Source: Coriobacteriia bacterium
Lineage (GTDB): Bacteria; Actinomycetota; Coriobacteriia; Anaerosomatales; PHET01
Assembly (NCBI GenBank): GCA_034370385.1
Contig: JAXMKZ010000019.1
Span: 49,003 to 113,002, forward strand
Length of the DNA: 64,000 bases
Reading direction: 5' to 3'
In this document: piece after piece, positions 1-64,000 of the stretch
How positions within the stretch are numbered: the stretch's first letter is position 1
How the letters are laid out: each line of letters starts with the position of its first letter
The notes under the pieces: generated by a model
Databases searched by the model: none
The model's input: only the letters and a program-made list of their open reading frames with translations
What the model was told of the DNA's origin: nothing
Made by a program: the position numbers and the translations under genes

Positions 1-2
1 TG

Positions 3-1829
3 CTCGCCTTCTTCGCGTGGGTCGCTATCGGTGCGGTGTTCTCCATCCATCCGCCCACCGCCATCTTCGGCAAGTATCGTCGCTTCGAGGGGCTGCTCTC
101 GTTCATCAACTATGGAGTCGCGTACTGGATCACCCTGCAGCTCACCGACAAAGCGGCTCGAATCAAGCAGCTCGCCCAGTCGGTGTTCTGGGCGGGACTC
201 GTCGTCGGCGGTTACGGCCTCATGCAGGCGTTCGGTCAGGACATCCTCAAGTGGGGCACCCTGCCGTTTGAGGTGAACCGTTCGTTCTCCACCTACGGCA
301 ACCCGGACCTGCTGGGCGGCTTCCTCATGTTCGGTACGTTCGTCTCGCTCGGTCTGGCGCTGGCGGAGTCCAATCTGGTCTGGCGCGGCGTCTACTGGTT
401 CGGCTTCCTCATCAACTCCGCCGTGATCGTCACGGCGTTCACACGCAGCGCCTGGGTGGGCGCGATCCCCGGATTCATCTTCATCGCGCTGTTCGCGTTC
501 CGTCAGAAGATCGAGTGGAAGACTGAGGACTGGGTGTTCTCGGGGACCGCGCTGGCGGCGTCGCTGGCGTTCATCGTTCGAAGTCTCTCCGCGGATAACG
601 AGATCATGAACTTCGCGAAGCGCTTCCAGTCGATCTTCGTGTTCGATCAGGGTTCTGCGAAGACCAGGTTCCAGATCTGGCAGGCGGCCATCGACGCCAT
701 CAAGGATCGCCCGATCTTCGGGTTCGGAGCCGATACGTTCAGGCTCGTATTCCCGCAGTACAAGCCGGTTGAGTACGTCAAGGACGCGGGCTATCTGTCG
801 GTAGCCGATAACGTGCACAACTATCCGCTTCAGCTGGCCACCGGCGTCGGTGTGCCCGGAGTCGCCCTACTCTACGGAGTCTTCGGGTGGGCCGCCGTGC
901 GTTCGTGGAAGACCGTGTGGGCTCGCGATACGGGCGTCAACAAGATGATTCTGGCCGGGTTCTGGGCCGCCTGTGCCGCGTACGTGACCCACCTCTTCTT
1001 CGGTCTGTCCGTGACCGGCTCGTCGTTCCTGCTGTGGGTGTCCATGGCCGCGGTGCTTTCACCCACGGCGAAGGTCATCCAAGTGCGACCGCTGGGCACC
1101 TGGGGCATCGTGGCGGCGGGCGTGGTGACGATGCTCGCGCTCTTCGGTATCGGCTATCAGTTCGTGTTCATGCAGGCCGACAAGGCGTACCTCATGGCGC
1201 GCATCGGCACCCAGGGCGCAGAGCGCACGCAGTACGCGGAGCAGGCGGTACGCCTCAACCCATGGAACGACATGTACCGCGCCGAAGTGGGGCTGGCGCT
1301 CACGGATGAGGCCATAGCGGCCATCAACGCCGCGGGAACGGACCCGGCGGGCCAGGAAGCCGCGCGCGCCACCGCCCTTCAGGCGTTCACGCGGGCCGAG
1401 AAGGCGTTGCTGGACACCATCGCGTTCGTTCCTCCCGAGTACGACAACTACGTATTCCTCGCTAACCTCTACAACATGGGCGGGCAGTTCTTCGACCCGG
1501 CCTACTACGACAAGGCGATTGCAATCGCCCTGAAGGGCGTGGAGGTTGAAGAGTTCGGTCCGGCGGTTCGCTTCCAGCTGGCGCGCGCGTACCTGTCCAC
1601 CGATCAGCAGGACAAGGCGATCGAGCAGCTCGAGATCAACGTGGCGATGGACCCCGCCTACGTCGAGTCCGTGACGGCCCTTGCGCAGATCTATGAGATG
1701 CGGGGCGACCTGAAGAATGCCATCCGAGTGCTGCGAGTCGCGGAAGACTACCGACCCGGTCAGGCGGGGGTGGCGGACAAGCTCGCCCAAATTGAGGCGT
1801 CATCGACGGCGACGACCAGTGCACCCTGA
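3..1829 (+). CDS. O-antigen ligase/polymerase-like membrane protein with C-terminal TPRs (5' truncated by window edge)
   Basis: The reading frame is open to the first base, so the true start lies upstream. The N-terminal two thirds is a polytopic membrane protein with many hydrophobic segments and Wzy/WaaL-superfamily hallmarks: TRSAWVGAIPG near a membrane segment, then RFQIWQAAIDAIKDRPIFGFG and DNVHNYPLQLATGVGVPG, the usual conserved Arg and His loops. The last ~230 residues are soluble TPR-like helical repeats (for example AEQAVRLNPWNDMYRAEVG). The family transfers or polymerises lipid-linked glycans at the outer face of the membrane. Here the neighbours are TPR, NHL and cytochrome genes, and a paralog of the same architecture sits at 10337-12076. 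A role in glycosylating or exporting envelope components alongside the cytochromes is inference. Fold assignment is fairly secure; the substrate is unknown. Confidence 0.8.
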   Translation, partial: LAFFAWVAIGAVFSIHPPTAIFGKYRRFEGLLSFINYGVAYWITLQLTDKAARIKQLAQSVFWAGLVVGGYGLMQAFGQDILKWGTLPFEVNRSFSTYGNPDLLGGFLMFGTFVSLGLALAESNLVWRGVYWFGFLINSAVIVTAFTRSAWVGAIPGFIFIALFAFRQKIEWKTEDWVFSGTALAASLAFIVRSLSADNEIMNFAKRFQSIFVFDQGSAKTRFQIWQAAIDAIKDRPIFGFGADTFRLVFPQYKPVEYVKDAGYLSVADNVHNYPLQLATGVGVPGVALLYGVFGWAAVRSWKTVWARDTGVNKMILAGFWAACAAYVTHLFFGLSVTGSSFLLWVSMAAVLSPTAKVIQVRPLGTWGIVAAGVVTMLALFGIGYQFVFMQADKAYLMARIGTQGAERTQYAEQAVRLNPWNDMYRAEVGLALTDEAIAAINAAGTDPAGQEAARATALQAFTRAEKALLDTIAFVPPEYDNYVFLANLYNMGGQFFDPAYYDKAIAIALKGVEVEEFGPAVRFQLARAYLSTDQQDKAIEQLEINVAMDPAYVESVTALAQIYEMRGDLKNAIRVLRVAEDYRPGQAGVADKLAQIEASSTATTSAP

Positions 1830-1914
1830 CGGCACCGTCCGCGGGTAGGCATCGCTGTTGCTCTGTTGCCGTGCAGGAATGCGACCGCAGAATCGGTCCT
1901 GACGGACGGAAGAC

Positions 1915-2655
1915 ATGACCGCGCCTGAGACACAGGTATCACCACCGCCCGATGAGCTTGAAGACGCTCAAGGCGAGGGGTTCGACGCGGAGCACACCGC
2001 GCCGGATGCCGCTGTCACCGAGGAGCCAGGGAATTTCGTACCCGCGTGGCTCGCCGCACTCGTGCTCGTGCTGCTGCTGGCCGTGATGGGCGTGGGCGGC
2101 TACGTGGTGCGGGGGGTGGTGGCAGGGGAGAGCCGCGTGGCGGATGTGGCGGATCAGGAGATCGTGCGGTGGCGTGCCGAGGTACGCGCCGACCCGAAGG
2201 ACACGAACGCCCGGGTGTCTCTCGGCTACGCGTACCAGCAGGCCGGCCGCCTGGACAAGGCCGTGGACGAGTACGAGACCGTGCTCAAGACCGACGCGCG
2301 CAATACCGCGGCCCTGTACAACCTTGGCGTGGTGTATCTGCGTCTGGGTGTGGACGATCGCGCAGAGAAGGTTCTGTGGCAAACCCTTGATGTCGTGCCG
2401 GATCACGTGCTGGCCGCCCGAACCCTCGGCGAGCTCTATCTCGAGCGCGAACAGTACCGGTCGTTGCTCAAGGCCGTACGTCCCGTTGTCGAGACCCGAC
2501 CCGAGATAGCCGATCTGCAGTACCTCACGGGGGTGGCGTACGAGTACACCGGCCACCCCGATTGGGCTATCGCCCGCTACCGTCTGGCCTTGCAGTATGC
2601 GCCGGACTACGCACGGGCCCGCGAGGGGCTCGAGCGCCTCGGAGAGACCCCGTGA
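1915..2655 (+). CDS. Membrane-anchored TPR protein
   Basis: This protein has 246 residues. An acidic, Pro/Glu-rich N-terminal tail (~1-40) is followed by one transmembrane segment (~43-68, AWLAALVLVLLLAVMGVGG), then about four to five TPR units, such as NARVSLGYAYQQAGRLDKAV and AALYNLGVVYLRLGVDDRAE. TPRs are protein-protein docking repeats, so this is probably a scaffold on the outer face of the cytoplasmic membrane. Its stop overlaps the start of the NHL gene (GTGA), so the two are translationally coupled. The same TPR-NHL pair recurs at 14341-16519 beside other cytochromes. This suggests a conserved accessory module for the cytochrome block; no enzymatic motif is seen. Confidence 0.8.
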   Translation: MTAPETQVSPPPDELEDAQGEGFDAEHTAPDAAVTEEPGNFVPAWLAALVLVLLLAVMGVGGYVVRGVVAGESRVADVADQEIVRWRAEVRADPKDTNARVSLGYAYQQAGRLDKAVDEYETVLKTDARNTAALYNLGVVYLRLGVDDRAEKVLWQTLDVVPDHVLAARTLGELYLEREQYRSLLKAVRPVVETRPEIADLQYLTGVAYEYTGHPDWAIARYRLALQYAPDYARAREGLERLGETP

Positions 2656-3737
2656 GCCCTCCCGGCCCCCGCGGACTGTACCTGACGCCTCGTCAGGCGT
2701 TCCTGACGATGGCGGGCGTGCTCGCCGTGGTCCTGGTCAGCTTGGTCGTATACCTGTGGTGGCTTACTCGTCCGGCGGACTTCACGGTCGAAGCCGATGG
2801 CGAATCTCAAGGCGGCCTCGTGCCCAAGCTCACCATCTACGGTCCGGGGCGGGAGCCAGCGGCCGCATTCGACCAGCCCATGGGGGCGGCGTGGGGTCGC
2901 GACGGCACCACGCTGTTCGTGGCAGATGCACTCAACAACAGGATCTGCGTCTTCGATGCCCAAGGTCGCCCGGTGCGCGAGTTCGGTTCGCTCGGCGTCG
3001 CCAAGCCGCTTGCCGGCGCAGAGCGCACGTGGGATCCGGGTGAACTCAGCTATCCGGTGGACGTCGCCGTCGCTGAGGACGGGACCGTGTACGTGGCGGA
3101 CTTCTACAACGACTCCATCTCCGCCTTCACCGAGCAGGGACGCTTCATTCGGCGTTTCCCCGATCCGTACGCGCCTACCGGCAAGGGGAGCTCCGGTGCT
3201 GAGGGTGGGGGCATCGCGGTGACGGCGGTTGCGGCGCAGGGCGGTCGAGTCTATGCCACCGACACCTATCAGGTACTCGTCTTCGATACAGAGGGCAAGC
3301 TGCTCAACCAGTTCGGCCAGCCGGGGATGGGGCCGGAGGGCCTGAACCACCCCGGTGGCATCGCGGTGGATCGCGATGGCCGCATCTATGTTTCCGACTC
3401 CAATCACAACCGGGTCAAGGCCTACTCGCCCGAAGGAGAACTGCTGTGGGTCTCGGGCAGACCGGTGTCAGGCCTCCAGTCCAAGACCGACAACCCGTTT
3501 GTCCTCCCGCGCGGCATGACCGTCCTTCGGGACGGATCGATACTGGTGGCCGATCCGCTCGCACACCAGCTTGTCAGATTGGACCGGGACGGCAAGGTTG
3601 TTGCTCAGTACGGGGTGCGTGGGACGCTCGACGGGCAGTTGAACTTCCCGAACGACGTCGCGGTACGGGACCAAGATGTCTTGGTCGCAGACCGTCAGAA
3701 CCAGCGGATTCAGGTTGTCAACCTTAGCAGCCGATAA
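2652..3737 (+). CDS. Membrane-anchored NHL-repeat (beta-propeller) protein
   Basis: The GTG start overlaps the upstream TGA. The 361-residue product has a short N-terminus, one membrane anchor (~19-40) and then five to six NHL-type blades, recognisable by recurring phrases such as VFVADALNNRICVFD, GTVYVADFYNDSISAF and GRIYVSDSNHNRVKAYS. Aromatic/DxxNxRI(Q)V spacing is typical of the family, with the last blade reading VLVADRQNQRIQVVN. NHL propellers bind proteins or ligands and are often found next to large multiheme cytochromes. A paralog is at 15056-16519. The protein likely faces outside the cytoplasmic membrane as a partner in cytochrome assembly; that role is inferred from context only. 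Confidence 0.82.
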   Translation: MSPPGPRGLYLTPRQAFLTMAGVLAVVLVSLVVYLWWLTRPADFTVEADGESQGGLVPKLTIYGPGREPAAAFDQPMGAAWGRDGTTLFVADALNNRICVFDAQGRPVREFGSLGVAKPLAGAERTWDPGELSYPVDVAVAEDGTVYVADFYNDSISAFTEQGRFIRRFPDPYAPTGKGSSGAEGGGIAVTAVAAQGGRVYATDTYQVLVFDTEGKLLNQFGQPGMGPEGLNHPGGIAVDRDGRIYVSDSNHNRVKAYSPEGELLWVSGRPVSGLQSKTDNPFVLPRGMTVLRDGSILVADPLAHQLVRLDRDGKVVAQYGVRGTLDGQLNFPNDVAVRDQDVLVADRQNQRIQVVNLSSR

Positions 3738-3748
3738 ACGGTAGTAGG

Positions 3749-3778
3749 TTGATTGGGCAGGAAGGTGTCCTGTACCAT
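3749..3778 (+). promoter_or_regulatory. Putative sigma-70-type promoter upstream of the first cytochrome
   Basis: A TTGATT element (3749-3754) is separated by 18 bases from TACCAT (3773-3778) in the 96-base gap between the NHL gene and the cytochrome gene. Spacing is acceptable and the -10 is weak. An in-frame ATG at 3777 overlaps the -10. If this promoter is used, that ATG is not transcribed, which supports the GTG at 3834 as the start. Confidence 0.35.
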
Positions 3779-3833
3779 GGTGCTTGAGGTTCGTCCTCAT
3801 TTCATCAGCTCATGTCAAGACGGGTGGGCACGC

Positions 3834-4973
3834 GTGACCAGTCGTGTGGTGAAGGTACTCGCCGCAGTTGTTGTGGTGCTCGCGCTTGGCGCAGCGCCTG
3901 CCTTGGCGTACCAAGAGTCGTCAACGGCCACCGACCCGGCTCTCACGGCGGCGTATTCGTGCCCCACGTGTCACGGTTTGGAGGCCGGGGTCGCATCTCC
4001 CACGGTCGCCCCGCGCACCGTACCTGCAACCTGGACGTGGGACAGTGAAGCGGGATACGCCGTGGGCAGCCGAAAGGGCCCGCACGGCGGTTTCACCACC
4101 GGCACCCAGAAGTGCCAGGTCTGCCACTCGATTCACGATGGCAACTCTATGTCGTCCGCGTTGCTTCCCGAAGCGACTATTGCCGCCACCTGCTATACCT
4201 GCCATGACGGCACCGGCGGCGGCGGAGTCTACGGTGTCATCTACCAGCGCACGGGTATTCAGCCGGGTGGTACGCACCGCATCGGATATCTGAACGGCAA
4301 CAACAAGGTGGACGTTCCGGGTGGCAACTCCAACGGCTCGTCGCGTGAGACGACCTTCACCGGCGAAGGTGGCTCCTTGACGTGCACCGACTGCCACAGC
4401 GCGCACAACTCCAACACCATCGCCCCCTTCGTGGGTGACCGCAAGCGCTCCTCGGCCGACGTGACCACCGCCACGGCCACGAACCGGCTCCTGCGCATCA
4501 GGCCCACGACGTCAGAGACCACCGTCACGGTGTACGGCGCCGGCTGGTGCGCTTCGTGTCACAAGGGAAGCCATACGGGCACGCCCCACAAGTTCAATCA
4601 GGCCGACTCGGTACGCAACTACTCAAGCGTCGCCGTTCTCAGTGGCGTCAACACGTCGATCAGCGTCGGGCTGGGTCCGCTGGGTGGCAACAACTTCGGC
4701 TACATCATGACCGATATGAACTCCGGACCGGGTGGCCATGGCGGCGAGCGGCCCATCTGCCAGCAGTGCCACGAGGACTCGCGGGTCGTTGGTGGCGACG
4801 TTGCTGGTGCACCCGACCAGTTCTGGGTCACTCCGGCACAGGTGTTCGACGCGCCACTTGACGGCAGCACGGCGGGTAACCCGCAGTTCCAGAACTTCCC
4901 CCACGAGACGGTCAACGGCACCCTGACGATAGAGCCCGATCCGGCACTCTGCCTCAACTGCCACAAGCCCTAA
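3834..4973 (+). CDS. Secreted multiheme c-type cytochrome (seven CXXCH)
   Basis: GTG at 3834 gives 379 residues beginning with a classic signal peptide (MTSRVVKVLAAVVVVLALGA... ending APALA, ~1-25). An in-frame ATG at 3777 would add a long N-terminus and is less likely. Seven CXXCH heme-attachment motifs are visible: CPTCH, CQVCH, CYTCH, CTDCH, CASCH, CQQCH and CLNCH, the last five residues from the C-terminus. Several have the CxxCHSxH 'doubled' style. The block KGPHGGFTTGTQKCQVCHS matches AGPHGGYTTTTNKCNDCHS in the interrupted cytochrome at 16841, so the two are paralogs. It is followed at once by the heme-ligation genes ResB and CcsA. A periplasmic or extracellular electron carrier is well supported; its redox partner is unknown. 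Confidence 0.9.
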   Translation: MTSRVVKVLAAVVVVLALGAAPALAYQESSTATDPALTAAYSCPTCHGLEAGVASPTVAPRTVPATWTWDSEAGYAVGSRKGPHGGFTTGTQKCQVCHSIHDGNSMSSALLPEATIAATCYTCHDGTGGGGVYGVIYQRTGIQPGGTHRIGYLNGNNKVDVPGGNSNGSSRETTFTGEGGSLTCTDCHSAHNSNTIAPFVGDRKRSSADVTTATATNRLLRIRPTTSETTVTVYGAGWCASCHKGSHTGTPHKFNQADSVRNYSSVAVLSGVNTSISVGLGPLGGNNFGYIMTDMNSGPGGHGGERPICQQCHEDSRVVGGDVAGAPDQFWVTPAQVFDAPLDGSTAGNPQFQNFPHETVNGTLTIEPDPALCLNCHKP

Positions 4974-4982
4974 GCGGCGCAC

Positions 4983-6425
4983 GTGGCGACGTTGGCGCGT
5001 CTGGTGCGCTCCCCGCGAGTAGCCGTCTGGCTGATTGTCGCGCTCAGTGTCTACGTCGGTCTGGTGACCGCGATCCCGCAGGAGTCGATGCTGCCTGACA
5101 GGCACGCCGCGTGGGTCGCCGAGGGCTCACCCCTCGTCTCGGTGGCACGCGCGGTCGGTGCTGACCGCGCTTACACGAACCCCCTGTTCTTGCTGATTGC
5201 GGCTGCGCTCACGCTGTCGACGGGCGTGTGTGCTTGGGATCGCTCGAGGCGCGCACTGCGCACGTGGCGTGAGCGAGGGATGGTCACGGAGGCGCTCCGG
5301 GCACGCCTCGACGCCCGACCGGATGCCGAAGCCACGGTCGACATGGACGTCGAGATGGCCCAGGAGAAGGCAGCACGCGCGCTCGAGGGGCTCCACCTCA
5401 AGGCGCGGCGCGGTCCCTCGCTGATGTATGCGGAGGCCGGCGCCTGGGGACTTCTCGGAAGCCCGCTGTTCCACTGGTCCATGGTCGTGCTGGTCGTCGT
5501 TGTCGGGCTGGGTCAACTCACCCGGTGGGAGGGCCTGCTCGGTGTGCCCTCGACCGGCACCGTCGTCGAAGAGGCGGGATCCTACCGGGAGTTTGACTCA
5601 GGGTCGCTCGCCCTCCCTCATACCGGGTGGTCCCTATCGATCGCATCGGTAGATGAAAGCAAGAGTATCGGCGACGTCTATTACGGGGTCACGCCTCGCA
5701 TCACGCTCAGCGATGGCGAGCGGGTGCTCGCGGAACAGGAAGTCCATCCCAACCGTCCGCTGCGGTACGGACCGCTCCTGGTTCACCTTTCGGATTATGG
5801 TCTGGCAGTTCGAGTCAAGGCTATCGGGCCGGACGGCGAGTCGAGCGGGACAAGCAACCAGATCATCGACTTCGACGAGATGACTGAGTCCGGCACCGTG
5901 CCCTCGCAGTTCGCGGTGATCGATGACGCGGGAATCACCGTTGCCGAGGTCGCGGTTGCGGTCAGCGCGCGTGACCGCGCCGGTGCGTTGCCCAGGATGA
6001 AGCCCCCCGGCAAGGTCATCCTGATCGACAGCGTTCTATCCGATGGCTCGAAGACATCGGTGCGGGTTGCGGTGGGCGAGCCGGTGGAACTCGGCGGCGG
6101 ATGGACGATCGTTGCGGAGGAGATGGGATACTACGCGCGTCTGAGTGTCGTGCGCGACTGGTCGGTCTACTGGATCTACGGGCTGCTCGGCCTGATCACC
6201 GTCGGTGTGATCATCGCGCTCGGGGTGCCGTACCGTTTCGTGTGGGTTCGGTCGGTTGCGGACCCGGACGGTGGCTCAAGAGTCGCGGTGGTGACAGGGC
6301 AGTCTCGCCGGGACCCGGTGTTCAGGTCCCGCGTGACCGACGCTCTGGCTGCGATGCCGGCAAGGCGGGCATCTCCAGCCGATCCGAAGCCCGAACGTGA
6401 CGACGATGTGATGGAGGACGAATAG
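4983..6425 (+). CDS. resB: ResB/Ccs1-like cytochrome c biogenesis protein
   Basis: This 480-residue membrane protein has hydrophobic segments at about 13-33, 65-85, 158-182 and near 395-420, with a large extracytoplasmic domain between the third and fourth. That is the ResB/Ccs1 topology. The N-terminal SPRVAVWLIVALSVYVGL and the C-terminal WIYGLLGLITVGV segments fit the family. ResB with CcsA forms the System II heme lyase, which moves heme across the membrane and joins it to CXXCH cysteines. The start GTG lies 10 bases after the cytochrome stop, and its own stop overlaps the ccsA start (TAGTG). This suits an operon that makes and matures the cytochrome. Confidence 0.88.
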   Translation: MATLARLVRSPRVAVWLIVALSVYVGLVTAIPQESMLPDRHAAWVAEGSPLVSVARAVGADRAYTNPLFLLIAAALTLSTGVCAWDRSRRALRTWRERGMVTEALRARLDARPDAEATVDMDVEMAQEKAARALEGLHLKARRGPSLMYAEAGAWGLLGSPLFHWSMVVLVVVVGLGQLTRWEGLLGVPSTGTVVEEAGSYREFDSGSLALPHTGWSLSIASVDESKSIGDVYYGVTPRITLSDGERVLAEQEVHPNRPLRYGPLLVHLSDYGLAVRVKAIGPDGESSGTSNQIIDFDEMTESGTVPSQFAVIDDAGITVAEVAVAVSARDRAGALPRMKPPGKVILIDSVLSDGSKTSVRVAVGEPVELGGGWTIVAEEMGYYARLSVVRDWSVYWIYGLLGLITVGVIIALGVPYRFVWVRSVADPDGGSRVAVVTGQSRRDPVFRSRVTDALAAMPARRASPADPKPERDDDVMEDE

Positions 6426-7261
6426 TGACCCAGTACGTCGAGATTCTGCTCATGTGGGTTGCCGTGAGCCTCTATGCGGCATCAGCCGTCGGATTCGTCA
6501 CGGGCCTGGTCTTCTCCAAGAAGGGGATAGTGACCGCCGCCTTGTGGCTGGCGGCCGCGGGGCTCGTGCCGCATACGATCGCCATAGCCGGTCGATGGGA
6601 GCGCGTCGGCCACGGGCCGTATCTGGGCTTCTACGAGGTGGTCTCCTCGTACGCCTACGTCAGCGTGGTGGGGCTGCTCATACTCGTGCGACTCTATCCG
6701 GCGCTGCGCGTCGCAGGCGCCGTCGTCATGCCGATTGCGTTCCTGTTGCTGGGCGGTGCGATGCTCGCCCCGAAGAGCGGGCTGGAGATCACCCCGTATC
6801 TGGCATCGTGGTGGCTTGTCGTGCACGTGGCCTTCGCGAAGCTGTGCTACGGAGCCTTCGTGGTGGCCATGGTGCTTGGCGTCGTGTTCCTGTTCAGGGC
6901 CCGTCTGCGGGGCAAGATGGCCGAGTTCGCGGCGAAACTCCCCAGCGATGACGTGCTCGATGATCTGACGTTTCGGTTCCTGGCAGCCGGGTTCATCCTC
7001 CTCGGCATCATGATCGCGGCTGGCGCCATCTGGGCGAATGAGGCATGGGGACGGTACTGGGCTTGGGACCCCATCGAGACCTGGTCGCTGATCTCGTGGC
7101 TGGTGTACGCTGCGGTCCTCCATGCCAGGCTCACTCTTGGCTGGCGAGGACGCCGCTTCGCGTTGGCCGCCGTCTGGGCGCTTCCCCTCGTGCTGTTCGC
7201 GCTCATCGGGGTGCCGATCGTCTACGATTCGATACACGGCGCATACCTTACGGGCTACTAG
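6425..7261 (+). CDS. ccsA: CcsA/ResC-type heme lyase subunit
   Basis: This 278-residue polytopic protein has about eight hydrophobic segments. The family signature is the tryptophan-rich WWD-type loop beginning near W208 (WGRYWAWDPIETWSLISWL), which positions heme at the outer membrane face. Conserved His residues expected to ligand heme flank it (for example in VHVAFAKLCYG and LHARLTLGW). With ResB it completes cytochrome c maturation System II. The GTG start overlaps the resB stop, implying translational coupling. A neighbouring promoter begins a separate transcript for the next cytochrome. Confidence 0.92.
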   Translation: MTQYVEILLMWVAVSLYAASAVGFVTGLVFSKKGIVTAALWLAAAGLVPHTIAIAGRWERVGHGPYLGFYEVVSSYAYVSVVGLLILVRLYPALRVAGAVVMPIAFLLLGGAMLAPKSGLEITPYLASWWLVVHVAFAKLCYGAFVVAMVLGVVFLFRARLRGKMAEFAAKLPSDDVLDDLTFRFLAAGFILLGIMIAAGAIWANEAWGRYWAWDPIETWSLISWLVYAAVLHARLTLGWRGRRFALAAVWALPLVLFALIGVPIVYDSIHGAYLTGY

Positions 7262-7315
7262 GCGTCGGGTTCGCTTGAGCGTGCAGGAAACGCCGCCCCT
7301 CAGGCCGAATTCACG

Positions 7316-7344
7316 TTCATTAGTGTTTCTTGGCATGCTAGAAT
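7316..7344 (+). promoter_or_regulatory. Putative extended -10 promoter upstream of the 15-motif cytochrome
   Basis: TTCATT (7316-7321), a 17-base spacer, then TAGAAT (7339-7344) preceded by TGC, an extended -10 TGN. The same TGNTAGRAT element recurs at 14256-14264 and 32156-32164. It lies about 70 bases upstream of the cytochrome start. Confidence 0.5.
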
Positions 7345-7412
7345 CTACGTGGTGCGCCGCGCCCATCTGACCCTTGAGAGCTCTCTCCCACGTGCGGCGC
7401 CTAGGAGGATCG

Positions 7413-8882
7413 TTGTCCGATCCCGAAGTCGTCACCGACGACGTCGACATCGACTCTGAAGAGCAGGAAGAAGGGCGCAGCCGGCGCTGGTCGTCGCTGC
7501 TCGTCGTCATCCTTCTGCTGCTCCTGCTGCTGTGCTGTCTGGCCACGTCCGCCCAGATCTGGATCACAGGCGGTTCTCAGCAGGCTCGGTTCATCGCACG
7601 CAACCTGGAGTGCCTGCAGTGCCACACCGAGCTGATTCCGGAGTTCAACAACGTCACGGTGCACAATCCCTTCGCGCTGAAGGAGTGCACCGCCTGCCAC
7701 ACCCGGCACGGCAAGAAGGTGTCGGTGACCGTGACGTCGAGCGCGCTGGAGACCTGGCGGCGCTACACGACAATGCTCGAGTGGCTCCCACTGAAGTGGT
7801 GGATCACGTTGTCGCAGGGCGCCGCCGGGCGAATCAGCTCTGAGGGCGGAGGGATAGTGCCGGGCGAGTCAAAGAGCGTCGAGGTCAAAGGCGCGGACTC
7901 CGAACTCGTGATGGCGGAACAGGACCTCTGCTGGCTGTGTCACGGCAGCATGGGGGCCAAGCTCGGTGACGAGTATCGCCACCAGCCCTTCGTGACGGGT
8001 AGGTGCACCAACTGCCACAACCCCCATGCCTCGCCGTACGTGGCCCTCATCAATCAGCCGCCGAACCGCATCTGCCTGACCTGTCACGCGATGGGCGCGG
8101 AACTGTCACGCGATCAGGCCCACTCGCCGGCGGAAGGGGGCTGGTGTCTGGACTGCCACGATCCTCACGCCTCCAACTTCAAGGGCATGATCGTGGCCGG
8201 TCAACGCGACCTGTGCTTCCGTTGCCATCCCACGGTCGCGGTGCTTGACTCGATGGCGGTCCAGCACGCGCCGTTTCTGAACGATGACTGCACGGGCTGC
8301 CACGAGCCGCATGGCTCGGACTACCGTCCGCTTCTCGACGCGGAGCAACCGCGCCTGTGCTACAAATGCCACCCGAGCATCTCGGACCAGTTCGCACAGG
8401 AAAGCCATCATCCCGTGGGCGTCACTCTGACCTGCGCCAGCTGCCACGACCCGCACGCCGCACAGTATCCGGGGCTCCTCAGTGCGCGCGACAACGACTT
8501 CTGCGACCAGTGCCACTCTCAGATCACGGTGAGCTACGAGGACTCGTTGCATGACCGAGTCCTGTGCATCAGCTGCCACACCCCTCATGGCTCTCCGTAC
8601 GCGCCGATACTCGTTGAGGAGAATCCGGACGTCTGCCTCAGGTGCCATAACCCCGAGCACTACGATGACGACCGGCCCGGCATCGTGAGAAACAACCACC
8701 CGGTGCGGCCGATCTTCTACGACGTGAACAATCGGAAGAACCTCACGTGCACTTCTTCGTGCCACAACCCGCACGGTACCGAGTTGGGCGCGATGCTGAG
8801 GTACTTCCCTCGCGGATGGGACGGCAACTGCCTCATGTGCCATGCGGTCACCGAGGGCAACCGCGTTGGCATCGACTTCTAG
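7413..8882 (+). CDS. Membrane-anchored multiheme c-type cytochrome (14 CXXCH plus one CX3CH)
   Basis: I chose TTG at 7413 because a strong AGGAGG (7403-7408) sits just upstream; the product is 489 residues. An acidic tail is followed by one anchor (~31-52, rich in Leu), then closely spaced heme motifs through the whole chain. Fourteen are canonical (CLQCH, CTACH, CWLCH, CTNCH, CLTCH, CLDCH, CFRCH, CTGCH, CYKCH, CASCH, CDQCH, CISCH, CLRCH, CLMCH). One is CTSSCH (8748-8765), a CX3CH variant. Many show the 'doubled' pattern CxxCHxPHG typical of cytochrome c3/7-like repeats. Probably an outward-facing electron conduit anchored in the cytoplasmic membrane; partners are unknown. Confidence 0.9.
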   Translation: MSDPEVVTDDVDIDSEEQEEGRSRRWSSLLVVILLLLLLLCCLATSAQIWITGGSQQARFIARNLECLQCHTELIPEFNNVTVHNPFALKECTACHTRHGKKVSVTVTSSALETWRRYTTMLEWLPLKWWITLSQGAAGRISSEGGGIVPGESKSVEVKGADSELVMAEQDLCWLCHGSMGAKLGDEYRHQPFVTGRCTNCHNPHASPYVALINQPPNRICLTCHAMGAELSRDQAHSPAEGGWCLDCHDPHASNFKGMIVAGQRDLCFRCHPTVAVLDSMAVQHAPFLNDDCTGCHEPHGSDYRPLLDAEQPRLCYKCHPSISDQFAQESHHPVGVTLTCASCHDPHAAQYPGLLSARDNDFCDQCHSQITVSYEDSLHDRVLCISCHTPHGSPYAPILVEENPDVCLRCHNPEHYDDDRPGIVRNNHPVRPIFYDVNNRKNLTCTSSCHNPHGTELGAMLRYFPRGWDGNCLMCHAVTEGNRVGIDF

Positions 8883-8984
8883 CGGCGTCAGGTGGTTGAG
8901 CGGCTCGGGGTTCCACGGAACTGCGCACGCGCGGCCTGGAGTACACTGTGCTTTTCGAAGGCGTTTGCAGCGACGGAGAGAGAT

Positions 8985-9635
8985 ATGACTGACATTCAAC
9001 GCGCGCCCGATGCTTCGGTGTATCGGTTGTCGCTCTACCACTGCTATCTGGGCGAGCTCATTCGTACCGGCGCCGATGCGAAGATCACCTCACCGCGCAT
9101 AGCGGAGGCGCTGAACATCAAGGAGGAAACCGTCCGCCGCGACCTGTCGTTCGTCGGCGGCGTCGGAAGGCCTGGTTCAGGTTATGACGTGCAGACCCTG
9201 TTCTCGGCGCTGCAGAACTACCTGGGCCTGAGAGACGAGTACCCGATCTTGAAGGTTGGAACGGCGCAGATGCTGGAGTCTCTGTCGGTGGTCTTCCCTG
9301 CGCATACCTACGGGGTCGATCCCGTGGCGTACTATTCGGAGCTCCCCACCGATGTCGGTTCGCGGGTACACGGCATCGAAGTCAAGCAGCTCTCTGAGAT
9401 CCCCAAGCTCGATCCGGAGCTTGGCATCACCGTGGCGCTCGTTGCCTGTTCGCCGGGATTCGTCCAGATCACGCTGGAACTGCTTCATCAGGCCGGCATC
9501 ACCGGCGTGCTGCTTCTGACTCCGGCGCTCAGGCTCAATCGTCCCGAAGGCATGACGATCACGCACGTGCGCATGCCGTGTGACATCAAATCGCTCGCAT
9601 GCCGGTGCTACGTTCCGGCCATGGCGGAGGCGTAG
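8985..9635 (+). CDS. Rex-family redox-sensing repressor, nucleotide loop degenerate
   Basis: ATG at 8985 has a GGAGAGAG ribosome site and gives 216 residues, the usual Rex length. The winged-helix N-terminus is clear: VYRLSLYHCYLGELI, then ETVRRDLSFVGGVGRPGSGYDV (residues ~45-67), the Rex DNA-recognition segment. The second half has the Rossmann-like order of Rex, ending in a C-terminal swap helix. The expected GxGxxG NADH loop reads KVGTAQMLESL instead, and the VPA-type motif reads ACSPGFVQ. DNA binding therefore looks preserved while NAD(H) binding may be lost or altered. It sits between cytochrome genes, so control of respiratory genes is plausible. It could also be a Rex paralog sensing another ligand. 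Confidence 0.8.
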   Translation: MTDIQRAPDASVYRLSLYHCYLGELIRTGADAKITSPRIAEALNIKEETVRRDLSFVGGVGRPGSGYDVQTLFSALQNYLGLRDEYPILKVGTAQMLESLSVVFPAHTYGVDPVAYYSELPTDVGSRVHGIEVKQLSEIPKLDPELGITVALVACSPGFVQITLELLHQAGITGVLLLTPALRLNRPEGMTITHVRMPCDIKSLACRCYVPAMAEA

Positions 9636-9647
9636 CACCGATTCGCG

Positions 9648-10253
9648 TCAGGGAGTCGCGGTCGGCTCGGCGGTCGCACTCGTCTCGCGTTCCTGCCGAT
9701 GCCAGTACCATTCATCGAGTAACGCATCGACATCGTCGGAGTGGCCTTCCCAGTCAGCAGCGGGTGAGACGGCGAAGAGCAACACTTCGCTGCCGTTAGT
9801 GCGCACGAGTACGGCGCGACCGGCGAACTCGCGGTCCTTGGCGTCCGTGCCGGTGACGTCAACTGCCCAGGCCGGACGCTTGCCCACGGTGACTTCGCGC
9901 GGTGCGGTGAACGCTTGATCTTTCCACTCGCGGTCCTCCGCGCGCAGTTCGAGCAGCGAGGTGAGGCGGTCATCCACGGGCACGGTCGCCGCCTCAGTCG
10001 CGGTGTAGACTCCGACCGAGAGCGTATCGAACGCTGCGTCCTCGCCGTCGGGGAGCTCGTCTGCGGCGTAGAGTGCGATGAGCCCCGGCTGCACGAAGGA
10101 CTGCCACGATTCGGGGTAGCGCAGGTGGAACAGTCCGTTCGTGTCGTTCTCGGTGGCGAGGTCTTCGCTAAACAGCGTGCAGCCAGACAGCGCGACGACC
10201 AGGACGACGCAGAGAGCTACCGAGGCGATTAGATTGCGAGTTCGGATGGTCAT
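9648..10253 (-). CDS. Small lipoprotein, PsbP/DUF1795-like
   Basis: This 201-residue minus-strand product has a lipoprotein signal: hydrophobic VALCVVLVVALSGC, with the lipobox LSGC placing the lipidated cysteine near residue 25. The mature part begins with a Thr/Asn/Asp-rich stretch and FHLRYPESWQSF, a phrase typical of PsbP/DUF1795-type folds. It ends in a Thr/Ala-rich tail. Such proteins are membrane-anchored with no known catalysis. It is convergent with rex (12 bases apart) and divergent from the O-antigen-ligase-like gene. Function is unknown; lipidation and surface location are well supported. Confidence 0.7.
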   Translation of the reverse strand: MTIRTRNLIASVALCVVLVVALSGCTLFSEDLATENDTNGLFHLRYPESWQSFVQPGLIALYAADELPDGEDAAFDTLSVGVYTATEAATVPVDDRLTSLLELRAEDREWKDQAFTAPREVTVGKRPAWAVDVTGTDAKDREFAGRAVLVRTNGSEVLLFAVSPAADWEGHSDDVDALLDEWYWHRQERETSATAEPTATP

Positions 10254-10297
10254 GGTGGATACCCTTCGGCTGACGGTCGGCCCGCGCGGGAGCGAGA

Positions 10298-10327
10298 TTG
10301 ACGCTCTCGAATCAGCGGCCGTAGACT
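10298..10327 (+). promoter_or_regulatory. Putative promoter giving a leaderless transcript
   Basis: TTGACG (10298-10303), an 18-base spacer and TAGACT (10322-10327). The ATG of the next gene is at 10337, so a start site 7-10 bases after the -10 falls on or next to the ATG. No Shine-Dalgarno-like sequence is present in the intervening bases. This fits leaderless translation, which is common in actinobacteria. Confidence 0.55.
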
Positions 10328-10336
10328 GAGTTAGTT

Positions 10337-12076
10337 ATGCGATTCACGATTCTAGACGACCGACGCTCGGTTGTCATGGTCGCGGCCCTTGTGGCGATAG
10401 CAGCGCTTCCCGTGCTTTCAGTCGACTCCGCCGACCCGCAGCAACCGATACGCGTGCTCGCCGTGGCAGCTGCGGCGGGCCTACTGTGCATTATCGGCGC
10501 TCCACGATGGGGTAGGTACCCCAAGCTCGCCACATCCGTCGCGGCGGTGCTCGTGGCGTGGGTGCTGCTGGCGTCGTTCGCGGGCGGGCTGCCAGCCGGC
10601 GTGTTCGGAGTCCATGGTCGATTCCAGGGGCTGGTCTCCGGTGCGACCATCGTACTGGCGGCCGCGGCAGGCCTCACGTTGCCCGGCAGGTACGGGAGGG
10701 TGTTGGGCTATGCGATTGCGGGCTTCGGTGTCGTGTTCTCCGGGTTCGTGCTCGTACAGGCGGCACTCGGCATGGATGCCGTGGGATTCTCTAACAACCG
10801 CGTGGTCGCCGGCGGGTGGCTGGCTATCTCGCTGGCCGTCACGCTCGCCTCATCCTACGTCGCTACCGGTCGTGATCGTCTGGTGCTGCCAGCGTCTGCG
10901 CTCTTCATCGCGCTCGGGCTGGGTGTCACCGGGACACGCGGTGCATGGATCGGCGCCCTGGCGGGCCTTGTCGTCGTCGTCTACGTGGCCCTACGCACGC
11001 GTACCCCCCGCACGCGCCTGGTGCTGATCATGTCACTCGTGTCGGTGCTGGCGATCATCGCCGGTGTCACGCTGTTCGGTGTGGCGGAATCCTCAGCCAA
11101 GCTCGACCCGCGAGCGCTGTCATCCGGGTCGGCGGCCAGTCGGTGGCAGATCTGGCGGGGCGCTGCGGCCATGACGGCCGCCAACCCTGTGATCGGGGTC
11201 GGCACGGGCCGCTTCATCTACGAGTTCCCCGCCTTCCAGCCGTTGGAGCACGCCGCCGCAGAGGCCCTCGACACTCGGCCCGACACCGCACACTCGGGGC
11301 CGCTGCATCTGGCTGCCGAGGCGGGGGTACCTGCGGCGTTGGCCGGCCTCGTGCTGGCGGGGCTCGCGGTGGTCGGTGGAGCGAGCGGCGTGAGACGACG
11401 CGACGCCGCTGCGCTGATAGCGCTGGCGGGTTTTGCGGCATACCTCGGACAGTCCCTGTTCGGGGTTGCGGCCGTGGAGGTCGACGCGCTGGGATGGCTG
11501 CTGGGCGGGCTCGCGGTGTCACGCGCCGGCAGCACCTCAGAAGAGACGCCGGCACGATCGCCTCAGGCATTCCGCATCCTTGCGGGCGTGGTTGCGCTCG
11601 GAGTGGTCGTCGCCTGCGTCTGGTACCTTCGCGCGGATAACGACTTCGCGGACTCATCACGCGCCCTTGCGGCGGGCGACACCCGGACAGCGGCGCGTGC
11701 CGCCGCCGCCGCGGTCGTCGGCAACCCGCTCGTCGATGTTCACCGGGTAGCGCAGGCTGACGCGGTCCTGTACGAGCCGGTACCAGCCGTCCGCGCGGTG
11801 GAGTTGCCCGACGCGCAGGCCGCCGTCGCGCGCGGGCTGGAGATGGAGCCAGACTCATATGACCTCATGTTGGCGCGGGCTCGGCTGATTGCCACGGCGG
11901 ATTCGTCACCCGACGAGATCGCGGACGCATACCTGATGGCGGTGAAGCGCTACCCGCTCGGCGTCGAGGTGAGGGTCGCGGCGTCGAATGCGTTGCGCGA
12001 TGCCGGGCGAACTGATGAGGCGGCGGCGATCGACGCCGCTCTTGCGGCACTCGAGTCTGCTCGGGAAGCACGATGA
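10337..12076 (+). CDS. O-antigen ligase/polymerase-like membrane protein with C-terminal TPR-like region
   Basis: This 579-residue protein has ten or more hydrophobic segments over the first ~390 residues, then a soluble Ala-rich helical tail with TPR-like repeats (ARAAAAAVVGNPLVDVHRVAQA and onward). Wzy/WaaL landmarks are present: HGRFQGLVSG early, VTGTRGAWIGALAG, SRWQIWRGAAAMTAANPVIGVGTG and TAHSGPLHLAAEAGVPAAL. The architecture matches the gene at the left edge, so the two are paralogs. It is co-directional with, and its stop overlaps the start of, a multiheme cytochrome gene, which links the two functionally. Substrate unknown. Confidence 0.8.
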   Translation: MRFTILDDRRSVVMVAALVAIAALPVLSVDSADPQQPIRVLAVAAAAGLLCIIGAPRWGRYPKLATSVAAVLVAWVLLASFAGGLPAGVFGVHGRFQGLVSGATIVLAAAAGLTLPGRYGRVLGYAIAGFGVVFSGFVLVQAALGMDAVGFSNNRVVAGGWLAISLAVTLASSYVATGRDRLVLPASALFIALGLGVTGTRGAWIGALAGLVVVVYVALRTRTPRTRLVLIMSLVSVLAIIAGVTLFGVAESSAKLDPRALSSGSAASRWQIWRGAAAMTAANPVIGVGTGRFIYEFPAFQPLEHAAAEALDTRPDTAHSGPLHLAAEAGVPAALAGLVLAGLAVVGGASGVRRRDAAALIALAGFAAYLGQSLFGVAAVEVDALGWLLGGLAVSRAGSTSEETPARSPQAFRILAGVVALGVVVACVWYLRADNDFADSSRALAAGDTRTAARAAAAAVVGNPLVDVHRVAQADAVLYEPVPAVRAVELPDAQAAVARGLEMEPDSYDLMLARARLIATADSSPDEIADAYLMAVKRYPLGVEVRVAASNALRDAGRTDEAAAIDAALAALESAREAR

Positions 12077-13083
12077 TGAGGCCGAACGGCGCGCGCCGCG
12101 TGCTCTCCTCGATCCGCGCTATCGGCGTGCGGCGGTTCGCCGTCTGGTTCGCCGTTGTGGCCGTTGCCTGGACGGGACTCACGGTGGCCGTGGGCGTGCT
12201 CGTCGACGGACAAGCGGTGTGTGCCCGGGCGTGTCACGCGATGCGCATCTACGGCACTGAGTCGGCCAACACGGCCCACCGCGGTGTCGACTGCATCGAG
12301 TGTCACGGTACGCCGGGCGCCTTTGGTGGGCTGGCTGACGGGTACGCGCTCCAGCGTCGAGCCGGGGCGGCATTGCTCGGGAGAGTACCGGCCGCCTCAG
12401 TGGTCAATGACGCACCGTGTCGCGGATGCCATCCCGCGGTCGGCTCGGCAACCATCGTTTCGCGCGGCATCTCCGTGCGCCACGCCGACTTCATGGAGGA
12501 GCCGTGCACGGAGTGTCACGGGGGTACCGGACATCGGTTCGAGGACCGCATCTACGAGATCGCGCAGATGGATGACTGCATGCAGTGCCACTCGAGCTCG
12601 GCTCGCGAGCCGTCCGGCTGCGAGCTGTGTCACGTGCCGGACGCCAATCGCGACCGGCTCAAGCAGACGAGCACATGGCAGATCACGCATGGCAAGCAGT
12701 GGCGCACGACACATGGCATGGGCGATCTGAAGACGTGCGTGTCGTGTCACGTGCCCGCATACTGCGCGCGCTGCCACGGGGTGGGCCTGCCTCATCCGCT
12801 GGCATGGCAACGGCAGCATGGCGAAGGCGCGACGGCGATCGGGGTCTCTCCCTGTCACACGTGTCATGAAGAGTCGTGGTGCGCAGATTGCCACGGCGTT
12901 GAGATGCCTCACCCCACTGGGTTCTTGCCGCGCCACGGGCCGATTGCCGACAAGACCGGCGAGGATCGCTGCCACAGCTGCCACCCGAAAGCCGCGTGCA
13001 CCGATTGTCACCTGAGGTCATCGCACCCTGACGCCCCTGGTGTAGACAGCATTCACACCGGCGATACCGAGGTGGGGCCCTGA
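12073..13083 (+). CDS. Membrane-anchored multiheme cytochrome (11 CXXCH plus one CX3CH)
   Basis: ATG at 12073 overlaps the previous stop (336 residues). A single N-terminal anchor (~18-42) is followed immediately by CARACH (12220-12237), a CX3CH motif, then eleven CXXCH: CIECH, CRGCH, CTECH, CMQCH, CELCH, CVSCH, CARCH, CHTCH, CADCH, CHSCH and CTDCH. An N-terminal anchor with the first heme right after it resembles NapC/NirT and related menaquinol-oxidising cytochromes, so quinol-to-cytochrome transfer is a reasonable inference. Its stop overlaps the start of the next cytochrome gene, indicating that the two are made in fixed ratio and probably form a complex. Confidence 0.87.
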   Translation: MMRPNGARRVLSSIRAIGVRRFAVWFAVVAVAWTGLTVAVGVLVDGQAVCARACHAMRIYGTESANTAHRGVDCIECHGTPGAFGGLADGYALQRRAGAALLGRVPAASVVNDAPCRGCHPAVGSATIVSRGISVRHADFMEEPCTECHGGTGHRFEDRIYEIAQMDDCMQCHSSSAREPSGCELCHVPDANRDRLKQTSTWQITHGKQWRTTHGMGDLKTCVSCHVPAYCARCHGVGLPHPLAWQRQHGEGATAIGVSPCHTCHEESWCADCHGVEMPHPTGFLPRHGPIADKTGEDRCHSCHPKAACTDCHLRSSHPDAPGVDSIHTGDTEVGP

Positions 13084-14228
13084 TGGATCTCACCACACTC
13101 GCTGAACGGTTCGCCCTCGGTCTGGCGGTTGTCAGAGACCGTTTGCCACGCATCCTGGAGGATCCGCGGGCCTACCCGCGCGAAACGATGATCTTGGCGC
13201 TCATCGTCTCGGTCACGGTGATCGTGGTCGTGTTGCTCATTCTGTGGCTGGCGGGCTGGCTCGCGGACAGCGCCACGCGCTCGCGCCTGCGCATTGTGCG
13301 ACGTGGTTCGTTGCCGACCGGCGCACGCTGGCTGCTGGGTGTCGGTGCGTTCCTCGCGGTTGCGGGCGTCATGACGCTTGCGCCTGCATGGTCGGTCACG
13401 AGTCCGGTGTGCGGTGCGTGCCATGCCGCGCGCGTCGGCGTCGACTCGTGGCGGATGGATGTGCACAACGGCGTGGGCTGTTACGGGTGCCACGCGCAAG
13501 GCGGCCTCACCGGGCCATGGGAGGCAAGCGCACGGGGCGTGGCCGCGCTCGTCACGGGCACGAGGCGTCCGCCCGCACAGGATCGTTCGTGCGTGTCGTG
13601 CCATCCCGAGGTTCTCGAGCAGACGATGGAGGCGAAGGGCATCCGTGTGCGCCACACCGACATCATTGGCGCGGGGCTCACTTGCCTGATGTGTCATCAG
13701 CACGTGGGGCACGCAGTGAGCCAGCCGACTTCGGTGACACCCGTCGTGGATTCGGATGCCATCGAGCGGCCTACCATGGCGCGGTGCATGAACTGCCACG
13801 ACGGGGACACCGCCCGTGCCGAATGCTCGGTATGTCATGTGGGTCGCAAACCGTCGGACTCGGCCGGCGTCGATGTTCCGCGCGGCGATACGCCCGCACC
13901 GGTCACCTGCATCGGATGCCACAAGAAGGCGACCGACAAGGCGTGCGTCGAATGCCACGGATTGGTGCTGCCGCATCCGCCGTCGTTCCGCGTCGGTCAT
14001 GCAGGCAAGTCGCTCCGTGACCCCGCGTTGTGTGCGAAGTGCCACGAGTCGGCTGTGGCGGACACGGCCAACGCCTGCGCATGCCACGACGTGCCAAACG
14101 TGCACGGCACGTACTCAGCGTGGTTCCCGGTGCATAGTACGGCCGCCCGCACCAACGGGCCGGGCGGCTGTCGATGCCACGAGTCTTCCTTCTGCGGTCG
14201 ATGCCACGAAGAGGACCCGTTTCGCTAG
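13083..14228 (+). CDS. Membrane-anchored multiheme cytochrome (10 CXXCH plus two CXCH)
   Basis: This 381-residue product has two hydrophobic segments (~38-60 and ~80-100) before the first motif. Ten CXXCH are present: CGACH, CYGCH, CVSCH, CLMCH, CMNCH, CSVCH, CIGCH, CVECH, CAKCH and CGRCH. Two further sites are shortened to CXCH: CACH (14076-14087) and CRCH (14169-14180). These may be degenerate motifs or metal/heme sites with a single spacer residue. The start overlaps the stop of the preceding cytochrome (TGATG). Together they look like a coupled membrane-bound electron-transfer pair. Which residues actually carry heme cannot be told from sequence. Confidence 0.87.
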   Translation: MDLTTLAERFALGLAVVRDRLPRILEDPRAYPRETMILALIVSVTVIVVVLLILWLAGWLADSATRSRLRIVRRGSLPTGARWLLGVGAFLAVAGVMTLAPAWSVTSPVCGACHAARVGVDSWRMDVHNGVGCYGCHAQGGLTGPWEASARGVAALVTGTRRPPAQDRSCVSCHPEVLEQTMEAKGIRVRHTDIIGAGLTCLMCHQHVGHAVSQPTSVTPVVDSDAIERPTMARCMNCHDGDTARAECSVCHVGRKPSDSAGVDVPRGDTPAPVTCIGCHKKATDKACVECHGLVLPHPPSFRVGHAGKSLRDPALCAKCHESAVADTANACACHDVPNVHGTYSAWFPVHSTAARTNGPGGCRCHESSFCGRCHEEDPFR

Positions 14229-14234
14229 GCTCGC

Positions 14235-14264
14235 TTGTGACGCGGGCATCACGCTTGCTAGGAT
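14235..14264 (+). promoter_or_regulatory. Putative extended -10 promoter for the second TPR-NHL pair
   Basis: TTGTGA (14235-14240), an 18-base spacer and TAGGAT (14259-14264) preceded by TGC. Between this and the GTG at 14341 lies an imperfect dyad around GTTCATTCATGAAC (14281-14294) that could be an operator. The dyad is short and could be chance. Confidence 0.5.
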
Positions 14265-14340
14265 GCTCACGTACTTAACCGTTCATTCATGAACGAAGTC
14301 GTTGAACGTGCCGTTCACTCGGCAGTGAAGGAGTGATGTC

Positions 14341-15048
14341 GTGGCAGGTAGTCTGCCCAAAGCGCGGCGTGTATCGGGATCCAATAGGACGGTGCTGGTG
14401 GTACTTGCGGTCGCCGCGCTGGTGCTGGCCGGTGCGCTCGCCTGGCTGCTGTTGAACGGGTCGTTCTTCAGTGACGAGCCGCAGTCGGGGCTCGAGAGGG
14501 ACTACGCGCTTCTGATACAGGGCCTGCAGTCCAACCCCAAGGATCCGGCCACGCTCATGTCGCTGGCCGAGGTCGAGTTCGATCTGGGGAAGAAGGCGGA
14601 CGCGTTCGCTCACGCGAACGATGCGGTCAAGTACGCCGGCGAGCAGTCCTTCTACAACTTGCGCTACGCGACGCTGCTCGTGCGCAACAACCAGCTTGAA
14701 GAGGCTGAGAAGGCGATCATGGTCGAGATCAAGATCACGAAGACCACGAAGGCGGAGCCCCACTTCCTCTACGCGCAGATTCTCGCCGAGCGGGAGGCGT
14801 ACCCGGATGCGATCAAGGCGATGCAGACCGGGTTGCGCATCGATCCGACAGCCGCAGACATGGGCATCGTCTACGCGCAGATCCTCGAGAAGGCCGGCAA
14901 GAAGGATGCGGCAATCGACAACTATGAGAAGGCGCTGAGGTTCCTTCCCGGCAACGAGGAGGCCATAGCCGGCCTCAAGCGCTTGGGCGTCAAGTACTCA
15001 GAGCCGACCGGCACGGTTGATCCGCACAGCGCACCTGAGGGGCAGTGA
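14341..15048 (+). CDS. Membrane-anchored TPR protein (paralog of the gene at 1915)
   Basis: GTG at 14341 follows AAGGAG. The 235-residue product has a basic N-terminus, one anchor (~18-40) and four or more TPR-like units, for example ATLMSLAEVEFDLGKKADAF, PHFLYAQILAEREAYPDAI and GIVYAQILEKAGKKDAAID. It occupies the same place relative to an NHL gene as the TPR gene at 1915. It probably docks partners outside the cytoplasmic membrane; no catalytic residues are visible. Confidence 0.8.
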   Translation: MAGSLPKARRVSGSNRTVLVVLAVAALVLAGALAWLLLNGSFFSDEPQSGLERDYALLIQGLQSNPKDPATLMSLAEVEFDLGKKADAFAHANDAVKYAGEQSFYNLRYATLLVRNNQLEEAEKAIMVEIKITKTTKAEPHFLYAQILAEREAYPDAIKAMQTGLRIDPTAADMGIVYAQILEKAGKKDAAIDNYEKALRFLPGNEEAIAGLKRLGVKYSEPTGTVDPHSAPEGQ

Positions 15049-15055
15049 GGCCGAC

Positions 15056-16519
15056 GTGAAGAGCAACAGAGTCCTACTCCTGGTCCTGGCGCTGCTGCTG
15101 GTGCTGCTGCTTGGTCTCGGTGCGCTGTTCCTGTGGCTCACGGGAGGGCTTGACGCCGTCACCGACGGTGAGGCTGCTGAGCCTGCGGGAATCGTGCACG
15201 TGCGCTCCATCTACACGGCCGATGGGGAGAGCCTGCGCCTACCTGTGGGCCTTGACGCCGACGATACCGGCGACTTCTACGTGACCCTGCGAGACGCGCA
15301 GCGCGTCGTGGCCTTCGAGCGCAACGGCGACTGGGTCAGGTCCTTCGGCGAGCGCGGTGTAGCTCAGGGGCAGATGCTCGTGGCCACCGGCGTGGGCGTG
15401 GATCGTCTGGCCGATCACGTCTACGTCACCGACCGCTCCCGGCTGAGGCTTCTGTGCTTCACGACCGAGGGTGAGTTCCTCTGGGAGGTGCCGATACTCA
15501 ATCCGCTGGCTCCGGTGGTGACATCAGACGGCATCGCGGTGCTCACCTTCGGCCCGATCGGACTGTTCTCCAGCCAAGGCGAGGTACAGGGCGAGGTGGG
15601 AACGCGCGGCTTGGAGGAGGGCCAGTTCGACTATCCGCGCTCGGGAGCAGTGGCCGAGAACGGGGATCTTGTCATCGCCGACTCCAACAACAACCGTGTG
15701 CAGAGGGTCAAGCCGGAGGGCGAGACCACGGCAACGGTGGTCTGGGTGGACGGCAAGCCCGGCCGGTTCCAAGACGATCCGCAGGTGGCGTACGGGCTTC
15801 CGACCGGAGTGACGATCGACGATCAGGGCCGGGTCTACGCGCTCGACGGCTTCAAGCACGAGATTCAGGTCCTCGACGCACAGACCGGCGAGCGAATCCA
15901 CTCGTTCGGCGACCTGCAAGGCAAGGGCGACGGTCGCTTCAACCTTCCCACGTCCATCGCGCATCTGGGTGGAGACACCTTTGCGATCACCGATACGTAC
16001 AACGATCGAGTTCAGATCGTTCGCTTGCTGCTTCCCGGCGAAGACGGATTGGTAGTGCGCTTCCCGTGGTTGTGGTGGCTGATACCCGCTCTGCTGCTGG
16101 GGATTCTGGCATTTGTGCTTGGCCGCAAGCGTTGGTACGTGACAGAAGCCGCGCTTGAGCGCGCTGAGGCAGAGGGCCATCTGCGCCTGCTTGCTGCCGT
16201 CGGGCGAAGACTGCTCGTGCTTCCTGAAGTGCGGGCGCGCTTCGAGAGCGTGAACGAGGACGGGCTTGCCATCGGCGAGTACCTGTTCGAGACCGGCGAG
16301 TCTGACGGTTCGGACGCAACCCAGAGGCTCATCGCGCAGGCAACGCCGCAGGGCTGGGATCGCCTGCTGCTGCCCCGTGTACGCATCATCGTGCGCGATG
16401 CCGACGAGCTCGCGGCCTTCGAGCAGGCGGCGGGCAAGACCCTCACCGTCGACGAACTGGTCGAGACGTATCGCATCGACGACGTCAATCCGAGCGCGGC
16501 CGGCGGAGTGTCCGACTAG
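15056..16519 (+). CDS. NHL-repeat protein with two membrane segments (paralog of the gene at 2652)
   Basis: GTG at 15056, seven bases after the TPR stop, gives 487 residues. A Leu-rich anchor spans ~5-30. Five to six NHL blades follow (DFYVTLRDAQRVVAFE, HVYVTDRSRLRLLCF, LVIADSNNNRVQRVK, FAITDTYNDRVQIVR). A second hydrophobic segment (~335-358, WLWWLIPALLLGILAFVLG) leads to a ~130-residue C-terminal domain absent from the 2652 paralog. That domain has predicted helices (LERAEAEGHLRLLAAVGRR) and no motif I recognise. The propeller thus faces outside and the C-terminal domain inside, so the protein could pass a state across the membrane; that idea is inference. Confidence 0.8.
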   Translation: MKSNRVLLLVLALLLVLLLGLGALFLWLTGGLDAVTDGEAAEPAGIVHVRSIYTADGESLRLPVGLDADDTGDFYVTLRDAQRVVAFERNGDWVRSFGERGVAQGQMLVATGVGVDRLADHVYVTDRSRLRLLCFTTEGEFLWEVPILNPLAPVVTSDGIAVLTFGPIGLFSSQGEVQGEVGTRGLEEGQFDYPRSGAVAENGDLVIADSNNNRVQRVKPEGETTATVVWVDGKPGRFQDDPQVAYGLPTGVTIDDQGRVYALDGFKHEIQVLDAQTGERIHSFGDLQGKGDGRFNLPTSIAHLGGDTFAITDTYNDRVQIVRLLLPGEDGLVVRFPWLWWLIPALLLGILAFVLGRKRWYVTEAALERAEAEGHLRLLAAVGRRLLVLPEVRARFESVNEDGLAIGEYLFETGESDGSDATQRLIAQATPQGWDRLLLPRVRIIVRDADELAAFEQAAGKTLTVDELVETYRIDDVNPSAAGGVSD

Positions 16520-16560
16520 GAGCGAGAAGCCTCCAACAGGCTCAGATTAGCGAGTCCATG

Positions 16561-16594
16561 AACGGGTGAGTCGGTAAACGGCTCACCCGTTCTT
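16561..16594 (+). terminator. Intrinsic terminator after the TPR-NHL pair
   Basis: A perfect 10-base stem, AACGGGTGAG (16561-16570) with CTCACCCGTT (16582-16591), and an 11-base loop, followed by a short CTTC tail. The poly-U tract is weak. Confidence 0.65.
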
Positions 16595-16669
16595 CGCTGC
16601 ACAGGGCCATGAGCTGCGATTATAGCTTCAGCCTATGCTGAACATCAGTGAATTCGATAACTAAACCCC

Positions 16670-16698
16670 TTGATTCTAGTTATTCAGTTCACTATTCT
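16670..16698 (+). promoter_or_regulatory. Putative promoter for the interrupted cytochrome gene
   Basis: TTGATT (16670-16675), a 17-base spacer and TATTCT (16693-16698) in a noticeably AT-rich stretch of an otherwise GC-rich region. It leaves a leader of roughly 95-135 bases before the two possible starts (16799 and 16841). The rest of the gap 16595-16798 shows no gene. Confidence 0.55.
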
Positions 16699-16840
16699 TC
16701 AGTCAGGACCACAGAGTCCGTCCGCAAGCTCCACGCGGGCGCGCGTCAGTCCGGCCCATCCGGGTCGGATCTTGTCGGCAGGAAGGAGGTGCAACGAAAT
16801 GACAAGGCGCAACACCACGAACATCAACAAGGAGGCAACA

Positions 16841-17986
16841 GTGATCAAGAGGATCATGCTCGTCTCCGTCGCTTTGGTGGTTATGTTGGCGCTCGGCATC
16901 GCTCCGGCGTTTGCCGAGGGTTACAACAACCCCCTTGAGTACACCCGAGCGACCGGCTACTTCGCCGGCCCGCACGGCGGCTACACCACGACTACCAACA
17001 AGTGCAACGACTGTCACTCCACGCACTATGCTGAAGGTAGTTTCAAGCTGCTCCGTGCAAGCTCCCGTGAAGCCGCGTGTGACTTCTGTCACGGCGGCGG
17101 CGGCGGTTCGACGGTCAACATTCAGATGGACAACGACTACAACACCGGCGCATTCTCGAACTCCAAGGCGTCGGCTGCGTCAACGACCACGATGGGCTTC
17201 GGCACCGGCCACACGCTCGGCTACGCCGGCAACGCTCCCGGCGACATCAAGCCGGCGTACAGCGATCCCGCGGGCTTCGCGTGCTTCGGCTGCCACAGCC
17301 CGCACGGCAACTCCGCACGCATCATGACGACCTTCGCCAACCCCGGCCGCGCATTTGTGGGCCCGGGCCAGCAGGGTCGCCCGACGACCGCTCAAGTCAA
17401 CAACCCGGCTTCCGGCGTGTTCTATCCGATCAAGGCCGGCTTCGGCAATGGTGACCAGGACGGTTCGCTCGAGTCGACCGCCCACGGTTCTGCGGTCAAC
17501 GAGTGGGGTGTCGACGTTGACTACGGTAACTTCGTTTGGTTCGCCCCGAATCCGACCGGTGGTAATCCGGTGCTGCGCTATCGTCCGATCTGGCCCTCTG
17601 GCCGCTTCCTGCTGCTGAAGAACCCGCACGGGGATGTCCAGGAGACCAAGACGGACACGCAGGTAGCTGACTTCGGCGTCACCGCCACTGACGGTGTCAA
17701 CAAGTTCGCCATCAACTGGGTCGAGCCCTTGGGCCCTGCGGACGGCACCTACGGCGGCTTCCAGGACAACGACAACGACAACGCCTTCCCGTTTGCTCCG
17801 GCTTCCGGCTCCTCGCCGACCGGCACGGGTGGTTTCCTGTCGGCGTTTGAGTTCTGCACCGACTGCCACGACGGTACTGCCGGTGCTTCCACTCAGCGCG
17901 CTGAGGTCTGGAAGCCCAACGCGAGCGATTCCACGACCGGCACCTATGTCACCGCGTACGCGCACGATGTACAGCCCCGCCATTGA
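16841..17986 (+). CDS. Multiheme c-type cytochrome, first part, ending at an in-frame TGA
   Basis: Two starts each have a strong ribosome site: ATG 16799 (GGAAGGAGGT) and GTG 16841 (AAGGAGG). GTG 16841 gives a compact signal peptide (MIKRIMLVSVALVVMLALG...APAFA) and is preferred. Four CXXCH follow (CNDCH, CDFCH, CFGCH, CTDCH). GPHGGYTTTTNKC matches the cytochrome at 3834, so they are paralogs. The frame stops at TGA (17984-17986) after HDVQPRH. The same frame stays open to 18664 and adds three more CXXCH, for seven in all, the same number as the paralog. The gene is therefore either broken by a nonsense change or error, or read through. Confidence 0.85.
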   Translation: MIKRIMLVSVALVVMLALGIAPAFAEGYNNPLEYTRATGYFAGPHGGYTTTTNKCNDCHSTHYAEGSFKLLRASSREAACDFCHGGGGGSTVNIQMDNDYNTGAFSNSKASAASTTTMGFGTGHTLGYAGNAPGDIKPAYSDPAGFACFGCHSPHGNSARIMTTFANPGRAFVGPGQQGRPTTAQVNNPASGVFYPIKAGFGNGDQDGSLESTAHGSAVNEWGVDVDYGNFVWFAPNPTGGNPVLRYRPIWPSGRFLLLKNPHGDVQETKTDTQVADFGVTATDGVNKFAINWVEPLGPADGTYGGFQDNDNDNAFPFAPASGSSPTGTGGFLSAFEFCTDCHDGTAGASTQRAEVWKPNASDSTTGTYVTAYAHDVQPRH

Positions 17987-18022
17987 GCACGCCAGATGCC
18001 CATCGGGACCGATGGGGACGGG
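17984..18022 (+). other. In-frame TGA followed by a stem-loop
   Basis: The TGA at codon 382 lies inside an otherwise continuous cytochrome frame. Starting 12 bases after it, CCCATC (17999-18004) pairs with GATGGG (18011-18016) around the loop GGGACC. An outer CGCC (17990-17993) can pair with GGCG further down. A hairpin placed directly after UGA is where bacterial selenocysteine elements lie, but the loop lacks the usual GU-containing motif. A C-to-T change of CGA, or a sequencing error, would explain it more simply. Confidence 0.5.
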
Positions 18023-18664
18023 CGTGACGATAACGAGGGCCCGCACTGCCGCAACTGCCATGTCGGCGCGAGCAACTGCGATGTGTGCCACTCGGATGAC
18101 AGCACCAACTTCTCCGCCGCCTTCACCGCCACCGCCACCGCGTCGGTGGCTGGCAAGACCAACTACGCTTCACAGTCGTACCTGAAGCAGAGCGCCGTCA
18201 ATGGCGTAGGCACAGCGTGCCTCGACGGCGGTTTCAGCTACCCGCACCGCACGTTGGGCGCGAACATGCTGAAGGACGAGCTCTATGGTGTCGACTTCGA
18301 CGGTACCCCGGTCGCCTTTGGCGAGAGCCGCGGTACGAACGGCGGCAGCGCCACGGACACGGTCGACGTCTTCTCGCTTGGCGACCCTGCCAAGTTCGAC
18401 GGCACCGACTTCGCCCTGTGGACCGGCGAGACTCGTAACGCCTCGTCGACGATTCCGGCTGTCCGCAATGACTCCGGTGCGCTTGAGAACACCGCTGTCG
18501 AGAATATGGACTCCGTGTGTATCGACTGCCACGGCGATGCCACCTACTGGAACGGCGACAACGCCGCCTTCTCGAAGGTGACCTCGGTCTCTCCGCTGCC
18601 TTTGGGCACCTACGGCTCCGGTACCCTCATGGGCTGGGAGCTCCTGCTCAAGGGTCTGCCTTAG
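17987..18664 (+). CDS. Multiheme cytochrome, second part in the same frame (three CXXCH)
   Basis: This continues the frame of the cytochrome at 16841 directly after the TGA; the first internal ATG is at 17996. It holds CRNCH and CDVCH in close succession near its start and CIDCH near the end, with Gly/Thr/Asp-rich linkers like those before the stop. It has no signal peptide and no convincing ribosome site of its own. As a separate protein it could not reach the heme-ligation machinery outside the membrane. It is best read as the C-terminal third of one ~607-residue protein. The stop at 18664 is followed by a terminator. Confidence 0.75.
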   Translation, partial: ARQMPIGTDGDGRDDNEGPHCRNCHVGASNCDVCHSDDSTNFSAAFTATATASVAGKTNYASQSYLKQSAVNGVGTACLDGGFSYPHRTLGANMLKDELYGVDFDGTPVAFGESRGTNGGSATDTVDVFSLGDPAKFDGTDFALWTGETRNASSTIPAVRNDSGALENTAVENMDSVCIDCHGDATYWNGDNAAFSKVTSVSPLPLGTYGSGTLMGWELLLKGLP

Positions 18665-18697
18665 GCCGCATAGCGTGACTGCGTGAATGCGTGACTC

Positions 18698-18737
18698 GGG
18701 AGGCCTCGCTGCTCGTCGGCGGGGCCTCCCTCCTTCT
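18698..18737 (+). terminator. Intrinsic terminator after the cytochrome
   Basis: GGGAGGCC (18698-18705) pairs with GGCCTCCC (18723-18730), then TCCTTCT. The strong stem sits 34 bases after the stop. The rest of the gap to 18952 shows only a -10-like TACACT at 18847 and no gene. Confidence 0.7.
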
Positions 18738-18952
18738 CGTGGACTCACGTGAGGCCAGGACCGGGCGCCCGTGGCAGGTTGCGTGCGCTTCGTGTCGAAT
18801 ACCCAACAGCAGGTCGCGAAGACGCAGGCCACTCTTGGACGCGTGATACACTGGGCTCTCGCGCGCGTCATGCCGTGTGACGCATGCGAGGGTGCGACGT
18901 TCACGTCGCTAGGGTCCGGTCATACCCTTCGCAAGAAAGGACCCCATTCAGC

Positions 18953-20770
18953 ATGCCCAAAGTCGACGTCATGTTGCTTCACGCTCCGGCTGTCTATGAC
19001 TTCCGCGAGCGTTCGATCATGTTCGGTCCGGTATCGGACATGGTCCCCTCCACGCCGATATTCGAGATGTACCCGCTGGGTTTCACCACCATGGCCGAGT
19101 ATCTCGAGCGCCATGGTGTTCGCGTGCGCATCGTCAACCTCGCGGTACTGATGCTCAACAAGCCCGACTTCGACGTCGAGGCCTACGTCCGTTCGATGGA
19201 CGCGACTCTGTTCGGCATCGACCTGCACTGGCTACCTCACGCTCACGGGTCGATCGAGATCGCCCGCATTGTGAAGAAGTACCACCCCGACACCCCCGTG
19301 GTGTTCGGCGGGCTCTCCTCGACGTTCTTCCACGAGGAGCTGTGCGCCTACGACGCCGTCGACTTCGTGCTGCGTGGCGACTCCACTGAGGAGCCTCTGC
19401 GCAGGCTCGTGGATGCCGTCAAGCGCAATGGGCGCCTCGACGAGATTCCGAACCTCACCTGGAAGGACTCGACGGGCACCGTCAACGTCAACCCGCTGTC
19501 GTGGGTCCCGTCGGATATGAACGCCATCTCGCTCGACTACTCGTTCAACATGAAGTCCGTGATCCGCTATCGCGACATGATGGGGGTCGTGCCGTTCAAG
19601 GATTGGCTCAAGTACCCCGTCTGCGCTTCGCTCACCTGTCGCGGATGTACCCACGACTGCGTGACCTGCGGAGGCTCGGCCTACTCGTTCCGCGAGCACT
19701 TCGGTCGCGACAAGACCGCCTTCCGCGATCCAGAGCTGCTGGTGCGCGACATCGAGCACATCCAGCGCTACATTCCGGGTCCGATGTTCGTCCTGAACGA
19801 CTTCTTGCAGGCTGGTCGCGAGTACACCCGTGACTTCGTCAAGGGTTTGCAGCGCATCGATATGCGCAACCCGATCGGCTTCGAGTTCTTCAAGCCGCCG
19901 CATGAGGAGTTCTACGAGTTTCTGGGCGCCCATCTCAAAGACTGGTCGGTGGAGATCAGTGTCGAGAGCCACGACGACGCGGTGCGCTCGGCGTTCGGCA
20001 AGAGCCACTACACCATCGATCAGGTCGAGCAGACCGTCAAAGACGCCCTGAAGCATGGATGCAGCCGATTCGACCTGTACTTCATGAGCGGCATCCCCAC
20101 GCAGACCGCAGAGTCGGTGCGCGAGACAGCCGAGTACATCGCCTATCTGTACGACGCCGTCGGCAACGACCCGCGCCTCCTGTGCTTCGTGAGCCCCATG
20201 GCGCCGTTCCTCGATCCGGGATCGCGGGTGTTCGACAACCCGGACGCCTATGGCTACACCCTGCGCGCGCGCACGCTCGAGGAGCACCGTGAGCGGCTCG
20301 TCTTGCCCTCATGGAAACACATCATGAACTACGAGAGCGACGCCATGACCCCCGACGAGATGGCCGACGCCACCTACGATGCCGGATTGGCCGTCAATCG
20401 CACCAAGGCGGCAGCAGGCATCATCGACCAAGCGACCGCTGACCGCACCGAGACCCGCATCCACGAGGCGCGCGTCGCCATGGCGCGCATCGACGAGATC
20501 ATGGCCGGGCCGGCGGCGCTCCAACAGCCGGCCCTGTGGGCGCTCAAGCACGAGTCCGATCGGCTGTCGCAGTCGACCGTCTGCGAGAAGAGCGAGCTCA
20601 ACTGGCCGCACTCGGTGGAGATTCGCCATGTGGCCGCCGCAGCAGGGCTGTGGCTGAGCGAGAACGTGAAGCACGCCGTCGGGCGAGTCAAGGGTATCGC
20701 TCCGCCCGCGATGTCGGATAATCACACGGGCACGACGACGCAGACAGCGTGTGATCCGACGGAAGCCTGA
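18953..20770 (+). CDS. B12-binding-domain radical SAM protein (Ta0216-like family)
   Basis: ATG at 18953 with AAGAAAGGA upstream gives 605 residues. Residues 1-~160 form a cobalamin-binding-like Rossmann domain (VDVMLLHAPAVYDFRER at the start, TPVVFGGLSSTFF further on). The radical SAM domain follows with its cluster motif at C232, C236 and C239 (CTHDCVTC, CX3CX2C). The phrase SHYTIDQVEQTVKDALKHGC and a TIM-barrel-like body come after. The lead-in STPIFEMYPLGFTTMAEYLE recalls the archaeal/bacterial Ta0216 family, whose substrate is undefined. It likely generates a 5'-deoxyadenosyl radical or methylates through cobalamin. A long C-terminal helical extension (~480-605) is present. It precedes menG by 10 bases. 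Confidence 0.82.
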   Translation: MPKVDVMLLHAPAVYDFRERSIMFGPVSDMVPSTPIFEMYPLGFTTMAEYLERHGVRVRIVNLAVLMLNKPDFDVEAYVRSMDATLFGIDLHWLPHAHGSIEIARIVKKYHPDTPVVFGGLSSTFFHEELCAYDAVDFVLRGDSTEEPLRRLVDAVKRNGRLDEIPNLTWKDSTGTVNVNPLSWVPSDMNAISLDYSFNMKSVIRYRDMMGVVPFKDWLKYPVCASLTCRGCTHDCVTCGGSAYSFREHFGRDKTAFRDPELLVRDIEHIQRYIPGPMFVLNDFLQAGREYTRDFVKGLQRIDMRNPIGFEFFKPPHEEFYEFLGAHLKDWSVEISVESHDDAVRSAFGKSHYTIDQVEQTVKDALKHGCSRFDLYFMSGIPTQTAESVRETAEYIAYLYDAVGNDPRLLCFVSPMAPFLDPGSRVFDNPDAYGYTLRARTLEEHRERLVLPSWKHIMNYESDAMTPDEMADATYDAGLAVNRTKAAAGIIDQATADRTETRIHEARVAMARIDEIMAGPAALQQPALWALKHESDRLSQSTVCEKSELNWPHSVEIRHVAAAAGLWLSENVKHAVGRVKGIAPPAMSDNHTGTTTQTACDPTEA

Positions 20771-20780
20771 GGACGTATCC

Positions 20781-21503
20781 ATGTCACAACAGCAGCCGGC
20801 GCCCGGTCAAGCCACCGAGGAGCGCGTGAAGGGCATCTTCTCGTCCATCGCGGGTCGTTACGACTCGTTCAACGCCGTCGCTTCGATGGGGATCGATCGC
20901 TCCTGGCGCAGGCAGCTTGTCAAGGCGTGTGCGATTCAGCCCACCGACCGCGTGCTTGACCTGTGCGCCGGGACAGGCGATGTCGCGCTGGCCATCGCCG
21001 CCCAAGCAGGCCCTGCGGAGGTCATAGTCACCGACTTCACGCCCGAGATGCTCGAGATAGCTCGCGAGAAGGGCAGCGCGTTCGACGGACGGACCAAGCT
21101 CACCTTCCAGCTGGCAGACGCGCAGGCGCTTCCCTTCGAGGACGAGTCGTTCGATGTGGTGACCGTCGCCTTCGGCGTGCGCAACCTGCCCGAGCGCGAG
21201 CGCAACTTCGCCGAGGTCAAGCGCGTGCTCAGGCCGGGTGGTCGCTACGTCATCCTGGAGTTCTCGCGCCCCCGGCTAGCGCCCTGGCGCGGCATCTACC
21301 ACGTGTACCTTCGGCACGCCATTCCCGCCATCGGAGGTGCTCTGACCGGCGATCGTGAGGGCTTCGTCTACCTCAACGATTCTATTCGCCGTTTCCCCGC
21401 GCAAGCCGAACTCGCCGCGGAGCTGCGCGTCGCCGGGTTCTCGGCCATCAGCTGGCGCGATATGACCGGCGGCGTGGTCGCGCTCCATACCGCCGTCCGA
21501 TAA
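20781..21503 (+). CDS. menG: Demethylmenaquinone methyltransferase
   Basis: ATG at 20781 gives 240 residues, the UbiE/MenG length. Motif I DLCAGTGDVALAIA begins at ~D60; the family signatures FSSIAGRYDSFNAVASMGIDRSWRR near the N-terminus and FGVRNLPERE in the middle are clear. The enzyme C-methylates demethylmenaquinol with SAM in the last step of menaquinone synthesis. Menaquinone is the expected electron donor to the membrane-anchored cytochromes upstream. A following amidohydrolase that may belong to the futalosine branch strengthens the assignment. Confidence 0.92.
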   Translation: MSQQQPAPGQATEERVKGIFSSIAGRYDSFNAVASMGIDRSWRRQLVKACAIQPTDRVLDLCAGTGDVALAIAAQAGPAEVIVTDFTPEMLEIAREKGSAFDGRTKLTFQLADAQALPFEDESFDVVTVAFGVRNLPERERNFAEVKRVLRPGGRYVILEFSRPRLAPWRGIYHVYLRHAIPAIGGALTGDREGFVYLNDSIRRFPAQAELAAELRVAGFSAISWRDMTGGVVALHTAVR

Positions 21504-21575
21504 GCGGACTCCGTTCGCTTTCGCTGCGGTAGAATCGGGTAAGCGCCCTAGCAACCGCTCCGAAGGGACGACGCG

Positions 21576-22922
21576 ATGCTCCTCACCGCACGCTACGTGC
21601 TCCCCATCGCCACGCCGCACATCGAGTTCGGTGCGGTGCTCGTACGGGGCGACCACATCGTGGAGATCGGCGAATTCGAGCGCCTGAAGGAGCTGCACCC
21701 CGACGAGCCGGTCACCGACTTCGGGCTGGCCGCGCTCATGCCGGGCTTCGTCGATGCCCACACCCACCTTGAGTACACCGCGATGCGCGGGCTGGTTGAC
21801 GATCTGCCCTACTCGAAGTGGAAGCTCCAACTGCTGCAAAAGGAGCGCCTCTTCGACCCTGAGGACTGGGAGGACTCCGCGCTCCTCGGCGCGCTTGAGG
21901 CGCTGCAGTCCGGCATCACGACCGTCGCGGACATCACGCAGAATGGTGCCTCCTTCCGCGCTGCTGTCGCGGCGGGGCTTCGCGGCGTGGTCTACCGCGA
22001 AGTGGCAACCATGGACAAGCGCCAGATAGCCTCAGTGATGGATCAGGCGAAGAGCGACATCGAGGCGTGGCGAGGCACCCCTGGTGCCGAACGCATCACG
22101 CCGGGCATTGCTCCCCACGCCCCGTACTCGTGTCACCCGCAGCTCTTCCGCTCGGTGGCCGAGTACGCTGCCGACGGGACGCCTGTTGCGATGCACTTGG
22201 CCGGCAGCCGCGAGGAGTACCAGTTCGTGAAGTACGGATCGTCGATGCTTGCCAACGACGTGCGTGATACGTTCGACCAGCACGCCCCCGCGTGGCTGCC
22301 CACCGGTGTGAGTCCCGTGCGCTACGTGCTGCAGTGGGGCATCTTCGATGTGCCGAACGTACTCGCCGTTCACTGCTCGCAGGTTGACGAGGCCGACATC
22401 GAGGTGCTGGCCTCGCACAATGTCGCCATAGCGTACTGCCCGCGCTGCAACGCCAAGCTCGGCATGGGCATCGCACCGGTCTGGCGCTTCCAGGCGGCCG
22501 GCATCAGGGTGGGTCTGGGCACGGATTCGCCCGCTGCCAGCAACTCCATGGATGAGTTCGAGGAGATGCGCATCGGGCTGCTCGTGCAGCGCGCGGTGCT
22601 CGGCGAGGAGCACTTCATTCCCGCCCGGCAGTTTGTGAAGATGGCCACGCTCGATGCCGCACGTGCCTTGGGCATTGACGACCGTGTCGGCTCACTCGAG
22701 CCCGGCAAGCAAGCCGACATCATCGCCGTGGACCTGTCCGAGTCGCATCAGGTGCCGACGCACTACCCGTACGGTACGCTCGTCCATACCGCCAACCAGG
22801 AGAACGTGCTGTGGACCATGGTGGCAGGAGAGGTGCTGTACCACGCGCACGAGTGGAGCCGCCTGGACCAAGAACGGCTGTTCGGGCGTGCCGAGGAGCT
22901 CCGTATGAAGCTTCGGCGCTGA
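21576..22922 (+). CDS. Amidohydrolase, probable aminodeoxyfutalosine deaminase
   Basis: This 448-residue member of the MtaD/TrzA/SAH-deaminase group has the metal site HTH (H62-T-H64 in FVDAHTHLEY), a later MHLAGSREE, VHCSQVD, and GLGTDSPAASNSMDEFEEM with the conserved Asp. The family deaminates adenine-containing nucleosides or related compounds. Position directly after menG suggests the 6-amino-6-deoxyfutalosine deaminase of the futalosine menaquinone route. The sequence alone does not exclude 5-methylthioadenosine/S-adenosylhomocysteine deaminase. The ATG follows GAAGGGACGACGCG; a -10-like TAGAAT lies ~40 bases upstream. Confidence 0.78.
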   Translation: MLLTARYVLPIATPHIEFGAVLVRGDHIVEIGEFERLKELHPDEPVTDFGLAALMPGFVDAHTHLEYTAMRGLVDDLPYSKWKLQLLQKERLFDPEDWEDSALLGALEALQSGITTVADITQNGASFRAAVAAGLRGVVYREVATMDKRQIASVMDQAKSDIEAWRGTPGAERITPGIAPHAPYSCHPQLFRSVAEYAADGTPVAMHLAGSREEYQFVKYGSSMLANDVRDTFDQHAPAWLPTGVSPVRYVLQWGIFDVPNVLAVHCSQVDEADIEVLASHNVAIAYCPRCNAKLGMGIAPVWRFQAAGIRVGLGTDSPAASNSMDEFEEMRIGLLVQRAVLGEEHFIPARQFVKMATLDAARALGIDDRVGSLEPGKQADIIAVDLSESHQVPTHYPYGTLVHTANQENVLWTMVAGEVLYHAHEWSRLDQERLFGRAEELRMKLRR

Positions 22923-23093
22923 ACGCGCCCAACTCGTCCCGTTGGCTTAATCGTTGCTCATGATGGTGCGTCGCTCGGCGCCGAAAGCGTGTGGCGCCTC
23001 GCGAGCTCGATGCTCTATACTACGCGAGGTTCAGGCAAGCTAGGTGCGGGGGCGTGAAGCGTCACCCGTGAGACGAAAGAAGGGTGTGCGAAC

Positions 23094-23513
23094 GTGAGCG
23101 ATCAAGACTTCTTCTTCGACGAGGATGAGGCTACGCCCGAGAAGACCGCTGAGGCGCCGAAGAAGAGCGCGAGCTCGAAGCCGGCTGCGTCCAAAGAGCC
23201 CGCGGCGGCTGTGGCGGCGTCGGGTGAGCAGAGCGTGTCATTGACGGTGACGGTGCTCGTTGCTGTCGTGGCCGTGTTGGTTGGCGTGATCCTCGGTATC
23301 TTCATCGGACGCGGACTTGCGGCCCCGGCCCCCGTCGCGACCGGCATGCCCGGCTCGACTGCTCCGGCGAATCAGCCGGCCCCGCAGCTGACCCCCGAGC
23401 AGCTCCAGGGCGGCGAGATGCCTCCTGGACACCCGCCCGTCGGCGGTGACGCCGGAGCGGCTACCGGTACTGCTGAGCCCGGTGGGTCTACCGAGACCAC
23501 CAAGAGCGAGTAG
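23094..23513 (+). CDS. Small single-pass membrane protein of unknown function
   Basis: This 139-residue product has a charged N-terminus (DFFFDEDEATPEKTAEAPKK), an Ala/Pro/Lys linker, one transmembrane segment (~48-75, TVTVLVAVVAVLVGVILGIF) and a Pro/Gly/Thr-rich outer tail with PPGHPPVGG. I recognise no family. It stands alone with a strong terminator after it and a TPR gene beyond. A -10-like TATACT (23016-23021) lies upstream. It could be a membrane-bound linker to the TPR protein; this is a guess from adjacency. Confidence 0.6.
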   Translation: MSDQDFFFDEDEATPEKTAEAPKKSASSKPAASKEPAAAVAASGEQSVSLTVTVLVAVVAVLVGVILGIFIGRGLAAPAPVATGMPGSTAPANQPAPQLTPEQLQGGEMPPGHPPVGGDAGAATGTAEPGGSTETTKSE

Positions 23514-23526
23514 AGCCCGTACACAA

Positions 23527-23570
23527 GCGGGCCCGGCGAGCCCCTGCGAAGGGGTCCACCGGGCCCGTTT
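23527..23570 (+). terminator. Intrinsic terminator
   Basis: CGGGCCCGG (23528-23536) pairs with CCGGGCCCG (23559-23567), with a second internal hairpin CCCCTGCGAAGGGG, followed by TTT. The structure is very strong and lies just after the stop at 23513. Confidence 0.8.
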
Positions 23571-23603
23571 ACTTGTCACCCCGGAATCACAAGGAGGTCG
23601 CCC

Positions 23604-24275
23604 GTGGCGATCAACAAGGCCAACACACCGCTGTGGATGAAGGCGACACTGATCCTTCTTGCCATCGTCTTCTTGTTCGGCTTCATCTCGATCGGTGCTT
23701 CGCCGTTCGTCGACAGCGGCACGGCGCCGCCCGCCGCGGGCACGACCGACGCCATCGCGCAGCAGTTCCAGCCGACGGTCGCGGCGCTCACAGCGGCGCT
23801 CCAGAGCGATCCGGAGAGCTACACCGCCCTGGTCAACCTGGGCAACACCTACTTCGACTGGGCGATCCAGACTCAGCAGGCGAGCCAGACCAATACCGCA
23901 ACCATCGGCGCCGAGCAGCCGCTTTGGGTCGCTGCCAAGGACGCCTACGGTCGCGCGGTGGCGCTCAACCCTGATGAGCCGCCCGTGGTCGTGGACTACG
24001 CGATCACGGTCTTCTACACCGGCGATACCAACAAGGCGATCGCCGAGGTCGAGAGAATCGTCAAGGCAAACCCCGACTTCGCACCGGCATTCTTCAACAT
24101 CGGGATCTTCTATGGCGCGCTCGGTGACACGGCGAACGCCGTCGCTTCGTTCAAGAAGTATCTCGAGCTCGACCCGAACGGCGAGCAAGGCAATGCCGAT
24201 TTCGCCAAGCAGGAGATCGAGCGGCTGGAAGGACAGGCTGCCCCGCCGTCCGTGCCCGCCACGTCCGCGCCCTAG
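23604..24275 (+). CDS. Membrane-anchored TPR protein
   Basis: GTG at 23604 with AAGGAGGT gives 223 residues. An N-terminal anchor (~13-33, ATLILLAIVFLFGFISIG) precedes a linker and about four TPR units (YTALVNLGNTYFDWAIQ, AKDAYGRAVALNPDEPPVV, AFFNIGIFYGALGDTANAV). It ends in a Pro/Ala tail. It resembles the two other TPR proteins in topology but has no NHL partner. Likely a scaffold outside the membrane; partner unknown. Confidence 0.78.
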   Translation: MAINKANTPLWMKATLILLAIVFLFGFISIGASPFVDSGTAPPAAGTTDAIAQQFQPTVAALTAALQSDPESYTALVNLGNTYFDWAIQTQQASQTNTATIGAEQPLWVAAKDAYGRAVALNPDEPPVVVDYAITVFYTGDTNKAIAEVERIVKANPDFAPAFFNIGIFYGALGDTANAVASFKKYLELDPNGEQGNADFAKQEIERLEGQAAPPSVPATSAP

Positions 24276-24313
24276 GGTACGGCCGGGGCCCTAGGCCTGA
24301 TCCACCGCATGAC

Positions 24314-24343
24314 AACGGGCGTCCTTCGGGGCGCCCGTTTCCC
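24314..24343 (+). terminator. Intrinsic terminator between convergent genes
   Basis: AACGGGCG (24314-24321) pairs with CGCCCGTT (24332-24339), then T and C residues. It sits between the convergent TPR and STAS genes. The reverse strand lacks a U run. Confidence 0.7.
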
Positions 24344-24366
24344 TTCAACCGTGCGCGCCACGGGCA

Positions 24367-24714
24367 CTACGGAGTGGGGACTGCGATCTGTCTGGCCTCT
24401 TCGATCGTGCTTGCTGTGGCGAAGATGCCGTTGAGCCGCGTGAGCGACAAGATGTTGTCGACCGTCTCATTGGTGACCAACACCAGCCGCCCGCCCTGAG
24501 CGCCATACTCCTTGGATAGCGCCAGAAGGAGCCCCAGACCCGATGAGTCGAGGTACTCGAGCCCCGAGAGGTCTACAATCGTGGCTGATGGCGCCGAGCT
24601 GAGGATTCGGTCGATGTTCATCCTGAACCCGGAGCATTCGCCGTAGTCGAGATCGCCACGCAGCGTGAGCGTCCAACTGCTAGGGTCCTGCACAAGGTCT
24701 ATGGTGAGCGCCAT
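24367..24714 (-). CDS. STAS-domain anti-sigma-factor antagonist
   Basis: The ATG complementary to 24712-24714 has AGGAAGGA upstream and gives 115 residues. The STAS core is plain: LTLRGDLDYGECSGF, then IVDLSGLEYLDSSGLGLLLAL with the conserved DSSG serine that partner kinases phosphorylate, and a C-terminal helix. Such proteins bind and release anti-sigma kinases by partner switching. It is divergent from a second STAS gene (24864), with 149 bases between. No kinase or phosphatase gene is in the window. Confidence 0.85.
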   Translation of the reverse strand: MALTIDLVQDPSSWTLTLRGDLDYGECSGFRMNIDRILSSAPSATIVDLSGLEYLDSSGLGLLLALSKEYGAQGGRLVLVTNETVDNILSLTRLNGIFATASTIEEARQIAVPTP

Positions 24715-24863
24715 GTCGTCCTTCCTCGGGGTCGGGTGCACAATGATGGTACCCCTCTGGTGGGCAGTTTCTATCACCCCTTGTGTCTGAGTGGCGGTGG
24801 GCAGGGGCGAGCGGTACAATCGCTTATCACGGTTTGCCCCAACGGGTAGAGGAGCAGTCAGCC

Positions 24864-25199
24864 ATGGAGTTGGACATTACGACCGATACTTCCGGTGGAG
24901 TGTGCACGATGCGCCTTGACGGGGAAGTGGATGTCTATACGGCTCCTCGGCTCAAGGAAGCCCTCGTGAGTGCTATCGAAGGCGGTTGCACTAATGTGGT
25001 GATCGACCTCGATCAGGTCGGCTTCATCGACAGCTCAGGCTTGGGAGTACTCGTGAGCGGGCTGCGCCGGGCGCGCGAGAAAGACGGCGTCGTACGCATC
25101 GTGTGCTCAAGAGACAACGTGTTGAAGATCTTCCGCATCACGGGTTTGGACAAGGTCTTTCCGATCTTCGCCGACGCGGCGGAGGCATCGCAGTTCTAG
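24864..25199 (+). CDS. STAS-domain anti-sigma-factor antagonist
   Basis: ATG at 24864 with AGAGGAG gives 111 residues. The pattern is MRLDGEVDVYTAPRLKEAL, VVIDLDQVGFIDSSGLGVLV with the phospho-acceptor serine in DSSG, and a final helix ending at FADAAEA. It is closer to the RsbV/SpoIIAA type than its divergent neighbour. The pair may share control from the intergenic region, where a -10-like TACAAT (24815-24820) lies. It likely acts in a partner-switching stress or redox response. Confidence 0.87.
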   Translation: MELDITTDTSGGVCTMRLDGEVDVYTAPRLKEALVSAIEGGCTNVVIDLDQVGFIDSSGLGVLVSGLRRAREKDGVVRIVCSRDNVLKIFRITGLDKVFPIFADAAEASQF

Positions 25200-25289
25200 T
25201 CGCCGTTCGTTGACGGCGACGGCCGGCACCGTCGCGTGGCCTCGATGCATCATCAGTCGCGGGTCACCGCTCGTCGAGAAGGTGGGTAC

Positions 25290-25598
25290 GTGTTCGGGAT
25301 CAGCGGCTTTGAGCTGCTCATCATCTGTGCGTTGATCCTCATCATCTTCGGGCCGGATAAGCTGCCCGAGCTGGGGCGCACCGTCGGCCGTGCCATGGGC
25401 ATGTTCAAGCGCGCCCAAGAGGACATGGAGCGCGTGATCCGCTCGGAGATGTACACGAGCGATACCAAAGCCGCTGCAGACAAGCGCGAGGCCCAGTCGG
25501 TCGCCGCGGACACCACGGGAACCGCGGCCAAGGCCACCCCGGCCGCCACGATCTGGGCTTCGACCGACGAGGGCGACGAGGAGGAAGACGAGGAGTAG
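25290..25598 (+). CDS. tatB: Twin-arginine translocase TatA/TatB-type subunit
   Basis: GTG at 25290 gives 102 residues. A short N-terminus and hydrophobic helix (FELLIICALILIIFGPDKLPEL) lead into the amphipathic helix RTVGRAMGMFKRAQEDMER. FGPDKLPELGR is the TatA/B hinge signature; the Glu in the membrane part (FELL) is more TatB-like. The long Ala/Thr tail ends in EEEDEE. It precedes tatC by 15 bases. Tat exports folded cofactor-containing enzymes, as expected in this respiratory setting. TatA versus TatB cannot be settled here. Confidence 0.85.
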   Translation: MFGISGFELLIICALILIIFGPDKLPELGRTVGRAMGMFKRAQEDMERVIRSEMYTSDTKAAADKREAQSVAADTTGTAAKATPAATIWASTDEGDEEEDEE

Positions 25599-25613
25599 TC
25601 CTCGCAGAACACC

Positions 25614-26381
25614 ATGCCCATCGGACCCAAGCGCCTTCCATTCTTCGAGCACATCGCCGAGCTGCGTCAGCGGCTGGTCATCATCGTGCTCACGCTCTTT
25701 GTGGGCTCGACGGTTCTGTACTTCGACCCGTTCTTCACGGTCATCCTCGACTGGATCCTGGCCCCGATCATCGACATGATCCCCGAGGGGAAGCTCAACG
25801 TCTTCGGTCCGTTCGAGACGTTCACCTTCCGGTTCAAAGTCGCGTTCTTCGCATCGATCGTCATCTTCAGCCCGATCCTCATCTGGCAGATCATGGCGTT
25901 CTTCCTGCCCGCGCTCAGGCCCAAAGAGCGCAGGTGGTTCGTGCCGACGGTCTTCGCGGCCATCGCCCTGTTCCTTGCCGGTGCCGGGTTCGCGTACGGC
26001 GTGATCATGGAGCCGGCGTTCGAGTTCATGTTCACCCAGGGTGGCGACACCGTCGCAATCATCCCGTCTGCCGACCGGTTCCTGACGGGCATCGGGTTGC
26101 TGCTCATCGGTTTCGGGATGGCTTTCGAGATTCCGATCATCGTGTTCTACTCGATCGGTTTCGGCCTCATCCCGTACAAGAAGCTTCGTGAGAGCTGGCG
26201 CTACGCGTATGCGGGGCTGGCCGTGGTCGCGGCGGTGGCCACCCCTGACTGGTCGCCCGTCACCATGGGCATGCTCGGGGTCTCACTCGTTCTCCTGTAC
26301 GAGGGAAGCCTGATGCTGGCTCGTGTCGTCTTCGCCAAGCGCATCAAGGAGCAAGCAGCGTTCGCAGCCGAGCTGGAGTAA
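25614..26381 (+). CDS. tatC: Sec-independent protein translocase TatC
   Basis: This 255-residue protein has six membrane segments. The N-terminal FFEHIAELRQRLVI is the TatC signature that binds the twin-arginine signal. LRPKERRWFVPTVFAAIALFLAGAGFAYGV and FGMAFEIPIIVF follow in the usual order. It is the receptor core of the Tat translocase with the TatA/B protein just upstream. hypA begins 20 bases after its stop. Confidence 0.94.
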   Translation: MPIGPKRLPFFEHIAELRQRLVIIVLTLFVGSTVLYFDPFFTVILDWILAPIIDMIPEGKLNVFGPFETFTFRFKVAFFASIVIFSPILIWQIMAFFLPALRPKERRWFVPTVFAAIALFLAGAGFAYGVIMEPAFEFMFTQGGDTVAIIPSADRFLTGIGLLLIGFGMAFEIPIIVFYSIGFGLIPYKKLRESWRYAYAGLAVVAAVATPDWSPVTMGMLGVSLVLLYEGSLMLARVVFAKRIKEQAAFAAELE

Positions 26382-26400
26382 CGAGAGGTCTGGCGCCCGC

Positions 26401-26775
26401 ATGCATGAGATGGGAATCACGGCAGGCATCTTGGACGCGTCGATCGAGGCGGCCGAGAACGCCGGAGCCACACGAATCGTCGAGATCAAGGTGAGCGTCG
26501 GCGAGCTCACTGAGATCGTCGAGTTCGCGCTGCAGTTTGCTTTCGAGGCCCTGACCCCGGGCACCATCGCCGAGGGTGCGATACTTGTCGTGAACCACGT
26601 CGGCGCCACCGCGCACTGCAATGAGTGCGGCATAGACTACGAGCACGATCGGTTCCAGATGCTGTGCCCGGAGTGCGACTCGCTCAACGTGACGCCTCTG
26701 ACCGGGCGGGAGCTGCAGGTCGACTCCATAGAGACCGCTGACGAGCCAGACGACACCACCTCTGGCACCGCATAG
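26401..26775 (+). CDS. hypA: Hydrogenase nickel-insertion protein HypA
   Basis: This 124-residue protein starts MHEMGIT, with the His2 and Glu3 that form the nickel site. The zinc-finger half has CNECG and CPECD (CX2C...CX2C spacing), although the spacer residues differ from enterobacterial HypA. The C-terminus has an acidic tail. HypA with HypB delivers nickel to [NiFe] hydrogenases. No hydrogenase structural gene lies in this window, so the target is elsewhere. It is followed by hypB at 11 bases. Confidence 0.92.
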   Translation: MHEMGITAGILDASIEAAENAGATRIVEIKVSVGELTEIVEFALQFAFEALTPGTIAEGAILVVNHVGATAHCNECGIDYEHDRFQMLCPECDSLNVTPLTGRELQVDSIETADEPDDTTSGTA

Positions 26776-26786
26776 GAGAACGACCC

Positions 26787-27467
26787 ATGACGACTATCGA
26801 TCTCTCCAAGCCCATCCTGGACCGCAACGAGAAGCTCGCCGCGCAGAACCGCGCACGCTTCGACGAGGCGGGCGTGTTCGTGCTCGACCTCATGGCATCC
26901 CCGGGGGCGGGGAAGACCTCGACGATACTTGCGACCATCGCTGCGCTGCGCGAGCGCTACGGAATCGCCGTCATCGAAGGGGACATCGCGAGCAAGGTCG
27001 ACGCCGAGAAGGTCAAAGCCCACGGGATCCCCGCCGTGCAGATCAACACCGGTGGCGCATGCCACCTCGAGAGCGACATGATCCAGCGAGCGGTGTCCAC
27101 GCTCGACCTCGACTCGCTCGATCTGATCATCATCGAGAACGTCGGCAACCTCGTGTGCCCGACCGAGTTCTATCTGGGCGAACACGCGAAGGTGATGATC
27201 CTGTCGGTGCCCGAGGGGCACGACAAGCCCTACAAGTACCCCGGTATCTTCCAGATCTCTGAAGCCGTGATCCTGAACAAGGTCGATACGATGTCCTTCT
27301 TCGACTTCGATGAGGCCGAGTTCGAAGGCGTCGTGCGCTCCCTGAATCCCCAGGCACCGATCTTTCGCATCGCGGCCACCAAAGGGGACGGCGTGCAGGA
27401 GTGGGCCGAGTGGCTCGCCGCGCGTATCGAGGTTGTGCGCACTGCCGCCGGCAAGGCAGCGAAATGA
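26787..27467 (+). CDS. hypB: Hydrogenase/urease nickel-incorporation GTPase HypB
   Basis: This 226-residue GTPase has its P-loop in DLMASPGAGKTSTILATI, then VIEGDIASKVDAEKV, the switch/metal segment NTGGACHLESDM with conserved Cys-His, IIENVGNLVCPTEF, and NKVD for guanine. There is no His-rich nickel-storage stretch at the N-terminus, so it is the short form. It works with HypA in nickel insertion. Its TGA stop overlaps the ATG of the HD-domain gene (ATGA). Confidence 0.94.
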   Translation: MTTIDLSKPILDRNEKLAAQNRARFDEAGVFVLDLMASPGAGKTSTILATIAALRERYGIAVIEGDIASKVDAEKVKAHGIPAVQINTGGACHLESDMIQRAVSTLDLDSLDLIIIENVGNLVCPTEFYLGEHAKVMILSVPEGHDKPYKYPGIFQISEAVILNKVDTMSFFDFDEAEFEGVVRSLNPQAPIFRIAATKGDGVQEWAEWLAARIEVVRTAAGKAAK

Positions 27468-28018
27468 TCTCGCGCGAGGAGGCCTACGCGCTCGTCGTCG
27501 AGCGCATACCGCAGCGAAACCTCGTGAGCCACTGCGTGGCGACCGAGCTCATCATGCGCGCGCTGGCCACGCGACTCGGGCTGCCGTCGGCTGACGTCGA
27601 GCGCTGGGGCCTAGCGGGGCTTCTGCACGACCTCGACTATGCCGAGACGGCCGAGGATCCCGCTCGCCACGGCCTGGTGTCTGCGGACGAACTGGCGGGC
27701 CTGATCGACGACGAGATGCTCCACGCCATTCTTGCGCACGCAGACAAGGCGCCGCGCGAGACGCCGATGGACCACGCGCTGTGGTGCGCGGATCCAACGA
27801 CCGGGTTCATCGTGGCGGCGGCGCTGATCAGGCCGGAGAAGAAGCTTGCCGCGGTTGAGGTCGCAGCGCTCAAGAAGCGCTGGAAGGAGAAGGCCTTCGC
27901 TCGCGGCGCCAACCGAGAGCAGATGGCCGGACACGAGATGCTCGGGTTGGATCGCGACGAGTTCCTCGCCCTGTCACTGGCTGCGATGCAGGCTGACGCG
28001 GCGGCGCTTGGACTCTGA
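27464..28018 (+). CDS. HD-domain hydrolase (HDIG-type)
   Basis: ATG at 27464 overlaps the hypB stop; 184 residues. The metal-site residues of the HD superfamily are seen in LVSHCVATELIMRAL, LLHDLDY and HAILAHADKAP. This small HDIG family hydrolyses phosphate esters of unknown identity. Coupling to hypB is conspicuous, but I know of no role in nickel maturation, so the link may only be transcriptional. Confidence 0.75.
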   Translation: MISREEAYALVVERIPQRNLVSHCVATELIMRALATRLGLPSADVERWGLAGLLHDLDYAETAEDPARHGLVSADELAGLIDDEMLHAILAHADKAPRETPMDHALWCADPTTGFIVAAALIRPEKKLAAVEVAALKKRWKEKAFARGANREQMAGHEMLGLDRDEFLALSLAAMQADAAALGL

Positions 28019-28163
28019 GCGCACCTGACTGGTGCAGCCTGCAGTTCTGCGCCTTCGGGTGCTCCAAACCTCGCCTTAGAAAACCGTGCGGCATATAGAT
28101 GTATTGACAGCCGTGTGTATACTGCTCGGCACTGGCACCCAACACGTCGGAGGTTTCTGCCCC

Positions 28164-30638
28164 GTGAAGCTTGTCGTCACCGAAAAGAACATCGCCGCCA
28201 AGAAGCTCGCCGAGATTCTGGCCGTCGGCAAACCCAAGGCAGACAAGGTCTACAACACGCCCACGTACGCGTTTCGGCGCGACGGCGAGGACTGGATCGC
28301 CATCGGCCTGAAGGGTCACATCCTGGGCGTGGACTTCCCGCTGCAGCTGGTCCACGGCGACGGCTGGAAGGCCGTATGGGCCGAGGGTGACGACACCACC
28401 GTCGAGCTCCCCGCAGCGCTGCCGACGCCACCGTGGCCCAAGAAGAAGCCGTTCACCGTTGACGGGGTCGACCTGAAGACGTGGAAGCTTGCATCGCTGC
28501 CATTCCTCGTGTGGGCTCCCGTCGGCAAGACGCCGGCGGAGCGCGAGATCATCCGCGCACTGAAGTCGCTTGCCAAGAAGGCCGACGAAGTCGTCATCGC
28601 GACAGACTTCGACCGCGAGGGCGAGCTCATCGGCTCCGACGCCCAGAACCTGGTGCGTGCGGTCAACAAGAGCGTCCCGGTGCGCCGGGCGCGCTTCTCA
28701 GCCATCACCTCTGAGGAGATCGAGCGGGCGTTTGCCGAGATCACCGACGTGGATGACTGCCTCGCGCAGGCGGGGGAGTCGCGTCAGGACATCGACCTGG
28801 TCTGGGGTGCGGTGCTCACGCGCTACCTCACCATGGCGAAGTACTCAGGCTTCGGCAACGTGAAGTCCGCAGGGCGCGTTCAGACCCCGACGCTGGCACT
28901 CATCGTGGAGCGCGAACTGGAGCGCGAGGCGTTCGTTCCGACCACGTACTGGCAGGTCAAAGCGCGCTTCGCTTCAGGCGCTGACGAGTTCGGTGGCGGG
29001 CACGAGGGCAACAACTTCACCGTGGAGGAGCCCGCGACCAAGGCGATGGCGGCCATCGAAGGTGCCACGTCGGGCACGGTCGTCTCCGCAGAGAAGCAGC
29101 GTCGTAAGGTGGCGCCGCCGACGCCGTTCAACACCACCGCGCTTCAGGCTGCTGCGGCCGCCGAGGGCATCACGCCGGCGCGCACCATGCGCATCGCCGA
29201 GTCCCTCTACATGAACGGGCTCATCAGCTATCCGCGTGTGGACAACACCGTCTACCCGGATTCGCTCGACATCAAGGGGATCCTTGCCACGCTTGAGGAG
29301 GTTGCGACCTTCCGGCCCCACGCCAAGCGCATCGCTGCGGGGACGATCTCGCCGACGCGCGGCAAGAAGGAGACCACCGACCACCCGCCGATCCACCCCA
29401 CCGGTGCCGGCGACTCCGAGAAGATGAAGCCGGAGGAGTACAAGCTCTATAACCTCGTGGCAAGGCGCTTCCTGGCCACCCTGTCGGGTCCGGCGATCGT
29501 CGAGGGCACCAAGGTCGGCATCGATGTGGCCGGGGAGCAGTTCGTGGTCAAGGGCGACGTCCTCGTGGAGCCGGGCTTTCGAGCGGTGTACCCGTACGGA
29601 CTGAAGAAGGACGAGCAGCTGCCGGTCCTCGCGCAAGGCGACTCCGTCGACTTCCGTGACGCCGAGAAGCTGGAGAAGCAGACCGAACCTCCGAAGCGAT
29701 TCAGCCAGGGCGGCCTCATTCAGGAGATGGAGAAGCGGGGTCTTGGCACGAAGGCCACTCGCCACGCGATCATCGAGCGGCTCTATGAGGTGCGCTACGC
29801 GGAGAACGACCCGGTCGAGCCCACGTGCCTTGGGCGCGCGGTCATCGATGCACTCACCGCATTCGCGCCGCGCATCACCACTCCGGACATGACCGCTGAG
29901 CTGGAAGCCGAGATGGACGACATCGCCAGCGGTCGAGTCACGCGCGAGGCGGTCGTCGGGCACTCGCGCGAGCTGCTCGCCCGCGTGATGGATGAGCTGA
30001 TTCCGAAAGCCACCGAGGTGGGCGAGGCGCTCAAGGACGCGACCGCCGCGGACGCCAAGGTGGGCGTGTGTCCGAAGTCCGGTCATGACCTGCTCGTGAA
30101 GAGTTCGGCCAAGACCCGCGGCCAGTTCGTGGGCTGCTCCGGTTGGCCGGAGTGCGACGTGACCTTCCCCCTGCCGCAGGGCAAGATCGAGGCGGTTCCC
30201 GAGCTGTGCGAAGTCTGCTCAAGCCCGCAGATCAAGGTGATCCAGTTCCGCAGCAAGCCGTTCGTGCGCTGCCTTGACCCCAACTGCTCGACCAACTTCG
30301 AGCCGACGGTCGACATCGGTGCCTGCCAGACGTGCGAGCAAGACGGGCGCGCCGACGGCAGGATCATCGCCCAGCGCTCGCCCAAGACGCTCAAGCGCTT
30401 CGCCCGCTGCAAGAATCACGAGGAGTGCAAGACGTCGTACCCGCTGCCGGGGCGTGGCGAGATACAGGCCACTGGCGAGCGGTGTGAGGCGTGCAGCGCG
30501 CCGGTGGTGGTCGTGCAGACCGCGCGCGGGCCGTGGCGCATCTGCGTCGACCCCGAGTGTCCCGCCAAGGATGCCGACAAGGCGAAGAAGAAGCCCGCTC
30601 GTGGAAAGGCGCCTCGGAAGAGCGGTGGCAAGGCTTGA
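28164..30638 (+). CDS. topA: Type IA DNA topoisomerase with archaeal-like active site and four C-terminal zinc ribbons
   Basis: GTG at 28164 follows CGGAGG and starts KLVVTEKNIAAKKLAEILA, the Toprim opening; this gives 824 residues. The Toprim acidic cluster DFDREGE is present. The active-site tyrosine is Y356 in GLISYPRVDNTVYP, the form common in archaeal and some actinobacterial enzymes rather than the Escherichia-type YMRTDS. The C-terminus carries about four zinc-ribbon modules (CPKSGHD...CSGWPEC, CEVC...CLDPNC, CQTC...CKNHEEC, CEAC...CVDPEC) and a Lys-rich tail. The enzyme relaxes negative supercoils by single-strand passage. It is probably the main TopA, but another copy in the genome cannot be excluded. 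Confidence 0.9.
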   Translation: MKLVVTEKNIAAKKLAEILAVGKPKADKVYNTPTYAFRRDGEDWIAIGLKGHILGVDFPLQLVHGDGWKAVWAEGDDTTVELPAALPTPPWPKKKPFTVDGVDLKTWKLASLPFLVWAPVGKTPAEREIIRALKSLAKKADEVVIATDFDREGELIGSDAQNLVRAVNKSVPVRRARFSAITSEEIERAFAEITDVDDCLAQAGESRQDIDLVWGAVLTRYLTMAKYSGFGNVKSAGRVQTPTLALIVERELEREAFVPTTYWQVKARFASGADEFGGGHEGNNFTVEEPATKAMAAIEGATSGTVVSAEKQRRKVAPPTPFNTTALQAAAAAEGITPARTMRIAESLYMNGLISYPRVDNTVYPDSLDIKGILATLEEVATFRPHAKRIAAGTISPTRGKKETTDHPPIHPTGAGDSEKMKPEEYKLYNLVARRFLATLSGPAIVEGTKVGIDVAGEQFVVKGDVLVEPGFRAVYPYGLKKDEQLPVLAQGDSVDFRDAEKLEKQTEPPKRFSQGGLIQEMEKRGLGTKATRHAIIERLYEVRYAENDPVEPTCLGRAVIDALTAFAPRITTPDMTAELEAEMDDIASGRVTREAVVGHSRELLARVMDELIPKATEVGEALKDATAADAKVGVCPKSGHDLLVKSSAKTRGQFVGCSGWPECDVTFPLPQGKIEAVPELCEVCSSPQIKVIQFRSKPFVRCLDPNCSTNFEPTVDIGACQTCEQDGRADGRIIAQRSPKTLKRFARCKNHEECKTSYPLPGRGEIQATGERCEACSAPVVVVQTARGPWRICVDPECPAKDADKAKKKPARGKAPRKSGGKA

Positions 30639-30645
30639 TGCGATC

Positions 30646-30930
30646 CTAGGCCGATACGTGGAGCTTGAGTCCGAGGGACCGCACGACCTTCTGCACCGTG
30701 CCGAACTCGGGATTTCCCTCAGCGGACAGAGCTTTGTACAGACTTTCCCGTCCTAGCCCTGTCTCCCGTGCAATCTGCGTCATCCCCTTGGCACGCGCGA
30801 TGTCTCCAAGGGCAGCGGCGAGAAGCGCCGGATCGTCCTCTTCGAGCGCGGCGTCGAGGTATGCAGCCATCGCCTCATCAGAGTCGAGGTAGCGGGTCAC
30901 ATCCCAAGGATGGGTCTTAGTCTTGGCCAT
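30646..30930 (-). CDS. higA: HigA-like antitoxin (helix-turn-helix)
   Basis: The start complementary to 30928-30930 has GGAGG upstream; 94 residues. An N-terminal WDVTRYLDSDEAMAAYLDAAL precedes an HTH (GMTQIARETGLGRESLYKALS) and TVQKVVRSLGLKLHV. This matches the 'probable addiction module antidote' family. It lies 11 bases after its partner toxin, the toxin-first HigBA order. It ends eight bases from the convergent topA stop. It should repress its own promoter and neutralise the toxin. Confidence 0.85.
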   Translation of the reverse strand: MAKTKTHPWDVTRYLDSDEAMAAYLDAALEEDDPALLAAALGDIARAKGMTQIARETGLGRESLYKALSAEGNPEFGTVQKVVRSLGLKLHVSA

Positions 30931-30941
30931 TGCCGTCCTCC

Positions 30942-31232
30942 TCACAGTTCGCGAGCGAGTTCCTTCGCACGTTCAATGTCCCGCTTCTGGGTCGACTTGT
31001 CGCCGCCCGCCAGCAAAACGATCACGGTGTCGCCGTGCTGGATGAAGTAGACGCGATAGCCTGCACCATAGGTGATCCTGAGCTCATGGACGCCCTCTCC
31101 GACCGACTTGACGTCACCGAGGTTTCCCAGTGAGACCCGTCGAATGCGAGAGGCGACACGAAACTGCGCGTTAAGGTCACGCAGCGACTCGAACCACTTC
31201 TGGAATACGTCAGTCTCCCGAATCTGGTACAT
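30942..31232 (-). CDS. higB: HigB/RelE-type toxin
   Basis: This 96-residue product starts MYQIRETDVFQKWFESLRD. It has the ParE/RelE-fold pattern of the 'addiction module killer' family: RIRRVSLGNLGDVKSVGEGVHELRI, YGAGYRVYF and LLAGGDKSTQKRDIERAKELA. Family members cleave mRNA on the ribosome. A longer frame opens at 31262, but MYQIRE is the family start. The 206-base gap to 31438 shows no gene; it must hold the module promoter. Confidence 0.86.
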   Translation of the reverse strand: MYQIRETDVFQKWFESLRDLNAQFRVASRIRRVSLGNLGDVKSVGEGVHELRITYGAGYRVYFIQHGDTVIVLLAGGDKSTQKRDIERAKELAREL

Positions 31233-31438
31233 ACCGCAATTGTATCCCCAAAGATACGCCACGGCAAGCGGGTGTAGTTATTCGGGCCAACAGGGGCTTC
31301 TGCTGACGCGCCGAACGCTGGCGCAATCGGGAAGCCGCGCGGCGCGCAGCTCAAGCCCTACGACCTTCGCCGCGCTCCCCGTGAGCGAACCGCTGCTCTC
31401 GGGGAAGTACTTGGCGAGACCCCGATCAGGAGGCCGCT

Positions 31439-32128
31439 ATGCGAATCGCCGTCATTCAGCATCAGCTGCTCGAGGACCCGGCCGTTCGCGGTGATGCGCT
31501 GAGGGCCGCGATGGATGCGGCTGCCGCAAGCGGGGCTGAGCTCGTGGTCGTGCCTGCAGTCCCGGGATGGCCACCTGACGTGCTGGAAGCGCTCGCGGCG
31601 GCCCCTGGTAGCGGCCCGTCGTGTGTGTGGGCGACGCCGGGCGTGTGGCCCGAGGGGTGCGAGCTCGTACCGCGTGCCGAGTCTTTGGGCCGCGTCCTGA
31701 GCATCGCCGGCGATGCCTGTTTCGACCCGGCGCTGTGGGCGCGCGCACTCGAGTGGGAGCCCGATGCGCTGATTCTGTCCCCGGGCTCTGAGAGCGAGCT
31801 TCAGGCCGAGGCCGCGCTGGAGGTGGCCATCGCGCTGTCGGATGCCGTGTGCGGGTTGGTGATCGTCGCCGAGTGCGTGGGTGCCGAGCCGGGGGAGCCG
31901 GGGCACGGCGGCAGTGCCATCATCCATCTGGGCGACGTCGTGGCGGAGGCCATCGGCGAGGAAGACCTGCTTGTGGCCGACGTTCCGGTGCCGGTGCTGC
32001 CTCCTGAGCCGCGCGAGCCGCTTCCTGAGGTGCCGGTCATCTTGGCGCAACGCCTCGCTCATCACGCCGGCCGCAAGCCCGAGGTCGGCTACCTGGCAGA
32101 CCTCTCGGATGGTTCGCTCAGGCGCTGA
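31439..32128 (+). CDS. Nitrilase-superfamily protein lacking catalytic residues
   Basis: ATG at 31439 with AGGAGG; 229 residues, shorter than active carbon-nitrogen hydrolases (~260-300). The opening MRIAVIQHQLLEDP and SGAELVVVPAVPGWPP follow the family, but the catalytic Glu of VVPE is Ala. The Cys region reads AGDACFDPALWARAL, which keeps a cysteine in place of the usual CYD motif. No clear catalytic Lys is seen. It is likely a non-catalytic or altered member. It precedes mdh with 96 bases between. Confidence 0.6.
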   Translation: MRIAVIQHQLLEDPAVRGDALRAAMDAAAASGAELVVVPAVPGWPPDVLEALAAAPGSGPSCVWATPGVWPEGCELVPRAESLGRVLSIAGDACFDPALWARALEWEPDALILSPGSESELQAEAALEVAIALSDAVCGLVIVAECVGAEPGEPGHGGSAIIHLGDVVAEAIGEEDLLVADVPVPVLPPEPREPLPEVPVILAQRLAHHAGRKPEVGYLADLSDGSLRR

Positions 32129-32155
32129 ACCGCGCGCGTTCACGCCCGGGGCGCA

Positions 32156-32164
32156 TGTTAGAAT
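32156..32164 (+). promoter_or_regulatory. Extended -10 element upstream of mdh
   Basis: TGTTAGAAT, with TAGAAT at 32159-32164 and a TGN extension. It lies ~60 bases before the mdh ATG. No good -35 stands at 16-18 bases; TTCACG at 32139 is 14 bases away. Confidence 0.4.
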
Positions 32165-32224
32165 CCGCATGCTGTAGACGCGCGCGGTACACGGGTGTCC
32201 CGCGCATGCGAAAGAGGGGTATCG

Positions 32225-33160
32225 ATGTCATTTCCCAAGGTCACGGTGGTAGGAGCCGGGCAGGTCGGCGCGACGGCGGCGCAACTGCTCCTGCTGCACG
32301 AAACCGCTGATGTCGTCATGATCGATGTGGCGGAAGGGCTGCCGCAGGGCAAGGCTCTCGACCTGATGCACCTGCGCTCGGTCGAGCGGTTCGCTCCGTC
32401 GATCAAGGGCACCAACGACTACGACGACACCGCTGGAAGCGATGTGGTCGTCATCACCGCAGGGCTGCCGCGCAAGCCGGGCATGACGCGCGACGACCTG
32501 CTCGCGGCCAACAGCGACATCATGCGCAGCGTGATCGTTCAGGCGGTCGAGGCGTCGCCCGACGCGGTCTTCGTGTGCGTCACGAACCCGCTCGACATCA
32601 TGACGTACCTGGCGTGGCGCGAGTCCGGACTGCCCTACGAGCGCGTGCTGGGGATGGGGGGCGTTCTCGACTCCGCCCGCTTCGCTTACGCCGTTGCCGA
32701 TCACACGGGAGCGCCGATCGATGAGATCGATGCGCTCGCCATGGGTGCGCACGGCGACGCGATGGTCCCGATGCCGCGCTTCACCACCATCAACGGGGTG
32801 CCGATCACCGAGCTGTTCCACGCACACGAGGTCGACGCGCTGGTCGAGCGCACCGTCTTTGGTGGTGCAGAGGTGGTCGCCCTGCTCAAGACCGGATCCG
32901 CCTACTACGCGCCGGCGGGCTCGATCGCCGCGATGGTCGATGCGATCCTCGGCGACTCGGGCGCCCTGCTCCCCAGCTGCGTGATGCTCACCGGCGAGTA
33001 CGGCATCGACGACGTCTACCTGAGCGTGCCTGCACGCCTAGGTGCGGGCGGCGTCCAGGGAGTGCCCGAGCTGCCGTTGCACGCGGCCGAGCTGACCGCG
33101 CTGCAGGAGTCGGCGGCCACCGTCGCCGCGGCCGTTGACGCCCTCGGTCTGAGGGCGTGA
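32225..33160 (+). CDS. mdh: Malate dehydrogenase
   Basis: This 311-residue LDH/MDH-fold enzyme has the NAD loop VVGAGQVGATAAQLL, RKPGMTRDDLLAANSDIM (the substrate loop with its Arg), VTNPLDIMTYLAW, and the active-site GAHGDAMVPMPRF. It is of the LDH-like MDH class found in many anaerobes. It interconverts malate and oxaloacetate. Fumarase genes follow directly (33162 and 35458), forming a malate-fumarate segment of a partial or reductive TCA path. Confidence 0.94.
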   Translation: MSFPKVTVVGAGQVGATAAQLLLLHETADVVMIDVAEGLPQGKALDLMHLRSVERFAPSIKGTNDYDDTAGSDVVVITAGLPRKPGMTRDDLLAANSDIMRSVIVQAVEASPDAVFVCVTNPLDIMTYLAWRESGLPYERVLGMGGVLDSARFAYAVADHTGAPIDEIDALAMGAHGDAMVPMPRFTTINGVPITELFHAHEVDALVERTVFGGAEVVALLKTGSAYYAPAGSIAAMVDAILGDSGALLPSCVMLTGEYGIDDVYLSVPARLGAGGVQGVPELPLHAAELTALQESAATVAAAVDALGLRA

Positions 33161-33161
33161 C

Positions 33162-34004
33162 GTGGCGGATGCCGCGCATATAGCTGAGGCGGTGCGTGAG
33201 GCGATCGCCTCTGCCGCGTGCGACCTGCGCCCCGACGCTATGGCGGCGCTGGCCACCGCACGGGACGCGGAGCGCTCGCCGCGCGGTCGAGTGGTGCTCG
33301 GTCAGCTGCTGGACAACGCCCGGGTCGCGACGGCGGATCGGGTGCCGGTGTGCCAGGACACGGGCAGCGTCTGGGTGCGTATCGAGCTGGGCGAGGACGA
33401 GTCGCTCACCGGCGACGTGCAGCACGAGATCGACCGGGCCGTCGCTGCGGCCTACCACGATGCATCGCTGCGCATGTCGCTCGTGCGTGACGCGCTCTTC
33501 GACCGTCAGAACACGGGCGACAACACGCCTGCGTTCGTCGAGGTGGCGTGGCGCGCCGGCAGCGGCACGACGGTCCATGTGATGCTCAAGGGAGGCGGCT
33601 CCGACAACGCGAGCCGCATCGAGATGCTCACGCCCGACGAGGGCATGGACGGCGTCGAGCGCGTGGTGCTCGAGACCGTGACGGCCAAGGCGACGGGCGC
33701 ATGCCCACCGCTGCTCGTGGGCGTGGGCGTCGGGGCAACCTTCGACAAGGTCGGCAGCCTCGCGAAGAAGGCGCTTCTGCGACCGATCGGGACGCCCCCG
33801 GACGATCCGCGCGCGGCGGCCTTTGAGGCCAAGCTGCTGCAGGCCATCAACGCCACCGGCATTGGCCCGGCAGGGCTCGGCGGCGACACGACCGCGCTGG
33901 CCGTGCACGTTGCCACGGCACCGTGTCACATCGCCGCGCTGCCCGTTGCGGTCAACATGGGGTGTTGTGCCATTCGCAGCGCGACGGTGGTGCTTGACTC
34001 GTGA
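33162..34004 (+). CDS. fumA: Class I fumarate hydratase, alpha (N-terminal) subunit
   Basis: GTG at 33162, one base after the mdh stop; 280 residues. Class I fumarase/tartrate dehydratase features: VCQDTGSVWVRIELG, ATGACPPLLVGVGVGATFDKV and the terminal MGCCAIRSA, with three cysteines for the [4Fe-4S] cluster. It hydrates fumarate to malate together with the beta subunit. The beta gene lies downstream, after an intervening transporter gene. Its stop overlaps the transporter start (GTGA). Confidence 0.92.
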   Translation: MADAAHIAEAVREAIASAACDLRPDAMAALATARDAERSPRGRVVLGQLLDNARVATADRVPVCQDTGSVWVRIELGEDESLTGDVQHEIDRAVAAAYHDASLRMSLVRDALFDRQNTGDNTPAFVEVAWRAGSGTTVHVMLKGGGSDNASRIEMLTPDEGMDGVERVVLETVTAKATGACPPLLVGVGVGATFDKVGSLAKKALLRPIGTPPDDPRAAAFEAKLLQAINATGIGPAGLGGDTTALAVHVATAPCHIAALPVAVNMGCCAIRSATVVLDS

Positions 34005-35461
34005 CCGAGACCGCGAAGGCATCGGCGGGGCAACCGGGTAAAGGCGCATTCGGTCGCCTCCTGAGGGACCCGCGCTTCCGTAGGCTGTGGACCGCGCAGC
34101 TCGTCTCGGGCATCGGCGACTGGCTCGTGATCGGCCTGCTCATCCCGATGGTCAGCGCGCTCTCAGGCGGCTCCTCGTTCGCTGTGGCAGGCATCCTCAT
34201 CGCCAAGATCATCCCGGCACTGGTGCTGTCGGGCGTGACCGGGGCGCTCGTGGACCGGTTCGACCGGCGCAAGACGATGATCGTGGCCGATGTCGTGCGT
34301 GCGCTGCTCGTCTTGGTGCTGCTGTCGACGAACTCGCTCTTCGCCATCTACGCGATCGTGCTCCTCATGGAGACGGCGTCGCTCTTCTTCTGGCCGGCCC
34401 GCAACGCGCTCATCCCGTACCTGGTCGAGGAGGGTGACGTCACCGTCGCGAACGGCGTGATGTACACGACCCAGCAGGCGTCGATGCTGATCGGGCTCAC
34501 GGCATCGGGCGCGATACTGGCCGGCTTCGAGGCGGTCGTGCGCACGGTGATCGCCGCCGACATGCCGGTGGTCGACTACCTCGTCGGGCTCGCCTCACCG
34601 GCACTGCTCGGTCCTCGTGCCGGCTTCTTCCTCGACTTCATGACCTTCTCGATCTCGGCGCTCATCATCTCAAGCATCCGCGTTGACGCCAGGCCGCCCG
34701 GCAGCAAGGAGGCGTTTCGCCTGTCGCTTCTGGGCCGCGACGTCAGGGAGTCGTACACGTTTCTGCGCGACCATCGCGAACTGAAGGGGCTGCTCGTCAC
34801 CCTCTTCTTCGCGATTCTGGGCGGCGGCGCCATCATCCCGGTAGGGCTCGACTATGTGAAGACGCTTGTGAGCGGGCCGGTCTTCGCCGAGGGGCTCGCG
34901 TGGCTCCAACAGCTCTCTGGCAGCCCGCAGACGTTCATGCTCGTGTTCATGGCGGCCGGCATGGTGGTGGGTGCGCTGATCGTGCCCCGGCTCGAGCGCG
35001 CTCTCTCGCTGCAGGTGCTGTTCGCCGGTAGTGTGGCCGGATTCGGCCTGGCGATGCTCGGGTTTGCCAGTGTGCCGGTGTACGGGTTGGCCGGGCTCTT
35101 CGCGATGGGGGCGGGCGCGTGTATCGCGACGCTCACCGTGGCGGGCAACAGCTACGTGGTCCAGACGACCTCCGATGAGATCCGCGGACGGGTCTTCACC
35201 GCGCTTGAGAGCGTGGTGCGTGTGGCGCTGCTGCTGTCGATGGTGGTCATGGCGCCCCTGAACGACATCATCGGCGGCTACGTCTTGGCGTTTGTCGAGG
35301 CGAACGGACTGGCGCCCGATATGCTGGCGCTGACCGGCCCGCGCATCACGCTGATGCTGTCGGCGACGATAGTGCTGGGCGCCGCGGTCTATGGCTTCAC
35401 CGCGCTGCGTTGGCAGGAGTGCGATGACGAGGGCGAGCCGTGCGAGGAGGTGGCGACGTGA
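34001..35461 (+). CDS. Major facilitator superfamily transporter inserted between fumarase subunits
   Basis: This 486-residue product has about 12 membrane segments. The loop VTGALVDRFDRRKTMIVADVVRA is the MFS motif A (GxxxDRxxRR) after the second segment. DPRFRRLWTAQLVSGIGDWLV at the N-terminus is typical of the drug-efflux-like group (MFS_3/Enterobactin exporter type). Both ends overlap the fumarase genes by GTGA, so it is translationally fixed between them. Substrate unknown; a dicarboxylate link is suggested only by position. Confidence 0.85.
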   Translation: MTETAKASAGQPGKGAFGRLLRDPRFRRLWTAQLVSGIGDWLVIGLLIPMVSALSGGSSFAVAGILIAKIIPALVLSGVTGALVDRFDRRKTMIVADVVRALLVLVLLSTNSLFAIYAIVLLMETASLFFWPARNALIPYLVEEGDVTVANGVMYTTQQASMLIGLTASGAILAGFEAVVRTVIAADMPVVDYLVGLASPALLGPRAGFFLDFMTFSISALIISSIRVDARPPGSKEAFRLSLLGRDVRESYTFLRDHRELKGLLVTLFFAILGGGAIIPVGLDYVKTLVSGPVFAEGLAWLQQLSGSPQTFMLVFMAAGMVVGALIVPRLERALSLQVLFAGSVAGFGLAMLGFASVPVYGLAGLFAMGAGACIATLTVAGNSYVVQTTSDEIRGRVFTALESVVRVALLLSMVVMAPLNDIIGGYVLAFVEANGLAPDMLALTGPRITLMLSATIVLGAAVYGFTALRWQECDDEGEPCEEVAT

Positions 35462-36024
35462 GGACCGCGAAGCGTATCGATCTGCCGGCCTCGCGTGAGG
35501 CGCTGGCGGCCCTCAGCGTCGGCGAGGAGGTGGCGCTGTTCGGCGACGTCTATACGGCGCGGGATGCCACTCATGCGCGCTTGCTGGCCGAACTCGAGGC
35601 CTCGGGGGAGCTGCCCTTCGGGCTGGCCGGGCAGACGCTCTTCTATGCGGGTCCTACGCCGGCGGCCGCAGGCAGGCCGGTCGGTGCCGTTGGTCCGACC
35701 ACCGCCAAGCGCATGGATGCGGCCACGCCGGCGCTCATGGGGGCGGGCATCGTCGCCACCATCGGTAAGGGAGCGCGCTCCGGTGCCGTGCGCGACGCGT
35801 GTGTCGCGACGGGCGGCGTCTACTTCGCCGCAGTCGGGGGTGCCGCGGCGCTGCTGGCGACCCATGTGGACGACGTCGAGCCGGTCGCCTACGCCGAACT
35901 GGGCACCGAGGCGCTCGTGCGGATGCGCCTTGTCGGGCTTCCAGCGTTCGTGGCGCTCGACACGCGCGGCGGAGACCTGTACGCACAGGCGCCCGCCGAC
36001 TGGCGTGCGCAGGTGCCCCGGTGA
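35458..36024 (+). CDS. fumB: Class I fumarate hydratase, beta (C-terminal) subunit
   Basis: GTG at 35458 overlaps the transporter stop; 188 residues. It follows the class I fumarase C-terminal domain: GEEVALFGDVYTARDATHARL, LFYAGPTPA, VGPTTAKRMDAATPALMGAG, TIGKGARS and VDDVEPVAYAELGTEALVR. It pairs with the alpha subunit at 33162 to make the active, oxygen-sensitive enzyme. Its stop overlaps the tmk start. Confidence 0.92.
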   Translation: MRTAKRIDLPASREALAALSVGEEVALFGDVYTARDATHARLLAELEASGELPFGLAGQTLFYAGPTPAAAGRPVGAVGPTTAKRMDAATPALMGAGIVATIGKGARSGAVRDACVATGGVYFAAVGGAAALLATHVDDVEPVAYAELGTEALVRMRLVGLPAFVALDTRGGDLYAQAPADWRAQVPR

Positions 36025-36665
36025 GCGGCGTCTTCATCACCTTCGAGGGCGGCGAGGGCACCGGCAAGTCCACGCAGATCGCGGCGCTGGCCCGGCGGCT
36101 TCAGTCAGCCGGCGTCGTCGTGCGGTTGCTCCGCGAGCCGGGCGGCACAGCGGCGGGAGAGGCCATTCGCCGGATACTGCTGGACCCGGACCACGACGGC
36201 CTCAGCGCGCGCGCTGAGCTGCTGCTGTACGAGGCCGCACGCGCACAGCTCGTGGCCGAGGTGATTCGTCCCGCGCTTGAAGCGGGCGAGGTCGTCATCT
36301 GCGATCGCTTCTTCGACTCCACCACGGCCTATCAGGGCTACGCACGCGGGCTGGATCTGGCCGAGGTGCGCGAGCTCCACGCCACGGCCACAGGCGGGCT
36401 GTCTCCGGACCGCACCATCGTGCTCGACATCGATCCGGCCGCCGGACTCGCGCGGGCCACCGCGCACGGAGCCGATCGGCTCGAGCGCGAGGACATCGAG
36501 TTCCACAAGCGGGTGCGCGAGGGCTTCCTGGCGATTGCGGCCGCTGAGCCGCAGCGCGTCCGGGTCATCGACGCCAGCGGGACGATCGAGGACGTGGCCG
36601 CGCGTATCGCAGCAGCGCTTCGGGACGTGCCCGCAGTGCGCGTGGCGCTGGGTGAGAGCTCATGA
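36021..36665 (+). CDS. tmk: Thymidylate kinase
   Basis: This 214-residue protein has the P-loop FEGGEGTGKSTQ, then LREPGGTAAGEAIRRILL, the DRFFDSTTAYQGYARGLD motif and a LID region ending RLEREDIEFHKRVREGFL. It phosphorylates dTMP to dTDP. GTG start overlaps the fumB stop, and its stop overlaps the holB start, giving the common tmk-holB order. Confidence 0.94.
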   Translation: MSGVFITFEGGEGTGKSTQIAALARRLQSAGVVVRLLREPGGTAAGEAIRRILLDPDHDGLSARAELLLYEAARAQLVAEVIRPALEAGEVVICDRFFDSTTAYQGYARGLDLAEVRELHATATGGLSPDRTIVLDIDPAAGLARATAHGADRLEREDIEFHKRVREGFLAIAAAEPQRVRVIDASGTIEDVAARIAAALRDVPAVRVALGESS

Positions 36666-37786
36666 CGCGCACGGTCTGGGACGACCTGGTCGGGCAGCCT
36701 CGCGCGGCGCGCTTCTTGAGAAACGCGGTGGAAAGCGGACGCGTCAGTCACGCGTACCTGTTCGTCGGCCCTCCCGGCGTGGGCAAGAAGAGCGCCGCCA
36801 AGGCGTTTGCCTGCGCACTGCTGTGCGACGACGGTGGGTGCGGCAACTGCTCGGCATGTAGCCGCGTGAGGCGCGGGTCGCATCCGGACGTGCACCTGAT
36901 CGAGCCCGAAGGGGCGAAGGGGTTCGTGGTCGAGCAGACGCGCGATCTGGTCAGAGACGTCCAGCTGGCGCCCATCGACGGCTCGCGCAAGGTCTATCTT
37001 GTCGAGAGCGCTGACCTGTTCAACGACAGCTCCGGCAACGCGCTGCTCAAGACGCTCGAAGAGCCGCCCGCCGATACGGTGATCGTGCTCATGGCGCATA
37101 CGCTCGAGGCCGTGCTTCCCACCATCGCCTCGCGCTGTCAGGTGGTGCGGTTTCGGCGCCTGGCGCCCTCCGAGGCCATCTCGGTGCTGCAGGCCAAGAC
37201 CGGCGCTGACGCGCACGAGGCGGCCGCTGCGCTCGCCGCTGCGGGCGGGGTCGTGGCGCGCGCCCGCGACTTTCTCGCAAGCCCCGCACGGCAGCTGGCC
37301 CGTGGGACGATCCTGGCAACCCTCAAGGACCTGTCGGTCATGGACGACCTCGACGTGCTGGGGGCGGTCAAGACGCTCCTTGCTGCCGTGAAGGCGCCGC
37401 TTGAGGAGGTCAAGGCGGTTCACGCCGACGAGCTTCAGGAGCGGGCGGAGTTCGCCGGGCGCGGGGCACTGAAATCGCTTGAAGAGCGGCACAAGCGCGA
37501 GCTCACGTCGCGCGAGCGAGAGGGGGTCGGGGAGGTCCTGAACGTAGCGGAAGCGTGGATACGCGACTGCCTCGTCCTCTCCATCGATCTGCCCGATCTG
37601 GTCGTCAACGCTGATGCATCCGATGCTATGGTGGAGGTGGCTGACGTGGTCTCGCCGGCGGCCGCGACCCGGGCACTTTCGGCCGTCAACGTGGCCCGGC
37701 GCCGAATCTCGTATAATGTGAGCCCCCAGCTGGCCGTCGAGGCCATGCTGTTCGATATTCGAGAGGTACTCAAATGCCCACGGTAG
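36662..37786 (+). CDS. holB: DNA polymerase III delta' subunit
   Basis: This 374-residue clamp-loader AAA+ subunit opens VWDDLVGQPRAARFLRNAV. The P-loop is GPPGVGKKSAAKAF, followed by the zinc module CGNCSACSRVRRGSHPD, then NALLKTLEEPPADTVIVLM and the SRC motif ASRCQVVRFRRL. It loads the sliding clamp. A perfect TATAAT (37712-37717) lies inside its 3' end and may drive ricT separately. Its last 13 bases overlap ricT. Confidence 0.93.
   Translation: MTRTVWDDLVGQPRAARFLRNAVESGRVSHAYLFVGPPGVGKKSAAKAFACALLCDDGGCGNCSACSRVRRGSHPDVHLIEPEGAKGFVVEQTRDLVRDVQLAPIDGSRKVYLVESADLFNDSSGNALLKTLEEPPADTVIVLMAHTLEAVLPTIASRCQVVRFRRLAPSEAISVLQAKTGADAHEAAAALAAAGGVVARARDFLASPARQLARGTILATLKDLSVMDDLDVLGAVKTLLAAVKAPLEEVKAVHADELQERAEFAGRGALKSLEERHKRELTSREREGVGEVLNVAEAWIRDCLVLSIDLPDLVVNADASDAMVEVADVVSPAAATRALSAVNVARRRISYNVSPQLAVEAMLFDIREVLKCPR
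37712..37717 (+). promoter_or_regulatory. Internal -10 consensus TATAAT before ricT
   Basis: Exact TATAAT within the GC-rich holB coding region, 57 bases before the ricT ATG. No matching -35 stands at 16-18 bases. An internal promoter is possible but unproved. Confidence 0.35.
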
Positions 37787-38994
37787 TCGGAGTCCGACTC
37801 CGTTTCTCCAAGACGCTCTGGTTCGACCCCGCCGGTGCAACTCCGGCTGAGGGCGACGTCGTCGTGGTCGAGACTGAGCGTGGAACTGAACTTGGAACGG
37901 TCGTCCAGCCGCCGCATGACGTGGAGCGCTCGGCGCTGCCTGCGGCGCTCAAGCCCATGGCGCGCGTCGCCGACCAGAGCGATCTGGCTGTGGCGGCGCA
38001 GAACCACGAGCGCGAGGCCGAGGCGCTCAAGGTCTTCCGCGAGATGGTGGAGGAACGTCGGCTCGACATGAAGCCGGTGGACGTGGAGTACTCGTTCGGC
38101 GGCGACAAGATCGTCTTCTACTTCTCGGCCGAGGAGCGAATCGACTTTCGCGATCTGGTCAAGGAGCTTGCGAACCGGTTCCATGCACGCATCGACATGC
38201 GCCAGGTGGGAGTGCGCGATGAAGCGCGTGCGGTCGGTGGCGTCGGGCACTGCGGGCAGATGCTGTGTTGCGTGCGCTTCGGGGGCGATTTCCAGCCGGT
38301 CTCGATCCGGATGGCGAAGGAGCAAGATCTGCCGCTTAACCCCTTGAAAATCAGTGGTCTGTGCGGCAGACTCATGTGCTGTCTGCGCTACGAGTACGAC
38401 GCGTACAAGGACTTCAAGGGTCGTGCTCCCAAGAAGGGCGCGATCATTGAGACCCCTGTGGGTCTGGCCAAGGTCGACGAGCTCAACACGCTTCGCGAGA
38501 AGGTCCGGATTCGCATGGAGGACGGCACTTCGGTTACCATCGCGCTTTCGGAGATGGAGTGTGCCAAGGGAAGCGGGTGCCCGTGTTCGGTCACTCGCGA
38601 GTCGCTGGAAGAGGCCTCGGCGGGCACGTTGCCCGCGCTGGTGGCGGAAGCCGCGGCCGCTGCTAAGCCGCCCGCTGCGGAACCCGTAGCGGCCAAGGAC
38701 GAGCCGGCGAGAGAGTCGTCGGGTCGCAAGCGGAGGCGACGCAAGTCGTCGGGTGGCGGCGGGAGTGAGCAGGCGAGCGGATCACAAGGCGAGCAGCCCA
38801 AGCAGGCTGCGAAGCGAGCACCCCGCGAGCAGGCGAAGCCGGCACCGTCTCAGCCCACGGGCGAGGGCGGCGGCCAGAGTGACGCTCAGGGCGGTGCTGA
38901 GGGCGGCGACAAGCCGACGCGCAGCAGTCGCAGGCGTCGCAGGCGCAGGCCGTCTGGCGGCGGTGGCGGTGGCGGGGCAGAAGGCGCCTCGTAG
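37774..38994 (+). CDS. ricT: PSP1-domain protein (RicT/YaaT-like) with long basic tail
   Basis: This 406-residue protein has an N-terminal PSP1 domain (residues ~1-270) with VVGVRLRFSKTLWFDPAG, EYSFGGDKIVFYFSAEERIDFRDLV, CGQMLCCVRF and SGLCGRLMCCLRYEYDAY. The Cys-rich clusters match those that bind an Fe-S centre in RicT. Beyond ~290 is a low-complexity Ala/Pro/Gly/Ser tail with Arg-rich blocks (RKRRRRKSS, SSRRRRRRRPSG), likely RNA-binding or disordered. RicT acts in RNA processing and decay complexes in Bacillus. Location after holB is a common arrangement. The tail is longer than I expect for the family. Confidence 0.88.
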   Translation: MPTVVGVRLRFSKTLWFDPAGATPAEGDVVVVETERGTELGTVVQPPHDVERSALPAALKPMARVADQSDLAVAAQNHEREAEALKVFREMVEERRLDMKPVDVEYSFGGDKIVFYFSAEERIDFRDLVKELANRFHARIDMRQVGVRDEARAVGGVGHCGQMLCCVRFGGDFQPVSIRMAKEQDLPLNPLKISGLCGRLMCCLRYEYDAYKDFKGRAPKKGAIIETPVGLAKVDELNTLREKVRIRMEDGTSVTIALSEMECAKGSGCPCSVTRESLEEASAGTLPALVAEAAAAAKPPAAEPVAAKDEPARESSGRKRRRRKSSGGGGSEQASGSQGEQPKQAAKRAPREQAKPAPSQPTGEGGGQSDAQGGAEGGDKPTRSSRRRRRRRPSGGGGGGGAEGAS

Positions 38995-39012
38995 GTTGAC
39001 AGGTGTTATCAG

Positions 39013-39088
39013 GCCGACGTAGCTCAGCTGGTAGAGCAGCGCACTCGTAATGCGCAGGTCAGCGGTTCGAATCCGCTCGTCGGCTCCA
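39013..39088 (+). tRNA. tRNA-Thr (anticodon CGT)
   Basis: A full cloverleaf: acceptor GCCGACG pairs with CGTCGGC, D-arm TAGCTCAGCTGGTAGAGCA, anticodon stem GCGCA/TGCGC around CTCGTAA giving anticodon CGT, T-arm CAGCGGTTCGAATCCGCT, discriminator T, and encoded CCA (39086-39088). Confidence 0.95.
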
Positions 39089-39098
39089 CGAACTACAC

Positions 39099-39126
39099 GC
39101 GAGGACTTCGGTCCTCGCCTTTGTTT
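39099..39126 (+). terminator. Intrinsic terminator after tRNA-Thr
   Basis: GCGAGGAC (39099-39106), tetraloop TTCG, GTCCTCGC (39111-39118), then CTTTGTTT. The next stretch 39127-39382 (about 256 bases) holds no gene I can support. Confidence 0.9.
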
Positions 39127-39382
39127 GGGGTGGCGAAGTTCGGATGCGCCTGGTTGACGCGACGCATTGGGCCGCCAGCTCCGAACAAGGCGCTTTGTGC
39201 ATTTGGCATCGCGCTGGGGCGGGCAATGGTCGCGGCTCAGGCAATCTGCGAGACTCACGAAGAATGCCTTGGCAGCGCTGGGCTTCCCGGAAGTTGGATT
39301 CCGCGGGTCGCGCAAGCGTTACTAGGCGCATTGCTTTGGGGGCCTTCCGGGTTTCTGACACAGCATCCTTCGCACTGAAGTC

Positions 39383-39410
39383 GTAGGTTCAAATCCTACA
39401 TCGCCCACCA
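39383..39410 (+). repeat. Attachment-like scar 1: 3' fragment of a tRNA gene
   Basis: T-arm GTAGG-TTCAAAT-CCTAC (39383-39399), acceptor 3' strand ATCGCCC (39400-39406) and ACCA (39407-39410). The 5' half (GGGCGAT...) is absent, so it is a fragment such as an integrating element leaves. The acceptor fits tRNA-Val-type genes. ATCGCCCACCATTCA is shared exactly with scar 2. Confidence 0.75.
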
Positions 39411-39752
39411 TTCACAACGAAACGCCCCTTCGGGTCCTTTTCGGAGGAACTCGAAGGGGTGTTTTAGCTGGTAGGACCCTATGTGACCGTCTTGGAGCGA
39501 GGCGTTCAAAAGTACGCCGTCGAGGATGCGCCGCTTGCCTTGGGTATCCGCACCGGCGAAGGCTAGTCGGGCACCAGCGGCGGTCTTTGCCAAGCGCTCC
39601 ACCTGCGCCGTCTTGTCTTTGGTGCCACACGAAAGCGCATTGAGCCGCCGTTCGAAAGCTCGGCGCTGCTCGGCGATCTGGTCGCTCTTGGCACGGTACG
39701 CCTCCACCGGCACGACCCCTTCGAGGTAGCCGTCGAGCACCGCTCCAGATTC
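39396..39752 (-). pseudogene. Large serine recombinase, C-terminal remnant 1
   Basis: Only the C-terminal coiled-coil part is left, about 118 residues: SGAVLDGYLEGVVPVEAY, EQRRAFERRLNAL, then DGHIGSYQLKHPFEFL. It aligns with the longer remnant at 41078 (for example KLLDGVVSREAYAAKVAELDEERRTLENR and DGRIGSYQWKGLFGFL). Catalytic and zinc-ribbon parts are missing. Its stop lies inside scar 1: the last residues CEWWAM and the stop are encoded by the att-like core. The 39753-39910 stretch upstream shows nothing else. Confidence 0.75.
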
Positions 39753-39910
39753 TTGCGATGGTCCAACCCAAGGTGTTGCAGTGCTACCATTGAGTCCCTG
39801 CCACCAGAGCCACACCGTGTGGCTGGGCACTCTTGATCACATTTCTTGTGCCACTGGGTGCGTGTTGCGGAACATGTATATGTCACATAACGAGGACACG
39901 GGGTGCGCAC

Positions 39911-40192
39911 ATGACAGACAGATCGAGACTTCAGGGTCGAATCAACTTCATGCCAGCAGTTGTCCCAGCTGTTCCATTGACCTACGCGACTCATCTGAAT
40001 CTGTCGACGACGGGCCAAGAGGTCTTCCTCATGTTCTATGCTCCGGATCCCTCGCGCACCGCCGAGGAAGGAGACGTCCCTGCGGACTGCGTGGGGCGCA
40101 TAGCCCTTACGACGGACAACTTTTTGCGTGTAGCTGCGTTGGTTGCGGCGGCCGCATCGGATTTGTCAGCTGAGACCGAGGACGAGAAATGA
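39911..40192 (+). CDS. Small DUF3467-like protein
   Basis: This 93-residue product starts MTDRSRLQGR. The pattern YATHLNLSTTGQEVFLMFYA, then GRIALTTDNFLRVAALVAAAASDL recalls the DUF3467 family of small beta-rich proteins with no known function. There is no strong ribosome site. Its stop overlaps the next start (ATGA). It is the first gene of a three-gene cassette ending in a HEPN-like protein. Family match is tentative. Confidence 0.55.
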   Translation: MTDRSRLQGRINFMPAVVPAVPLTYATHLNLSTTGQEVFLMFYAPDPSRTAEEGDVPADCVGRIALTTDNFLRVAALVAAAASDLSAETEDEK

Positions 40193-40818
40193 CCTTTGGA
40201 TCACAGGCTGCTTGTGTCAGCACTGCCCGGTATGTGGACACGGGAGACACACCCACATGGGATCGCGTGTTCATCGACGCGGTTTCTGTTTTGGCTCGTC
40301 ACATCTCGGTCACAGGGACCGTCGTGGGGACTTTGGTGGCCCCTTTGGTAGAGCCCTTATTTGCCTCGGGCGTAGTGTATTCGGCTACCGAGATGTCCGC
40401 TGGGCCGCGTTTCACGACGGCTGACCCTGCAAGGGCGATGACCCCTTCGATTGCGTACTGCGACCTGCCTATTCTCGCGGGCTTCGCGTCGTCTGATTGG
40501 GCGGAGGTCAACCAGTTCTTGGCCATACATCCAGAGGTTCGAACGCGTCTGGAGTTGTTCCCTGCGCTCGCGACTGCGGTGGTGCCGGCGAGGATTGAGC
40601 GGATCCGGTTGGCAGCAATTGCAGACCCCGACGATGGCACGCTCTCACTGCTCATTCGGGTATTCGCGCCCGTCGCCGGTGAACACAAGCGCATCGCTGT
40701 CAAGCGGCTGCGCCGTTCATGGATTCGAGAGAGCCTGCCCGCATGCGCCCAGCGTTTCGTGGCGATATCAGTTCATTCGGAGACGAAGAAGTCATGTTCA
40801 ACTGGAGCAAGTATCTAG
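40189..40818 (+). CDS. Unknown protein, middle gene of the HEPN cassette
   Basis: This 209-residue product overlaps both neighbours. The middle reads NQFLAIHPEVRTRLELFPALATAV and RIRLAAIADPDDGTLSLLIRVFAP, close to a widespread small-protein pattern (FLxxHPxL...DPxxxxLxxxI) that I know only as uncharacterised. The first ~90 residues look unlike it and Val/Ala-rich. No catalytic motif is visible. As the partner of a HEPN protein it may be its regulator. Confidence 0.55.
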   Translation: MTFGSQAACVSTARYVDTGDTPTWDRVFIDAVSVLARHISVTGTVVGTLVAPLVEPLFASGVVYSATEMSAGPRFTTADPARAMTPSIAYCDLPILAGFASSDWAEVNQFLAIHPEVRTRLELFPALATAVVPARIERIRLAAIADPDDGTLSLLIRVFAPVAGEHKRIAVKRLRRSWIRESLPACAQRFVAISVHSETKKSCSTGASI

Positions 40819-41171
40819 ACCTCGCCAGTGAGCTCGCTGTCACAGATGGCGCTAGTCCGCTTGCCGAGGCTTCATGGCGAACATCCGTGAGTCGAGCCTA
40901 CTATGCGGCTTACTGTGTGACGGTTGAGTGGATGGAGAGTATGTTCATCCCCAAAAACGCAGACGAGCATATGGGCGAACACGAGCGGTGGTACACGAGT
41001 CTCGAACTGCGTAGCGACGACGCTTGTGACTTGGTTGATGCTCTGCGCGCGCTCAAGGCCGAGCGAGTCGCAGCGGACTACAAGTCGCATGAATCAATAA
41101 CCGCTAGCACCGCCACCGAGGCGTGCGAAGAGGCGCGAGGAATTCTCCAGGATCTAAGCTTCCTTAGCTGA
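40794..41171 (+). CDS. HEPN-like protein (possible toxin or nucleotidyltransferase partner)
   Basis: ATG at 40794 overlaps the preceding gene by 25 bases; 125 residues. SRAYYAAYC (R34 onward) and LRALKAERVAADYKSHESI are typical of HEPN four-helix proteins, where helix 2 carries the YYA motif and helix 4 an (R)xxADY phrase. The classical RX4-6H RNase motif is not obvious, so RNase activity is doubtful. HEPN proteins often act in toxin-antitoxin or defence units. The 3' end overlaps a recombinase remnant on the other strand. Confidence 0.65.
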   Translation: MFNWSKYLDLASELAVTDGASPLAEASWRTSVSRAYYAAYCVTVEWMESMFIPKNADEHMGEHERWYTSLELRSDDACDLVDALRALKAERVAADYKSHESITASTATEACEEARGILQDLSFLS

Positions 41172-41923
41172 CCAGCTTTATGCGGTTCGAAGCGCATCCA
41201 GTATCGCCCACCATTCATGAATGAAGGCCCGGAGGCATTCTTTTCGAGGAAGCCGAAGAGGCCTTTCCACTGGTAGGACCCTATGCGACCGTCCTCGACG
41301 GACAGGTTACAAAGTACGCCAGCCAGCACCTCGCGCTTGGTGGTCTCATCGGCGGCGTCGAAGTCGATGCGAGCACCCGCCCCGGTACGCGCCAGCGCTT
41401 CTACCTGCGCTGATAGGCCCTCGGGTGCTTCGGTCAGGCTCGAGATGCGGTTTTCCAAAGTGCGCCGCTCCTCGTCGAGCTCTGCTACCTTGGCGGCGTA
41501 TGCCTCACGACTGACCACGCCGTCGAGCAGCTTGTCGAGCAACGCCGATGCACGCGCGGCATTCTGTGCTAGCGCGGCGTCGAAGGCCCCGCGATCGCGC
41601 GCCGCCGCCCTGCGGGCGTCGCCTTCGCGAAGGCGGGCCTCCTCGACGAGCGCCTCCACGATGTCGGGCGTGATGGCGATGGGGTCGAGCACGTCAGCGA
41701 CCTCGGCCATGAGGAGCTCCTCGCGGGTGTAGGCCCGCTGGGAGCAGTCGCCCTTGTCGTGGGTGCAGCGGTAGTAGGTCAAACCCTTGTGGGCCCCGGC
41801 GGTTATCTTGGCTCCGCACTCGGCGCAGTACAGGAAGTCTCTGAGGACGCAGGAGCGCCTCTGGGCGTTGTTCGCGCGAGCTGTCTGTGGACGGGTGCCC
41901 GCTACTGCCAGATACTCTGACAA
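41078..41923 (-). pseudogene. Large serine recombinase, C-terminal remnant 2
   Basis: About 281 residues remain of a protein normally ~450-550 long. The recombinase zinc ribbon is present (YCAECGAKITAGAHKGLTYY followed by RCTHDKGDC), then a coiled coil (LDEERRTLENRISSL) and DGRIGSYQWKGLFGFLEKN. The N-terminal catalytic domain with its serine is missing. The frame runs through scar 2 (GGRYW) and 35-40 residues beyond, overlapping the end of the HEPN gene, so the native C-terminus is lost. It cannot catalyse recombination. Confidence 0.85.
41196..41217 (+). repeat. Attachment-like scar 2
   Basis: CATCCAGTATCGCCCACC (41196-41213), then ATTCA. It matches scars 3 and 4 at 16 of 18 positions, and shares ATCGCCCACCATTCA with scar 1. 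Confidence 0.7.
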
Positions 41924-41951
41924 CAGGTAGCGTCGAAAGAGGGGATATGCC

Positions 41952-43028
41952 GTGAGTGTCGGGGCAGCACCTATGGACGTGGCGACAGCGGCCCAAGTCC
42001 GCGACGCAGTTGCGCAACTTGCCGGGATTCGTTCCTCACTTCAGCCGAGTCTGATGGACTATTTGGCCATTGCGGCATCAATGCTTGGCGCCGTGTTCGC
42101 GGGTGCGGCGGCATTGGTCGCCGCAAGGAGCCTCAGACACACGGCCACTGCCCTCGCCGACTCACGCATTGCCGCTGATGCAGCTGTTGAGTCCACGGAA
42201 ATTGCGCGGCGCGCGTCTGCAACCCAGCAGTTGGACCGCCTAGTCGCAGAGTTCGTGTCGAAGGAGTACCTCATACGCTTCTGGACTCTGGATGTGCTAC
42301 TTCGCGAGATGTGGGGTGTCAGGGCCGACTACGGTACAGTCGTCTTTCGTGTGTTGCCGTTTCCGCCGAAACAGCAAGGCATCGCGGGAATGCTGGCACC
42401 AGAAGTAGCTCCCGACCGTGAGTTCTCGCTCGCCGACACAATCGCACCTGCATATTGTCGAAAGTGGGGGCACCTTGACGAGGTTGGCTTCATGCGGGAT
42501 GCCTTGGGTCCACCGTGGTCGACATCACGTTCGGACCTGCCAGCGGCCTATGGCCTTGTGCTACGGCTCTGGTCTTGGGTCGTGGCTGGTGAGCCATCCG
42601 CAGTTGTAGATGGCGATGCTCGCTTCAGCGACGGCCCGCTCATCCGGGGCCTCATCGACGGCAAGCCGATTCCTGGCCGTATCGCCGAACTGAACGATGC
42701 ATTTGGGGCCGATTTGGTGAATGCTTTAGTGTTTCACCGGGCAATCGCATGGCGCCTGTTTTCGAGCAAACACGACTTCCGCTACTACTGGAACGCGTAT
42801 GGCCTGTGGGACATACGGTACAACGCCTTGGTCGACCTACTTCTCGAAGATGCCTCGAATCGCGAGCTCCTGAGTGATTCACAGCAGGAATACGCCGCAA
42901 TTAGCGAAATGAATCTCGATTCGGAGCCTTGGGGCGAGGGCGCCAGCCCTCGCTACTGGAAGTTCCTTCATGAAGAATGGTTGGACGTCTCTTCGCCGAT
43001 GTACAAACCTCCTAGTGACTCGGCGTGA
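41952..43028 (+). CDS. Membrane/coiled-coil protein of unknown function
   Basis: GTG at 41952 with AGAGGGG; 358 residues. A single N-terminal membrane segment (~35-57, DYLAIAASMLGAVFAGAAALV) is followed by an Ala-rich coiled coil (SLRHTATALADSRIAADAAVE) and a cytoplasmic domain of ~270 residues with many aromatic residues (FWTLDVLLREMWGV, RYYWNAYGLWDIRYN). I recognise no family. It is the only cargo of the second cassette. Its GC content is lower than the core genes, which suggests acquisition. Function unknown. Confidence 0.65.
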   Translation: MSVGAAPMDVATAAQVRDAVAQLAGIRSSLQPSLMDYLAIAASMLGAVFAGAAALVAARSLRHTATALADSRIAADAAVESTEIARRASATQQLDRLVAEFVSKEYLIRFWTLDVLLREMWGVRADYGTVVFRVLPFPPKQQGIAGMLAPEVAPDREFSLADTIAPAYCRKWGHLDEVGFMRDALGPPWSTSRSDLPAAYGLVLRLWSWVVAGEPSAVVDGDARFSDGPLIRGLIDGKPIPGRIAELNDAFGADLVNALVFHRAIAWRLFSSKHDFRYYWNAYGLWDIRYNALVDLLLEDASNRELLSDSQQEYAAISEMNLDSEPWGEGASPRYWKFLHEEWLDVSSPMYKPPSDSA

Positions 43029-43048
43029 GCTGGCTCTCTCCACGAACG

Positions 43049-43066
43049 CATCCACAATCGCCCACC
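43049..43066 (+). repeat. Attachment-like scar 3
   Basis: CATCCACAATCGCCCACC, identical over 18 bases to scar 4 and 16/18 to scar 2. Confidence 0.7.
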
Positions 43067-43133
43067 GCCTGTATTGAAGACCTTTGAAGGCTCCCTGCTG
43101 AGGAGTTCGAATGGGCTCTTCCACCGCCAGGAG
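43054..43133 (-). pseudogene. Large serine recombinase, C-terminal remnant 3
   Basis: A short minus-strand stretch translates as WRWKSPFELLSREPSK, then VFNTGGGRLWM. This aligns with YQWKGLFGFLEKNASG, then PSFMNGGRYWM of remnant 2, in the same frame across the scar. Only ~27 residues are left. The rest of the gap (43134-43230) shows no gene but has AGATACTCTG (43190-43199), also found at 41909-41918 before the previous cargo gene. Confidence 0.6.
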
Positions 43134-43230
43134 GGCTCTTGCCTCCTTCCGTGTAGCGGACGCCGTTCCCTTCGCGGGGATGGTGAGATACTCTGCGTTG
43201 AGGTAGGCGGGCTCAACCGAGGGGGTCTTG

Positions 43231-44028
43231 ATGCGCGGACGTGCTGGCAAGATAGCCTTGACGGTTCTACTGTCCTTGGCAGTCGTGGGGATGACGTACG
43301 TCGTCATGCCCAATCCGGCGAAGGCGGCCACCACCAGCTACCTCTACAAGCAGGTCCTGTACTTGAAGTCGCAGATTGCGGCCATCAAGAAGACGAATGC
43401 TCAGCAGCAGAAGTCCATCGACGGTCTCAAGACATGGCAGAAGGCACAGATCGCGACCAATACCGCGCTGTCCGATCGTATCGACGCTATTCAGCCTACC
43501 CCTGGGCTCCAAGGGCCCGCAGGATCTAGAGGTGCAACCGGTCCCGCAGGACCTGCAGGTGCAACCGGTCCCGCAGGACCTGCAGGTGCAACCGGTCCCG
43601 CAGGACCTGCAGGTGCAATCGGTCCCGCAGGACCTGCAGGTGCAATCGGTCCCGCAGGACCTGCAGGTATAACTGGTCCCGCAGGACCTCAGGGCCCTCA
43701 GGGTTCGGCAGGGGTGGATGCGAGTACCGCGGCCGCGGCCTTCTGGCCGGGCGATGTTACTTTCACCGTTGGCGATAGCGTGAGTATCGGGGGCGGCGTT
43801 CTGGTCCATGCCTACGTGAATGGAATCGAAGTCGTGGAACCGCGCGCTTTCGGCCTCCTTCACTTCAATTCGGTCGATGTGCCGTGCCAAAGGCCCAATG
43901 GCGGCGGCCGACTTCTGTTTCCAACTACATCGTTCCCCAGGCCAATGCCGACCACGGCCTTGCTTGAGTACTGGGTCGAATGGGGTGGCGTCATGAAGCA
44001 TGGGACAAGATCAGTGACCTTTCAGTAG
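43231..44028 (+). CDS. Secreted collagen-like repeat protein
   Basis: ATG at 43231 gives 265 residues. A signal peptide ([20 protein letters not shown]..., cleavage near NPAKAA, ~33) precedes a short coiled coil ([21 protein letters not shown]). About 22 Gly-X-Y triplets follow ([19 protein letters not shown]...), encoded largely by six 27-base repeats. The C-terminal domain (~165-265) is beta-rich ([18 protein letters not shown]). Bacterial collagen-like proteins form trimers at the cell surface or in phage tail fibres. The coiled coil could set the trimer register. It is the cargo of the third cassette. Confidence 0.8.
43531..43692 (+). repeat. Six tandem 27-base repeats coding for collagen-like triplets
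   Basis: Units start at 43531, 43558, 43585, 43612, 43639 and 43666. The first three are identical; the next two differ by C-to-T in the seventh base (ACC to ATC); the sixth is diverged. Each encodes nine residues (three Gly-X-Y). Near identity at DNA level indicates recent expansion or slippage. Confidence 0.92.
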
Positions 44029-44123
44029 CGTGCCGTGAACGCGGTCACAACCCCCGCCATAATCGTCCGCTAGACAAGACGGGTCTGGTACCTTCGGGTT
44101 TCAGACCCTTCTGGTTACAGGAC

Positions 44124-44142
44124 CATCCACAATCGCCCACCA
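44124..44142 (+). repeat. Attachment-like scar 4
   Basis: CATCCACAATCGCCCACC (44124-44141) plus A. The minus strand to its right reads CGFTGGRLWM across the scar, like remnants 2 and 3, but upstream similarity is weak (44143-44215). In 44216-44549 I see no other gene; TACGAT (44493-44498) is a possible -10 for the operon that follows. Confidence 0.6.
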
Positions 44143-44549
44143 GTAAAACCGCAGTTCAGATGCGTGTAGCTTCTGGCCTGTTCGCTTTGAGGGGACTCGA
44201 TCCATCTTCACGATCCGTCTATGACCGTGCGAGCTGAGCCGAATTGGCCGGAATCGCGGCAACGAGGACGCGCGAGATTGCCTCGCTTGGCACCACTCGC
44301 GAGCCCGATCTCGGCGTCCTGGGTCGAACTGCCGTGGAGGATCGCGCTGGCGTTCACCTGGTCCGAGCTCTCTGTTGGGGGCAGGGCTTCGGCCGCAATG
44401 CTGTCGCGGTGGTTGGCGCCGCCGGCCGGGGGTCGATAGGCTCAATGCGGGACAAGATCAGCCAAACGCCGTTTCATGTCGCACCCATAGGTTACGATGA
44501 AAAGAGCGCCATCCGAGGGGGTCGGCGCACCTCTTCCCCTGGGGGCAGT

Positions 44550-47500
44550 GTGGACGTTTTTGACCTTCGCGAGCGGCTTGTCGGCGACTTCTCGGAGTAT
44601 GCCAAGAGCTTCATGAACATCGCGGATGCACGCATCCACGAGCTCGTCGACACCAAGCTCGAAGAGGGTCTCCTTTGGCCCGACCCAAAGGTCCAGTTGA
44701 ACCCGGCATTCGAGCGTGGCGGCAGCGTCGATGATCTCGTGAACGAGGGCGTCCTGCACTCGGAGTGCTCGCGCATCTTCCGTCGCAGCAAGACCCCCGG
44801 TGCGGGACAGGGCTCGTTCGGCGAGCAGATGCACCTTCATCGGCACCAGGACGATGCGATTCGAGTCGCCCGCAGCGCAGAGAACTACGTTCTGACCACG
44901 GGCACCGGGTCCGGCAAGAGCCTCGCCTACATCATTCCGATCGTTGACCATGTGCTTCGTCGCGGGAGCGGCAAGGGCATCCAGGCGGTCATCGTTTACC
45001 CCATGAACGCACTGGCGAACAGCCAGTTCGGCGAGCTTGAGAAGTTCCTGAAGCATGGCTATCCACCAGGCGGCCAGCCGGTGACGTGGCGGCGATACAC
45101 GGGCCAGGAGTCCGATGAGGAACGGCGCGAGATCATCGCGAATCCCCCCGACATACTGCTCACCAACTACGTCATGCTCGAACTCATCCTGACCCGTCCC
45201 GACGAAGGCAAGCTCGTCAAAGCTATGCGTGGACTGCAGTTTCTGGTCTTCGATGAACTCCATACCTATCGCGGGCGTCAGGGCTCCGATGTTGCCATGC
45301 TCATGCGCCGGGTGCGCGAGGCATGCGAATCACCCGCTCTTCAGCACGTCGGCACATCGGCAACACTTGCCGGCGAGGGCACGGTTGCGGCGCAGAAGAT
45401 CGAGGTAGCGCGACTTGCGACGACGCTGTTCGGCGCCACCGTGAAGCCCGAGTGCGTCATCGGGGAGACGCTGCGGCGAGCAACATCGGGTTCCCCAACG
45501 GCGGTAGAACTCGGCACCCGTCTCGGCGTCGGCGTCACCGCACCAGAGACCTACGAGGCGTTCGCGGCGGACCCACTGGCGGCATGGATCGAGACGACGC
45601 TCGGCCTGGCGGAGGAGCCCGAGACCGGCGTCCTCATACGGCAGACTCCACGCAACGTCGGCGAGGCGGCCACGCTGCTCTCCGAGCAGAGCTCAGTGCC
45701 CGAGGAGCGCTGCGCAGAGGCGATTCGCGACTGCCTGATGACCGGCTACCACGTCCACGATCCCGATGCAGGCAGCCCCGTGTTCGCATTCCGCCTCCAC
45801 CAGTTCATCAGCCGAGGCGACACGGTCTATGCGACACTCGAGCCGCCGGAATCGCGCGAGATTACCACCGAACCGCAGCGATTCGCACCGAGCTCACGCG
45901 ACAAGGTTCTGATGCCGCTCGCGTTCTGCCGGGAATGTGGCCAGGAATACTACGTCGCGCAGCTCGAATCGCGTCCTGACGACCAGGACCGTCTCGTCAA
46001 ACGAGAGATGCGGGATCGCGAAAAGACCGACTCCATCAAGCCGGGCTACCTTTATGTGAGCACAACCGCGCCCTGGCCTGATGACGACGAAGTGGAGCTG
46101 GTGAACCTCGTTCCGCAGACATGGACCGAGGAGCACAACGGGCTGACCCGTCTCAAACGCCACTATCGTGAGCAGCTGCCCACGCGGGTCTATGTGGGCG
46201 GAGACGGAACCATTGGTGGCGGTGGCAACGAGGCATGGTTCGTGCCGGCGCCTTTCAGGTTCTGCCTCAAGTGCGGTGTCGCGCACAGCTCCAACATCCG
46301 TTCGGACTTCGGCAAGCTGGCGACGCTCGGCACTGAGGCTCGAAGCACGGCGACCACTATTCTCGCCATCACAGCGCTTCGCAACTTGCGCGCTGACCTG
46401 TCCCTCAGCGAGAGGGCTCGTAAGCTTCTGAGCTTCTCGGACAACCGTCAGGACGCTGCGCTTCAAGCCGGCCACTTCAACGACTTCGTCGAGGTGGGAC
46501 TGCTTCGCTCCGGCCTCTACCACGCCGCGATGAGTGCCGGCGAGCAAGGCCTCGGCCACCAGGAACTCACTACGAGCGTGATGGAGGCCATGGGCCTGGT
46601 ACCGATGGACTACGCCGCCGCTCCCGAGGCCAAGTTCGCCGCCGAGCGACGAGCGCGTGAGGCGCTGCTCGATGTGGTCGGCTACCGCCTCTACCGCGAC
46701 ATGCAGCGCGGATGGCGACTGACTTCCCCAAACCTGGAGCAGTGCGGGCTCCTTCGCGTCGAGTACGAGGACCTGGCGGAACTGTGCGCCGACGAGGAAT
46801 CCTGGAGGGGCTGCCATGAGGCGCTTCTCGAAGCGGAGCCCCAGCTGCGCGAAGAAGTCTCGAAAGCCTTGCTGGACCACATGCGTCGCGTTCTCGCCAT
46901 CAAGGTTCAGTTCCTTGACCCCAATCGGCTTGAGCAGATGAAGTCGCAGTCGTACACGAACCTGCGTGACCCGTGGGACTTCAGCACTGAGAACCTCGAA
47001 TACGCGACTGTCGTGTTCCCACGCACCCGGAGCAAGGCCGATGACCGTTCCTACACCTTCGTCTCAGGGCGATCCGGTTTTGCGCGCTACATCTCGCAGA
47101 ACGGCAAACTCGGCGGCGGCGAGCCTATCTCCCGCGATGACTGCCAACTGATAATCGGCCAGATGTTGAATGTTCTCGCCAGCGCCGGTCTCGTTGAGCA
47201 GGTTATCGATGCCGAGCGCGACGAGGACGTTCCCGGCTATCAGCTTCAGTCGGCGGCTATGCGCTGGATTCCCGGCGATGGAACTACCCCCGCCCATGAC
47301 CCGGTGCGCGTGCCGCGGCTGCCTGCAGAAGGCGCACGGGTCAACGCGTTCTTCGTGGACTACTACCGCACCAAGGCATCCACGCTCAAGGACATGCGTG
47401 CCGCCGAGCACACGGCGCAGGTCCTGAGCGAAGAGCGCGAGCGCCGCGAAGAGGCGTTTCGCGAGGCGAAGCTCCCACTGCTGTTCTGCTCGCCCACGAT

Positions 47501-49724
47501 GGAACTGGGCGTCGACATCTCTGAACTCAACTGCGTCAACATGCGCAACGTGCCTCCGACGCCGGCGAACTACGCTCAACGAAGCGGACGCGCGGGACGC
47601 AGCGGGCAGCCGGCGCTGGTATTCACCTACTGCTCGGCTGGCAGCCCGCACGATCAGTACTTCTTCCGTCGGCCGGAGGAGATGGTGTCCGGACAGGTGA
47701 CACCGCCTCGCCTGGACCTCTCGAACGAGGATCTTCTCAGGGCCCACGTCCACTCGATCTGGATACACGAGGCTGGCCTCGCACTGGGTCGCTCGCTCGG
47801 AAAGGTACTCGATGTCGAGGGCGATACGCCCTCGCTCGAACTGCTGCCGACAGTCCTGGAGAAGCTCGAGAACGCCACCGCGGCGACGCGAACCATCGAA
47901 CGAGCTCGTCGCGTGCTCGATTCCATTCCCATGGAGATGCTGCCCGCGGACTGGAACGCCGAGCAGTGGCTGGGCGCGGTCGTTCGAGCGCTGCCGCGTG
48001 ATTTCCAGGATGCGTGCGACCGGTGGCGCGAACTCTATCGCGCAGCGATGGCACAGCAGGCCCGGGCGAACCGCACCATGCTCGACGCATCGAGCTCGAT
48101 GAAGGACAAGAACAGCGCCAAGGCCGCTCGTGCCGAGGCGGAGGCGCAGCTCGGGCTCTTGCTGGCCTCCAACGACCGCATCATGCAATCGGACTTCTAC
48201 AGCTATCGCTACTTTGCGAGCGAGGGCTTCCTGCCGGGCTACAACTTCCCACGGCTGCCACTGTCCGCGTTCATTCCAGGCCGGCGAGGAGGCCGGGGGA
48301 CCGACGAGTTCCTGTCGCGTCCGCGTTTCCTGGCTATCTCGGAGTTCGGCCCAAACGCCTACGTCTACCACGAGGGATTGCGCTACCAGATCGTGAAGGC
48401 GGTGCTGCCAGTCGAGGCCGAGGGCACGGGCACCGAGCGAATCCTGAAGCGGAGCATCAAGCTGTGCTCCGAATGCGGATACCTGCACCCCATCGAGCAG
48501 ATTGCGCCCGACATCTGCGCCAGTTGCGGCGCTGAACTGCCGGCACCGGTGGACCAGCTCTTCCGGCTGACCAACGTGGGTACGCGTCGTCGCGACCGGA
48601 TCAACAGCGACGAAGAGGAGCGCCAGCGCCAGGGGTTCGAGCTCACCACGGCGTTCCGCTTTGCCGAGCGCGAAGGCGAGCTCTCTAAGCGCACTGCAGT
48701 AGCCTCCTTCGACGGGGAGACCATCGCGGACCTTGCCTACGGCCATTCGGCAACACTCTGGCGCATGAATCTCGGACTGAAGCGGCGCAAGGACCAGGCC
48801 GTGAAGGGCTTCCTCATCGACGTCGATTCCGGGATGTGGGCCAAGTCAGAAGAGGTGGAGGACACGGCCGGCAAGAACGAGACCGAGCCGCAGGCCAAGC
48901 GGACCGAGCGGGTCGTGCCCTTCGTCGAGGATCGCCGGAACTGCCTCGTGTTCACGCCGACCGGCGAATGGGACTCGACGGTGATGGCGTCGCTTTCCGC
49001 CGCGCTCAAGAGCGCCATTCAGGTCACCTACCAGCTCGAGGACTCGGAGCTCGCCGTTGAGCCTCTGCCGGACCGTGCGGGCCGCCGGGCCCTGCTCTTC
49101 TACGAGGCGGCGGAAGGCGGCGCTGGCGTTCTCCGTCGTCTGGTGGAGGATCCAACCGCGCTGCCGAGGGTCGCAGCACGAGCGCTTGAGCTCTGCCATT
49201 TCGACCCGAGCGGTACCGACATGGGATACGCACGCGGAGCCAAGGAGCCTTGCACGGCGGCCTGCTACGACTGCCTGATGTCCTACTACAACCAGCCCGA
49301 CCACGAGCTTCTTGACCGCTTCCAGATATCGGGCCTGCTTCTCCAGCTAGCCAAGTCCTCCGTTGAGGTCTCACCCAACGCGCTGCCGCGTGAAGAGCAC
49401 TTCGAGCGCCTTATGCGACTCACGGATTCGGATCTCGAGCGGAAGTGGCTCACGACGCTGCGTGACGCCAGCCTACGGCTTCCCACCGATGCCCAGCCAT
49501 TGGTCGAAGCGGCGGGGGCTCGTCCCGACTTCCTCTACCGCGATCACTCAGTCGCGATATTCATCGACGGCCCGGTTCACGATGATGAGGCCACCGCAGC
49601 AGACGATTCGGTCAAGCGCGAGGCCCTCGACGACCTTGGCTACACGATGATCGTGTTCCGCTACGACGATGACTGGCCCGCACTCCTCAAGCGATTCCCC
49701 GAAGTCTTCGGAGGTTCCAGGTGA
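44550..49724 (+). CDS. DEAD/DEAH helicase with DUF1998 and C-terminal Vsr/DUF559-like nuclease domain
   Basis: I chose GTG 44550 (VDVFDLRERLVGDFSEYAKS), the usual opening of these helicases; ATG 44445 is an in-frame alternative. 1724 residues. Walker A GTGSGKS (118-124), DELH box at D235, motif VI QRSGRAGR from Q1010, and DUF1998 near E1522 (EGGAGVLRRL...CYDCLMSYYNQPDHELLDR, with cysteines for zinc). Cys pairs CRECG, CLKCG and CSECG...CASCG also occur. The tail has RPDFLYRD (D1660) and AIFIDGPVHDD (D1673, H1677), as in Vsr/DUF559 PD-(D/E)XK nucleases. DUF1998 helicases are central to DISARM (DrmA/B) and Druantia (DruE). First gene of the operon; its stop overlaps the next start. Confidence 0.88.
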   Translation: MDVFDLRERLVGDFSEYAKSFMNIADARIHELVDTKLEEGLLWPDPKVQLNPAFERGGSVDDLVNEGVLHSECSRIFRRSKTPGAGQGSFGEQMHLHRHQDDAIRVARSAENYVLTTGTGSGKSLAYIIPIVDHVLRRGSGKGIQAVIVYPMNALANSQFGELEKFLKHGYPPGGQPVTWRRYTGQESDEERREIIANPPDILLTNYVMLELILTRPDEGKLVKAMRGLQFLVFDELHTYRGRQGSDVAMLMRRVREACESPALQHVGTSATLAGEGTVAAQKIEVARLATTLFGATVKPECVIGETLRRATSGSPTAVELGTRLGVGVTAPETYEAFAADPLAAWIETTLGLAEEPETGVLIRQTPRNVGEAATLLSEQSSVPEERCAEAIRDCLMTGYHVHDPDAGSPVFAFRLHQFISRGDTVYATLEPPESREITTEPQRFAPSSRDKVLMPLAFCRECGQEYYVAQLESRPDDQDRLVKREMRDREKTDSIKPGYLYVSTTAPWPDDDEVELVNLVPQTWTEEHNGLTRLKRHYREQLPTRVYVGGDGTIGGGGNEAWFVPAPFRFCLKCGVAHSSNIRSDFGKLATLGTEARSTATTILAITALRNLRADLSLSERARKLLSFSDNRQDAALQAGHFNDFVEVGLLRSGLYHAAMSAGEQGLGHQELTTSVMEAMGLVPMDYAAAPEAKFAAERRAREALLDVVGYRLYRDMQRGWRLTSPNLEQCGLLRVEYEDLAELCADEESWRGCHEALLEAEPQLREEVSKALLDHMRRVLAIKVQFLDPNRLEQMKSQSYTNLRDPWDFSTENLEYATVVFPRTRSKADDRSYTFVSGRSGFARYISQNGKLGGGEPISRDDCQLIIGQMLNVLASAGLVEQVIDAERDEDVPGYQLQSAAMRWIPGDGTTPAHDPVRVPRLPAEGARVNAFFVDYYRTKASTLKDMRAAEHTAQVLSEERERREEAFREAKLPLLFCSPTMELGVDISELNCVNMRNVPPTPANYAQRSGRAGRSGQPALVFTYCSAGSPHDQYFFRRPEEMVSGQVTPPRLDLSNEDLLRAHVHSIWIHEAGLALGRSLGKVLDVEGDTPSLELLPTVLEKLENATAATRTIERARRVLDSIPMEMLPADWNAEQWLGAVVRALPRDFQDACDRWRELYRAAMAQQARANRTMLDASSSMKDKNSAKAARAEAEAQLGLLLASNDRIMQSDFYSYRYFASEGFLPGYNFPRLPLSAFIPGRRGGRGTDEFLSRPRFLAISEFGPNAYVYHEGLRYQIVKAVLPVEAEGTGTERILKRSIKLCSECGYLHPIEQIAPDICASCGAELPAPVDQLFRLTNVGTRRRDRINSDEEERQRQGFELTTAFRFAEREGELSKRTAVASFDGETIADLAYGHSATLWRMNLGLKRRKDQAVKGFLIDVDSGMWAKSEEVEDTAGKNETEPQAKRTERVVPFVEDRRNCLVFTPTGEWDSTVMASLSAALKSAIQVTYQLEDSELAVEPLPDRAGRRALLFYEAAEGGAGVLRRLVEDPTALPRVAARALELCHFDPSGTDMGYARGAKEPCTAACYDCLMSYYNQPDHELLDRFQISGLLLQLAKSSVEVSPNALPREEHFERLMRLTDSDLERKWLTTLRDASLRLPTDAQPLVEAAGARPDFLYRDHSVAIFIDGPVHDDEATAADDSVKREALDDLGYTMIVFRYDDDWPALLKRFPEVFGGSR

Positions 49725-52543
49725 GCTTCGCTGTCGGCGCTTTGGTGCGTGCCCGCAATCGGGAGTGGGTTGTCCTTCCGGACTCAACGGACGAACTCCT
49801 CCTGCTCAGGCCCCTCGGTGGCACAGATGAAGAGCGCGCTGGAGTCCTCACTGCCCTTGAGACTGTGGAGCCGGCCACCTTCGGGCTCCCGGACCCGGAC
49901 AAGGCTGGCGATTTCCAATCAGCCAGGTTGTTGCGCGATGCCCTGCGTCTCGGGTTCCGTTCCGGCGCCGGGCCGTTCCGATCGCTTGGCCGCATCGCAT
50001 GCGAGCCCCGGCCCTATCAGCTAGTGCCGCTGCTCATGGCGCTGCGCCAAGACCCCGTTCGTCTGCTCATCGCCGACGACGTCGGTATCGGCAAGACCAT
50101 CGAGGCAGGACTCATCGCCCGAGAGATGCTGGACCAGGGCGAGACCACACGGCTCTCGGTCATCTGCCCTCCGCACCTCGCCGAGCAGTGGAAGCGCGAG
50201 CTGTCCGAGAAGTTCCACATCGATGCCGAGCTCGTGCTGGCCTCGACCGCGCGTCGCTTGGAGCGGGGTCTCGAACACGGCGAGTCGCTCTTCTCCCACT
50301 ATCCCTTCACCGTGGTCTCCCTCGACTTCATCAAGACCGACCAGCACCGTGATTCCTTCCTGCGCGCGGCCCCGGAGCTCATCATCGTGGATGAGGCGCA
50401 CACCTGTGCGTTCGGCGCTCAGGAGCGGGGCAGGATGCAGCGATTCGAGCTGCTTCAGGCCCTGGCAAAGGACCCAAAGCGCCACATTCTGCTCGTGACT
50501 GCCACCCCCCACAGCGGCAAACAGAATGCGTTTCGTTCGCTGCTTGAGCTGCTAGAACCGTCACTCGCGAACATGCCCGACGAACTCACGGGCGCCGAGA
50601 ACTCCATCTATCGACGTGAGCTCGCCAAGTACCTCGTCCAGCGGCGTCGAGGTGACATCCAGCGGTATCTGGAGACCGACACTGCGTTTCCTAAGCGCAA
50701 GGATGCCGAGCTGACCTACGCTCTCTCCCCCGAGTACCACCAGCTCTTCGAGGACGCCGTTGCCTACGCGAAGAACAGCGCCAGCAAGGGCGGTGACGAG
50801 CGCACGAAACGCCTGCGCTGGTGGGCGCTCGTCAGTCTCCTGCGGTCAATCGGGTCCTCGCCGGCCGCTGCGGCCGAGACGCTGCGCAACCGTGCTCCCG
50901 GTCTCGACACGGAGAACGTCGACCAGCTCGATGAGCTGGGTCGCAGCATGGTGCTGGGCTTCGAGGAAGACGAGACCGAGTCCAGCGACGTAGTTCTGGG
51001 TGCGGAGCTCGACGAGAAGGTGGGCTTCAGCAGCTCCGAGCGCAAGCAACTCCGTGAGCTCGCAGACCGTGCCGAGCTGCTCAAGGGAGACAAGGACCCT
51101 AAGCTCACGGGCGTCGTGAAGATAGTGAAAGACCTGCTGAAGGATGGCTTCAACCCAATCGTGTTCTGCTACTACATCCCGACTGCGGAGTACGTGGCCG
51201 AGGAGCTGCGCTCGCGCTTGCCCAAGAAGGTCGCGGTCGAGGCCGTCACCGGAAGGCTCGCACCCGAGGGGCGTGAGGCCCGTATCGAGGAGCTCGCCGA
51301 GCACGAACAGCGCGTCCTGGTCGCCACCGACTGCCTGAGCGAGGGAGTGAACCTCCAGAACGTCTTCGACGCCGTCGTCCACTACGACATGTCGTGGAAT
51401 CCCACCACCCACGAACAGCGCGAGGGCCGGGTAGACCGCTTTGGCCAGCTCAACCCCGAGGTTCGGGTGGTCACCTATTTCGGCAAGGACAACCCGATAG
51501 ACGGAATCGTGTTGAACGTCCTGATTCGCAAGCACAAGGCGATCCGAAATGCGCTAGGAGTCTCGGTCCCGGTTCCCGCGGGGTCCGAGACGGTGGTCGA
51601 GGCGATCTTCGAGGGACTCGTCATCCGCGAGGCGAGTGGTGCGAGAGGCGAGCAGCTCCAGCTCGACATGGCGGAGTTCATCAAGCCCAAGCAGATGCAG
51701 CTCGATGCCGAGTGGGACGCAGCCGAAAACCGCGAGAAGCGCTCGCGCACCGTCTTCGCGCAGGAAACCATCAAGCCGGATGAGGTCGCGGCTAGGCTCG
51801 CAGAGGTGGTCGAGCAACTTGGCTCCCAAGTGGAGGTTCGCGAGTTTGTGATTGCTGCGCTCAAGGCAGCGGGCGCGCGAGTGAGTGGTGTGGGCGTGCT
51901 CGCGGTTGACCTTCGCGAAGCGAGAGTCGACCTCCGCGACCTCATCGGTCGCGAGAGGAAGAGCCTCGAGATCGCCTTCGAGCCCTCCGCGAAGCCGGAG
52001 CAGATCTACCTTCATCGCACGCACCCAATCGTCGAAGCCATCGCCACATGGGTGCTCGACACCGCGCTGGACGATATTGCGGTTGGGCCTGCGCAAAGGG
52101 CTGGCGTCATGCGCACGGATGCGGTCTCGGTGCGAACTACGCTTCTGCTCACGCGCTATAGATTCTCAGTCGATGCGAAGCGCGGTGATGCCGAGCGTCG
52201 CCTTCTTGCAGAAAGCTCAGGCATGCTCGCATTCCGAGGCTCACCGACATCTCCAGAATGGCTCGGCGCAGATGAGATCGCCGCACTACTGAAGGCACGG
52301 CCATCCGGCAACGTGGTTGGCGCGAGTGAGTCGATCCGCAAAGTGCTGGACGCCTACCCGGGACAGCTTGCCGCCTTCGTGGATTCCGACGCAGGGGTGC
52401 GGGCGACGGCGCTGGAGTCGGAATACCGCGAGATGCGTGAGGCCGCACGCCTGAAGGGCGTGAGCTATCGAGTGACCCATCTGCCACCAGACGTTCTAGG
52501 CGTCTACGTGTTCGTCCCGCAGACCGCCGGACAGGTGAGCTGA
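49721..52543 (+). CDS. SNF2-family helicase (DrmD/RapA-like)
   Basis: GTG at 49721 overlaps the previous stop; 940 residues. Motif I DDVGIGKTIEAGL (K125), DEAH in IIVDEAHTCAF (D224), TATPHSGK (motif III), and the C-terminal helicase half NPIVFCYYIPTAEYVAEEL, ATDCLSEGVNLQN and HEQREGRVDRFGQ (~R566). The N-terminal ~80 residues form a small beta-rich lead-in, and ~300 residues follow the helicase core. A SNF2 helicase next to an adenine methyltransferase is the drmD-drmMI arrangement of class 1 DISARM. It presumably translocates on duplex DNA. The stop is two bases before the methyltransferase ATG. Confidence 0.9.
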   Translation: MSFAVGALVRARNREWVVLPDSTDELLLLRPLGGTDEERAGVLTALETVEPATFGLPDPDKAGDFQSARLLRDALRLGFRSGAGPFRSLGRIACEPRPYQLVPLLMALRQDPVRLLIADDVGIGKTIEAGLIAREMLDQGETTRLSVICPPHLAEQWKRELSEKFHIDAELVLASTARRLERGLEHGESLFSHYPFTVVSLDFIKTDQHRDSFLRAAPELIIVDEAHTCAFGAQERGRMQRFELLQALAKDPKRHILLVTATPHSGKQNAFRSLLELLEPSLANMPDELTGAENSIYRRELAKYLVQRRRGDIQRYLETDTAFPKRKDAELTYALSPEYHQLFEDAVAYAKNSASKGGDERTKRLRWWALVSLLRSIGSSPAAAAETLRNRAPGLDTENVDQLDELGRSMVLGFEEDETESSDVVLGAELDEKVGFSSSERKQLRELADRAELLKGDKDPKLTGVVKIVKDLLKDGFNPIVFCYYIPTAEYVAEELRSRLPKKVAVEAVTGRLAPEGREARIEELAEHEQRVLVATDCLSEGVNLQNVFDAVVHYDMSWNPTTHEQREGRVDRFGQLNPEVRVVTYFGKDNPIDGIVLNVLIRKHKAIRNALGVSVPVPAGSETVVEAIFEGLVIREASGARGEQLQLDMAEFIKPKQMQLDAEWDAAENREKRSRTVFAQETIKPDEVAARLAEVVEQLGSQVEVREFVIAALKAAGARVSGVGVLAVDLREARVDLRDLIGRERKSLEIAFEPSAKPEQIYLHRTHPIVEAIATWVLDTALDDIAVGPAQRAGVMRTDAVSVRTTLLLTRYRFSVDAKRGDAERRLLAESSGMLAFRGSPTSPEWLGADEIAALLKARPSGNVVGASESIRKVLDAYPGQLAAFVDSDAGVRATALESEYREMREAARLKGVSYRVTHLPPDVLGVYVFVPQTAGQVS

Positions 52544-52545
52544 CC

Positions 52546-55500
52546 ATGGCCCGGACGCAGAGCACATTCAGCACTGTTCGCACTGAAGGCTCGCTCCTGC
52601 CGGCAGACTTCCTCCAGCGTCTGCTGACACCGAAGTCGGACATCGAAGGGCTTCGTTCCGAGGACTACCACCTTGTGGGGCGCGAACGGATTGATGACGC
52701 GGCCAGCCGTTCATGGCTCAGGCTTGTAGGGGCCTGGTCCGCATTCCGCGGCCAACTCCAGCGTCTGTCTACCGACGACACTGCAACCACTATTACGCGC
52801 GAGAAGTGGCTCTACGTGCTCTTTTCCGAACTCAACTACGGTCGTTTGGAGGCAGCCAGGGGCATCACCGCCGAGGGCAAGCCGTATCCTGTCTCTCATC
52901 TTTCCGGGAGCGTGCCGCTGCACCTCGTAGGCGCGAATATCGACCTCGACAAGCGCACGAAGGGGGCTGCTGGAGCTGCAACGATGAGCCCCCATGGTCT
53001 CGTCCAGGAGCTGCTCAATCGCTCTGATGGCTACCTCTGGGGCGTTGTCTCGAACGGTCGGATCCTGCGCGTCCTTCGGGACAACGCAGCCATGACGCGA
53101 CAGGCGTTCGTGGAGTTCGATTTGGAGGCGATGCTCGAGGGCCAGGAGTATCACGACTTCGTGTTGCTCTGGATGCTGCTCCACCAGTCGCGCCTCGAGG
53201 GGGAGCGACCCGAAGAGTGTTGGCTTGAGAAGTGGGTTGCGACCAACCGCTCCCAGGGCACGCGCGCACTGGACGCATTGCGCGGCGGCGTGGAAGCCGC
53301 CATCACAGCGTTGGGCACTGGACTGGTCTCGCACCGAGGCAACAGCAACCTGAAGACCGCCCTGCGTGATGGCGATCTCGACAAACACGACCTCTACCGG
53401 CAAGTCCTCCGCGTCGTCTATCGCCTGATTTTCCTCTTTGCGACAGAGGACCGCGAGCTGGTCTTCTCCCCCGGGGCGACACGAGAAGCGAAAGACCGCT
53501 ATCTCAAGTACTACTCAGTGTCTCGCCTTCGCCGACTCGCAGAACGCAGGCGAGGCGACGGACAGTCCGACCTATGGCAACAGCTCCTGCTCACATTCGA
53601 GCTGTTCGCCACGGGCGAGGGTGAAAGCTCGCTGGGCGTGCCCTTCGTCGGAGGGCTATTCCGAGACAACGATCCGCTGCTGGCGAATTCGCAAGTGTCG
53701 AACCTTCATCTACTGGAGGCCATCCGTGCCCTTACCTCGGTTCTCGACGGCAAGGCGCGGCGCCGTGTGGACTACCGGAATCTCGGGGCGGAGGAGCTTG
53801 GCAGCGTCTACGAATCGCTTCTTGAACAGCACCCGAACCTCAACCTAGAGACGGGCTCGTTTGAACTCGGGACTGCTGCCGGATCTGAGCGCAAGACCAC
53901 GGGCAGCTACTACACGCCGAGCTCGCTTATCGGCTTGCTACTCGACTCCGCTCTGGAGCCCGTGCTCGAGGAGCGAATCGAGACAGCGCGCAAGGAAAAG
54001 CGTGACGTCGAGGAGGCCATTCTTGACCTTAAGGTGTGCGATCCAGCATGCGGCTCCGGGCATTTCCTCATCGCCGCCGCGCATCGAATCGCTCGGGAGC
54101 TCGCCAAGGTTCGGACCGGCGATGACGAGCCTTCACCCTCTGCCCAGCGCCATGCGCTGCGCGACGTAGTCTCGCGCTGCATCTACGGTGTGGACATTAA
54201 CCCGATGGCGGTTGAGCTCGCCAAGGTGGGGCTCTGGCTTGAGGCTATCGAGCCCGGAAAACCGCTATCGTTTCTCGATCATCACCTCAAGCAGGGCAAC
54301 TCGCTTCTAGGTGCTACACCGGCGTTGATTGATATGGGGATTCCGGACGAGGCCTTCGTGCCCATCGAAGGTGACGACAAGAAGATCGCTTCCTCGTACA
54401 AGGCACGCAACAAGTCGGCACGTGGCGGTCAGATGGATCTACTCGCGGCAGAGGAGCCGAGTGACTATGGAGCGCGGCTCGCTGACGATCTAGCACGCAT
54501 CGATGCTATGTCCGACGAGACACCGGAGCGGCTAGCGGACAAGGAGTCGGCCTTCAGCGCATTCTCACGGTCCGCACTGTACTCGGACTCGAAGCTCGTG
54601 GCTGATGCCTACTGTGCCGCCTTCGTGTGGCCTGCTGCCACTGGCGCGCCGGCTCCGATTACGCAGGGCGTTCTTGAAGGACTCCGCGGCGGCACTAACC
54701 CGCTCAGCGCGGATTCGAGCACTACCGTGGCGGCGCTCGCCGACGTGTACGAGTGGTTCCACTGGCACCTGCAGTTTCCCGACGTATTCCTCACATCGGC
54801 ACGCTATTCATCGGCTTTCCCTGATGGCTGGGCTGGAGGGTTTGACTGTGTTCTCAGCAACCCGCCATGGGAGCAGATGGAGGTTGACGAGAAGGAGTAT
54901 TTCGCCGAGCGCGAGCCTCGGATCGCTGGAGCGCGTAACTCGCATGCCCGCAAGCAGCTGATAGCGAAGCTGTCGACGGAAGACCCATCGCTGATCGAGG
55001 CGTTCGTGGCGGAACGCCGGCGTGTGGCGGGGGCAGTTCATTTTGCGAGGGCTTCGGGGCGCTTTCCGCTTTCGGCAATGGGCAGACCCAACACGTATCG
55101 ACTGTTTGCGGAGGCGATGACCTCGATAGCCGGCGGCGACGGCCGTATCGGCTGCGTACTGCCCACGAGCATTGCCACAGACGACATGACGAAGGTGTTC
55201 TTCGGAGCTCAGGTGGCGTTGGGAACTCTCGTGAGCCTCTATGACTTCGAGAACAAGCGACGAATCTTCCCTGCGGTGGGCACCGTCTTCCACTTCTGCC
55301 TTCTCACGATGACGGGTGGAGCACGACGAGACCAGCCCGCCGAGTTCGCATTCAACCTACTGGCGGTGCAGCAAGTCCGGGATAGCGACCGTGTGTATCG
55401 GCTGTCCGCCGGTGAAGTCGCTTTGGTGAATCCCCTGACGCGGACCGCCCCGATGTTCGCGAGTCGCGACGACGCCGACGTTGCGTTACGCATCTACTCG

Positions 55501-56466
55501 TCCGTCGACGCCCTCAATGCAAGCCCGCAAGAGCCCGGTGGCGCTTGGAGCATTCGTCTGCGCCAGGGTCTGTTCAACATGGCTACCGACTCGGGGCTGT
55601 TCAGAGTGCTGGAGGACCTCGAGGCAGCGGGCTACCAGCGGCACTCGAATCGCTTCGAACTCGAAGATGCCCTTCTGCTTCCACTCTATGAAGCGAAGCT
55701 GTTCACTCAGTATGATTATCGATTCGGGACCTTCGAAGGGATTCCGGCTAGCAAACGATTCGGCGTGAAGGCGGCGCCCGATCGCGTGGATGGGTGCCGT
55801 CACGGAGATGCATCGTTCGCGGTGATGCCCCGCTACTGGGTCTCAAGCGAGGCGGTGCAAGGGCGTGTGGGCGATGAATGGGAATACGAGTGGATGCTCG
55901 CCTGGAGGAACGTCACCCGGGGTCAGGCGAGCGCAAGGTCCCTAATTGTGGGGGTCATCCCCATGGTCGGAGTGGGCCATTCGGCGCCCGTCATTTTCCC
56001 TCGCCAGCCGCCGGCTCTGATTGCCGGGCTCGTGGCGATGCTGAACTCCTTCGTTGTGGACTACGCGGCGCGACTGAAGCTCGCTGGTCCCAATCTCACA
56101 TTCGGGATCCTGAACCAGCTACCGGTGCTGCCTCCGCAGGCCTTGATCGATCGAGGTGATGCGCGTTTCGGGCCCAAGTGGTTCGCGGAGCGCGTTCTCG
56201 AGTTGGTCTACACCTCAGCAGAGATGGAGCCGTTCGCGCGCGACTTGGCCTATGAGGGAGAGCCCTTTGCCTGGGACGAGGCGCGCCGGTTCGAACTTCG
56301 ATGTCAGATTGACGCTGCGGTGTTCCATCTCTACGGCGTAGCACTCGCGGATGTCGAGCACATCATGGACACCTTCACGGTCATCAGGGCTGCCGAAGCA
56401 GCGCGCTTCGGCGGCTACCGCACGAAGCACCGTATTCTCGAGTTGTTCGACGAGTACTCCAATTAG
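52546..56466 (+). CDS. Large N6-adenine DNA methyltransferase (PglX/DrmMI/Eco57I-like)
   Basis: This 1306-residue protein has SAM motif I DPACGSGHFLIAAAHR (D499) and the catalytic NPPW (N772) in FDCVLSNPPWEQMEVDEKEY, the gamma-class order of Eco57I, PglX and DrmMI. KTTGSYYTPSSLIGLLLD precedes motif I. The N-terminal ~480 residues resemble the helical region of these large enzymes; no PD-(D/E)XK motif is evident there, so it looks like a methyltransferase without its own nuclease. The last ~250 residues (LPVLPPQALIDRG, GEPFAWDEARRFELRCQID) fit a target-recognition domain. It would mark self DNA for the helicase/nuclease partners. Confidence 0.9.
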   Translation: MARTQSTFSTVRTEGSLLPADFLQRLLTPKSDIEGLRSEDYHLVGRERIDDAASRSWLRLVGAWSAFRGQLQRLSTDDTATTITREKWLYVLFSELNYGRLEAARGITAEGKPYPVSHLSGSVPLHLVGANIDLDKRTKGAAGAATMSPHGLVQELLNRSDGYLWGVVSNGRILRVLRDNAAMTRQAFVEFDLEAMLEGQEYHDFVLLWMLLHQSRLEGERPEECWLEKWVATNRSQGTRALDALRGGVEAAITALGTGLVSHRGNSNLKTALRDGDLDKHDLYRQVLRVVYRLIFLFATEDRELVFSPGATREAKDRYLKYYSVSRLRRLAERRRGDGQSDLWQQLLLTFELFATGEGESSLGVPFVGGLFRDNDPLLANSQVSNLHLLEAIRALTSVLDGKARRRVDYRNLGAEELGSVYESLLEQHPNLNLETGSFELGTAAGSERKTTGSYYTPSSLIGLLLDSALEPVLEERIETARKEKRDVEEAILDLKVCDPACGSGHFLIAAAHRIARELAKVRTGDDEPSPSAQRHALRDVVSRCIYGVDINPMAVELAKVGLWLEAIEPGKPLSFLDHHLKQGNSLLGATPALIDMGIPDEAFVPIEGDDKKIASSYKARNKSARGGQMDLLAAEEPSDYGARLADDLARIDAMSDETPERLADKESAFSAFSRSALYSDSKLVADAYCAAFVWPAATGAPAPITQGVLEGLRGGTNPLSADSSTTVAALADVYEWFHWHLQFPDVFLTSARYSSAFPDGWAGGFDCVLSNPPWEQMEVDEKEYFAEREPRIAGARNSHARKQLIAKLSTEDPSLIEAFVAERRRVAGAVHFARASGRFPLSAMGRPNTYRLFAEAMTSIAGGDGRIGCVLPTSIATDDMTKVFFGAQVALGTLVSLYDFENKRRIFPAVGTVFHFCLLTMTGGARRDQPAEFAFNLLAVQQVRDSDRVYRLSAGEVALVNPLTRTAPMFASRDDADVALRIYSSVDALNASPQEPGGAWSIRLRQGLFNMATDSGLFRVLEDLEAAGYQRHSNRFELEDALLLPLYEAKLFTQYDYRFGTFEGIPASKRFGVKAAPDRVDGCRHGDASFAVMPRYWVSSEAVQGRVGDEWEYEWMLAWRNVTRGQASARSLIVGVIPMVGVGHSAPVIFPRQPPALIAGLVAMLNSFVVDYAARLKLAGPNLTFGILNQLPVLPPQALIDRGDARFGPKWFAERVLELVYTSAEMEPFARDLAYEGEPFAWDEARRFELRCQIDAAVFHLYGVALADVEHIMDTFTVIRAAEAARFGGYRTKHRILELFDEYSN

Positions 56467-56497
56467 CGGAAGAGTGCAGCAGCGCCCCGGAGGCCAT

Positions 56498-57424
56498 ATG
56501 CCAGCAGTTTGGTGGGTCAATCAAACAGAGCCGCAGTACTCCATCGACTTGAAACGGGGCTACCGTTGGTCCCCATCGAAGACGAAGTCCGGTGGAGTCC
56601 GTGAGGCATGGCGCTGCCTCGAAGACATGGTCCCGGGCGACATTTGGATTAGCTGGGAACGACAGTCCATCGTCGCGCTAGGGGTGGTTACGGCGGAGCC
56701 TGAGTCAGCGCCGTGGCCGGCTGATCAGGATGACCGAAGCGACTGGCCCGGAGCAGGCGGTATCCGAGTTCATTCTGAGAATGTGCCGCTGGACAAACCC
56801 ATTCGCGCCGACGAGATTCCCGCTGCCTGGAAGCGCGCGGCGGGACCGTTTCGCGCGAACCTCTGGGTGAAGCTGTCTTCGGTCGAAGCCGTCGTTCCAG
56901 AGGCTGCCGATGAGCTTCGTAAGATGTTCGTCGACCGATGGCCCGTGGGTTCCCCGTGGGGCGTCGACGCGCCGCCCGCCAGCTCGCCACGCGCCACGCG
57001 CTATTGGATAAACATCCATACGCCCGAGACTTGGGAGCGGTTCAGCGTGGGCGACATCGAGGTAGCCAGTTCACTGACCAAGGGAAGATCCATCGCCCGT
57101 GGTGACATCTTCATCAATTTCGTGACTGGCGATGGTGGGCGGTGGGTCTCCGCTGAGGAGATTGTCTCGGACGCTCGCCCGGCCCGTTCGAGGCCCTACG
57201 CGGGATATGACTCTCAGTGGGAATGGGCGGTGCGACCACTTACGGCTCGGCTGTCACTGCATGATGGCATTGTGACAAGGAAGACCGTCTCCAAACTCGA
57301 GATGTTCCGAGGGCACGAGGCGAACTGGGGAGTGCGCGTCCGACGCTCGGGAGTTGAAATACCCGAGTGCGACGCAGAGTTGATCATTGGGTGGATAGAT
57401 GCCGTATCTGAGAGGATGAGCTAA
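56498..57424 (+). CDS. Protein with two EVE/PUA-like domains
   Basis: ATG at 56498 with GGAGG; 308 residues. The first half reads PAVWWVNQTEPQYSIDLKRG, then GDIWISWERQSIVALGVVT, like EVE-domain proteins (WW/WxVNxxxPxxY near the start and GD-(x)-aromatic later). The second half repeats the layout: TRYWINIHTPETWERFSVG and RGDIFINFVTGDGGRWVSAEEIV. EVE and related PUA-like domains read modified bases and often accompany McrB-type GTPases in type IV restriction. It overlaps the mcrB-like start by one base. The match is from short motifs only; the second domain is less certain. Confidence 0.6.
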   Translation: MPAVWWVNQTEPQYSIDLKRGYRWSPSKTKSGGVREAWRCLEDMVPGDIWISWERQSIVALGVVTAEPESAPWPADQDDRSDWPGAGGIRVHSENVPLDKPIRADEIPAAWKRAAGPFRANLWVKLSSVEAVVPEAADELRKMFVDRWPVGSPWGVDAPPASSPRATRYWINIHTPETWERFSVGDIEVASSLTKGRSIARGDIFINFVTGDGGRWVSAEEIVSDARPARSRPYAGYDSQWEWAVRPLTARLSLHDGIVTRKTVSKLEMFRGHEANWGVRVRRSGVEIPECDAELIIGWIDAVSERMS

Positions 57425-60400
57425 TGGCCAGACTCGCGCGAGATGGCGCTGACAAGGTCTACGCGGTTGCGGAGCGCTTTCGAGTGGGCGCGCTTGAGTC
57501 CGATGGGTCGGTGCTGACGCCGGGCAGGGCCGTTTGGACCGCAGCGTCGCTGGACGAGATACGTGAACGCTTCACGATCAACTGGGATGGCGGCGAGGAC
57601 TCCTTCATGGAGAAGCTGAAGCGCCAGCTCGAGGGCGCCGATGATGATGTGATCCAGCTGATGGTCGAGGCGTTTCTCATGCACGTGCTCGTCACCGTGA
57701 GCATCGGCGGGGCGAAGAAGCGCGAGACTATCCATGAGATTCTGGGGTGGATGAAGGATCCGTGCGAATTGCCGCCAGAGGTCGATGCCGCACTCGACTA
57801 CGGCTTGGCGGGCACTGGAACGTTCTTCAACAGGGGCCGCGACCGCCAGATCCGGTTCATTATCGAGGCGATGCGCGCATGGAAGGCGCTCCCCGAGGAG
57901 GCTCGCGCTGCCGCGTCGGAGGACCCTTGGGCGTTCAAAGACCAGGTCTGCTCGATAGAGGTGAACAGCGCCTGGATGCAGCGCAGCGCCCTGCTCCACC
58001 TTCTCTTCCCCGAGACCTTCGAGCGCTCGTTGTCGCGTGAAGACAAGGCGCAGATAGTCTCTGCATTCGCCGATCTCATCGGCGGCGCGGAGCGTGCGAA
58101 GGAGCTCGACGAGGACCAAGCACTTCTGGCCATTCGCGAGGTTCTCAGCACGCAGTACGGGCCGGACTTCGACTACTACGACACGCCCGAGGTGTTCGCG
58201 CGCTGGCACGAAGCTGAGCCGACGACCGAGGTGCCGTTCCTGGACAGGGTCCTCACCGCCTATCCGGGCTGGACTGGGTTCTCGGACCCGCGCTTCATCA
58301 AGGACGAGGTCAACTACAAGCGCGTTGCGTCGGAGAACGCGCAGGCACTGCTCGGCGCGGAACCGCTACGAGGGCTCATCGACGCGGGGCAATTCACGGA
58401 AGTCATCTCCCGCGTGGAGAAGGTCGGCCAGTCAACCAATCTGCTGTGGCTTCAGGTTCCCAAGGACGGTGACCTCTCGCTGCTCTATCGGCAGGGGCTT
58501 GACCAGTCTGAGTTCGCAGAGCAGCTCTATGACCTACTACATGGCGAGGGTGAAAGCCCCACCAGGCTCGGACGCTTCACCGACTACACCACTGCTCGGG
58601 GTCTGCCGACCAAGTGGGCCCTTCCCACCTATCTGCTGATGCTGCTCCACCCGGAGACTGACTTCTTCGTAAAACCACGAGCCACCAAGTGGTTCCTAGA
58701 TGAGGTCGATGCTGGATTCGACTTGAGCTCCAAGGCATCGGGAGAGGTCTACGCGAGGATTCTCGAAGAGGTCGGCGCGCTGCGAGAGGCGCTTGCCGCT
58801 TATGAGCCGCAGTCGACGGTCGATGTGCAGGGATACATCTGGGTGGCGTTCCGCACTCCGCCAAACGCGGCCGCCGGAGTCGATGATCCCGATCCGCGCA
58901 CTCTCGCAGCGCCGTTTTCCCGCTTCTTCCTGGACTGGGAGACCGCGTGGTGGGCCTTCGACATCGCGAGAGATGGGCTGGTGCGTGCTGGGGTCGCTGG
59001 CCCTGATGACGACCGCCTGGCCGCGACGATGCCCGAGGGCCGACGAATCCACATTGACGTTGGAAGCTGGCTCCTATTTGGTCTCGGCAACGAGCGCTCA
59101 AAGGATCAGCAGATCGTCTTCCCGCTCACGAAGGACTCCGACCTCTACCAGATTGCCGGCGGCGGGACCGGATTTGCCGCTGACTCGAATGTGACCCTCG
59201 GCTGTCTTCCCCTCGCCGACGCGCGCGAAAGCGTGGATGCGCTCCACGCGGCGATGGAGCCGGCGCTGGATTCCGCGAAGATACTCTTTGAAGGCCATGT
59301 GCGCTCGCCCTACCGCGTTTACAGTCGGCCTGAGCTTGCCGAAGCCATATTCGATGATGAGAAGCGAGTGAGACTCTTGAGCGAAGGAATCGCAGCGCCC
59401 GAGCAATCATCTGTCTATGACCACATCGCCGCGGAGGGCTTTCACTTCCCCGACTGGTTGGTTACCGACTATGTGTTGTCGCTTGCGACCAAGCCATTCG
59501 TGATCCTCTCTGGCATTTCGGGCACGGGAAAGACGAAGATGGCGCAGCTCGTGAGCGCGCACGTCGCCCCCGCGTCGGTTCAAGATGTCGTGATCGCCCC
59601 GGATGCCGCAGGAGCGGCGCCCGGAGCCGTGCGGGTCGAGGTTCAGCGCAGCGCCTTCGAATACCGGAGGCTGACGATTCCCTTCGCGTTGGTCGAGGGA
59701 TTCACCGTCCCGGCTCCCAACACACCGCCGACCGACTTCGTGGTGCACGCCGGTGGCCAGCGTTGGGATGCGCGACTCTACGTTCATCCGTCCGGCAGGA
59801 ACGTGCAGGTTCACATGAAGCCGGAACTCCACGACTGGTTCCAGGCCAACGCGAGGCGGGGCGACTACTTGGAACTTCGACTGCTACCCTCCGAGGGCAT
59901 CCCCGACTTCGAGCTGGAGCTGGCCATCGTCGCGACGGAGCGTCGGAGTGAGCTCGTTCCTTCGCAGCGGATCGCGTTCCTGTCTGTCCGCCCGGACTGG
60001 ACCGATAACCGGGCGCTTCTCGGCTACTACAATCCGCTCACGCAGAAGTACCAGACGACTGAACTACTGCGGCTCCTGCTTCGTGCGCAGGCGAATCCCG
60101 ATGAGCCGCACTTCGTCATCCTCGACGAAATGAACCTCGCCAAGGTGGAGTACTACTTCTCGGACTTCCTCTCCGCGGTCGAGGCCGATTCGGAGCTGGT
60201 GCTTCATGACGCCGGAGAGGACCTGATTCTCGAGACCCTCGATGGAATCAGCGTTCCGCAAAGGCTGCGCGTGCCCACGAATGTAGTCTTCACCGGGACC
60301 GTCAACGTCGACGAGACAACCTACATGTTCAGCCCCAAGGTTCTGGACCGGGCGAACACGCTTGAGTTCAATGCGGTGGACTTGGTTTCGTATGGTTTGG

Positions 60401-60834
60401 GCGAGGGCTTCGAGACCGGCGACTTCCGGTTGCTCCCCGAGGTATCGGTCGAGGGTCTGCTCGCGTCCTACCGCAAGCCGATCCCGCAGGACTGGCAGTC
60501 CCTGCCGCAGGAGTACGCCGACCGCCTGCGTGTCCTTCACGGCCTCATGGCGCAGCACAATCTCCACTTCGGGTATCGCGTCGCTAATGAGATCGCTCGC
60601 TACCTCAATCTCGCAGCGGAGTTCGTTGGACCTGAGGCACTGGAAACCGCATACGACCTGCAGGTGCTTCAGAAGATCCTGCCCAAGCTCTCGGGAAGCC
60701 GCGCGAAGCTGGAAGGTCCACTGACGGATCTTCTCGAGCACCTCGCCAAGGAAGATCTACCGCTGTCGGCGGCCAAGGTTGGCCGAATGCTCAAGACAGT
60801 CCAGTCGGTCGGTTTCGTGAGCTTCGTCGAGTGA
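57424..60834 (+). CDS. mcrB: McrB-like AAA+ GTPase with an inserted domain
   Basis: This 1136-residue protein has ~690 N-terminal residues before the motor, with FKDQVCSIEVNSAWMQRSALLHLLFPETFE and other phrases common in large McrB proteins. Walker A GISGTGKTKMAQL starts at G697. The McrB hallmark DWTDNRALLGYYNPLTQKYQT precedes Walker B ILDEMNLAKVEYYF (D901). The McrB signature TGTVNVDETTYMFSPKVLDRANTLEF completes the motor. About 130 residues between Walker A and DWTD look like an extra beta-rich domain (IPFALVEGF, ARLYVHPSGRNVQVHM). McrB hydrolyses GTP to move on DNA with McrC. The stop overlaps the mcrC-like start. Confidence 0.9.
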   Translation: MARLARDGADKVYAVAERFRVGALESDGSVLTPGRAVWTAASLDEIRERFTINWDGGEDSFMEKLKRQLEGADDDVIQLMVEAFLMHVLVTVSIGGAKKRETIHEILGWMKDPCELPPEVDAALDYGLAGTGTFFNRGRDRQIRFIIEAMRAWKALPEEARAAASEDPWAFKDQVCSIEVNSAWMQRSALLHLLFPETFERSLSREDKAQIVSAFADLIGGAERAKELDEDQALLAIREVLSTQYGPDFDYYDTPEVFARWHEAEPTTEVPFLDRVLTAYPGWTGFSDPRFIKDEVNYKRVASENAQALLGAEPLRGLIDAGQFTEVISRVEKVGQSTNLLWLQVPKDGDLSLLYRQGLDQSEFAEQLYDLLHGEGESPTRLGRFTDYTTARGLPTKWALPTYLLMLLHPETDFFVKPRATKWFLDEVDAGFDLSSKASGEVYARILEEVGALREALAAYEPQSTVDVQGYIWVAFRTPPNAAAGVDDPDPRTLAAPFSRFFLDWETAWWAFDIARDGLVRAGVAGPDDDRLAATMPEGRRIHIDVGSWLLFGLGNERSKDQQIVFPLTKDSDLYQIAGGGTGFAADSNVTLGCLPLADARESVDALHAAMEPALDSAKILFEGHVRSPYRVYSRPELAEAIFDDEKRVRLLSEGIAAPEQSSVYDHIAAEGFHFPDWLVTDYVLSLATKPFVILSGISGTGKTKMAQLVSAHVAPASVQDVVIAPDAAGAAPGAVRVEVQRSAFEYRRLTIPFALVEGFTVPAPNTPPTDFVVHAGGQRWDARLYVHPSGRNVQVHMKPELHDWFQANARRGDYLELRLLPSEGIPDFELELAIVATERRSELVPSQRIAFLSVRPDWTDNRALLGYYNPLTQKYQTTELLRLLLRAQANPDEPHFVILDEMNLAKVEYYFSDFLSAVEADSELVLHDAGEDLILETLDGISVPQRLRVPTNVVFTGTVNVDETTYMFSPKVLDRANTLEFNAVDLVSYGLGEGFETGDFRLLPEVSVEGLLASYRKPIPQDWQSLPQEYADRLRVLHGLMAQHNLHFGYRVANEIARYLNLAAEFVGPEALETAYDLQVLQKILPKLSGSRAKLEGPLTDLLEHLAKEDLPLSAAKVGRMLKTVQSVGFVSFVE

Positions 60835-62471
60835 TTCGACTCCGCACAGGAACCGGGTACGCGGAGGACGTCCCGACGGGCGCCGATGGCCGTATTCTGC
60901 TTTGGTGCTGGCAAGACTACCTTGTCGAGTCACCAGAGCAACCGGCGCTACCAGTCTCGTGTGTGACTCAGGAGCTGCCCTCGGAGGATGGATGGCGCGC
61001 GCTCGTCAACTTCGGCGACTATGTCGGGTTGCTCGATCTTGCCGGAAGCATCTGCGAGATTCGCTCGCACAAGCTCGATAGCAAGGGCTTCGACGATCTA
61101 CTGCTGGAGATTTCTGCGCGTATCGCCAACCTGCCTTTCGACGTCAATTCGCCGACGTTCGTGCCGTTCTCACGCGACGTCACCGACGAGCGCGATCGGC
61201 TCTATCAGGCATTCGTCTACCTGCGCTGGGCGATGTGGTCGAGCAGCCCGTCGCTGTTCGAATCCTGGGCAACAATCAGCGCGGACCCGCATCGGGTGCT
61301 CGTCCGCGAGGAGCGCCGCGAAACACCTTGGGACGCACGCGGAGTCACTCCTCGCACGCTCGAGCGCATCGCCTCGCATCCGGAGAACTGGGTTGAGCTC
61401 GATTCCGATTCACTGTTGAGTTCGACAGCATTGGCTCGCGCTCTCACGGATGATGCCGGACGTGCCCACTTCCCGCGCGAGGTCGTCGAGGTCATCGCCG
61501 AGCCGACGCTCGACACCCCCGAGAATCGTTTCGCCCGCCACTTCCTCTCCACTGCGCACGAATTGGTTGAGCGGCTCCTGGTTGTTCTCGGCCAGCAATC
61601 CGCAGTCGATCTGGATCTGACCGCCGATGCCGACAAGCTGGCGCAGGAGCTCCGTGCCATGCAACAGGCCCCATTCCTGCGCGAAGTCGGCGACCTGCGT
61701 TCATTCCCTGCGCAGTCCCAAGTGCTACAGAAGCGCACGGGCTACCGAGAGCTGCTGCTCCATTTCCATGCGCTATCGCTCGCGTCTCGGTATCCCATCT
61801 CGGCTGCCGACCTGACCCGGATCATCGAGACGAAGAGTGCCAGCCTGCTCTACGAGTATTGGTGCTTCTTCGAGATGGCCGAGCAGATTCGGCGACTGGG
61901 ATTGCGACCACTGCACGGCGTGCCGGTCGGTGGCGATGAGATGTCCGCGACGCTCAATGAGGGCATCAAGCTCGTGTTCGAGGATGGGGTGGAACTCCAC
62001 TACAACCGGAGCTTCTCTCGTGCGAATACGCAGTGGCGGTCGTACTCCGTCACGCTGCGTCCCGACATCGTCCTCAAAGTCGGGGACACCCTCCACCTGT
62101 TCGACGCGAAGTTCCGTATCGACCGCTGGGCCGTAGAGGACTTCGACGCGGACGCTGCAGCCAAGGAGGCCGTCGAGAACGATGACCGTGCCGGCCGCGC
62201 TTCGGCGATCTGGTGGAAGAACGCCGACATCCACAAGATGCACGCCTACCGAGATGCGCTAGGACGCGACGGCGCCCATGTGGCGACCGTGCGGATGCTG
62301 TATCCGGGGACACAGGAGGTCTTCTACCCGGCCGAACCGGGTGGAGGCGAGGGCGTGGGAGCTGTGCCACTGACGCCTAGGTGCGGCGCTGACGAACTGA
62401 GAGCAGTACTCCATGGCGTGCTGATCGCCAAGCCTGAGCGGGTGGCCCCACGTGCTGCTGGACGCTTATGA
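60831..62471 (+). CDS. mcrC: McrC-like PD-(D/E)XK nuclease (DUF2357)
   Basis: GTG at 60831 overlaps the mcrB stop (GTGA); 546 residues. The N-terminal ~300 residues belong to the DUF2357-type McrC lead region (LYQAFVYLRWAMWSSSPSLFESW). The nuclease core has LRPDIVLKVG (D412) and LFDAKFRID (D425, K427), the PD-(D/E)XK pattern, and IHKMHAYRDAL after it. It should cut DNA when the McrB motor arrives, as in type IV restriction. It is the last gene of the operon. 62472-62555 shows no gene. Confidence 0.9.
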   Translation: MIRLRTGTGYAEDVPTGADGRILLWCWQDYLVESPEQPALPVSCVTQELPSEDGWRALVNFGDYVGLLDLAGSICEIRSHKLDSKGFDDLLLEISARIANLPFDVNSPTFVPFSRDVTDERDRLYQAFVYLRWAMWSSSPSLFESWATISADPHRVLVREERRETPWDARGVTPRTLERIASHPENWVELDSDSLLSSTALARALTDDAGRAHFPREVVEVIAEPTLDTPENRFARHFLSTAHELVERLLVVLGQQSAVDLDLTADADKLAQELRAMQQAPFLREVGDLRSFPAQSQVLQKRTGYRELLLHFHALSLASRYPISAADLTRIIETKSASLLYEYWCFFEMAEQIRRLGLRPLHGVPVGGDEMSATLNEGIKLVFEDGVELHYNRSFSRANTQWRSYSVTLRPDIVLKVGDTLHLFDAKFRIDRWAVEDFDADAAAKEAVENDDRAGRASAIWWKNADIHKMHAYRDALGRDGAHVATVRMLYPGTQEVFYPAEPGGGEGVGAVPLTPRCGADELRAVLHGVLIAKPERVAPRAAGRL

Positions 62472-62555
62472 CCAGGCGCGTCAGCCCAGACAGAGCTTTC
62501 GATTGCCTCCACCTTGTCGCCCGCGGGATTTCCATCGGGAGACCCGGTCCTCGCA

Positions 62556-62993
62556 CTATGCTAGCGGCTCGATCGCTGAGCCGCAGTGCTTGCACTTGAT
62601 AGCGGCGGACTTCACCTCTTCGGCGCAGTAGGGGCACGTCCGGGTGTCTGTAGATGCGGCTGAAGGAACCGGTGATGCCGCGGAAGGAACTGGTTCGAGG
62701 TATTCGCCAGGCGCTAGACTGACTGAGTTTCCTGCGTATGTGCCGGATAATCCCGGCCTCTTCTGGTTGAAGTCGATTGACCCACACTGCGGGCAGCGGT
62801 TCCTAGATTCCACCCGCGCCTTCTGGGCCTCGAGACCCGCAAGATAGCCACCCGCCAGCCCGCCGCTCCCCAGCGCCTGCATCTTTGCGCCCGTAATCGA
62901 AAGGCCATTGGGCGCCGCTTCTCGTGCCTCTTTGGGCGTCAGGTACCATGTGGCGCCGCACTTTCGGCACGTGCGCATTAGCTCCTTCGCCAT
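62556..62993 (-). CDS. Zinc-ribbon protein, copy A
   Basis: Up to 145 residues, starting MAKELMRTCRKCG or, with a better ribosome site, at MRTCRKCG (62978). Three cysteine pairs: CRKCGATWYL, NRCPQCGS, and a C-terminal ribbon RTCPYCAEEVKSAAIKCKHCG, a common double-zinc-ribbon ending. A Gly-rich hydrophobic stretch (ALGSGGLAGGYLAGL) lies between. The C-terminal half is nearly identical at DNA level to copy B at 63298. Function unknown; such ribbons often tether membrane or DNA-binding partners. The upstream gap 62994-63297 (304 bases) shows no gene. Confidence 0.7.
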   Translation of the reverse strand: MAKELMRTCRKCGATWYLTPKEAREAAPNGLSITGAKMQALGSGGLAGGYLAGLEAQKARVESRNRCPQCGSIDFNQKRPGLSGTYAGNSVSLAPGEYLEPVPSAASPVPSAASTDTRTCPYCAEEVKSAAIKCKHCGSAIEPLA

Positions 62994-63417
62994 CGCAAGC
63001 CCCAATCCACTCCGTACTGACACAGGTTGCGACACCGAATATACCCGACCGCGTTGGCGCTCGTCGGCATGAGCCCACAGTCGCAAGGGCCACGCACGCG
63101 TCCGAAAGCTTGCGTGACCGCGTCGCGACCCTCGGCGCGTCCAGCTCGCCCGATGACGTACCCCGTGAGCCACAGACGGTCTACGATGGCCCGCCACCTG
63201 CGCTTGAGGGCCCCTGCGGGCTTCGTACCGAGGAGTTTCAGGGGTCTTACCGCTGGTAGAAGGCCGGTATCCCCACCAGGAGGCCCCGGTCCTCACATCA
63301 TGCTAGCGGCTCGATTGCTGAGCCGCAGTGCTTGCACTTGATGGCGGCGGACTTCACCTCTTCGGCACAGTAGGGGCACGTCCGGGTGTCTGTAGATGCG
63401 GCTGAAGAAACTGGTGA
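62560..63417. repeat. Direct repeat left by tandem duplication of the zinc-ribbon genes
   Basis: About 115 bases at 62560-62675 recur almost unchanged at 63302-63417. Copies share the stop codon region and the TAGCGGCTCGAT...GATGCGGCTGAAG block, and similarity extends a little into the flank (CCGGTCCTCRCA before each). The unit is ~742 bases. Confidence 0.8.
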
Positions 63418-63846
63418 TGCCGCGCAAGGGACTGAGTCGTCGTATGCACCAGCCGCTAGACGCCGCTCGGCCTCCTTCTTGGCGTCTGCCCACCCCACAC
63501 TGTCCTGGGCCATGTGCAGCCTCATCAGCTCGAACTTCTGCTGCGTGTGAGCCTGATTCTCTAGCGCCTCCAGGAGTTTGAGTGAATGGTAGGGCCTGCC
63601 TGTGTACTTGCCGAACAATCCCGGCCCCTTCATGTCGAAGTCGTTCGATTCACACTGCGGGCAGCGGTTCCTAGGATCAACACGCCACTTCTGGGCTTCA
63701 AGACGCGCAGGATGGTTGCCCGCCACACCGCCGCTCCCCAGTGCATGCATCCTTGCGCCCTGAATCGAAGCGATATCGGGTGCCGCTTCCCGTGCCTCCT
63801 CGTGCGTGAGGTACCACGTGGTACCGCAGTCACGGCACGTGCGCAT
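63298..63846 (-). CDS. Zinc-ribbon protein, copy B
   Basis: 182 residues from the ATG with AAGGAG upstream. Same plan as copy A: MRTCRDCGTTWYL, NRCPQCESND and the identical end RTCPYCAEEVKSAAIKCKHCG. It has an extra ~40-residue helical segment (NQAHTQQKFELMRLHMAQDS) missing from copy A. It and copy A are tandem duplicates. The remaining 63847-64000 shows no gene, only a twice-repeated GCAAGCCGGAC (63895 and 63919). Confidence 0.7.
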   Translation of the reverse strand: MRTCRDCGTTWYLTHEEAREAAPDIASIQGARMHALGSGGVAGNHPARLEAQKWRVDPRNRCPQCESNDFDMKGPGLFGKYTGRPYHSLKLLEALENQAHTQQKFELMRLHMAQDSVGWADAKKEAERRLAAGAYDDSVPCAASPVSSAASTDTRTCPYCAEEVKSAAIKCKHCGSAIEPLA

Positions 63847-64000
63847 TTGCTCCTTCGCCTGCGCATTCCGGTGAAGCCGATCACCTGTTCCACGGCAAGC
63901 CGGACAGCGTTCCGCCGCAAGCCGGACGGTCTTGCGCCAGGCGGCGCTTCGTACACTCAGAGTGACGCGGTGTCCGGCTTCAGGTCAACTTCCGCGGACG

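What the first reader, a model, noticed from the sequence alone, without database searches (positions are those of the whole stretch)
44550..62471. Six-gene defence operon joining a DISARM/Druantia-like module to an EVE-McrB-McrC module
DUF1998 helicase, SNF2 helicase, adenine methyltransferase, EVE-like protein, McrB and McrC are co-directional. Adjacent genes overlap by 1-4 bases or lie within 31 bases. The first three resemble DISARM parts (DrmA/B fused, DrmD, DrmMI), but no PLD nuclease (DrmC) is present; nuclease functions instead lie in the helicase tail and McrC. A modification-based module and a modification-dependent McrBC module in one transcript must avoid self-attack, which suggests the McrBC half targets DNA lacking or carrying a specific mark. 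I do not recognise it as a named system; known relatives with similar mixes may exist.
Basis: partly seen in the sequence, partly recalled or inferred. Interest (0 to 1): 0.9.

Follow-up and report, generated by a model that had tools for sequence, protein, structure and literature searches.

The report
Two-part phage-defence operon with swappable readers
This bacterial gene cluster joins an ARMADA-type predicted phage-defence cassette to a predicted McrBC DNA-cutting module, and a predicted DNA-reading insert inside its McrB motor has switched between two types at least five times among relatives, so the two halves likely recognise invading DNA independently.

Summary
The six genes are real, intact, co-directional and spaced as stated. 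The first three fit ARMADA Type I, described in a 2025 preprint (PMC12458937); a prevalent association of a DISARM-like/YprA cassette with McrBC was reported in eLife 2024 (PMC11090510). So the general combination is in print. This variant differs. Its McrB has the NxD motif, whereas the published cassette-linked branch is NxxD. It combines that motor with an N-terminal domain mostly seen on NxxD motors and with a B3-like insert inside the GTPase domain. A stand-alone EVE protein related to the VcaM4I modified-cytosine reader precedes it. The insert comes in two very different types that change at least five times on a 22-protein McrB tree. The methyltransferase recognition half is hypervariable and does not follow the insert. 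I therefore favour two complementary arms: a mark-guided ARMADA arm for unmodified DNA and an EVE/B3-guided McrBC arm for modified DNA. That mechanism is inferred. In the samples searched, the halves mostly occur apart.

The parts
44550..49724 (+). g1: YprA-family helicase with MZB/DUF1998 (ARMADA Type I)
   Evidence: DEAD 95 bits, Helicase_C, MZB 42 bits; DruE3 317 bits, DrmA 48 bits; tree
49383..49721 (+). g1 tail: Vsr/DUF559-like nuclease, PDF...IDGPVHD motif intact
   Evidence: DUF559 23.4 bits, cut-off 20.6; alignment; motif and link to Vsr recalled
49721..52543 (+). g2: SNF2/BrxHII-like helicase of ARMADA
   Evidence: (PDLC02853 839 bits over full length; NCBI DrmD below cut-off)
52546..56466 (+). 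g3: PglX/type IIG-like predicted N6-adenine methyltransferase (NPPW, GSG motifs)
55423..56145 (+). g3 hypervariable part, predicted recognition part (residues 960-1200)
   Evidence: 28-43% to 11 nearest relatives whose residues 1-600 are 79-96% identical to it
56498..57424 (+). g4: stand-alone EVE protein, 308 aa
56498..56947 (+). g4 EVE domain (residues 1-150), related to the VcaM4I EVE domain
56960..57421 (+). g4 C-terminal half, related to the N-terminus of ~380-aa proteins; fold not resolved
   Evidence: low pLDDT
57424..60834 (+). g5: McrB-like AAA+ GTPase, NxD type
57424..58245 (+). g5 N-terminal domain (1-274), shared with NxxD McrBs
58888..59388 (+). g5 optional middle domain (489-655), present in some relatives and absent in others
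59569..59961 (+). g5 swappable insert (716-846), B3-like (tentative), between Walker A and the next motor segment
60304..60312 (+). g5 NxD signature N961-V-D963
   Evidence: meaning from PMC11090510
60831..62471 (+). g6: McrC (DUF2357 + PD-(D/E)xK nuclease)

Best explanation
The six genes are an ARMADA Type I cassette followed by an EVE-McrB-McrC module in one predicted operon, and they likely act as two complementary arms: predicted m6A marking with helicase-nuclease attack on DNA lacking the mark, and EVE/B3-guided McrBC cutting of DNA bearing foreign base modifications. Shown here: the gene content and order; intact catalytic motifs; the EVE fold of the first half of the g4 model and its sequence relation to the VcaM4I reader; the McrB fold of the g5 model; the NxD motif; two insert types that replace each other at sharp borders inside the McrB motor; hypervariability of the second half of g3; and the lack of correlation between insert similarity and that part of g3 in six loci. 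Inferred: g3 marks host DNA with m6A. g1 and g2 translocate on unmarked DNA and the Vsr-like tail of g1 cuts it. g4 acts in trans as the modified-base reader for McrBC, as a related EVE domain probably does where it is fused to McrB. The B3-like insert adds sequence context, and McrC cuts after GTP-driven translocation. On this reading the operon avoids self-attack because the McrBC arm does not read the mark that g3 makes.
Against: No activity was measured. Only 6 methyltransferase-McrB pairs could be compared, five of them linked by equal contig length rather than read DNA. The B3 assignment is weak: 12 of the 50 printed Foldseek rows (10 plant B3, 2 LlaJI.R1) have E 0.016-0.32 and probability 0.98-1.00, no row of the search passes E 0.001, and no range is printed; there is no sequence match to a B3 domain. 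The g4 model is poor beyond about residue 145. The host encodes a C5 methyltransferase beside a Vsr gene, so an arm that cut any 5mC would damage its own DNA unless context protects it. ARMADA mostly stood without McrBC in the phylum sample: McrB was recognised after the methyltransferase in 2 of 13 loci with at least 2 kb of sequence there. The one DNA-readable close relative of this McrB (L002) has the methyltransferase but no g4 match. The label is weakly clustered on the tree: 5 changes against a shuffled mean of 7.6, with 27 of 500 shuffles as low.
Confidence: 0.5

Rival explanations
1. Two separate defence systems are only neighbours in a defence island, with no shared mechanism.
For: In the Actinomycetota sample 21 of 396 genomes hold the g2 helicase at E 1e-60 and 2 of the 20 other loci have a McrB next to the cassette (13 of the 20 have 2 kb or more of sequence there); 2 of 80 genome loci with related McrB have a g3-like methyltransferase upstream, many flanks being short. 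Other cassettes have an HNH, SMC-annotated or OLD-like gene after the methyltransferase.
Against: The junctions overlap by 1-4 bases or lie within 31 bases. The 11 nearest methyltransferases form a discrete set (61-71% identity, next at 51%), of which 7 share a contig length with an EVE or McrB relative, against 0 of 107 farther ones of the 120 listed. Similar tight ARMADA-McrBC junctions occur in Nocardioides sp. JS614.
Confidence: 0.27
2. McrBC is the cognate restriction enzyme of g3, as in LlaJI: the B3-like insert binds a site and cuts it when g3 has not methylated it.
For: The Foldseek list for McrB includes the LlaJI.R1 N-terminal domain (E 0.07); LlaJI is a McrBC-like enzyme that restricts unmethylated DNA (PMC1459862, abstract).
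Against: Loci with 96-97% identical inserts have g3 parts 960-1200 only 32-39% identical. LlaJI uses two 5mC methyltransferases; none is among the six genes and g3 is of the N6 type. EVE would have no role.
Confidence: 0.13
3. The EVE-McrBC half reads the mark made by g3 itself and acts as a guard that attacks or kills when that mark appears on other DNA or becomes excessive.
For: A YTH domain, related to EVE and fused to an archaeal McrB, is reported to bind m6A in DNA (quoted in PMC7641849, passages); the genes are adjacent.
Against: Among solved structures the g4 EVE domain is closest to a 5mC/5hmC reader.
Confidence: 0.1

Closest known systems
ARMADA Type I (Bell et al. 2025 preprint, PMC12458937)
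   Different: Here it runs on into EVE, McrB and McrC; a term search of the preprint finds McrBC only as an association of canonical McrBC with a YprA cassette, in a remark on CoCoNuT McrB homologs and in a reference title
NxxD McrBC linked to a DISARM-like cassette (green branch, PMC11090510 Fig. 2 legend; Nocardioides JS614, locus L125, as an example found here)
   Same: Cassette, then McrB, then McrC in one direction with overlapping genes
   Different: GTMNTAD (NxxD) motor and no EVE gene between methyltransferase and McrB in L125; the window has NxD, a stand-alone EVE gene and a swappable insert
EVE-McrB fusions (PMC7641849) and EVE-HNH VcaM4I
   Same: EVE used as modified-base reader of a nuclease; fold and sequence relation
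   Different: EVE is a separate gene here, with an extra C-terminal half
LlaJI
   Same: McrBC-type pair; B3-like DNA-binding fold suggested
   Different: No 5mC methyltransferase among the six genes; the insert lies inside the GTPase domain and varies independently of g3 in the loci compared
BREX + BrxU island (PMC8565348)
   Same: A mark-based system and a modification-dependent enzyme giving complementary protection (abstract)
   Different: Different protein families; there the complementarity was measured

Membership tests
ARMADA Type I | YprA-like helicase with DUF1998/MZB | tested here: met
   (MZB 42 bits, cut-off 24.2)
ARMADA Type I | Order YprA, BrxHII-like, PglX-like methyltransferase | tested here: met
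   order as given in PMC12458937
ARMADA Type I | C-terminal predicted active Vsr-type nuclease on YprA | tested here: met
   DUF559 above cut-off on the tail alone (below it in the whole protein); the DG..H part of the motif is in the window and in 18 of 22 relatives; the link of DUF559 to Vsr is recalled
ARMADA Type I | YprA falls in the Type I clade | tested here: met
   Nested (SH-aLRT 98 with four relatives) in a set defined here by gene content, apart from two E. coli ARMADA II and one Druantia III row (quick tree); the preprint's own reference protein was not used; L131, the Druantia and the DrmA rows sit on long branches
ARMADA Type I | BrxA-like insert and a single insert in the OB region | not tested
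   no structure of g1 was predicted
DISARM | Separate DrmA and DrmB genes and a DrmC PLD nuclease | tested here: not met
   g1 is one protein with both parts; no PLD domain reported in the six genes
DISARM | DrmD identity of g2 at NCBI cut-off | tested here: not met
   333.9 bits against a cut-off of 610
Druantia Type III | DruE with DruH partner | tested here: inconclusive
   g1 scores DruE3 317 bits but lies apart from the one Druantia III row; DruH was not searched for
McrBC (type IV) | McrB-type AAA+ motor plus McrC with DUF2357 and PD-(D/E)xK | tested here: met
McrBC (type IV) | Cleavage dependent on DNA modification | not testable with these tools
   needs an enzyme assay
Cassette-linked NxxD McrBC branch | NxxD signature in McrB | tested here: not met
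   N-V-D (NxD) at 961-963
CoCoNuT | NxD McrB fused to long coiled coils | tested here: inconclusive
   NxD is met; coiled coils were not tested with a predictor
LlaJI-type | Two 5mC methyltransferases with a McrBC-like pair | tested here: not met
   single N6-type methyltransferase among the six genes

The most novel reading that the evidence does not exclude
The operon is a composite defence machine with three independently evolving recognition elements: the methyltransferase recognition half, a stand-alone EVE reader, and a cassette-like B3 domain lodged inside the McrB GTPase motor that lineages exchange by recombination, much as type I enzymes exchange target recognition domains. The motor would be re-aimed by replacing a domain between its Walker A helix and the next core strand.
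Probability: 0.4. Interest if true: 0.7.

Novelty: new variant of a known kind. Interest (0 to 1): 0.5.

Why it matters
ARMADA and McrBC are each known, and their association is in print, but how a mark-making cassette and a modification-dependent nuclease share one operon is open. This locus makes that testable: the mark (g3), the base reader (g4) and the motor insert (g5) vary separately among close relatives, so their roles can be told apart by comparing natural variants. Exchange of a recognition domain inside an AAA+ motor would be a further way in which restriction enzymes change targets.

Tried and rejected
DISARM and Druantia as names for g1-g3: DISARM rejected on gene structure and scores; Druantia set aside on the tree, though DruH was not searched for. 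PADLOC's 'DpdE' label for g2: the same model scores two other ARMADA I helicases at 578 and 1074 bits and an E. coli ARMADA II helicase at 135, so it looks like a family label for ARMADA I helicases and not evidence for 7-deazapurine chemistry.

The idea that the N-terminal domain of McrB is an ARMADA-coupling domain was rejected: it occurs in 25 of 396 genomes, and 22 of these are not among the 21 genomes with the g2 helicase at E 1e-60 (overlap G000, G118 by a weak match, G385).

LlaJI-like coupling was tested through g3/insert covariation and not supported. Scans of the insert, the middle domain and the N-terminal domain alone in Pfam gave nothing, and the insert had one PDB match by sequence at E 0.14, a sperm-tail protein, which I discount; the profile of the whole McrB matched no PDB chain at 0.001. 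The scan of viral contigs gave no relative of g4. No promoter-like site was found and terminator-like sites were fewer than in shuffles, so the transcript is neither supported nor excluded. The ORFs scanned around the operon include no integrase, and the repeat search over 38900-64000 showed no repeat of the tRNA end; other ORFs there were not scanned, and the window ends at the contig end. Three ORFs of L002 between methyltransferase and McrB had no Pfam match. The 50 VIA rows for the McrB model are AAA+ proteins, so they neither place nor exclude a B3 domain.

Rows dropped before counts: of the 44 proteins listed, 24 were used for the insert comparison and the 20 more distant ones (P0041-P0060) were not; of the 24, P0020 (partial) and P0040 (divergent insert, only weakly similar to either type, and extra N-terminus) were left out of the tree. 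In one search, 14 of the 20 fetched ARMADA loci were examined; in the other six the methyltransferase is cut or absent at a contig end. One listed far methyltransferase without a contig length was left out of the 107.

Not in print: searches, judged by their listings and by the passages that I opened, showed no paper describing exchange of an insert in McrB or this EVE-NxD-McrBC-ARMADA set; insertions into McrB GTPase domains as likely specificity domains are in print (PMC11090510). Figures and supplements were not readable.
Full report
What is there. Six intact genes lie on the + strand at 44550-62471 with overlaps of 1-4 bases or gaps of at most 31 bases. Catalytic motifs are present: Walker A and DELH in g1, GIGKT and DEAH in g2, NPPW and GSG in g3, GISGTGKT and N-V-D in g5, PD and DAK in g6.

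The first half. g1 has DEAD, Helicase_C and MZB/DUF1998 domains, scores 317 bits against a DruE model and 48 against DrmA, and ends in a DUF559/Vsr-like nuclease. g2 is a BrxHII/DrmD-like helicase below the NCBI cut-off for DrmD. g3 is a PglX/type IIG-like methyltransferase. This is the order and make-up of ARMADA Type I in the preprint PMC12458937 (I read parts 1-4 of 8 and the figure legends). A quick tree of g1 with 22 helicases from loci of the same gene content, two E. coli ARMADA II helicases, one Druantia III helicase and one DrmA puts g1 inside the first set.

How this McrB differs. The eLife survey places McrBs associated with a DISARM-like cassette in an NxxD branch (PMC11090510, passages; the figure itself was not readable). 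The window's McrB has NxD. Its N-terminal domain is related to that of an NxxD McrB that follows an ARMADA cassette in another genome of the phylum (31% over 262 residues). The domain occurs in 25 of 396 genomes; of 20 loci returned, the motor motif could be read in 9, 8 NxxD and 1 NxD, the window's own being cut there. So the protein combines parts found on both kinds of motor.

A domain inside the motor is exchanged. The 22 proteins compared, the window's own included, carry one of two insert types after the Walker A helix, about 20% identical between types and 52-100% identical to the type sequence within them. P0034 and P0038 have 93% identical motors and 82% identical N-termini but inserts of different type (20%); P0019 and P0030 have 72% identical motors, 56% identical N-termini and 87% identical inserts. 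In the pairs inspected the switch falls at the same two borders. On the tree of these 22 proteins, built without insert and middle domain, the insert type changes 5 times and the middle domain 6 times; strongly supported branches force the 5, and holding the 11 alpha proteins together is rejected (p 7.6e-06). 27 of 500 shuffles of the labels need as few changes, so the labels are only weakly clustered, as frequent swapping predicts. Foldseek lists plant B3 domains and the LlaJI.R1 N-terminal domain for this model (12 of the 50 printed rows, E 0.016-0.32, probability 0.98-1.00; no row of the search passes E 0.001). I place them on the insert because of their length (102-130 columns) and its strand-rich make-up; no range was printed.

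The mark and the insert vary separately. Among g3 and its 11 nearest relatives, residues 1-600 are 76-97% identical and residues 960-1200 25-84%. For six methyltransferase-McrB pairs (the window's own, and five inferred from equal contig lengths) insert identity and identity of the 960-1200 part are uncorrelated (Spearman 0.08, p 0.77, 15 comparisons that are not independent). The clearest cases have 97% and 96% identical inserts with 32% and 39% identical g3 parts. This speaks against McrBC as the restriction partner of g3, and against the insert reading the g3 mark.

Is the set conserved? Locally yes: the nearest 11 methyltransferases (61-71%) stand apart from the next (51%) in a list of 120 out of 7457, and 7 of 11 share a contig length with a g4 or g5 relative, against 0 of 107 more distant listed ones. 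4 of 11 g4 relatives share a contig length with a g5 relative, one pair with neighbouring locus numbers. Widely no: of 80 genome loci with related McrB, 2 have a g3-like gene upstream (L002, L021), many flanks being short. Of 21 genomes with the g2 helicase, 4 have a DUF2357 match, and besides the window one has it beside ARMADA (G176); another has an NxxD McrB and, by eye, a McrC-like gene there (L089). ARMADA followed by McrBC also occurs in Nocardioides sp. JS614 and, about 3 kb away with the methyltransferase annotated in two pieces, in Deinococcus radiodurans. The class-wide search for g4 did not complete; in the phylum sample 6 of 396 genomes have a match to the g4 alignment, five of them partial.

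Mechanism. I favour two arms with separate recognition: g1-g3 against DNA without the host mark, g4-g6 against DNA with foreign modifications. A related EVE domain sits inside an NxD McrB in another genome, so g4 probably serves g5 in trans. BREX with BrxU is a measured precedent for such complementarity (abstract), and a similar logic was proposed for stand-alone EVE proteins beside other restriction systems (PMC7641849, passages). The host's own C5 methyltransferase and Vsr gene mean that, if g4 reads 5mC, sequence context, perhaps from the insert, must spare host 5mC. No step of this mechanism has been measured.

Noticed in passing
L128 15001-20115 and L132 12001-17157; HNH genes at 26977-27777 and 24735-25520: Two ARMADA I loci (Sphingomonas MM-1, Paracoccus marcusii) whose YprA lacks the Vsr-like motif carry an HNH endonuclease gene downstream of the methyltransferase (directly, and as fourth gene); L089, with a degenerate tail, carries McrBC there. 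L090 also lacks the motif, and no nuclease was recognised after it. The tail nuclease may sometimes be replaced by one in trans.
   Followed up: partly
L096 13850-19547: Two neighbouring McrB genes appear by eye to have the same GTPase sequence but different N-termini (one EVE-like), and are followed by one McrC, after an ARMADA cassette.
   Followed up: no
L021 2-13103: In Nannocystis pusilla the ARMADA helicase and methyltransferase are followed by an AAA/OLD-like ATPase, an EVE-like NxD McrB and McrC (OLD and EVE labels by eye).
   Followed up: partly
L145 6694-12449 (own genome, contig C4): The host also encodes a Vsr gene, a C5 methyltransferase, an ATPase-like gene and an Mrr-helicase fusion in a row.
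   Followed up: partly
window 43228-44028: An ORF with collagen-like repeats from 27-base DNA repeats lies just before the operon.
   Followed up: no
window 62543-63865: Two duplicated stretches (80% and 90% identical) with zinc-ribbon ORFs on the - strand follow the operon near the contig end.
   Followed up: no
PADLOC model PDLC02853: A model labelled DpdE matches ARMADA I helicases best (839 bits for the window, 1074 and 578 for two others, 135 for E. coli ARMADA II); the label may mislead automatic annotation.
   Followed up: partly
L141, L142, L143: The C-terminal half of g4 is related to the N-terminus of 375-382-aa frames that may be another modified-base reader fused to a nuclease-like part (by eye).
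   Followed up: no
L125 1-39208: Nocardioides sp. JS614 plasmid pNOCA01 carries annotated DISARM genes (drmA, drmB) about 4 kb before an ARMADA-McrBC set.
   Followed up: no
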